DNA of 26,791 bases from a virus (IMGVR_UViG_3300027977_002879:1-26791), one strand, 5' to 3'; counted from the first letter of the stretch, positions 1 through 26,791 are shown. Notes: a model not told the origin generated them from the letters alone. Numbers and translations: made by a program.

Positions 1-45
1 TCGCATGTGTACTACTTTATAGAGATATCGATCAAAAGTCAACCA

Positions 46-1515
46 TCATTTTATGACCATCCAGTCAAGTTTCTCCTGCGTGAATGGATATCGTGCTTCC
101 TTGTAAAACTGTTTGCGTTTAGCGAGATGTCGCTTGGCGAACCGGCAGGTGCTGGTTATATCCCAGATTTCCACATGATCTTTGTCTTCCGCTTTGCGAA
201 TGCCGCGACCAATTGACTGGATAACTCTAACAAAAGACTTGCCAGGCTCAACAAGAACCAGATTGAAAATACGGGGAATATTAATACCAACCGCAGCCAC
301 ACCATAAGTGGCGACAATGATTTTATCTGTCGCCTCCGCCACTTCGTCATAATGATCCTGTCTTTCTGTGCCCTTGGTGGCACCTGATACAAACACCGCA
401 CGATCGCCCAGTCGCTCGACCAAGGCTTCACCGGCGGCTATGCGATCTACTAGCACCAGAGTATTGCCGGTTTCGTTCACACGGGCGATCAAAGAAGCCA
501 TGGTATCCAGCCTGCCGGCTTCTTCTAGCAGATATTTAAGTTCGCTCTGATAGTTGTTGTACTCCACGTGATCCACCAACTGTACAATGTTCACATGGCA
601 CTGGGCCAACACTCCGCGATCCTGCAGTTCTGCGGCCTGCAGTCGAGATACCACGGGCCCCAGGCTCACGTGTATGGCCTGGAACTCAAACTGCTCTTTG
701 GGCACAGTTCCGGTCAAACCCCAGCGGATCGGCACTTGCGACATCACGCCCGTGAGCAGGGTTTTCAGTGCATCGGCCTTGGCCATGTGTACTTCATCAA
801 CTATGACACACACCACGCCCTCCAAGAACTCTCCGATGGTGATGTCTGCTGTATCGTTCTTGGTGTTCTTCAGCAACACGTTCAGGCTCTGCCATGTGCA
901 GATAGTGTGCATGCGACCAAACTCTTTCCTGTCACCAAAGAACACGCCGGTGTCCAGGCCCATGTTGATGTAGTCTCGTTCGGTCTGAGTAACAAGGCTC
1001 TTGTTGGGCACTATGATGATGCTGCGTCCATAGGGGGTGACAGCATGGCTTAAAGCCGCGGTCATGATGGTCTTGCCGGCACCTGTGGCCACTTCCTGGA
1101 TGCACTGCGGATTAGCCAGGAAATCGTTGATGATCTCTACTTGGTAATCTCGCAGCGAGATGGGACTACCAGCATCGGGGTGTCCCGGCGGCCATGAATA
1201 TCCTGCGAAAGTATCTTCTCGGACCGGGGTGAAATTAAACGTGGTGCGATACTCACGCTGGTCATCCAGTTCTATATCGTAGTTGTACTCTTCCAGGATG
1301 GGTATGATCTCGGGCAGGAGATTCACAAAGGTACTTCCACCCAGGGCAAAGAAACTGACCTTGCCATCCCATCGTCCCAGTCTCACCGCTGGTAGATAAC
1401 GAGCATAAGGAACATCGTATTTGAATTGGTTAACCAGTTTGCGTCTTACATCAAGTTCCAGTCCGGATATCTTGACGTTGACTTCGTCTTTGAGAATGAT
1501 CGTGGCTGTTTTCAT
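46..1515 (-). CDS. uvsW: UvsW-like superfamily 2 DNA/RNA helicase
   Basis: T4 UvsW is an ATP-dependent helicase that remodels branched DNA, unwinds R-loops and helps switch replication from origin-dependent to recombination-dependent initiation; this protein should act on phage DNA in the cytoplasm. The 489 residues match the roughly 500 of T4 UvsW. Visible motifs are Walker A ATGAGKT (143-149), a DEVH box (240-243), motif III LTGT (267-270) and motif VI QSIGRGIRK in the last 70 residues. The N-terminal ~115 residues before the helicase core fit the UvsW substrate-binding domain. The start overlaps the stop of the upstream gene by ATGA, so translation is probably coupled. The identification rests on motifs plus the gp32/UvsX context; no alignment was run. 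Confidence 0.9.
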   Translation of the reverse strand: MKTATIILKDEVNVKISGLELDVRRKLVNQFKYDVPYARYLPAVRLGRWDGKVSFFALGGSTFVNLLPEIIPILEEYNYDIELDDQREYRTTFNFTPVREDTFAGYSWPPGHPDAGSPISLRDYQVEIINDFLANPQCIQEVATGAGKTIMTAALSHAVTPYGRSIIIVPNKSLVTQTERDYINMGLDTGVFFGDRKEFGRMHTICTWQSLNVLLKNTKNDTADITIGEFLEGVVCVIVDEVHMAKADALKTLLTGVMSQVPIRWGLTGTVPKEQFEFQAIHVSLGPVVSRLQAAELQDRGVLAQCHVNIVQLVDHVEYNNYQSELKYLLEEAGRLDTMASLIARVNETGNTLVLVDRIAAGEALVERLGDRAVFVSGATKGTERQDHYDEVAEATDKIIVATYGVAAVGINIPRIFNLVLVEPGKSFVRVIQSIGRGIRKAEDKDHVEIWDITSTCRFAKRHLAKRKQFYKEARYPFTQEKLDWMVIK

Positions 1516-2315
1516 ATGACAAACGAAAATCGTAATTTGTTATTGGCAATCTGTACATTTTTGTTCATCAAGTTTCCTACGATGGCTGCAGTATTTTGAT
1601 AATCAACAAGATTGCCCAATGGCCAAAATTCCACTGTGGGATCAATTTGATTTTGCAAACAGTAATCTAGGTATTCCGATGGAAAATTCAGTTTATATGG
1701 GCGACACAAATCAATACAGATATCACTTCCGATCGTGTTCCAGTTGCTTAATTCAAAATCACTGGGTTGATTATCACCATCTCTAAATTTATGCCAACTG
1801 GATTTGCCCCAATCTGTATAGTTTAAAAAAACATTATACCTTCCATAACACGGATTTGCATCGTGGAATTTATTTTCTACTCGCCAATGTGGATCTCCGA
1901 GACAATGATAATTCAATTTTTTTTCAATTTTGTGGACCAAGAGATTGATATCATGGAATTTTTGAAACAGATCTGGACTAGCAAAATAAAACAATTTATC
2001 TATCTTGGATTCTTGACGCACTATCCGGATCCAATTTTTATGGATGATATTCAGACTTGATTGGTTCAACACGTTGTCAGCGATGGGTATTTCCGGAAAA
2101 TGAATATTTCTAAGAAAACAATTGACCTCTTGTATGTTATTCCTCAATTCTATAACGAGCGTGTCAAGCAAAGTGCTGTCACCTCGGAATACAAAAGAGT
2201 TTCCAAAATTATTGCATTGTTCCACAAACCACAGAGAGAAATCAGGGTTTTCTACTTCAATATCAAAATAATCATGAGTCTGATCCCATCTCAGACGCAA
2301 TATTGGATTTGCCAT
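1512..2315 (-). CDS. hypothetical protein, AT-rich orphan upstream of uvsW
   Basis: I do not recognise a function. The 267-residue protein is soluble-looking, with no signal peptide or membrane segment. It is rich in Asn, Asp, Phe and Trp, and its middle carries a compact aromatic motif, GRYNVFLNYTDWGKSSW, about residues 155-175, which may mark a conserved core. The gene is visibly AT-richer than uvsW downstream and the ATPase gene upstream, suggesting a separate origin. It is the first gene after a terminator and a sigma70-like promoter, and its stop overlaps the uvsW start by ATGA, so it is co-transcribed with uvsW. No Shine-Dalgarno sequence is seen; the promoter lies so close that the message may be almost leaderless. 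Confidence 0.75.
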   Translation of the reverse strand: MANPILRLRWDQTHDYFDIEVENPDFSLWFVEQCNNFGNSFVFRGDSTLLDTLVIELRNNIQEVNCFLRNIHFPEIPIADNVLNQSSLNIIHKNWIRIVRQESKIDKLFYFASPDLFQKFHDINLLVHKIEKKLNYHCLGDPHWRVENKFHDANPCYGRYNVFLNYTDWGKSSWHKFRDGDNQPSDFELSNWNTIGSDICIDLCRPYKLNFPSEYLDYCLQNQIDPTVEFWPLGNLVDYQNTAAIVGNLMNKNVQIANNKLRFSFVI

Positions 2316-2322
2316 ACGTTTA

Positions 2323-2351
2323 ATTATAACGCCAACAAACTGAAATTACAA
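2323..2351 (-). promoter_or_regulatory. sigma70-type promoter for the orphan gene and uvsW
   Basis: On the minus strand a perfect -10 TATAAT (2328-2323) is preceded, after exactly 17 bases, by a -35-like TTGTAA (2351-2346). It sits between the upstream terminator and the gene starting at 2315. The predicted transcription start (about 2316) is directly next to the start codon, implying a leaderless or nearly leaderless message. Host polymerase would read it, as for T4 early or middle genes. Whether it is used is inference. Confidence 0.6.
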
Positions 2352-2373
2352 GAAAAATCATTAATTATCATGC

Positions 2374-2404
2374 AAAAAAACAGGTGCCGTTTTACGGGCA
2401 CCTG
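2374..2404 (-). terminator. Rho-independent terminator after the AAA ATPase gene
   Basis: A perfect 8-bp stem (2381-2388 with 2397-2404, CAGGTGCC/GGCACCTG) closes an 8-base loop and is followed on the minus strand by a run of seven T (2380-2374). It lies about 50 bases beyond the ATPase stop and upstream of the next promoter, so it separates the two transcription units. Confidence 0.9.
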
Positions 2405-2411
2405 TGTAAAA

Positions 2412-2447
2412 CGGATCGCCTAGGAGCTAGACTTTGATGGCGATCCG
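2412..2447. repeat. 9-bp inverted repeat just before the terminator
   Basis: CGGATCGCC (2412-2420) pairs perfectly with GGCGATCCG (2439-2447) around an 18-base loop that itself holds CTAG-GAG-CTAG (2420-2430). It occupies nearly all the space between the ATPase stop (2456) and the terminator hairpin. It has no T run of its own. It could be a message-stabilising 3' structure, part of a tandem terminator or a protein-binding site. Confidence 0.6.
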
Positions 2448-2455
2448 GGGGAAAC

Positions 2456-3475
2456 TTAACCGTGCTTCATGCAAGTGCTCTCGGCCAGGGCCTGCCAGTT
2501 GTCTCCGATCTTGGTGAGATCGGCCAACTTCAAGGCCATACGCAGACTGATCTCGCGTAGTTTGGCATGATTGTCTTGCATGAACTGCACGATCTCCTCG
2601 CCCTGCTCAGGGGTTAAATCGTAGTCCTGGAACAGATCGCCTTTGCGGAAGATCTGGCGGATGCGGAGTATTTTGTCGCGGGTGGTGTCCAAGGTGAGGT
2701 CCAGGAAGTGGCACCGGCTCTGCAAGGCCTCCAAATGGTCTTGCAGTTTCTTAGACTTGAGGTGATCAAACTTTAGGTTGGTGATGAATATGGCCGAACC
2801 TTTGAACTCAAATGCGTTAGGCACCCCTTCACGACGCAACATAGACGAATCTGAGTTCCAGCAGATCCTACGCTTCTTGCCAGAATCCAGAGCGGCTTTG
2901 AGAATGTTCAAGGCCACGTCATCCTGGAACACCGAATCACAATCATCAAACACCAACACATTCCGTGGGTCGGAATTCTTGTACAGGGTGCAGTATAGGC
3001 CGATGGGAGTCATAGCACCCTTTATGACCTGGTACTTGATCTTCTTGCCCGAGATCTGGTCAAACATACCAGCCTTCTCCAACTGATACTCCACACCGTA
3101 ACTCTTGCCAACTCCAGGAGGACCCACCACGATCATGGCACGGATGTCGCCAGCGATGGCGGCCTTGGTCATGTCGTCTAGTATGGCGAATCGCTTCTCG
3201 ATACGGTCCATGACCTGTTCGTCGGTCTCTTCAGGCTTCTTGAATTCTACAACCTTGTCTTGTTTAGACATTGAACGGGCTCCTGTGATTTCGATGTCTT
3301 CGATTGAGTCTACGCGGATGCGGATCTGGTCGGGCATGCCAGGGAATGTGCCATCGTTGGCTACCACCACATTGCCACCCCGGGCGTCGGTCTGGAAGTC
3401 ACGCAACAGCGTGAAACGCAGGCCTGATACATCTTGTCGACGATATTCACCATTGCGGATGAGTACTTGTGTCAT
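2456..3475 (-). CDS. AAA-type ATPase
   Basis: This is an AAA-family ATPase of 339 residues. Walker A GPPGVGKS is at 118-125, Walker B VLVFDDCD at about 173-180 and a sensor-1-like segment AIFITNLKF near 229-237. An Arg/His-rich stretch (residues 246-256) may hold the arginine finger. The C-terminal ~70 residues are helical and resemble an AAA lid. Residues 1-68 precede the ATPase and end before a second Met (MSKQDK at 69), but the first start is preferred because GGAG lies 8 bases upstream of the ATG at 3475. It has its own sigma70-type promoter and terminator, so it is a single-gene unit. Related ATPases occur in marine T4-like phages without a firm role; replication or recombination accessory work is an inference. 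Confidence 0.85.
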   Translation of the reverse strand: MTQVLIRNGEYRRQDVSGLRFTLLRDFQTDARGGNVVVANDGTFPGMPDQIRIRVDSIEDIEITGARSMSKQDKVVEFKKPEETDEQVMDRIEKRFAILDDMTKAAIAGDIRAMIVVGPPGVGKSYGVEYQLEKAGMFDQISGKKIKYQVIKGAMTPIGLYCTLYKNSDPRNVLVFDDCDSVFQDDVALNILKAALDSGKKRRICWNSDSSMLRREGVPNAFEFKGSAIFITNLKFDHLKSKKLQDHLEALQSRCHFLDLTLDTTRDKILRIRQIFRKGDLFQDYDLTPEQGEEIVQFMQDNHAKLREISLRMALKLADLTKIGDNWQALAESTCMKHG

Positions 3476-3507
3476 GTGCTATGCTCCTATAGCGTTATTG
3501 TTCTATT

Positions 3508-3536
3508 ATTATACGAAAATGGCAATTTCTGGTCAA
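3508..3536 (-). promoter_or_regulatory. near-consensus sigma70 promoter for the AAA ATPase gene
   Basis: Minus-strand -35 TTGACC (3536-3531), a 17-base spacer and a perfect -10 TATAAT (3513-3508). The expected start near 3501 gives a leader of about 25 bases containing GGAG before the ATG at 3475. This is the strongest host-type promoter seen in the window and suggests expression before late transcription. Confidence 0.8.
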
Positions 3537-3550
3537 CCACCGCTAAAACA

Positions 3551-3574
3551 CTAGGTTAGCAAGCACTTACCTAG
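3551..3574. repeat. short inverted repeat upstream of the ATPase promoter
   Basis: CTAGGT (3551-3556) and ACCTAG (3569-3574) form a perfect 6-bp inverted repeat with a 12-base centre, about 15 bases upstream of the -35 box at 3531-3536. With one bulged base the pairing extends by two more pairs on the outside. The position fits a regulator-binding site, but the repeat is short enough to be chance. Confidence 0.35.
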
Positions 3575-3580
3575 GTGTTA

Positions 3581-3627
3581 TTAAAGGATTCGTTAATATC
3601 GAAACTGCTTATTAAAGAATCCTTTAA
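3581..3627. repeat. 18-bp near-perfect inverted repeat in the ATPase upstream region
   Basis: The arms TTAAAGGATTCGTTAATA (3581-3598) and TATTAAAGAATCCTTTAA (3610-3627) are reverse complements with one mismatch, separated by 11 bases. It lies about 45 bases upstream of the -35 box of the ATPase promoter. Neither side has a T run, so it is not a standard terminator. A two-fold operator for a DNA-binding regulator, or a long hairpin in read-through RNA, are the simplest readings. Confidence 0.8.
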
Positions 3628-3753
3628 CAGATCCATAAACCCGGACTTAGGATTTAGGCCCCGATGGGCTACCCTGGATCGCTGCCGGGGGCGGAGTGTA
3701 TTCTTCAGCATAACCCTTAATATAGACGAAAAGGATTTTGTGGTCAACCAAGA
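3628..3753. other. gene-free stretch with a GC-rich, possibly structured segment
   Basis: The interval 3476-3800 carries no convincing gene. Besides the promoter, two inverted repeats and the terminator, it holds a GC-rich patch (about 3641-3695) unlike the AT-rich flanks. CCCCG (3659-3663) can pair with CGGGG (3686-3690), and GGG-CTA-CCC (3666-3674) can form a small inner hairpin. No tRNA cloverleaf was found on either strand. An open frame crosses this stretch on the plus strand, but it runs through the hairpins and terminator and is not believed. A small structured RNA is possible but unproven. Confidence 0.3.
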
Positions 3754-3778
3754 AAAACCCTGCTCAGGGCAGGGTTTT
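3754..3778 (-). terminator. Rho-independent terminator after the 159-residue gene
   Basis: AAAACCCTGC (3754-3763) pairs with GCAGGGTTTT (3769-3778) around a 5-base loop. Read on the minus strand, the hairpin ends in a T-rich tail, 22 bases beyond the stop codon of the gene ending at 3801. The symmetric A/T flanks would also allow termination on the other strand, where no gene needs it. Confidence 0.85.
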
Positions 3779-3800
3779 GAATTTAAAGTATGGTATATCG

Positions 3801-4280
3801 TTAAACTGCTTCAACACCTGCGTTTACATTTAAAGTGGCAGTGAGTGTGGAACCTGCGGGGATTAACCATTGCCATTGTCCGCCAAATGCCGCGTTATCA
3901 GGACCTCTTTGCATGGCCACACCGTCTATGACCACATTGGTCAAAGGATCTACTACAAGTACTCCACCGGTTTCATAGGTATAAAAGCCTAAAAATTCTG
4001 CAACATTATTGGCAACACAATGGTCTGCCCCTGTAAAATCCAACAACAACGGGCTTCCGCTCACAGCGACGGAATAAGATTGTGTCCCGGCGAATGCCAC
4101 GGTATTTGTCCAAGTAAATAAGGTAGGTAAAGTCAATGATATATTCGGTCGAGTAGGCACAGGAGTATTTACTGTGCTGATTGGTCCGGAAAAAACCACT
4201 GTGCCATCAATGGTGGCTGTGATTGATGCTGTTATTGAACCGTAGGCCTGTCCGCATTGTATGAAATTTCGTGTAGTCAT
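3801..4280 (-). CDS. probable small structural (virion) protein
   Basis: A 159-residue protein rich in Thr, Ser, Val, Ala and Gly, with alternating beta-type segments and no charged clusters. This composition is typical of phage decoration, tail-tip or fibre-associated beta proteins. The C-terminal stretch FGGQWQWLIPAGSTLTATLN (about 132-151) looks like the closing strands of a beta-sandwich. No signal peptide or catalytic motif is seen. It stands alone between its own late promoter-like sequence (4297-4304) and its own terminator (3754-3778), and the start has GGAG nearby upstream. Late promoter use and composition together suggest a virion component, but the exact role is not recognised. 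Confidence 0.7.
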   Translation of the reverse strand: MTTRNFIQCGQAYGSITASITATIDGTVVFSGPISTVNTPVPTRPNISLTLPTLFTWTNTVAFAGTQSYSVAVSGSPLLLDFTGADHCVANNVAEFLGFYTYETGGVLVVDPLTNVVIDGVAMQRGPDNAAFGGQWQWLIPAGSTLTATLNVNAGVEAV

Positions 4281-4296
4281 GATTTATCTCCATAGG

Positions 4297-4304
4297 TATT
4301 TATC
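4297..4304 (-). promoter_or_regulatory. T4-type late promoter (GATAAATA)
   Basis: Minus-strand GATAAATA differs by one base from the T4 late consensus TATAAATA. It lies in the 33-base gap between the glycosyltransferase gene ending at 4314 and the start codon at 4280, with GGAG between motif and ATG. The expected start of transcription falls just before the ribosome binding site, giving a short leader. Confidence 0.65.
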
Positions 4305-4313
4305 AAACAATCA

Positions 4314-5060
4314 TCATACCCAGTTCTGCTCTATCACAGGGTCATGCACATCATGAGGTTTTGGCGACCCGTGGAAAATCAGGATCTTCACACCGGGTAA
4401 CAGCACCGAACCTGCATCAGGACGACGGTACACGCGAGTTTTCATGTCCATGCCCCCATCCTTGATCTGCCAACGCCAGCTCTTGATCAGGCTTTCGTCC
4501 ATGAATTTCAAGTCCTTTTCAGTGAGCACACTGTTCAGAAAGTCCTGATCGCCGTGGAACAATCGGGCCTGGGTTTTCACGTCATTTTGCTGGAACTCTC
4601 GCCAGATCCAGGCAAATCTCGTGGTATCCCACAGCATCACACTGCTGTTCATGCCTTTCCAACTGGGTCGCCACAGATGCCGGAAATCTCTGATGCTCCA
4701 GAAATATCGGGCATCAAGACCTTGCATCCAGTCTATGTTGTCTACGATCACTGTGTCAAGATCAAAATACAGTAGTCTGCCCGACACACGTCCTGGCTCA
4801 AACATCTGCATCTTGTACCACCACGACTTCTTGGGACCGGCTATGCCAGGCCAATCATGCAACACATGCTTGATCATTGGATCAGGCACAGATCTATCCG
4901 GCTCGGTAAAAACATGGAATCTCACTGGACGAGTGCTGTGGCGTTTGACCATGTTGTATAGACGTTCCACATAGCACCAGTCGTATTTGTCGCCATGTAT
5001 CACACAGGCACAATCCACAGTGCCGTTCAATGCAGCCTGTCTCTGAGCCTTTTTAGCCAT
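4314..5060 (-). CDS. DxD glycosyltransferase, GT8-like
   Basis: A 248-residue protein with GT-A features: an N-terminal beta strand at residues 15-23, a helix beginning VERLYNMVKRH (31-41), and a metal/nucleotide-sugar motif in YFDLDTVIVDN (99-109) with Asp100 and Asp102. Downstream SWKGMNSSVMLWD and FHGDQDFLN carry the small-residue and Gly-Asp-Gln patterns common in GT8-type retaining transferases, and the C-terminal IFHGSPKPH supplies the His often seen closing the active site. It should transfer a sugar from a nucleotide donor in the cytoplasm; donor and acceptor are unknown. Its start overlaps the upstream gene by 34 bases, with AAGG five bases before the ATG. It is the last gene of the glycan cluster. 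Confidence 0.8.
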   Translation of the reverse strand: MAKKAQRQAALNGTVDCACVIHGDKYDWCYVERLYNMVKRHSTRPVRFHVFTEPDRSVPDPMIKHVLHDWPGIAGPKKSWWYKMQMFEPGRVSGRLLYFDLDTVIVDNIDWMQGLDARYFWSIRDFRHLWRPSWKGMNSSVMLWDTTRFAWIWREFQQNDVKTQARLFHGDQDFLNSVLTEKDLKFMDESLIKSWRWQIKDGGMDMKTRVYRRPDAGSVLLPGVKILIFHGSPKPHDVHDPVIEQNWV

Positions 5061-5875
5061 AGGCCTTGTGCGATTTCTTCAACTGTGTATTCCGTGTGGC
5101 AGATCTCCACCAGCCACTGCTCTCGATTGATGTCATAGGGTCTTTCGATGTCTTTTATACTTACCGACACTGGATGAGCCAGGCTAGAACTGTCAACAAT
5201 GGGCCGCACACCTTGGATGGCAGATTGTATACCTGGACCCGAATTATAGTTCACCATGGCATGGCAATCAAACTGTAAATCAAATGAGTCATAGGTATCG
5301 GGCACACGCCCGGGCAACTCTACTTCAATGCCCGGTGGCAACTGTGTCACTGCCAGACGGCATCGAGGATGTGGCCTCACCCGTATCTTGCGATCTGTGT
5401 AAGTTCGTATCTGGGCTATCTGCTGTGAGATCCAATCCTCCATGCTTGAAAGATCTTGTACTTGTAAACTGGCAGAATTTTGGGCAGCGATCACGATGTG
5501 TGATCCGGCACGTTGGACCGTGCCCAGATTGACACCCAGTTGTGTAGGGCGATCCCAATCTAGATCCTGCGTGTGACCATAATAGCCCTCAGCGGTGATG
5601 TTGTTGATGGCCACTTTCCATGTGACGCCTCGATGCAGTGATCCTATGTCTATCACGATCACCGGTCGACCCTGATTGCGATAATGCTGATACACCTCGC
5701 GATTCTTTGCCATGCGTCCACTCCACAACACACTCCATATGATCACGGCATCAGCAGTCATGCTGTTTTCTTCAGTACCAATGCCTGCGTGCCGCAGAGA
5801 TTCCAGCAGGGCTGCCATTACGGGTCCACTGTTGCTGGCCGCCTGCAAAGGAAAATAGGCTATGTTTTTGATCAC
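5027..5875 (-). CDS. paralog 1 of a GT-B-like glycosyltransferase family
   Basis: First of six related genes in this cluster. The family shares a C-terminal half resembling the donor-binding domain of GT-B transferases: a strand with basic residues (KIRVRPHPR, about 164-172), then MVNYNSGPGIQSAIQGVRPI with the small-Ser-Gly turn, and a terminal helix in QWLVEICHTEYTVEEIAQG. The N-terminal half has an ID-G motif (VIVIDIGSL, about 92-100). The start is GTG at 5873-5875 with AGGG seven bases upstream. It diverges from the next gene by only 11 bases and overlaps the downstream GT8-like gene by 34. Activity is inferred from fold-like pattern and neighbours; no member is recognised as characterised. 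Confidence 0.75.
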   Translation of the reverse strand: MIKNIAYFPLQAASNSGPVMAALLESLRHAGIGTEENSMTADAVIIWSVLWSGRMAKNREVYQHYRNQGRPVIVIDIGSLHRGVTWKVAINNITAEGYYGHTQDLDWDRPTQLGVNLGTVQRAGSHIVIAAQNSASLQVQDLSSMEDWISQQIAQIRTYTDRKIRVRPHPRCRLAVTQLPPGIEVELPGRVPDTYDSFDLQFDCHAMVNYNSGPGIQSAIQGVRPIVDSSSLAHPVSVSIKDIERPYDINREQWLVEICHTEYTVEEIAQGLWLKRLRDRLH

Positions 5876-5881
5876 TAAATA
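5875..5881 (+). promoter_or_regulatory. late promoter-like CTAAATA for the plus-strand pair
   Basis: CTAAATA resembles the late promoter core used by T4-like phages of cyanobacteria. It ends five bases before the GTG start at 5887 and overlaps the divergent gene's start. Transcription would begin at or next to the start codon, and no Shine-Dalgarno sequence is present, so a leaderless message is implied. The same spacing occurs at 12369-12376. Confidence 0.5.
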
Positions 5882-5886
5882 TCCCT

Positions 5887-6705
5887 GTGAAATACACAGT
5901 AATTACCACATTCAATCAGGCAGGCCTAGATACCTATGGTCAGCGGATGATCGATACCTTTGAACGATTCTGGCCCGAAGATGTGGATCTCCTGGTATGT
6001 GCGGAAAATTGCCAACCTCGGGTCAACCGATCAAATGTGCGTGTAGTGGATCTCTTGGCTAACAGTCCTGCCTTGCGTGATTTTATTCAACGCCATGAAA
6101 ACAATGACCTCGCACATGGTCGTGCAGGACCGCCGGACGTGTTCAATCCTAAAAAACAATTCCGCTGGAATGCCGTGCGATTCTGCTACAAGGTATTTGC
6201 CACTGCAGCTTGCACTGAACAAACACCCAATGGATGGTTGATCTGGATCGATGCCGATACCCATACCCATAGCACTGTCACACTGGACTGGTTGAACGCA
6301 GTTTGTCCCCGAGATTCCATGGCAAGTTATCTGGGGCGTGGAGAACGATATCACAGCGAATGCGGATGGGTTGCATACAATCTAGATCATCCTGCCACGC
6401 GAGACTTTGTACGAGACTTCGTAGGCATGTACATGGACGACAGCATTTTCAACGAGCGAGAATGGCACGACAGTTATATCTGGGATGTGATCCGCAAAAG
6501 ATATCAGACCCAACATCGATTCTATAATCTCAATCCTTCTGTGGATGACAAAGGTCTGGCTGGACACCCATTCATAAATTCTGAACTGGGTCGAGTCATG
6601 GATCACGTCAAAGGCAAACGCAAGAACCAAGGACATTCAAAGGCCAAGGAAGTTGTGCTGCATCACGATGTGCCTTATTGGCAACAAGTATTGAAAGGCC
6701 TATAG
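5887..6705 (+). CDS. glycosyltransferase-like protein with DxD motif
   Basis: A 272-residue protein with GT-A-like organisation. The N-terminal strand YTVITTFNQ (3-10) opens a nucleotide-sugar fold, and LIWIDADTHTH (118-128) places Asp122 and Asp124 at the end of a hydrophobic strand, as in DxD transferases. A conserved-looking GWVAYNL segment and HDSYIWDVI follow. The C-terminus is basic (HVKGKRKNQGHSKAKE). It starts with GTG, without a ribosome binding site, right after a late promoter-like CTAAATA. It is one of only two plus-strand genes and its stop touches the next ATG with no gap, so the pair forms an operon. The acceptor could be protein, lipid or DNA; the sequence does not say. Confidence 0.72.
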   Translation: MKYTVITTFNQAGLDTYGQRMIDTFERFWPEDVDLLVCAENCQPRVNRSNVRVVDLLANSPALRDFIQRHENNDLAHGRAGPPDVFNPKKQFRWNAVRFCYKVFATAACTEQTPNGWLIWIDADTHTHSTVTLDWLNAVCPRDSMASYLGRGERYHSECGWVAYNLDHPATRDFVRDFVGMYMDDSIFNEREWHDSYIWDVIRKRYQTQHRFYNLNPSVDDKGLAGHPFINSELGRVMDHVKGKRKNQGHSKAKEVVLHHDVPYWQQVLKGL

Positions 6706-7353
6706 ATGTATCAAGCACACGGTTGGTGGTTTCCGGATCAAGATACACACTTTGCCGGCATGCTGAAAAAAAGCATACAAAAAGGCGGCGGTCCAGTGTA
6801 TCAACAATCAGTTCGACAACAAAGCATTGACCTTACACCCAGTCGAACACTAGCATTGGACATAGGAGCCAATGTGGGACTATGGAGCAGAGATCTTGCT
6901 AAAGCATTTGCTCATGTGATATCCTTTGAACCAGTGAGTGATTTCCGAGATTGTTTGGTGAAAAATGTTCCCGCATCTAATCTAGAAGTACGAGGTTGTG
7001 CGTTGGGAGAAGAAGACACTTTCATCAACATGATCATCACGGCCGAAAACACCGGACATAGTCATGTAGATACCTCTACCGTGGGACAAGGAAGCACACC
7101 CATGTATAGATTAGACAGCCTTGAACTTCCCAAAATTGACTACATCAAGATCGACTGTGAAGGCTATGAAAACACCATACTGCGTGGTGCCCAAAAAACC
7201 ATCATGCGAGATCGGCCTGTCATGGTAGTGGAACACAAACGCCACAAAGATGTTGGCCATGATGATGTTGATCAAGCACTGGATACCCTGATCAGTTGGG
7301 GTGCCCACATCATCATCAATGTTCGTAACGATTACATCCTGGGCTGGCGTTAA
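6706..7353 (+). CDS. FkbM-family SAM-dependent methyltransferase
   Basis: A 215-residue methyltransferase of the FkbM type, a family that O-methylates sugars and other hydroxyls. Motif I LDIGANVGLWS is at 51-61, the acidic SAM-ribose contact is in SFEPVSDF (73-80), and the hallmark DYIKIDCEGYE lies at about 144-154, followed by LRGA. The start ATG directly follows the stop of the upstream transferase. The end overlaps the stop of the convergent minus-strand gene by 4 bases (shared TTAA at 7350-7353), leaving no room for a terminator. Probable role: methyl capping of a sugar added by the partner transferase. The family assignment is firm; the substrate is unknown. Confidence 0.88.
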   Translation: MYQAHGWWFPDQDTHFAGMLKKSIQKGGGPVYQQSVRQQSIDLTPSRTLALDIGANVGLWSRDLAKAFAHVISFEPVSDFRDCLVKNVPASNLEVRGCALGEEDTFINMIITAENTGHSHVDTSTVGQGSTPMYRLDSLELPKIDYIKIDCEGYENTILRGAQKTIMRDRPVMVVEHKRHKDVGHDDVDQALDTLISWGAHIIINVRNDYILGWR

Positions 7354-8249
7354 AAAAAAGACTGGAATTTCCGCACTATCAGGCCCTGCTCACTCTGTTG
7401 ATCAGTCCAGTGTGCGGCACTGAGATCCCACAACCACTGTTGCCGATCTGGCATGTGAGGTGATTCGATACTGTCAAGGTCGTGTCCGGCCACAGACCAG
7501 GCCACACAGTCTGGATCCTGGGCGATCACAGGAACCCCGGCCAAGATGCTGGCCACACAAGAACTGGAATTGAAAAACACTGATGCCCATGCACCGCGAA
7601 TGTCATCCTGCAGACTGCTACCTGGCATGCTGTGACGCACATCGGGCAATGCGAGCAAATGACCAAGATCCACAGGTGCCTTGGGGTGAGAACGGATCAA
7701 GATAGGACGTTGTGTGATCCTACGTAGATGTGTAACAGTTTCTGTGGCCCACTGTGCCATGTCTATGCCTTTCATGCTCCAACCACCATCTCGCTGCAGG
7801 CACACCAAGATATGCTGACCGGATTGTCTCCATGGCAGCATGGTCAGACTCAAGGTGCGAGATATCTGGTTCCAGTGGTCGGCATCACCGTTTTGATTAG
7901 CATAGTTGTTGGTGTTGTAGTACACACCATCTAAACTGTATCTCAAGAACACGCTGTGAGCATCAGCAAACTTGAAACAACTGCCATCTATGCTCATGAT
8001 CTTGTTGCCGGATCGTGCTTGCTGATCGATCACGTCTTGACGGAGCTGTATGTGAGGACCACGTATGCTGGCACCTACCCATCCTAGAATCACTGCCAGG
8101 CGTGCGGGGACCACTTGCCTTTGATCTTGCACCAGGGCTTTGAGTCCCTGTGATTCTGCACCTTTTGCAAAAGATTTCAGCACTTGAACCTTGCGGTTGC
8201 GATCGGCAATGCGTGGCAAACTGCTGAGATACACCACTACATCATGCAT
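7350..8249 (-). CDS. paralog 2 of the GT-B-like family
   Basis: Second member of the six-gene family, 299 residues. The shared C-terminal half shows PILIRSHPKAP (basic donor-side strand), ASVFFNSSSCVASILAGVPVI (Ser-rich turn then Gly-Val-Pro) and the closing QWLWDLSAAHWTDQQSEQG. The central ID-G motif appears as IMSIDGSCF. It is the most divergent copy at the tail, where the usual Gln-Phe-Thr is His-Trp-Thr. The start ATG overlaps the upstream paralog's stop by 8 bases. The stop overlaps that of the convergent FkbM gene. A cytoplasmic glycosyltransferase role is inferred. Confidence 0.72.
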   Translation of the reverse strand: MHDVVVYLSSLPRIADRNRKVQVLKSFAKGAESQGLKALVQDQRQVVPARLAVILGWVGASIRGPHIQLRQDVIDQQARSGNKIMSIDGSCFKFADAHSVFLRYSLDGVYYNTNNYANQNGDADHWNQISRTLSLTMLPWRQSGQHILVCLQRDGGWSMKGIDMAQWATETVTHLRRITQRPILIRSHPKAPVDLGHLLALPDVRHSMPGSSLQDDIRGAWASVFFNSSSCVASILAGVPVIAQDPDCVAWSVAGHDLDSIESPHMPDRQQWLWDLSAAHWTDQQSEQGLIVRKFQSFF

Positions 8250-9357
8250 TGTGGTATCGCCGAAGGATGGTGGCTGCTGTGCCGTCGTGGAGTTCTTTCA
8301 CTGTGAACTGATTATAACTCAAAGCACACAACCAATCTCCCAAGCATCCACGGTATAAGTCGTTGATCATGGCGAGTTGATTCCTAGATACTGGATTGGT
8401 GATGTGCCGGTTCAACGTTATCACTGGCACACCCGACCATATGGCCTCTACAGCAGCAGCACTGGAGTCGCTGATCACGCAGTACCATCGATCGGGCTCC
8501 TCCTGCAGTCTCTCATACACTGTGTGTCGAGTTTTCCTATCATTTTCTTTGGGTTTAAACACTATGCGTCGACCGGTATGACCTTGCAGTCCATCGGTTA
8601 TGTGTTGTCGGAATGCTTCTGCCGTGGTCCCCCACATGCGATAATGCGATTCGCTACTGAGCACTACCAGGATGTCTCTGCCAGGTTCACGCCAGGGCTC
8701 GGGCATGCTGGGCAGCAATTTCAAACGGTCGGCGGGATATATCTTGGTCACTGCATAAGGCCTGGTATGGACGTGATCTCGGACCACTCGATGCCAGACT
8801 TTTTTCTTTTCAAGGAAGTTGGTATATCCGCTGTCCACAAAATAAAAAGGCAGATCTTGGCTGATCTTCTGTGACAGGATTTCTTCGTTGCGTATCACGT
8901 TTCTGATCACAGCCGGTGCCTGAATGATTTCCGGATGCTGGATCAGTAGATCCGGATGCTGGCATACCAATTCTGCTGCAGGCAAGAGATCTCGACCTAG
9001 AGATTTTACTGCACTGGGTGCAGAATTTTGCTTGGCCAGCAGGGCAAGATGATCTGTATCAAAACCAAATCTGTCAAAATTTTCTACCAGCCAGTTCACT
9101 GTTTTGCGATAGTTTTTCTTGTAAAAATCCAGCACCTCGGCGGTGAATTGTTCCACATCTTGATTGATGTAGTTGTTGACCATGTTGAAATCCACGGTCA
9201 ACAAGCCTCGCTTGGCCAAAGTTTTTTTGCACTTGGTCATGTATCGATCAGTGTGTGTCCACAACGGGCGAGACTGGCGGAAATAACGAAACAGCAAAGT
9301 CCGGGCCAATGGCTCGGCTATCTCATCTCGATTCAACAGGATATATGCATCAGCCAT
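8242..9357 (-). CDS. paralog 3 of the GT-B-like family, longest copy
   Basis: Third family member. I place the start at 9357 (371 residues) rather than at an in-frame ATG at 9438: GGAAG lies about 8 bases before 9357 and the resulting overlap with the upstream stop is 8 bases instead of 89. Residues 1 to about 160 form a helical N-terminal extension, rich in Asn, Lys and Asp, not seen in the other copies. The rest follows the family: FYFVDSGYTNF, WHRVVRDHVHTRPY, RRIVFKPKEN, YCVISDSSAAAVEAIWSGVP and the tail WLCALSYNQFTVKELHDG. The extension may bind a different acceptor or partner. Function is inferred from family and context. Confidence 0.75.
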   Translation of the reverse strand: MADAYILLNRDEIAEPLARTLLFRYFRQSRPLWTHTDRYMTKCKKTLAKRGLLTVDFNMVNNYINQDVEQFTAEVLDFYKKNYRKTVNWLVENFDRFGFDTDHLALLAKQNSAPSAVKSLGRDLLPAAELVCQHPDLLIQHPEIIQAPAVIRNVIRNEEILSQKISQDLPFYFVDSGYTNFLEKKKVWHRVVRDHVHTRPYAVTKIYPADRLKLLPSMPEPWREPGRDILVVLSSESHYRMWGTTAEAFRQHITDGLQGHTGRRIVFKPKENDRKTRHTVYERLQEEPDRWYCVISDSSAAAVEAIWSGVPVITLNRHITNPVSRNQLAMINDLYRGCLGDWLCALSYNQFTVKELHDGTAATILRRYHNA

Positions 9358-10108
9358 TGATGATCTTCCAGCAGGTACCCTGTTGCATTTCTCTCTTGGT
9401 AAATTGGCCATAACTGAGATGCCGAAGCCAGGCTTCAACTAGATCTGGATCCAGATCTGCGAGACTGTCAATGTCCTCAATTCGGCCTGATACCTGTAAT
9501 GCAGCACTGGGACCAAGGCTCACCACTGGGATGCCATGCTGTGCAGATTGTACCAGACAGTTGCTGGTCCAGGCCACCACGGCATGCACATCCTCACAGA
9601 TGAAATCTTCAAAGCGGTCGTGATATTGTCTGGTATAGCGGCTGCCTGGTCTCTGTCTTATCTCGATGGGTCGATCTGTGTGCTGACGAATCAGTGCTAG
9701 TGTGGATTCTAACCAGTGCTCGCTGTCGCCCAATTGCCATGCTTCGCACACTTTGGGATGGGTAGGCACCACCACTATGCGACGGCCTCGGCGGAACTGG
9801 GTACGATCCAGACGTAGCCTCTTGAGCCTGTCATTGGGTCTGGATTGTATGGGTTGGCTGTTCTGATACTCGTTGCGAGTCACACGCCACCAGTCTTTGT
9901 AGCTCTTTCTGTTTCCAAAATATCCAGTATCTATGCAGTACCAATCAACACCTTGTTGGCGAGCACAGTTTGGTACGATGCGTTTGGTTATCCCGGCCAC
10001 AGCCAAGGGCATGGTGGTGTTGGCGATGATCTCTTCTGCAGTGGCCATGCGACCTCCCAGGGGTTGCAGAAAATACTGTACGATGTCGCCTTTGCCGTAG
10101 CCTAACAT
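9350..10108 (-). CDS. paralog 4 of the GT-B-like family
   Basis: Fourth member, 252 residues from the ATG at 10108, which lies four bases after the upstream stop. A GTG at 10147 would lengthen it but overlaps the upstream gene by 35 bases and lacks a ribosome binding site. Family landmarks: WYCIDTGYFGN, WWRVTRNEY, the strand RQHTDRPIEIRQRPG, AVVAWTSNCLVQSAQHGIPVV and the tail WLRHLSYGQFTKREMQQGT. The closest relative is the next gene upstream: both carry RQHTDRPI and WLRHLSY, and DNA identity is visible in places (9411-9445 against 10174-10208), so the two are a recent tandem duplication. Glycosyltransferase activity is inferred. Confidence 0.75.
   Translation of the reverse strand: MLGYGKGDIVQYFLQPLGGRMATAEEIIANTTMPLAVAGITKRIVPNCARQQGVDWYCIDTGYFGNRKSYKDWWRVTRNEYQNSQPIQSRPNDRLKRLRLDRTQFRRGRRIVVVPTHPKVCEAWQLGDSEHWLESTLALIRQHTDRPIEIRQRPGSRYTRQYHDRFEDFICEDVHAVVAWTSNCLVQSAQHGIPVVSLGPSAALQVSGRIEDIDSLADLDPDLVEAWLRHLSYGQFTKREMQQGTCWKIING
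9411..9445. repeat. direct repeat between paralogs 4 and 5 (copy at 10174-10208)
   Basis: 35 bases match 10174-10208 with four mismatches. Both copies encode the tail motif region of the family (around WLRHLSY) in the same strand and frame, so they are remnants of tandem gene duplication rather than a mobile element. The repeat could still support recombination that deletes or adds a gene copy. Confidence 0.75.
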
Positions 10109-10112
10109 GATG

Positions 10113-10916
10113 TCACTCGTTGAGTATCCGCCAGGCCGTGCCGTCACTCATTTCAGTGAATGTGAATTGGCTGTAACTGAGATGTCGCAGCCAGGCTTCA
10201 CGTAGATCATCATCAGGGAACTTGGGATTTTCAATCTCTGCGAGATCAGTGCTGGATACTGTGGCCGCTGCGTTGGGTCCAAGACAGATGGCCGGCACCC
10301 CTTGCATGACAGCTTCCACAGCAGCCACTGAGTTGTATGTGACCAAGCAATGCACATCATCGGCCAGAGCCTGTTCTATAGTGTCCGTGGCGAATCTTTC
10401 CCAACGAGCCTTTTTTTCTCTGATAACAATGGGTCGGTCTGTGTGTTGTCGGATCGCGGCCATGGTTTCGTTCACCCAGTTCTGTTGATCTATATCCCAG
10501 ATAGTAAAACTTTTAGGGCTGGGTGGTGCCAGCAATATTTTGCTGCCCTGTCGCCGTGGCAAGGTATAGTATTGCGTCCTCGACAATCGCTCTGCATCGC
10601 GATCTATCAAGGGTCTCACATCATGCACATGATCTTTGATGATGCGGAACCAAGTCTTGGTATATTGATTGCCAAAGTATCCATTGTCCACATAGTAGAA
10701 AGTCCTGTTCGCAGCTATCATGTGTTTGATAGCATTGCGGAAAGTGAGGCCACGCACGATCACAGGATTTGTCAGACTGTGGGCTTCTTCCCAACTGACC
10801 AAGGTGCCATTGCTGCCTTGTGCTAAACGATCAACAAAGGCCGACTGGCGAGCCTTGATGCCATCGTTGATGCCCTGGCGATTGATACACAACACTGTGT
10901 CTGGAGTTAGGCTCAT
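10113..10916 (-). CDS. paralog 5 of the GT-B-like family
   Basis: Fifth member, 267 residues. An in-frame ATG exists at 11006, but the start at 10916 is preferred: it makes the ATGA overlap seen throughout this operon and avoids a 94-base overlap. It has the cleanest family signatures: FYYVDNGYFGNQY, WFRIIKDHVHDVRPL, RQHTDRPIVIREKK, CLVTYNSVAAVEAVMQGVP and the tail WLRHLSYSQFTFTEMSDGTA. The last part suits a helix packing back on the donor domain. It is the nearest relative of paralog 4 and lies directly upstream of it. The role is inferred as a cytoplasmic sugar transferase; substrate unknown. Confidence 0.77.
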   Translation of the reverse strand: MSLTPDTVLCINRQGINDGIKARQSAFVDRLAQGSNGTLVSWEEAHSLTNPVIVRGLTFRNAIKHMIAANRTFYYVDNGYFGNQYTKTWFRIIKDHVHDVRPLIDRDAERLSRTQYYTLPRRQGSKILLAPPSPKSFTIWDIDQQNWVNETMAAIRQHTDRPIVIREKKARWERFATDTIEQALADDVHCLVTYNSVAAVEAVMQGVPAICLGPNAAATVSSTDLAEIENPKFPDDDLREAWLRHLSYSQFTFTEMSDGTAWRILNE

Positions 10917-11599
10917 TGGTTTGTGCGTTGTTCGCAGTGCTGTGTGAGGTTGTGTTCGCTGTGCCATTCCGCAGCCTGCGTGGTATCGGCGAACTCGTGG
11001 AAGCACGGAGTGCCTAGGGTGTAGTGCAACAATTTGGCTTCGGTGTTTTCGCCCAGTTCATCGGGCAGCCAGTTCCATTCTGGGGGCAAGGCCTGTATGC
11101 GATCGTCATCGATCCAGGCGAATCTGTGCAGGAAACTGCCAGGCTGTTTCTGCACGAAGTCGGGAGTGAGCCTGCGGTTGGGAAAAGATTGGCAATCCCA
11201 CACTATGACCGATGACCAATTCTTCCTGGGATAGTCTTCGTTGGGAGCACCCATGTACTTCACGGGCATGCGTGTTTTGTAATCGTGTTTGACCACGGCC
11301 ACATCATGTGCAGTCTGCAAAGATTCATAGAGTTCGATGATGTCTCCACGCACCACCATGTCTCCGTCGATGAATATGGCACGGCCTCGGAAATCCATGA
11401 GATATGGAACCAGGAAACGTGTGTACACAAAATGATTTGAGTTGTCGCCGTGTGTTTCTTTGTAGTCCGTGAACAGATTCAAAGCCACGGGTATGATGGC
11501 CACTGGTGCGGAGGCATTGCGGATGATCGAGTTTGCACACACATGATAGGCTATGGCTTCTCTGGGATCATAGCCAACGAACACAGGAATGGGTTTCAT
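10913..11599 (-). CDS. GT8-like glycosyltransferase with DGD motif
   Basis: A 228-residue GT-A-type transferase. The opening PVFVGYDPREAIAYHVCANS (4-23) and FVYTRFLVPYL (57-67) are typical of a phage and bacterial GT8-like group, and AIFIDGDMVVRGD (74-86) supplies the DxD residues Asp78 and Asp80. WSSVIVWDCQSF carries the acceptor-side pattern, and LLHYTLGTPCF near the C-terminus has the closing His. It is expected to be metal-dependent and retaining, moving a sugar from a nucleotide donor. ATGA overlaps join it to the cytidylyltransferase-cupin gene upstream and to paralog 5 downstream, so supply of activated sugar and its transfer are translated together. Confidence 0.85.
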   Translation of the reverse strand: MKPIPVFVGYDPREAIAYHVCANSIIRNASAPVAIIPVALNLFTDYKETHGDNSNHFVYTRFLVPYLMDFRGRAIFIDGDMVVRGDIIELYESLQTAHDVAVVKHDYKTRMPVKYMGAPNEDYPRKNWSSVIVWDCQSFPNRRLTPDFVQKQPGSFLHRFAWIDDDRIQALPPEWNWLPDELGENTEAKLLHYTLGTPCFHEFADTTQAAEWHSEHNLTQHCEQRTNQ

Positions 11600-12363
11600 A
11601 CCACCTTCCGTTCAATGTCCTCTTCTTCACAGCGTTCGCCGTACTGGATCTCCACTATTTTTAAAGGATTGGAATCTTCATTGACAAGCTGATGCCATTC
11701 GTTCAAACCAATGTGCAGATATTCATGGCGACCATAGCGGCCCTGTAGTTCGGCATCCGTGGCACGGTTCACCGTGTACACCGTGGCTTCACCGGAACTC
11801 ACGAGCCAGAATTCCGCACGTCCTTGATGGCGTTGCATGCTGAGGGCGGCACCGGGATCCACAGTGAGTTCTTTGACTTTCACCCCGGCGGCTTCATGCA
11901 ACACACGATAGTAGCCCCAGGGTCTGCGGGTCTGTGGTGCTTTCCACTCTTCCAGGATCCAACTTGATGAATTTTTCTTGTTATCGCCGCCCACGCCAAA
12001 TCGGAACTCTAGATTGTTGTCCTGGATGTCCATTTCCGGAATGTTGTCTGGTGTGCGATCTCCACCATTGGCAAATATGATATGATCCTGAGGATAACTC
12101 TGCCTGACCATTTGGATGGCATTTTTAGCAGACCCGTCGCTGTCATCGAACTCTATGACAAAATCCACACCCACGATGTTGCGGAGGATGGTGGCACGCT
12201 CTCTGAGTGGCATGAAACTGCGACCTTTCTTGCGTGTGAGCCAGGCATCTGAATTCACACCCACTACCAGGATGTCGCCCAGTTCTTGTGCTGCTTGTAG
12301 ATAAGAAATGTGTCCAGAATGCACGGGATCAAACCCGCCTGTGATCAAAACGATGTTTTGCAT
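11596..12363 (-). CDS. cytidylyltransferase-cupin fusion (HldE-like plus ManC/PMI-type cupin)
   Basis: A 255-residue two-domain protein. Residues 1-140 are a nucleotidyltransferase of the HldE C-terminal/glycerol-phosphate cytidylyltransferase type, with ITGGFDPVHSGHISYL (7-22) containing HSGH (15-18); this class joins a nucleotide to a sugar or polyol phosphate. Residues 145-250 resemble the cupin of type II phosphomannose isomerases (RPWGYYRVL at 147-155). The usual metal site is degraded: the common Gln-x-His-x-His is QRHQG (177-181), keeping His179 but not the second His, and the Glu-His-Trp is Glu-Phe-Trp. A late isomerase-site His (224) remains. The cupin may therefore bind a sugar or a partner rather than isomerise. 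No ribosome binding site is seen; TATAAATA ends five bases before the ATG. Confidence 0.85.
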   Translation of the reverse strand: MQNIVLITGGFDPVHSGHISYLQAAQELGDILVVGVNSDAWLTRKKGRSFMPLRERATILRNIVGVDFVIEFDDSDGSAKNAIQMVRQSYPQDHIIFANGGDRTPDNIPEMDIQDNNLEFRFGVGGDNKKNSSSWILEEWKAPQTRRPWGYYRVLHEAAGVKVKELTVDPGAALSMQRHQGRAEFWLVSSGEATVYTVNRATDAELQGRYGRHEYLHIGLNEWHQLVNEDSNPLKIVEIQYGERCEEEDIERKVV

Positions 12364-12368
12364 AGAGG

Positions 12369-12376
12369 TATTTATA
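12369..12376 (-). promoter_or_regulatory. consensus T4 late promoter (TATAAATA) inside the cluster
   Basis: A perfect minus-strand TATAAATA lies in the only real gap (33 bases) between paralog 6 and the cytidylyltransferase-cupin gene. Only five bases separate it from the ATG at 12363, so a transcript started from it would be leaderless. It would drive genes from 12363 down to 7350 late in infection, independently of the upstream operon. Confidence 0.7.
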
Positions 12377-12396
12377 TGCCCAGATTATCCTGATCT

Positions 12397-13182
12397 TTAA
12401 GATTGTATCTGGTAAAGCTCTGTCAAATCCGCTGGCACAGCAGTTTCAAATTCCGCACAATTGAACTGGCTCCAGCAGATGTGTTCCCACCAAGCAGATC
12501 GATCAGGAAACTGCATGCCACCTAAATTTGATATGTCTCCCATGAGCAAGGTGGTCATGCTGGCATCCGTGGTATAGGCCGGTACTCCCAGTAAACAGGC
12601 TTCCACACAGGCCATAGTTCGCTCTCCAACCACCGCATGTGCGGCCTGCAGTTGTTCTACATAACTGCTCCATCGTGTGGGTTTGGCACCACCCATCTTT
12701 TTCCGCCATACTATGTCACCTGCCCATGACTGTCGGATCTCGGCAGTGATCCTATCACGAAACTGCTGCATGTTTTCTCCGGTGCGTTGGGTCAAAATCT
12801 CTTCCACAGGCTGTATGGCCAGCACATATGATCCTGTGCGTTGCTGCCAAGGCTGCTGTGCAGGATTAGGAAACAAGTGGGCACGGCTGTGGGGCACTGG
12901 TCGCATGGACATGTTGTGATGCCCGCACCAGGTCACTCGCCGTGTTTCTCTACGCGGAGTATCCGGCCCCCAATAGCCGTATTCGATCTCGATCCAAGGT
13001 CGACCTTCTGCGATGTATTCTCGCAAGGGACTCCACCAAGGAGCGAAATGGCTCACAACCAAGACATAGTCATCGGGCACATCCTGCAAATAATCAAATT
13101 CACGCAGTCCTCGCTGCTGCCATGGCCGGAGAGTCCATTTCCAATGTTCACCGCAGGCGTCTCGGGCAAAGGCATATTTCAT
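12397..13182 (-). CDS. paralog 6 of the GT-B-like family (divergent)
   Basis: Sixth and most divergent member, 261 residues. It keeps the order of family blocks: WIEIEYGYWG in place of the VD-GYFG block, TWCGHHNMSMRPVP for the Arg-rich block, GDIVWRKKMGG for the basic strand, AVVGERTMACVEACLLGVPAY for the Gly-Val-Pro turn, and the tail WWEHICWSQFNCAEFE. The typical Asn-Ser before the turn is replaced by Glu-Arg-Thr. It is Trp-rich (about 16). ATGA overlap with the DxD transferase upstream; a 33-base gap with a late promoter downstream. Likely a glycosyltransferase with a different donor or acceptor; inferred only. Confidence 0.7.
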   Translation of the reverse strand: MKYAFARDACGEHWKWTLRPWQQRGLREFDYLQDVPDDYVLVVSHFAPWWSPLREYIAEGRPWIEIEYGYWGPDTPRRETRRVTWCGHHNMSMRPVPHSRAHLFPNPAQQPWQQRTGSYVLAIQPVEEILTQRTGENMQQFRDRITAEIRQSWAGDIVWRKKMGGAKPTRWSSYVEQLQAAHAVVGERTMACVEACLLGVPAYTTDASMTTLLMGDISNLGGMQFPDRSAWWEHICWSQFNCAEFETAVPADLTELYQIQS

Positions 13183-13808
13183 GGCATGGGATAGCGAGCA
13201 CGATGCTTGCTTTTGTAGTGTATGATCTTGGCTTGGCTCATGTCGTCTTTGAAACTGAAATTGTTGTACACAGCACAGGGGAATACCTGCACACGGACGC
13301 CGTGCCTTGATACCAGTTGATCTCGATCGGCTTTTTCCAGGATGATCAAACTGTTCAATGCGGACTGATCGCCGTCCAGTAGTTCCGCACGATCGGTCCA
13401 GACATCAAGGAACTTCAACATGGCCGGTGTGTTCCTTGCGAATACTATGCCGGCATTTATGGCACCTACCCTGGGGTCTTGAGCGAATTTTTCTCGCATG
13501 GTCACACCAAGATCATAGTCCTGGCATATTTCATCCACACGCTGTTGCATGATGGCATCGGCGTCCAGCCATATAACATAGTCATTGGCAGGCACACGTT
13601 CCAAAGCCCTGCGTATTAATCTAGGTTTACAAGGAATGGTGTGCAAAGGCACGTCGCTCACACGTCCCTCAAAAGGTTCTCCAAACCCTAGGTCACCAAG
13701 ATCAAAAACCATGGTGGTATATCCCAGAGCTTCAGTGGTACGTCGGGCATTGGCCACATAGGGTCGGAAGCGATGATCACCGGCTATGAGCACTGTGATG
13801 TTGTTCAT
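13179..13808 (-). CDS. DxD nucleotide-sugar glycosyltransferase
   Basis: A 209-residue GT-A-like protein. YVIWLDADAIMQQ (77-89) has the DxD pair Asp82/Asp84. GAINAGIVFARNTPAM (115-130) is the Asn-Ala-Gly strand, and LLDGDQSALN (143-152) the Asp-Gln pattern; together these match the GT77/GT8-like nucleotide-diphospho-sugar transferase layout. The C-terminal IIHYKSKHR ends in a basic tail. It is short for the class, so it probably has only the catalytic domain. It overlaps both neighbours by ATGA, the asparagine synthase-like gene upstream and paralog 6 downstream, which implies shared expression and likely a shared pathway. Confidence 0.82.
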   Translation of the reverse strand: MNNITVLIAGDHRFRPYVANARRTTEALGYTTMVFDLGDLGFGEPFEGRVSDVPLHTIPCKPRLIRRALERVPANDYVIWLDADAIMQQRVDEICQDYDLGVTMREKFAQDPRVGAINAGIVFARNTPAMLKFLDVWTDRAELLDGDQSALNSLIILEKADRDQLVSRHGVRVQVFPCAVYNNFSFKDDMSQAKIIHYKSKHRARYPMP

Positions 13809-15121
13809 TTCTTTGTCTTTCTTTTGGTCACATGGAATCCCAGTTTCTCACCTTGATGATAGGGCCATTTGCGTGAGGTGAGATAATGATCAAGGCAGCT
13901 TTTATATCGAGAATTTTTCAAGTGGGCAGTGAGCCACAGGAACTCCTGCACCAGGTCTCGATCCAGGAAAGGATATCTGGTTTCTATGCCATAGTGTCCG
14001 GCCACGTATTCTTCCTTGTTGAGATACTGTATCTGCGTGCCGTCCCAGAAACTGTGCCAGGGAAAAAAGCCCTGCAAATCTTCAGGGAACATACCACCAA
14101 ATCCACTGTGCTTGAATATCTTGCGACCAGCAAATCCATAATCACTAATGATCTCGTCCGCACCTTGTCCGGAGAAATACACGCGACGCTGTTCCTGCCG
14201 AGCCCGGCGACAGATGCTGGCCAAGCCTAAACTGGCCTGATCCTGTTTGATATCGTAGCGACGGCGACCATCATCATATATGAAATCCTCGCAGGATTTG
14301 AGATCTTGTTGGCTCTGTTCTACATCTGATGCTGTCATTTCATAGGCTTCTGTTTGCTTCAATCGACCCAGTCTCTCCGACAGCACTGTCATGTTTTCAT
14401 TGTTGACGATGCTGTAGGCCTTGAATTCTACGGCCTGGCGATCAAGTTCGCAGGCGATGGCACCGGAATCATAGCCCGAACTCATGCCCACGAACATGCC
14501 GTGTTGTGTGTTTCGGGTGCGTTTGCTGATGCTGCGTTCAAAGGCCTCTGCCCAGGCATCAAACGAAGTGCGATGCTGGCGTAGATCAAATTCATGATTA
14601 GTCACTTGCTGTGTCTGTGCCAGCGTATCAAGATCGAACATCATGGTGGTGTTGGCAGCGAGTTTGCGGGCATGACTCAAGCCCAGGCCTTGTACCTGGC
14701 TTTGATATGAGGCCACACACCAGGTGCCGGCTTGCATGGCGTACCACAGAGGTTTGCAGGCAAAGGTATCAGTGGCCATGACGATGCGACGCTGCCGAAA
14801 ATCCACAATGCAGATAGCAAATTCACCGTCGAGGTGCCGAGCGAAATCTGTTCCGTAATGGTTGTATACATCTAGGATGCATTCTCCATCACTGGCATAC
14901 AGGCCAAATTCTTGATAGTTATAAATTTCACCGTTGAACACGCACACCACGTCGCCGTGCTCTATAGGCTGTGGTCGTATGTTGCCAGTGATGTGCAAGA
15001 GATTGTGCAGGAAAGTGATGCCGTGCCTGGTTTCTACTGTGGTCATGTCTGGACCACGACGCTGACACGATTCATTGACATCGGCCACACCGGGCAAATT
15101 GGTCACTCCAAATCCACACAT
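13805..15121 (-). CDS. AsnB-like glutamine amidotransferase
   Basis: This 438-residue protein has an N-terminal Ntn glutaminase with Cys2 after the initiator Met (MCGFGV), CVFNGEIYNYQEF (about 84-96) and LDGEFAI, followed by a synthetase domain whose pyrophosphate loop reads GMSSGYDSGA and whose later motif is SGQGADEI. In the AsnB family the first domain releases ammonia from glutamine and the second adenylates a carboxylate. The length is well below E. coli AsnB (about 550), and the usual ARDRxGxKPL is altered to ATDTFACKPL, so the substrate may not be aspartate. Homologues in O-antigen clusters (WbpS/WbmE-like) amidate uronic acids; the UDP-glucose dehydrogenase-like gene nearby supports that inference. 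The ATG follows the upstream stop by one base. Confidence 0.88.
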   Translation of the reverse strand: MCGFGVTNLPGVADVNESCQRRGPDMTTVETRHGITFLHNLLHITGNIRPQPIEHGDVVCVFNGEIYNYQEFGLYASDGECILDVYNHYGTDFARHLDGEFAICIVDFRQRRIVMATDTFACKPLWYAMQAGTWCVASYQSQVQGLGLSHARKLAANTTMMFDLDTLAQTQQVTNHEFDLRQHRTSFDAWAEAFERSISKRTRNTQHGMFVGMSSGYDSGAIACELDRQAVEFKAYSIVNNENMTVLSERLGRLKQTEAYEMTASDVEQSQQDLKSCEDFIYDDGRRRYDIKQDQASLGLASICRRARQEQRRVYFSGQGADEIISDYGFAGRKIFKHSGFGGMFPEDLQGFFPWHSFWDGTQIQYLNKEEYVAGHYGIETRYPFLDRDLVQEFLWLTAHLKNSRYKSCLDHYLTSRKWPYHQGEKLGFHVTKRKTKK

Positions 15122-15122
15122 G

Positions 15123-15704
15123 TCAATCCTTCACAAACAACATTCCGGTATCTTTAATATGATGTGCCTTTGTTGAGGAAGCTATCCGTTTTATTTCTTG
15201 CGAATCTGCAGATAATTCTCTATATCCTCTGTCAGCCAGATGAGCGATCCAGTACGAGGTGAGCTGGCAGTTAACATGATGATGTCCTTCCTGCCCAGGC
15301 AACCCGTGTGTCATAAAAAGATATGTTCCTGAACAAATAGTATCTAGTAGATTATCGAGGTATCGTTCGTCTACGTGCTCAACTACCTCTATGCAATTTA
15401 CTAAATCTACTGTTTTATGATAGGAATTTTCGGTTAAATCACATAGCACAGTTGGATATACAGCATTTTTTACATTGTCGTCAAGACCATCAACTGCTGT
15501 GGTTTGCAAACCATGGTCTGAGAACCACTTCGCTGCATGCCCTCTTCCAGAGCCAACATCCATCACAGATTGAATATTGTATTTTTCAACAATATAATTC
15601 CACACTGCCGGACAATAAGTGCTGGGATTTACTTCTATAAAATTGCCGCCCAGATGTGGTTTGCTTGGATCTAGTGCTTCGGTGTATTTTTTCTTTTTTC
15701 CCAT
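15123..15704 (-). CDS. class I SAM-dependent methyltransferase
   Basis: A 193-residue Rossmann-type methyltransferase. Motif I is VMDVGSGRGHAAKWF (about 47-61), the acidic strand end is TAVDGLDDN, motif IV sits in LVNCIEVVEHVDE, and LPGQEGHHHVNC follows in the loop near the active site. The layout matches the Methyltransf_11/23 group that methylates small molecules, lipids or sugars. The N-terminus is strongly basic (MGKKKKY). This gene begins the AT-rich block, marking a composition change from the amidotransferase downstream of it. It starts two bases after the upstream stop. The substrate is not recognised; sugar methylation is inferred from the neighbourhood. Confidence 0.8.
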   Translation of the reverse strand: MGKKKKYTEALDPSKPHLGGNFIEVNPSTYCPAVWNYIVEKYNIQSVMDVGSGRGHAAKWFSDHGLQTTAVDGLDDNVKNAVYPTVLCDLTENSYHKTVDLVNCIEVVEHVDERYLDNLLDTICSGTYLFMTHGLPGQEGHHHVNCQLTSYWIAHLADRGYRELSADSQEIKRIASSTKAHHIKDTGMLFVKD

Positions 15705-15706
15705 TT

Positions 15707-16417
15707 TTACCCAGTTTTTGTAATTATAAGAGACGAATCATCACCGTCTTGGAATTGATATGAATCTTTTTCCACTGAACCGAAAAATTCATCCACTGCG
15801 GATTTCTGGCCTTTCCAATAATGATAATCATCGATGATGATGATACCGCCAATTGATACCAACCCATAAAACTTTTCCAACTCAATCTTTGTAGATTCAT
15901 ACCAATCGGTATCCAATCTCATGAGAGAAATTTTTTCGGGTATGTTTTCTTTGTGTTGGAGAGTATCTTCAACCTTGCCAACTATGAGATTGGTATAATT
16001 TTTGTATTCGGTCGAAATCAAATTTAAAGTAGACTCAACCACGTCTATGGTAGCTTTACACCAGTCAGCACAACCCGTTTGGTCGTTTTTGGTATTTTCA
16101 AACTCTAAAATAGCAGATTCATTTTTTGTGCTTACGTCTTTTTCCGTTGGTTCCGACATTCCTTGGAAGGTATCATAGACCCAGAGTTTTTTATCAAGGT
16201 GGTGTGCAACAATATAGTCTAACATCAGTGCAGCCAATCCTCCTCTATATGTGCCGCACTCTACAAAGTCTCCTTCAATATTTTTGGAAAAAATATAAGA
16301 TAGGTGTGCGTCTAACTCTTGTATCTTGCCTTTGGTAGTCATAGTGTTACGCCTGACGACTTTGTTCAAATCTTGTCTGCGTTTATCTGCTAAATTTTCC
16401 AATGATTTTTTATCCAT
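15707..16417 (-). CDS. TylF/MycF-family O-methyltransferase
   Basis: A 236-residue member of the TylF family, whose characterised members (macrocin and mycinamicin O-methyltransferases) methylate a deoxysugar hydroxyl using SAM and a divalent metal. Landmarks: GDFVECGTYRGG (49-60) for SAM binding, WVYDTFQGMSEP (79-90), LMRLDTDWYESTK (165-177) and GGIIIIDDYHYWKG (190-203), containing the acidic metal ligands (Asp169 or Asp171, Asp196, Asp197). The length is usual for the family. The start at 16417 has AGGAG eight bases upstream, so the 28-base overlap with the preceding glycosyltransferase is probably real. Most likely it methylates a sugar on the glycan made by this cluster. Confidence 0.88.
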   Translation of the reverse strand: MDKKSLENLADKRRQDLNKVVRRNTMTTKGKIQELDAHLSYIFSKNIEGDFVECGTYRGGLAALMLDYIVAHHLDKKLWVYDTFQGMSEPTEKDVSTKNESAILEFENTKNDQTGCADWCKATIDVVESTLNLISTEYKNYTNLIVGKVEDTLQHKENIPEKISLMRLDTDWYESTKIELEKFYGLVSIGGIIIIDDYHYWKGQKSAVDEFFGSVEKDSYQFQDGDDSSLIITKTG

Positions 16418-17097
16418 TCTGTATGCTCCTTTGCCAGTGATGGATCGCTTTTTCCGGGAAACAAGATTATCTTTGCGTCGGCGGGCAAAACATCATAAAA
16501 TTGTTTGAAATCATACACACCATCTTGGTTTGTAAAAACATCTTGATTTTCCCCTAAAACGTATTGTATCCATGCTTGATCTGATCCCACGTATCCATGA
16601 TTTTTCCTCAAATCGTCCAGAATCGCTGGAGATTCTGTTTGATTGAACTCCTCCCAAACTTGGGTCCTGCTTCCTGTTACCAATGACAATAACCCTCCGT
16701 TGTATTTTTGTTTTTGATTGTTAGGACGAAATTCATTTATGATAAAATCTTCTTCTCGTGATAATATGCTATCGATGTTGCCGGTTATGACACAATCCAA
16801 ATCTATGCATACTAATTTCTCTCCAAATAAATCTCTGGCTTCTTTGGAAAATATCCACAATCTATTGTAGCATCCTCCAAGATGATTATAAATGTCCCAC
16901 AAAGGAATAATTTTTATGTCGGCGTCTATGCCTTCAGGATCATCTGTGACGCAAATAGGAGTGAAAGATATGCTGGTATTTCTCTTTATAGACCTAAACA
17001 AAATATTCACATGCTCCGGCCCATACTGCACTTTGGTTTTCAGTTTGTATCCTTGCGTGCTTTTTTTCCATTTGAATGTGACTATGCTTAAATTCAT
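16390..17097 (-). CDS. DxD glycosyltransferase in the AT-rich block
   Basis: A 235-residue GT-A-like transferase. LVCIDLDCVITGNI (95-108) carries Asp99 and Asp101, preceded by CYNRLWIFSKEA and followed by YNGGLLSLVTG and YVGSDQAWIQY, a pattern shared with the GT8-like gene at 4314-5060 (YFDLDTVI, NSSVMLW, GDQDFL). The C-terminal IILFPGKSDPS matches IFHGSPKPH of that gene, although the His is replaced by Pro. The two may be distant homologues with different base composition, this one being AT-rich. It overlaps its upstream methyltransferase by ATGA. Donor and acceptor are unknown. Confidence 0.8.
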   Translation of the reverse strand: MNLSIVTFKWKKSTQGYKLKTKVQYGPEHVNILFRSIKRNTSISFTPICVTDDPEGIDADIKIIPLWDIYNHLGGCYNRLWIFSKEARDLFGEKLVCIDLDCVITGNIDSILSREEDFIINEFRPNNQKQKYNGGLLSLVTGSRTQVWEEFNQTESPAILDDLRKNHGYVGSDQAWIQYVLGENQDVFTNQDGVYDFKQFYDVLPADAKIILFPGKSDPSLAKEHTEWIKNHWKI

Positions 17098-17945
17098 GAT
17101 TTCTGCAGAACAGCTGTAAAATTACCGCCGCCCTTTTTATCCTCGAAAAAAAGAACATCAAAGTTATATTTGTTTTTAAGCCACCCAAACAACACCTCAG
17201 GATCACATACCTCATAAGGCAGTCCTGCCAACCAGTCGAGAGAATCATGAAATTTGTTCATTCCTCGGCCTTTTTTGACTTTAAACATTTTTTGCCCGCA
17301 TCTATTGTATAACATATCCACCTTGGTTTGATTGTCTGCGAACTTAAATTGATATTTTTCGTCGAGTTCTCTTGATAATGTTGGGCCGCTTCTGTACAAG
17401 GCAACATGGAACAATCCACCGGGTTTGACAGTTAAAACGCTTTTCCTAACAGCATCCCACATGTTTCCTGTGTGATGAAGCACACCCCAAGAGTAAACTA
17501 TGTCATGAGATTCTTGGGCAGCTATGGAATCATCTAAATCAAATATATTGCACTGGTGAACAGTCCAGTCAATTTCGTTGCCTTGCCAAAACTTATCTTT
17601 TGTGTACTGTGTGGCTTGTACCGAGTATGGATCTATATCTAAACTCGTAATCTTAGAGCATCCTAATCTTGCGAAAGACAAAGACGAAAGTCCCGACCCG
17701 CAGCCAACATCAAAAACTGATTTGCCTGACAAATCTATTCCTATGCGATTATACAGTTCTTTGAGATTGTTGTGATGAAACCCAATGATTTCCTCATTCA
17801 TTCTTTTTTGAACAAAATCCAACCAATTAAATCCAAATGAGAATTCACCATCATTTCTAACCTGCACTCCGTCTTCAGTCATGTTGGTAAGAAATTGCCT
17901 GAATTGCTCTATGGTGATCGTGCTTGACGTATTTTCTTGTTGCAT
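17094..17945 (-). CDS. SAM-dependent methyltransferase (Methyltransf_11/23-like)
   Basis: The start is set at 17945 (283 residues): AGGA lies six bases upstream, whereas the longer frame from 17999 overlaps the preceding gene by 41 bases. Motif I VFDVGCGSGLSSLSFARLG and the following TSLDIDPYSV are textbook, and motif IV appears as DIVYSWGVLHHTG with GGLFHVALY after it. A C-terminal domain of about 110 residues, with basic KVKKGRGMNKFHD, follows the methyltransferase core and may bind the substrate. Related domains occur in ubiquinone/biotin-type and sugar methyltransferases. It is part of the AT-rich block, linked by ATGA to the downstream glycosyltransferase. Confidence 0.83.
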   Translation of the reverse strand: MQQENTSSTITIEQFRQFLTNMTEDGVQVRNDGEFSFGFNWLDFVQKRMNEEIIGFHHNNLKELYNRIGIDLSGKSVFDVGCGSGLSSLSFARLGCSKITSLDIDPYSVQATQYTKDKFWQGNEIDWTVHQCNIFDLDDSIAAQESHDIVYSWGVLHHTGNMWDAVRKSVLTVKPGGLFHVALYRSGPTLSRELDEKYQFKFADNQTKVDMLYNRCGQKMFKVKKGRGMNKFHDSLDWLAGLPYEVCDPEVLFGWLKNKYNFDVLFFEDKKGGGNFTAVLQKS

Positions 17946-17958
17946 GCTATTTCCTAAA

Positions 17959-18537
17959 TTATACGAATGCAGCCAATATATTAGCCGGCCGGGCTGCATC
18001 TAAAAACTCAAATTTATAATTTGAATTAATTTCTAAGATTTTGTTTTTGACTTGGTCCAATGTGATTTTATCATGTTTTGGCCTTCCAAAACAATTCAAA
18101 TCGTCGATTAAAAGTGTGTGATTTTTGATGAAATGATATTTGATCATTTCTAATTCTTCCAGGATAGGACAGTTTTTCGCTAATTTTGTTCCGTATTGAG
18201 AACTTACATGTGCATCTAACCAAAATGTAGCAGTGTTAGTTAATTCATGGATTACCTTCTCTAGCAATTTTTCTGAATCTCCTAAATAAGAAATCACTCG
18301 ATTTTGTTTGATTTCACTGGCAAATCTTATTTGCACTTTTTCGTATAAATGTGGATGTATCTCTATTGTGTAGCATTTTTCAAAACCGGCTTGCAAGGCA
18401 CATTGCAAACCGTTGCCTAAAAACGTTCCTGACTCAACAAATATCTTATTATTAAATTTTTTAAGATGACTTAATAAATTATCATAATAGATTTTTACAT
18501 CGCCCTGGAAATTTTCTGTTTGTTCCCAGGGATTCAT
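17959..18537 (-). CDS. methyltransferase-like Rossmann protein
   Basis: A 192-residue protein whose FVESGTFLGNG (about 33-43) resembles motif I of TylF/FkbM-type methyltransferases, with TIEIHPHLYEKV as the ribose-binding strand end and TFWLDAHVSSQYG and LLIDDLNCFG giving further acidic strand ends. The DDLN pair could be a metal site, as in TylF. The fit is weaker than for its neighbours because the Gly-rich loop is not canonical. It is one of the most AT-rich genes here. ATGA overlap with the fusion gene upstream suggests co-translation. Sugar O-methylation is a reasonable guess; a non-enzymatic SAM-binding role cannot be excluded. Confidence 0.65.
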   Translation of the reverse strand: MNPWEQTENFQGDVKIYYDNLLSHLKKFNNKIFVESGTFLGNGLQCALQAGFEKCYTIEIHPHLYEKVQIRFASEIKQNRVISYLGDSEKLLEKVIHELTNTATFWLDAHVSSQYGTKLAKNCPILEELEMIKYHFIKNHTLLIDDLNCFGRPKHDKITLDQVKNKILEINSNYKFEFLDAARPANILAAFV

Positions 18538-20171
18538 TTTGGATTTTCCCCAACATCTGAATCATTATGATCGAAATCAAGTTCTGTACTGTGTATCATA
18601 GAATAAATTTTAGCCCAGGATAAAAAAGAACTGCTGGTTTTTTTGATGCTGATATTTGTTCTTGACAATATTAATAAATCTACAAAAGCTTCTACAACCG
18701 ATTGTCTGGATCTTTTAACATTGTATGAAAATTCTCTACCTTGGTTATCGGTTATAGGAGTGGTCCATTCACCATCAACAAGTTTTTCCACATAACTTGT
18801 CTTGGGATAAATTTTTACATTACTTAACTGCTTTAGTTTTTCTTCGGTGTATTTGTCGTCGGAACAGATAAAGTAATCAGTGTCTTTATCTTCTATGATT
18901 GATAAAAAGATTTGATCACTATCTAATTGTTTTTTATGATCAGTTTTCCTGATATGGATCCCTTTTGTTTTCGTGCTAATGGCATGCTTTGTACAAAACA
19001 ATTCAACTGTTGATAATATATGCGGTAGGATTTTCAAAGTTATTAATTTTTTTACTATGGCATCTTGTGAGAAATAATCCGGAAGTTTGTTATGGAAATA
19101 CACAATATCTTGTGTCATATCTCGGATGCAGTTCAAGGATTCCAATGAATGTTCGAAAGTGTGCCTTGGCACTGTTGTTGTTTGATTGTCGTGAATAAGA
19201 TAAATTTTTCCATCATCTAAGATCAAGTCAGTGATTCCTTTGTCCATAGTTTGCAAATTTGAAACAAACAGATCTTCAAAGGAACATCCGCACCAATTAT
19301 TTATTGGCCAACAAATCACTGGCACACACCCAATCTGTTCTGCAGCCACTAATCCACCTATCAAACTATTGAATCTATTACCCAATCCACCGTCGGCAAG
19401 GATGTACATTTTGCGGACAGAATCTGTCAGAGATCGGTTATAACTCAAAAGATCCCGTGTGGCTCTGGGATCTAGGCCTGTGCTTTCAGCCCAGGCAGCC
19501 CAGGCGTACACATCCTTGGGCAGGCATTTGGAGTTGGCACCTCGATGTTCCGGATACACAAAGGTCCACCAGAGGTTCATCCGGGGATCGTCACCATACA
19601 CAGCATCTCTGATGGTGTAGTAATCCACACCGGCTGCCTTGCAGGCATCGTAGAGCTCCTGGCATTGTAGCACTTTCCAGAAGATGGCACGATTTTCTGT
19701 GAGTTTGATGATTTCTGCTTCGAGATTGGTCACTTGCCTGATAGTGACATTGGCATTGTACACAGTGGCATAGCAATCTATGACTTTACGACGATCTTGG
19801 GGATCACCGCCCAGGATCATGAACTGTCGTTCTTTCATGGCCAGCATGGGATGGTTGGGCGATTCGCCCAGATATTCGGGCTGTACTACGATGCGTTTGT
19901 TGTATTTCTCGGCCATGGCATCAGCAAAGCCCGGCTGCGTGGCAGATCTCAACACAATCAACGATGATAAACAAGAGGCAATGGCTGCTTCTACCGCGGA
20001 GCAATCCAAGTGTTCACCATCCCAAGGTGTGGGCACTGCCAAGAACACTATGTCACATTCAGGCAGAGGATCTTGGTACTGCTCTATATTGATATCATGG
20101 ATGGCTGCGTCGGGGAACAACAAATGGGTGGCTCGGCCCACCCAACCATATCCTACGATTCCTACTTTCAT
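18534..20171 (-). CDS. fusion: UDP-glucose dehydrogenase-like domain plus fucosyltransferase (NodZ)-like domain
   Basis: A 545-residue chimera. Residues 1-250 resemble the NAD-binding and central domains of UDP-sugar dehydrogenases: GIVGYGWVG (4-12), AVPTPWDGEHLD (45-56), Lys156 and Asn160 in IIKLTENRA, and the catalytic-type Cys216 in SKCLPKD. The usual C-terminal UDP-binding domain is missing. From residue 256 a second domain begins with MYILADGGLGNRFNSLIGG and later shows GIHIRKTDH (404-412) and SSSFLSWAKIYS, as in NodZ/alpha-1,6-fucosyltransferase-like GT-B proteins. DNA composition shifts from GC-richer to clearly AT-richer near 19410, at the domain border. A CAGGATC sequence lies about 10 bases before the ATG. 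It could oxidise a sugar nucleotide and also transfer a sugar, or the dehydrogenase may be a remnant. Confidence 0.82.
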   Translation of the reverse strand: MKVGIVGYGWVGRATHLLFPDAAIHDINIEQYQDPLPECDIVFLAVPTPWDGEHLDCSAVEAAIASCLSSLIVLRSATQPGFADAMAEKYNKRIVVQPEYLGESPNHPMLAMKERQFMILGGDPQDRRKVIDCYATVYNANVTIRQVTNLEAEIIKLTENRAIFWKVLQCQELYDACKAAGVDYYTIRDAVYGDDPRMNLWWTFVYPEHRGANSKCLPKDVYAWAAWAESTGLDPRATRDLLSYNRSLTDSVRKMYILADGGLGNRFNSLIGGLVAAEQIGCVPVICWPINNWCGCSFEDLFVSNLQTMDKGITDLILDDGKIYLIHDNQTTTVPRHTFEHSLESLNCIRDMTQDIVYFHNKLPDYFSQDAIVKKLITLKILPHILSTVELFCTKHAISTKTKGIHIRKTDHKKQLDSDQIFLSIIEDKDTDYFICSDDKYTEEKLKQLSNVKIYPKTSYVEKLVDGEWTTPITDNQGREFSYNVKRSRQSVVEAFVDLLILSRTNISIKKTSSSFLSWAKIYSMIHSTELDFDHNDSDVGENPK

Positions 20172-20182
20172 TGCGATTGATC

Positions 20183-20212
20183 CTGGACTTTGTATGACAG
20201 TAGTTAGTCCAG
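20183..20212. repeat. 7-bp inverted repeat upstream of the fusion gene
   Basis: CTGGACT (20183-20189) and AGTCCAG (20206-20212) pair around a 16-base loop within the 48-base gap between the methyltransferase stop at 20220 and the fusion-gene ATG at 20171. No T run follows on either strand, so termination is unlikely. It could modulate translation of the fusion gene, whose ribosome binding region partly overlaps the arm nearer the ATG. Confidence 0.4.
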
Positions 20213-20219
20213 ATCACTA

Positions 20220-20984
20220 TCAGTGTTTTGCGAAACTCTGCAGACTGCGATCCAGCCAAGGCAGCACCAAATCTCGCTGGCGTAGATAACCATGCCGTCG
20301 CACACTGGCCGCAGCAGATTCCGGCAACAAGCCTTGATCAGCTAGATCATACCATCGAGTAGTGCGTGGCTCCAGGGGTGCCTGCTGGCCTTTGTACACC
20401 GCGGCGTGCAACCATGGATCTTCGGGATTTTTGCGGAAAAACCCGCCAGCACAATCCCAGCCCGATACGGCCAACACATGTATGAGATTGGTCATGGTCC
20501 AGTGCCAATAGCAACCATCTCGCTGGTCAAACGCCTGTGAGTTGAACTCCATGTTGGTGGTCTGGGGCAGGATCAACACCAGCATGCCCGAATCAGAGGT
20601 CGCATCACGCCATTGTCTCAGCGTGGTAAAAGGATCGATCACATACTGGAATGCGTCGTGGCACCATATCATGTCATAACGACGTTTGTGTATGATGATA
20701 GGCTGTTCAAAATCCTGTGGTTGGTATTGTATGTTTTTGTAACGATGTGCCATGGGCAAAGATGCTGGTTGATCTATGCCGGTACACCGGATGTTTAAAG
20801 GTCGCGGTGTTTCATCTCTGGTGGTGCGTGTGGCCCACCATTCTAGATCCAGCCCTGAACCGCAGCCCATGTCTGCCAAGGTACCAATGCTTTCCATGAA
20901 ATCGTCAAATTCATAGAAAGTTTCCAAAGTCCGCCGGCTGTGAGTATGACTGGCTTCAGGGCTGGCAAATACAGTAGACATCAT
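20220..20984 (-). CDS. SAM-dependent methyltransferase, GC-richer copy
   Basis: The start is placed at 20984 (254 residues), giving ATGA overlap with the upstream stop; a longer frame from 21077 would overlap by 97 bases and adds a His/Arg-rich leader unlike a real N-terminus. Motif I is LADMGCGSGLDLEWW, the acidic contact is in TGIDQPA, and motif IV is DMIWCHDAFQYVIDP followed by SGMLVLILPQTTN. The C-terminal ~70 residues (RRHGYLRQRDLVLPW) are probably substrate-recognising. It belongs to the class that methylates small molecules. It sits at the border between recombination genes (uvsX side) and the glycan cluster, so it may be the first gene of the latter. Confidence 0.78.
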   Translation of the reverse strand: MMSTVFASPEASHTHSRRTLETFYEFDDFMESIGTLADMGCGSGLDLEWWATRTTRDETPRPLNIRCTGIDQPASLPMAHRYKNIQYQPQDFEQPIIIHKRRYDMIWCHDAFQYVIDPFTTLRQWRDATSDSGMLVLILPQTTNMEFNSQAFDQRDGCYWHWTMTNLIHVLAVSGWDCAGGFFRKNPEDPWLHAAVYKGQQAPLEPRTTRWYDLADQGLLPESAAASVRRHGYLRQRDLVLPWLDRSLQSFAKH

Positions 20985-21439
20985 ACCTGGATGTCTTCCA
21001 TGCCTGCTGTGCGTAATCGCACAATGTGGCCCATCTGCCATTGCTTGGTGTCCAGACCTTTCATGATGCCCAACCAACGATTACGCAACAAGGCCACTTC
21101 GTTGATGATGGTTTCAAAGTCGATCACCTCATCTTCACCGTCCACATACTTTTCAGCATCTCTGGCTGTGAGTGCCCGTGCATAGTTTTCCAAATATTTC
21201 TGGAAATGCCTGCGACGGATACGTCGCAACTGTATGTTCAAGTAGTTGAGTATGGCTTCTACTTCTTGCAGTTGGTTAAAACGATGCTCGGTTATGCCCG
21301 GCAATTCTTTGATGTTGATCTCAACATAGCCACCTATCCTGCACTCTTTTTTTGCTTCTGAGAGTTCATGCTCGTAGTAGGCAATGAAGTCAGGAATGGC
21401 ACCGAGATCTGCAGTGATGCGACTATACCACATGATCAA
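20981..21439 (-). CDS. UvsY-like recombination mediator candidate
   Basis: T4 UvsY (137 residues) loads UvsX onto gp32-coated single-stranded DNA. This 152-residue protein is helical and highly charged, with a basic patch LRRIRRRHFQKYLE (about 71-84), and it ends in WQMGHIVRLRTAGMEDIQ. That tail resembles the UvsY C-terminus (His-Ile then Arg, with Ala-Gly near the end). Size, charge pattern and position two genes downstream of uvsX all fit, but the match is weak and was judged by eye. The start overlaps the acidic gene by ATGA. An alternative is a conserved phage protein of unknown role. Confidence 0.5.
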   Translation of the reverse strand: MIMWYSRITADLGAIPDFIAYYEHELSEAKKECRIGGYVEINIKELPGITEHRFNQLQEVEAILNYLNIQLRRIRRRHFQKYLENYARALTARDAEKYVDGEDEVIDFETIINEVALLRNRWLGIMKGLDTKQWQMGHIVRLRTAGMEDIQV

Positions 21440-21678
21440 TATGAATCATCGTAGTCGTCTTCTTCCTCTTCGTCGAGGTCTTCTTCTGTGTCATCGAGAT
21501 AACTCTGTAGAGCACGTTTGATATCGCTGTCGCTTTTGAATGCCGATCTTATTTGTTCGGCATCGTAATCATTATCTATCAGCACAGACACTAAACTATC
21601 AGCGGCGTCTGCTCGATCCACTGTGCTGATATATCGTTTGAGTTCGTTCCAGATATCATGTGATAAATCCACGGCCAT
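21436..21678 (-). CDS. small acidic protein next to uvsX
   Basis: An 80-residue protein made of a short helical domain (1-60, with AVDLSHDIWNELKRY at the start) and an extremely acidic tail; the last 20 residues contain about 14 Asp/Glu. Similar small acidic proteins sit beside recombination genes in marine T4-like phages, without a known function. The tail might mimic DNA or contact UvsX, gp32 or the UvsY-like neighbour; this is inference. Its ribosome binding site is the strongest in this stretch: GAGGAGGAA lies within the 3' end of uvsX, only a few bases before the ATG at 21678. Confidence 0.8.
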   Translation of the reverse strand: MAVDLSHDIWNELKRYISTVDRADAADSLVSVLIDNDYDAEQIRSAFKSDSDIKRALQSYLDDTEEDLDEEEEDDYDDSY

Positions 21679-21682
21679 GTTA

Positions 21683-22744
21683 TTATTCCTCCTCGGGCTG
21701 GTCTTCGGCTGTACTTACCACGGATTTCTGATTTTGGAAGTCGGCCATGACCTTGTCCAAGCAGCCTTCTTCATTTGATTCCCAGGCCTTGCGGAACTGC
21801 TTGATGATCTCGCCATCTGAGGTCACGAACATGAGCCTGTTGCCGTCTTTTTTCAACAGACCTTTTTTCTCGGCAAGATCTACCAGGCCGGAATAAGGAT
21901 TCATGCCTGTTTCGTAAGGAATCTTGACTTGTACACCTTCAAAGGGTTTGGCATACCTGGTCTTCATTACTTTACAGCCGGCTCGTATGCCCATGACATC
22001 TGAAATCTTGTTGCCGTCTTCATCTTCTTTGAGTTTCATCTTCTTCATGGCCACCACGATCGAAGATGCATAGATAAAACCTTGACCACCTGAAATCTTG
22101 TCGTCGGGATCAAACATATCCTGGCTGGCATAAGTGTGATTGGTACATACCAGGCCCACGTTATAACTGCCGAACATGTTCACACAGTTACGCACCAGAG
22201 CAGTAAGTGCCTTGGGTTTGCGACCAAGATCGCCTTTCATTTCACCTGCATCAAACTGGTTTACATCGGTGGGCGTGAGCAACATACCCAGGCTGTCTAT
22301 GACGAACAAGACCTTGGGACGTTCGCCATCGGGCAGAGTCTTGTAATCCTGCATGAACGTGGATATGGTCTTGGCCACGTCGTCGATCATGGCCATAGAG
22401 AGTTTCAAAAGTTTCTTTTCATCTGTGTCCACGCCCAAGGCCTTGAGCCAGTCCTCGTCAAGAGCGTTCTCGCTGTCGATTAGCACCACGAAAATGCCTT
22501 GCTCCTGTGCGTTCTTGATGATGTTGCCTGAACAGATATAGCTCTTGCCCGCACCTGATTCGCCAGCGAACACAGTGACCTTGCCCAGTGGAATGCCTCG
22601 GTTGAAATCACCGGATATGAGATAATTTAGAGCATAGTTACCGGTACTGATCCAGTCGGTGGGATCGTTGAAACCGATAGAAAGTCCATCGATACTTTTG
22701 GTTATCTCCTTGCGGAATTTGCTTACGTCAAACGGTTTGGCCAT
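21683..22744 (-). CDS. uvsX: UvsX, RecA-like recombinase
   Basis: UvsX forms the ATP-dependent filament that pairs homologous DNA and starts recombination-dependent replication in T4-like phages. The 353 residues compare with about 391 in T4. Walker A GESGAGKS is at 61-68, VVLIDSENALDEDWL follows at about 85-99, and Walker B is VLFVIDSLGML near 145-155. The RecA-core LVCTNHTYASQ and the loop ISGGQGFIYASS are also visible. The C-terminus is acidic (EDQPEEE), as is common. AGGA lies 8 bases before the ATG; the 17-base overlap with the radical SAM gene upstream is therefore genuine. Identity is firm from motifs and the gp32/UvsW context. Confidence 0.95.
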   Translation of the reverse strand: MAKPFDVSKFRKEITKSIDGLSIGFNDPTDWISTGNYALNYLISGDFNRGIPLGKVTVFAGESGAGKSYICSGNIIKNAQEQGIFVVLIDSENALDEDWLKALGVDTDEKKLLKLSMAMIDDVAKTISTFMQDYKTLPDGERPKVLFVIDSLGMLLTPTDVNQFDAGEMKGDLGRKPKALTALVRNCVNMFGSYNVGLVCTNHTYASQDMFDPDDKISGGQGFIYASSIVVAMKKMKLKEDEDGNKISDVMGIRAGCKVMKTRYAKPFEGVQVKIPYETGMNPYSGLVDLAEKKGLLKKDGNRLMFVTSDGEIIKQFRKAWESNEEGCLDKVMADFQNQKSVVSTAEDQPEEE

Positions 22745-23900
22745 GATTGTTTCCTTGTTGTAATGAGTATAATTCTGTGAAAATCCTACTGCTGTCTATA
22801 TTCCTGCGTTGATCCATGATAGCGAGTTGTTCCAGTGATCCTATTAGATTCCGTTCAAAAGGTTGCTGTATGTAATTTAACAAATTCTGCAGACTTTGTT
22901 CTAGTAGATATCCAGGATGATCATTGATGCGAGATTCCAATTCATCTTGCACTAATTTTAGCACATAATCTGGTAAATGTCTGATGTTTAGGTAAAGAGG
23001 GCCTAGCAAAGCACCTGCTATAAAACTGTTGGCATGGAATCCCAATGATCTGAGATAATCGATACATTGGAAAATACTGCGATAATTCAGGAGGAAATGC
23101 AACATGTTGAATGAAATCTTGTGATCCAGACCCCGGATCGACGAGAGGTTATCCAAAAAGTCTTGCCATGCCCCGCCGTACCGGATGTATTCAAACTCTT
23201 CGGCCATGGACTCCACGCTTACGGTCCAATGTACATTTTTGAATCCGCATATCAAATCAAATATCTTGGTATCTACCTTGCTGAGATTGGTATTGATGCG
23301 TAGATTCACCGTGGGATTACGTTGTTTTAAAAGTTCTAAAAATTCTAGATTTTCTTTCATCAACAAAGGCTCACCACCAGCAAGATACACATGCTTGAGA
23401 TTGGCAGCATGATCAAAGATATAATCTTTAAACTGCTGTATCTGTTGTGGATCTGGTCGCACAGGCCGGATATCCAATTCGCTGGCCCATTGGCTACTGA
23501 AATCAGAGGAACAATAAACACATGCAAAGTTGCAAAGATTACTCCATCTCACATCTATAGTTTTGAGATCGTGATTTCCTTGCACATAGGTAGATGCAGG
23601 TACATGTTTTAGTTCTCGTATGTAAAATATTCTGTCACTGATAATGTCAAAACTTTTCTTGCCATTCTCAAGATCGTAACAGGGATGACAATCAGATCCG
23701 GGCCGATCTTTCAGCATGCTTTGTTGTGTTTGTTGATTCACGGGCCCAGACAATATTTCTTCGATATTGGTATCGCGAATATTGCCAAGACGACCTGCAC
23801 TGCGTATGCAATTCTTTACAGTACCATCAAAGTTGTACATTAGCCCGGTCCATGGCATAGGGCAGAATACCCCATTGGTCAGCATCTGTTTAGCGTTCAT
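22728..23900 (-). CDS. radical SAM protein with N-terminal Cys-rich (twitch/SPASM-like) domain
   Basis: A 390-residue radical SAM enzyme candidate. The cluster motif is CNFACVYC (Cys123, 127, 130), followed by YLAGGEPLL, the glycine-rich SAM contact. Before it lies a compact Cys domain (Cys13, 31, 71, 74: FCPMPW, CIRS, CHPC) that may bind an auxiliary 4Fe-4S cluster; in known SPASM/twitch enzymes such a cluster usually follows the core, so this order is reversed. It also carries MYNFDGTVKNC, a pattern shared in altered form by the second radical SAM protein at 24436-25311. Possible roles are peptide or sugar modification; the substrate is unknown. Overlap with uvsX (17 bases) and with the SDR gene (ATGA) makes one operon. 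Confidence 0.85.
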   Translation of the reverse strand: MNAKQMLTNGVFCPMPWTGLMYNFDGTVKNCIRSAGRLGNIRDTNIEEILSGPVNQQTQQSMLKDRPGSDCHPCYDLENGKKSFDIISDRIFYIRELKHVPASTYVQGNHDLKTIDVRWSNLCNFACVYCSSDFSSQWASELDIRPVRPDPQQIQQFKDYIFDHAANLKHVYLAGGEPLLMKENLEFLELLKQRNPTVNLRINTNLSKVDTKIFDLICGFKNVHWTVSVESMAEEFEYIRYGGAWQDFLDNLSSIRGLDHKISFNMLHFLLNYRSIFQCIDYLRSLGFHANSFIAGALLGPLYLNIRHLPDYVLKLVQDELESRINDHPGYLLEQSLQNLLNYIQQPFERNLIGSLEQLAIMDQRRNIDSSRIFTELYSLQQGNNHGQTV

Positions 23901-24439
23901 ACCGGTCTTGGTGCTAGAGAAATTTCCGGAATCACGAGATCAGGAGCCGCTGTCTCAAACAATTTTACGAGAGTTTCTGCCCAATGATCGACATCGGCAG
24001 CGGGTGGGACTGTTTTATCCGCACTGGTGGCCACGTTGCCTGGTCTAACCAAGGTGATATTGATTTTTACCTGACGATTACGTATCTGTCGTATGGATTC
24101 TTCCAAGGCGACTTTTTGTATCCGGTAGAGATCCATGTCAAGTCCCGGTAAAGAGCTCGTGGGTTGTTGTGTCATCATTGTAGAAATAACCATGATGTGT
24201 TTGCGTGTACCTTGCCATCGCCGGGCCATTTCAAATAGCAATTCAGTCTGTGCAAATCCATCCTGTGCATTATTGATCCACATATCGCAGGGTTCGATCT
24301 GTTGAGATATCTTCATGATGTTACGGATATTGTCACCGTGACGTTTGCTCAGACCGATAATCTCATGTCCTCGTGAATGATAACTGTTTGCCAGAGATTG
24401 TCCAATACCTGCGGTGTGTCCCGTTATCGCTATCTTCAC
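23897..24439 (-). CDS. short-chain dehydrogenase/reductase-like protein
   Basis: A 180-residue SDR-like oxidoreductase. The nucleotide-binding turn is GHTAGIG (7-13), the NNAG equivalent is NNAQ (56-59), and the catalytic pair appears as Tyr105 and Lys109 in LYRIQKVALEE; VRPGNVAT then matches the Pro-Gly strand. The length is short for the family (about 250), ending soon after that strand, so the substrate lid may be reduced. The start is GTG at 24439, with AGAGG seven bases upstream and a GTGA overlap with the preceding gene. Between two radical SAM genes it might reduce or oxidise a product of theirs; this is inference. Confidence 0.8.
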   Translation of the reverse strand: MKIAITGHTAGIGQSLANSYHSRGHEIIGLSKRHGDNIRNIMKISQQIEPCDMWINNAQDGFAQTELLFEMARRWQGTRKHIMVISTMMTQQPTSSLPGLDMDLYRIQKVALEESIRQIRNRQVKINITLVRPGNVATSADKTVPPAADVDHWAETLVKLFETAAPDLVIPEISLAPRPV

Positions 24440-25311
24440 GTGATACCTCTTAATTGTTTTTGCTCGCGTATATATTCGTCTCGAGCATGCACATCTGTAT
24501 TATCTACTGATAATTCCCACGGCGTCTTGAGATAGGCATAACTGTGATCAATGTCATGTTCCTGAGCAAAGCATTGGATATTGGGCAGGTCCTCCTCATT
24601 TAACACACTGACCGTGGTCCATAAATTTAATTTTATCGGCATGGATTTATAAATCATGAGATTATTGAAAAATGTCTGCCAGGTTATGGGCCAACGCAAT
24701 AATTCGTGTACCGAACCGATTCCATCGCAACTGACTGTGACTGTGACTTCTATACCGCGATCAACGATATCCGTCAATTCAGTCAGTACGGTGCTACAGT
24801 TGGTATTGAGTCGTAGGGTCCGGAGATTAGGGGGCAGATTTTTCAATATGCTTTTATAGTTTTTGCTGTAGCTGGGTTCACCACCATTGATATCCAGATG
24901 CACTATGCGGTCCTGTGGTAATGATAAAAAATTGTTGGAATTGTTAACCATGGGAAATGCACGACCTTTGAGGCTGCCTATCCTGGTACTTAAATTCTCA
25001 TTGCAGGTCAAACAGGCTGCATTGCAGAGATTATCCAACACACCGCCCACCTGCAGATAATCCTGTTGAGATGTTTGTTTATCTAACTCAATGGCATACA
25101 TCCTGATACTGTTGGGTTCGGTCTCTTGGCATCTTTTACACTCAGAGGGCCATTGATCTTGTGCCATCTGATCTTTTATCTGTTGTAACCATGAACTAGA
25201 CTCCATGTCCTCTAGAGTGCTGAATTGCGGAGCATTGACCATGTGCCCGCAACGACTCACAGTGCCATTGGAGTTGAAACGCACAAAATGATCAAGTCTT
25301 GGGCAATACAT
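24436..25311 (-). CDS. second radical SAM protein
   Basis: A 291-residue radical SAM candidate, shorter than its neighbour at 22728-23900 but of the same design. N-terminal cysteines (Cys3, 21, 58, 61) include CPRLDHF and CKRC, matching that protein's leading Cys domain. The 4Fe-4S motif CNAACLTC (Cys96, 100, 103) and LDINGGEPSYS follow, and the core carries VTVTVSCDG. Shared architecture and order suggest a divergent gene pair. No ribosome binding site is seen; the start overlaps the sulfotransferase-like gene by 20 bases, so reinitiation after that stop is likely. The substrate is unknown. Products could be a modified peptide, a nucleotide derivative or a sugar. Confidence 0.83.
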   Translation of the reverse strand: MYCPRLDHFVRFNSNGTVSRCGHMVNAPQFSTLEDMESSSWLQQIKDQMAQDQWPSECKRCQETEPNSIRMYAIELDKQTSQQDYLQVGGVLDNLCNAACLTCNENLSTRIGSLKGRAFPMVNNSNNFLSLPQDRIVHLDINGGEPSYSKNYKSILKNLPPNLRTLRLNTNCSTVLTELTDIVDRGIEVTVTVSCDGIGSVHELLRWPITWQTFFNNLMIYKSMPIKLNLWTTVSVLNEEDLPNIQCFAQEHDIDHSYAYLKTPWELSVDNTDVHARDEYIREQKQLRGIT

Positions 25312-25948
25312 TTTGTATGATTTGAGGTAAACTAGATATTATCAAATCCCAAGTATCGGAATGCGTTGTTTGATAATGATCTAAAAGCTGTGACCATGTG
25401 AGAGTGTGACCAGCAAGATCTAACAAAATCTGATCCACAAAAAACCACAGTTCCATATTGGGATCGTCATATAATAATTTTTCTGCAAAGTCACGAGACA
25501 ATTTGTTTATTTCTGGACCTTCCATATATGTGGTAGCATGTTTGAGATCATTGAGATTTCTAATTCTCAGTTGTGTATCAACGTCTAGATATCTTGACAG
25601 ATTCACCAGCCAAAAAAATTGTGGTAAGAAATGACGATTAAGAAATTTGTATCGTTTGACGAACCATAAAGAAGATTGTCTATCCAATTCAGGATGATCT
25701 CTGTGTAGGAACTCTAGATAGGTATGCACTCCGCTGATGTACCTTGATCGGGCATTTCGGATATAGATGTCTATCACAGGCAAAGAAGCGATATCATTAT
25801 TGCGATAAGATATGGCACCATTTTGTTCTTCTTTACGCAGACTAGAACTGCCATTTTTCTGTATCCAATAAATCCATTGATTGCAGGATGACAGATGCGT
25901 CACCCTGCAATCTTCTGGAAACAGTTCTACATCTATGGGACAAAACAT
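25292..25948 (-). CDS. sulfotransferase-like protein
   Basis: A 218-residue protein resembling PAPS-dependent sulfotransferases. WIQKNGSSSLRK (28-39) fits the 5'-phosphosulfate loop (usually Pro-Lys-x-Gly-x-x), and IYIRNARSRYISGVHTYLEF (61-80) fits the 3'-phosphate-binding strand-helix with Arg64 and Ser72. The rest is helical, with aromatic clusters. Many marine phage sulfotransferase-like proteins differ strongly from the bacterial type, so this is a motif-level call; a kinase or another P-loop-like fold is possible. The start is TGATG-coupled to gp32 (one-base overlap), which is remarkable, since gp32 is usually not linked to such an enzyme. Confidence 0.6.
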   Translation of the reverse strand: MFCPIDVELFPEDCRVTHLSSCNQWIYWIQKNGSSSLRKEEQNGAISYRNNDIASLPVIDIYIRNARSRYISGVHTYLEFLHRDHPELDRQSSLWFVKRYKFLNRHFLPQFFWLVNLSRYLDVDTQLRIRNLNDLKHATTYMEGPEINKLSRDFAEKLLYDDPNMELWFFVDQILLDLAGHTLTWSQLLDHYQTTHSDTWDLIISSLPQIIQNVLPKT

Positions 25949-26791
25949 CAGGTCTTGGCTTGGCGTGCCCTGATCATGGCCAGGATGTCCTGAGCGTTTT
26001 GTCCACCAGCAGCAGGTTTCACGACCGGTGCTGTGGCAGTGGGTGCATCGTCTTCGTCAAACGAACTTGTAGCAGGTGCTACCACCGGGGCCGCAGGAGC
26101 TGCTACCTCTACTGTTGCTGTGGCCGCACTAGATCCACCGGCGGGTGCTGACACACCTGCGGGGCGGAAGTACTGGCTCCAGCGATCAGGATCGTAAGGT
26201 TTGCCGTCTACGGATGCTTCGAACATCTCCTTCATGACCTTGAGTTCAGTGTCCGAGGGTTTCTTGGGCAGGAACTCTGCGAGATCAAAAAGTCCATGTG
26301 CCGCGAGGGCAGCCTGTTCCGCCTCTGTGAGTGCGGATTCCTTACGACTCCATTTGGAAGTCGAGTAGTCTGCGTAGCCACCTTTGGAAGTCTTGGTGAT
26401 ACGGAAATCCAGACCACGCAACAAATCTGTTGGTAATTCTTCCAATTCAGGATCCATCAAGGCCGACTTGATGATGGTGAAGATCTGCGGACCAATGATG
26501 AAACGCCGGATGGGATTCTCTGGTGTGCGATCTTCGGAGAGAGGATTCTCACGCACGAAGCCTTGGAACACATAACTGCGTTTTTTCCAATACTTGCGAC
26601 CCATGTCCTCCAGACTTTTGTCTTTGAACCAGCCACGAACTTCGGCCAGGATCGGGCAGGCGTCGCCCCACATCTCTACGCAGGGCACTTGTACCTGGAC
26701 CTGTTTGGAATCCATTTCGCCTTTGATGCCAGCGAATGGCAGTTTGATCATGGCCCGCTCTGCCCAGAAGAATGTGTTCTTGGCATTGCCA
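25948..26791 (-). CDS. 32: gp32-like single-stranded DNA-binding protein (5' end outside the window)
   Basis: Gp32 coats single-stranded DNA in T4-type replication, recombination and repair, and binds UvsX, UvsY and the polymerase complex. The reading frame is open to the window edge (GNAKNTFFWAER precedes an internal Met), so the N-terminal part lies outside. The visible part has the OB-fold core with PCVEMWGDACP, a Cys pair in the position of the T4 zinc site, WKKRSYVFQGFV, PIRRFIIGPQIF and the GLDFRITKTSKGGY strand. A Pro/Ala/Thr-rich linker then leads to a short C-terminal helix (DILAMIRARQAKT), a common tail in marine T4-like phages that differs from the long acidic T4 tail, although SFDEDD is acidic. 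It ends with TGA overlapping the next ATG. Confidence 0.93.
   Translation of the reverse strand, partial: GNAKNTFFWAERAMIKLPFAGIKGEMDSKQVQVQVPCVEMWGDACPILAEVRGWFKDKSLEDMGRKYWKKRSYVFQGFVRENPLSEDRTPENPIRRFIIGPQIFTIIKSALMDPELEELPTDLLRGLDFRITKTSKGGYADYSTSKWSRKESALTEAEQAALAAHGLFDLAEFLPKKPSDTELKVMKEMFEASVDGKPYDPDRWSQYFRPAGVSAPAGGSSAATATVEVAAPAAPVVAPATSSFDEDDAPTATAPVVKPAAGGQNAQDILAMIRARQAKT

Follow-up and report, generated by a model that had tools for sequence, protein, structure and literature searches.

What does a large phage assemble with some twenty glycan genes lodged among its recombination genes, and which molecule receives the product? The window (the whole stretch of DNA analysed, 26,791 nucleotides) is a 26.8 kb piece of an uncultivated jumbo T4-related phage. 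Its conserved frame comprises the uvsW helicase (46–1515, − strand; phrog_16, 2e-73), the AAA protein g3, which forms the downstream cassette border (2456–3475, −; phrog_1250, 3e-90), the recombination mediator uvsY, which forms the upstream border (20981–21439, −; phrog_231, 2e-12), the uvsX recombinase (21683–22744, −; phrog_97, 1e-70) and a gp32-type single-stranded DNA-binding protein truncated by the record end (25948–26790, −; phrog_1192, 1e-51). A preliminary description had placed the cluster between T4-like core genes; gp32, uvsX, uvsY and uvsW bear this out, but the nearest cultured relatives are jumbo T4-related phages (Phosso, Atu_ph07, 2.275.O, CBB and GAP32) rather than T4, and the best UvsX matches, at 62–69%, belong to such phages. 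The gp32–uvsX–uvsY–uvsW block is shared with the Rak2-like/Atu_ph07 jumbo group and is also found in CBB and 2.275.O. A second small island separates gp32 from uvsX (22728–25948, −) and holds two twitch-type radical SAM genes (g28, NF033640 8e-73; g30, 3e-34), an SDR/epimerase-like gene (g29, Pfam Epimerase) and a gene of unknown function (g31).

The 19.5 kb gap between uvsY and uvsW is tightly packed with about 20 glycan genes. From position 4314 to the uvsY stop at 20981, ORF calling yields 20 genes with a coding density of 99.4% and numerous 4-base ATGA-type overlaps, as first described; several of the mechanically assigned start codons probably lie too far upstream.

All five DxD glycosyltransferases originally recognized in the sequence find independent backing. 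Two belong to phrog_1962, namely g5 (FDLDT; 4314–5060, −; 9e-23) and g20 (CIDLDC; 16390–17097, −; 2e-14), g13 is of the GT8 type (FIDGDM; 10913–11599, −; Pfam Glyco_transf_8, 2e-6) and g16 matches Nucleotid_trans (1e-7) and GT34 (6e-7; WLDADA; 13179–13808, −). The fifth, g7 (WIDADT; 5887–6705, +), had no match in family searches and shares 33% identity with Mosig_00189 of the cultured Pelagibacter phage Mosig (3e-36). Five of the six proposed methyltransferases are confirmed: the FkbM-type g8 (6706–7353, +; Pfam Methyltransf_21, 1e-16; TIGR01444, 5e-23), the class I enzymes g18 (15123–15704, −; Methyltransf_23, 4e-8) and g21 (17094–17999, −; Methyltransf_11, 3e-12), the TylF/NovP-type sugar O-methyltransferase g19 (15707–16417, −; TylF, 1e-28; PDB NovP, 1e-16) and g24 (20220–21077, −; Pfam Methyltransf_12/11). 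The sixth, g22 (17959–18537, −; 32% GC), is methyltransferase-like by motif only and matched no family.

The three remaining enzymes also proved to be of the kinds initially proposed. The AsnB-like glutamine amidotransferase g17 (13805–15121, −; GATase_7, 3e-19; Asn_synthase, 4e-12; TIGR01536, 8e-40) is possibly a uronamide former. Pfam resolves g14 (11596–12363, −) into two parts joined in one protein, an HldE-C/cytidylyltransferase-type nucleotidylyltransferase and a cupin of the mannose-6-P isomerase type. It is the most recurrent cassette gene, with 576 relatives among viral contigs, and one genome scan returned only two full-length bacterial homologues, at 45%, too few to point to a host from which the cassette came. 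In g23 (18534–20171, −), the N-terminal and central domains of a UDP-glucose/GDP-mannose dehydrogenase (Pfam, 1e-9; TIGR03026, 2e-22) precede a fucosyltransferase-like C-terminal half, which is 30% identical over 93% of its length to an S-SCSM1 cyanophage protein annotated 'fucosyltransferase'.

The six GT-B-like genes are indeed mutually paralogous in an all-against-all comparison (best pair ~1e-49): g6 (5027–5875, −) and g9 (7350–8249, −), which form an RxHP-motif branch, g10 with an N-terminal extension (8242–9438, −), g11 (9350–10147, −; 7.6e-50 to g12), g12 (10113–11006, −; true start probably near 10916) and g15 (12397–13182, −), assigned to the KpsC/WbbB-like fold family. An AlphaFold model of g12 (AF2, pLDDT 89.9) is GT-B-like, and its top Foldseek matches in the PDB are 6mgb (KpsC, 3.5e-6), 6mgd (1.4e-5) and WbbB (1.2e-3); a TM score of ~0.4–0.5 makes this a distant likeness. 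The Kdo transferases KpsC (GT107), WbbB (GT99) and KrkA (GT140) share this fold and are the sole strong PDB matches of the model. However, QxxxD, the catalytic nucleophile motif of retaining Kdo transferases (PMC12887879, PMC10148158), occurs in 1 of 56 aligned members of the paralogue family, and the (K/R)xHP nucleotide-binding motif in 12 of 56, exclusively g6/g9-like ones, with its Arg invariant in all. On the near-absence of QxxxD, we rejected membership of the retaining Kdo transferases. The paralogues, present in 3 of 299 Pseudomonadota genomes in uninformative contexts, may instead represent a new GT-B family with a modelled KpsC-like fold and without the known catalytic motif.

No cassette protein has a membrane segment (the highest 19-residue hydropathy mean is 1.72), and the cassette genes include no flippase, transporter, polymerase, ligase or membrane protein family such as would mark a bacterial O-antigen or capsule locus. 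Assembly and capping of a glycan by a soluble enzyme set is well supported by the protein families, the modelled fold and the neighbouring genes. That these genes would be enough to build a complex oligosaccharide, as the preliminary description held, is plausible, but the set is incomplete in these membrane functions and its donors would largely come from the host.

The main point, out of reach from the window alone, is that the uvsY–phrog_1250/uvsW slot serves as a site for hypervariable cassettes. The uvsY–uvsW gap, 19.5 kb here, is about 1 kb in cultured relatives (CBB, 0.94 kb; Vibrio phage 2.275.O, 0.97 kb). A survey of related phages found the same slot near-empty or differently filled even in close relatives: three loci with UvsX identity of 86–89% (L040, L051, L058) retain g24 as the sole cassette gene between uvsY and g3, and others hold 8–16 kb. 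Across 25 complete slots, the mean gene-family Jaccard index was 0.34–0.43 at UvsX identities of 85–95%, and the 608 ORFs from 60 loci fell into 192 families, 112 of them singletons. In one relative (L186), DNA identity of 88.3% runs across uvsX, uvsY and g24, stops at 20166, at the cassette edge, and gives way to divergence beyond, which marks a sharp border of replacement.

Promoter-like signals connect part of the cassette with virion genes. An exact T4-late-type box, TATAAATA, covers positions −13 to −6 relative to the start of g14 (12369–12376, −), a TAAATA box lies 11 nt before the g7 start (5876–5881, +), and the box GATAAATA (4297–4304, −), followed by GGAG, lies upstream of g4; a further TAAATA inside g4 (start 4160) was taken as a coding coincidence. 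The signal is conserved, with TAAATA[CT]C 11 nt ahead of the start in 59 of 115 g14 homologues, and TAAATA far exceeds expectation upstream of g14 (60 of 79 distinct sequences; 5.1 expected) and of g7 (26 of 57; 3.4 expected); before core genes it is depleted (2 of 433; 21 expected). In two large relatives, 42 starts carry TAAATA 9–15 nt upstream, compared with 4–13 for unrelated rearrangements of its letters. Virion proteins (portal, tail sheath, baseplate, head) account for 9 of 20 motif-bearing genes versus 0 of 10 random motif-free ones, and ATAAATA also precedes structural genes of CBB and GAP32 (PMC5259590). The box stands ahead of a few non-virion genes as well (QueE-like, DNA ligase, phosphoesterase), and matches to sigma-70-type promoters occur across the window about as often as by chance. 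Since some cassette genes share this signal with shell and tail genes, the sugars may coat the virion rather than DNA.

A candidate acceptor lies next to the enzymes. The product of g4 (3801–4280, −) is a beta-sandwich protein rich in Ser and Thr (20%). Its family, with 17 relatives, is variable, shows no conserved stretch in its alignment and closes many cassettes at their distal end; 13 of 18 members have a late-type box 22–39 nt upstream, and the family combines this box with a ribosome-binding site. For the g4 model (AF2, pLDDT 82), structure comparison gave nothing in the PDB at E <= 0.001 and a single weak viral hit, itself uncharacterised, so the fold suggests no function. We infer that the g4 family is the first candidate for glycan acceptor.

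We favour, with a probability of about 0.48, a modular, rapidly exchanged, late and soluble glycan cassette of a jumbo T4-related lineage, whose product would most likely decorate a virion surface protein. Late in infection, the enzymes would draw mainly on host nucleotide sugars, with g14 and g23 contributing an activated sugar and a uronic acid and g17 an amide. A short oligosaccharide would be made in the cytoplasm, extended stepwise by the DxD and KpsC/WbbB-like GT-B transferases, capped by O-methylation and attached to a virion surface protein, foremost of the g4 family, so that each phage type might wear its own sugar coat. A stronger version, which we hold more tentatively, sees a phage 'serotype' locus, a late recombining cassette giving close jumbo phages different virion sugar coats that co-vary with the in-cassette acceptor g4, an analogue of the O-antigen locus of bacteria and of the glycan clusters of giant viruses.

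Late-type signals and a Ser/Thr-rich neighbour that recurs from cassette to cassette tilt the balance from the host envelope towards a virion protein, without proving it, and several observations count against the virion. HldE-like, KpsC-like, UDP-glucose dehydrogenase and AsnB enzymes typically serve to make cell-envelope glycans; three minimal loci (L059, L149, L159) retain g14 and g4 and have no recognised transferase in the slot; g4 is missing from several full cassettes (L087, L088, L095, L112), which have a gap of ~220–330 bp before g3; and g23–g15 have no late box of their own and might share a transcript with uvsX–uvsY. The main rival, possible but somewhat less probable than either virion version, is that the cassette remodels the envelope of the infected host, at the LPS core or O-chain, to block superinfection or keep progeny from sticking to debris; soluble peripheral transferases would then act on lipid-linked sugars at the inner membrane face. 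The LPS-type chemistry just listed, including the KpsC/WbbB-like fold, agrees with it, as do the g14-type fusions of two marine bacteria, one of which, SAR86, carries its copy within a surface-polysaccharide locus. Hypervariability would match host O-chain diversity, and the LPS islands of pelagimyophages and P-SSM2 have been interpreted in this way (PMC7029224, PMC2984593). The missing transporter, polymerase, ligase and membrane protein speak against an envelope target, as do the virion-like late boxes and the recurrent, non-exported g4; moreover, in the cultured Caulobacter phage CcrPW, related GT-B (the pair gp134/gp135), GT8-like and methyltransferase genes lie within the tail-gene stretch, directly after tail genes and before lysozyme.

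Hypermodification of phage DNA with oligosaccharides to evade restriction, the third acceptor originally considered, is very improbable, and we rejected it as the main role. In its favour, glycosylated DNA is known from T4 and other phages, recombination genes surround the cassette, and a QueE-like protein and weak QueC matches in relatives hint at deazaguanine chemistry. However, a search beyond the window, this genome being known from 26.8 kb only, found a ThyA-family dCMP/dUMP hydroxymethylase in none of 16 large relatives (>2 Mb in total, including a 315 kb record) and ThyX in three of the largest; relatives with ThyX and without a hydroxymethylase-type gene argue against T4-style glucosylated DNA. 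No Pfam or PHROG match to the T4 alpha- or beta-glucosyltransferase families was found in the window, relatives manage with a near-empty slot, a dozen different transferases exceed the needs of known DNA sugars, and late signals would act once most DNA is already made. Scarcely more probable is a mosaic of independently acquired morons without a shared product. The drop in GC to 31–40% across g18–g22, against ~50% for most neighbours, the presence of these genes in few relatives and the fast turnover of gene content would fit such a mosaic, but g14, g13, GT-B genes, g7, g6 and g5 occur together in tens of loci and a recognisable g5/g7/g8/g13/GT-B set is found in Mosig, which together argue for a joint product.

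Hypervariable LPS-type islands are already known in cyanophages and pelagiphages, and the virion-glycan cassette favoured here is a variant of them. Those islands, found in aquatic phages related to T4, are likewise large and variable and carry GT8, rfaE-like and UDP-glucose dehydrogenase genes among others of LPS type; the T4-like cyanophage P-SSM2 has 24 LPS genes in two clusters (PMC7029224, PMC2984593). The pelagimyophage hypervariable host-recognition cluster, however, lies in the structural module (VrlC–gp14) with tail fibres, whereas the present cassette occupies the uvsY–phrog_1250–uvsW slot of a jumbo lineage, where no tail-fibre gene was found, and has a KpsC-fold GT-B family and late-type boxes. 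Mosig, CcrPW and their kin carry homologous GT-B, GT8-like and methyltransferase genes, mostly annotated as hypothetical, but in small clusters of few genes at other genomic positions, where no nucleotidylyltransferase–cupin or AsnB was seen. In mycobacteriophage virion glycosylation, as cited in PMC12619734, glycans sit on the capsid and tail tube of a phage, and no large hypervariable cassette is described; the moraphages of that paper, aquatic jumbo phages that have four core transferases, were weighed as the same lineage and discarded because they are assigned there to a position outside the T4 group. Giant viruses of eukaryotes (mimiviruses, chloroviruses, CroV) also encode transferases, sugar methyltransferases and UDP-glucose dehydrogenase in clusters that are specific to a clade and in some cases include Kdo genes (PMC9614988), but their hosts differ, shared descent is not evident, and in several of them glycans on the virion are established, whereas here they are predicted from genes.

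If the virion reading is correct, a widespread lineage of aquatic jumbo phages would make and swap surface glycans as bacteria swap O-antigens, an own-glycan strategy proven in giant eukaryotic viruses and, in phages, only in simple form. It would also account for one recurrent use of the many 'LPS' genes of environmental phages, for which the usual reading is host modification. The target of phage LPS-type islands is a long-standing question that has now become testable, since enzymes of the same kinds are present in cultured Caulobacter and Pelagibacter phages.

At 26,791 bases, the window spans a whole IMG/VR record, itself a genome fragment, and carries gp32, uvsX, uvsY, uvsW and a conserved AAA gene of phrog_1250 as core genes. 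Its UvsX is 62-69% identical to those of jumbo T4-related phages (Sinorhizobium Phosso, Vibrio 2.275.O, Xanthomonas XbC2, Agrobacterium Atu_ph07, CBB and GAP32). Twenty cassette genes and g4, which encodes a Ser/Thr-rich protein, lie between uvsY and the AAA gene, with a coding density of 99.4% over 4314-20984. Profile scans recovered most of the gene list in the preliminary description: FkbM, TylF and three other methyltransferases, GT8-, GT34- and phrog_1962-type DxD transferases, an AsnB-like amidotransferase (g17), a nucleotidylyltransferase-cupin (g14) and a UDP-glucose-dehydrogenase fusion (g23). The sixth methyltransferase, g22, is assigned less firmly by motifs, as is g7 by a DxD motif together with homology to a phage gene. 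GC content is lowest (31-40%) in g18-g22, also the rarest cassette genes among relatives. Between phrog_1250 and uvsW lies an AT-rich (GC 35%) orphan, g2 (1512-2315), for which no family match was found; relatives often have a different gene or none at this place.

The uvsY-uvsW distance is 19.5 kb in the window, whereas it is ~0.95 kb in CBB and Vibrio 2.275.O. Scanning viral contigs with uvsX, g14 and g17 yielded 183 loci, and the cassette occupies the slot from uvsY to phrog_1250/uvsW in every locus where both borders are visible. Near-empty slots (L040, L051 and L058; UvsX 86-89% identical) retain the methyltransferase gene g24 as the sole cassette gene from uvsY to phrog_1250, minimal slots (L059, L149 and L159) contain g24-g14-g4, and those of others span 8-16 kb, the g14-g13-GT-B block being inverted in some. 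Clustering at 50% identity distributed the 608 slot ORFs of 60 loci among 192 families, including 112 singletons, and mean gene-family sharing in 25 complete slots was 0.34-0.43 at 85-95% UvsX identity and 0.11-0.18 at 70-85%. One relative, L186, matches the window at 88.3% DNA identity across uvsX-uvsY-g24 up to position 20166, the g24/g23 border, beyond which the sole further match is a 74% patch (14844-15584). This break indicates, from sequence comparison, that the cassette is replaced between close relatives. Hypervariable LPS-type islands are already known in T4-related aquatic phages; as far as the literature searched goes, what is new is that in a jumbo lineage such a slot lies at uvsY-uvsW and exists in near-empty and replaced forms. 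Some relatives (L169 and L176) carry a second glycan gene set downstream of uvsW (g16-g18, g22 and g23 homologues).

A second island (22728-25948), between gp32 and uvsX, encodes two related twitch-type radical-SAM proteins, an SDR-like protein and one further protein; its gene order is the same in many relatives (L017, L018, L020, L053 and L059) and it is missing from others. A further radical-SAM-like gene, ~25% identical to g28, lies between the g26 homologue and uvsY in many relatives (L005, L006, L011, L091 and others) and is absent from the window.

The six GT-B-like genes described as paralogous (g6, g9, g10, g11, g12 and g15) are indeed so (best pair 7.6e-50), and an AlphaFold2 model from a 56-row family alignment (pLDDT 90) matches GT-B Kdo transferases. 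Pfam returned only weak DUF6716 'putative glycosyltransferase' matches (21/56 members), and strong PDB matches of the model are limited to retaining beta-Kdo transferases, namely KpsC (3.5e-6) and, more weakly, WbbB and KrkA. These enzymes are defined by two motifs, QxxxD for the nucleophile and (K/R)xHP for the nucleotide (PMC12887879, PMC10148158). The paralogues share the predicted fold and perhaps use a related donor, yet we rejected their classification as Kdo transferases, QxxxD occurring in 1/56 aligned members; the HP is present in 12/56, all g6/g9-like, and the Arg is invariant. A putative KpsC-fold GT-B family without QxxxD is new within the literature searched.

An exact T4 late box, TATAAATA, lies upstream of g14 (12369-12376, minus strand) and ends 6 bases before the start codon; in 59/115 homologues, the first base of TAAATA[CT]C is exactly 11 bases ahead of the g14 start. 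The DxD transferase gene g7 has a TAAATA box (5876-5881, plus strand) ~11 bases before its start. Counted over distinct 45-base upstream regions, TAAATA occurs in 60/79 for g14, 26/57 for g7 and 7/35 for the FkbM methyltransferase gene g8, and is depleted upstream of core genes (2/433 versus 21 expected by shuffling). Across two large relatives, of 315 and 223 kb, 42 ORFs are preceded by TAAATA at a distance of 9-15 bases; the corresponding counts are 4-13 for unrelated rearrangements of the six letters and 19-28 for shifted forms of the box. Virion proteins (portal, tail sheath, baseplate wedge, tail spike and head) account for 9/20 of the motif-bearing proteins scanned and 0/10 of random motif-free ones (hypergeometric chance ~0.012), and no box was found before DNA polymerase, primase, helicase, RNase H, uvsX or uvsW. 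ATAAATA before structural genes of CBB and GAP32 was reported as a likely late promoter (PMC5259590), as was NATAAATA for cyanophages (PMC2984593); in this lineage, TAAATA precedes both virion and cassette genes. Box-bearing cassette genes would be expressed late, judging from these motifs.

One candidate for the protein that would carry the glycan is g4 (3801-4280, minus strand). Variable Ser/Thr-rich proteins of its family (147-274 aa) occupy the distal cassette end before phrog_1250 in 17 relatives, and 13/18 members, g4 included, have a late-type box 22-39 bases upstream, usually with a ribosome-binding site. No membrane segment was found in g4, which is predicted to form a beta-sandwich (pLDDT 82) with no informative match in a fold search; the L045 member, used as query, had no close relative among cultured phages. 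In large relatives the family is found in the cassette only, a co-location that is new in the literature searched. It is a candidate glycan acceptor on sequence grounds, but cannot be the only one since several full cassettes lack it.

Among the three acceptors proposed in the preliminary description, we favor a virion protein, with a probability of about 0.5, given the late boxes, g4, the finding of no membrane or export gene in the cassette, and Caulobacter phage CcrPW, in which genes homologous to those for the GT-B, GT8-like and methyltransferase enzymes come directly after tail genes and ahead of lysozyme. Virion-glycan clusters exist in giant viruses (PMC9614988). Small module versions occur in two cultured phages, CcrPW and the Pelagibacter phage Mosig, where the genes mostly bear hypothetical-protein annotations. 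Modification of the host envelope, against which the same four observations speak, is a less probable second reading. In its favor, the cassette has LPS-like kinds of enzyme, one g14-type fusion is present in a SAR86 surface-polysaccharide locus, and comparable pelagimyophage and P-SSM2 islands have been read in this way (PMC7029224, PMC2984593). That fusion, from a single-cell genome, and another from a marine MAG are full-length and 45% identical to g14. Glycosylation of phage DNA, known from T4, is improbable: no ThyA-family hydroxymethylase was found in 16 relatives and ThyX is present in three, which speaks against the T4 style. Relatives also code for a QueE-like protein and give weak QueC-like matches (L204:19082-19981; G001:123627-123833), hinting at 7-deazaguanine chemistry in the lineage.

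Returning to the boxes, in the window they abut the starts of cassette genes at ~11 bases, and over relatives L195-L222 also those of the portal gene and further virion genes, an arrangement of late-type motifs that appears new as far as the searched literature reaches. T4 late promoters place the box at -13 to -6. If this geometry applies, transcription of g14 would start at the gene's own start codon; were the boxes to act as in T4, transcripts from box-bearing genes would be leaderless, and the box may also have a role in translation.
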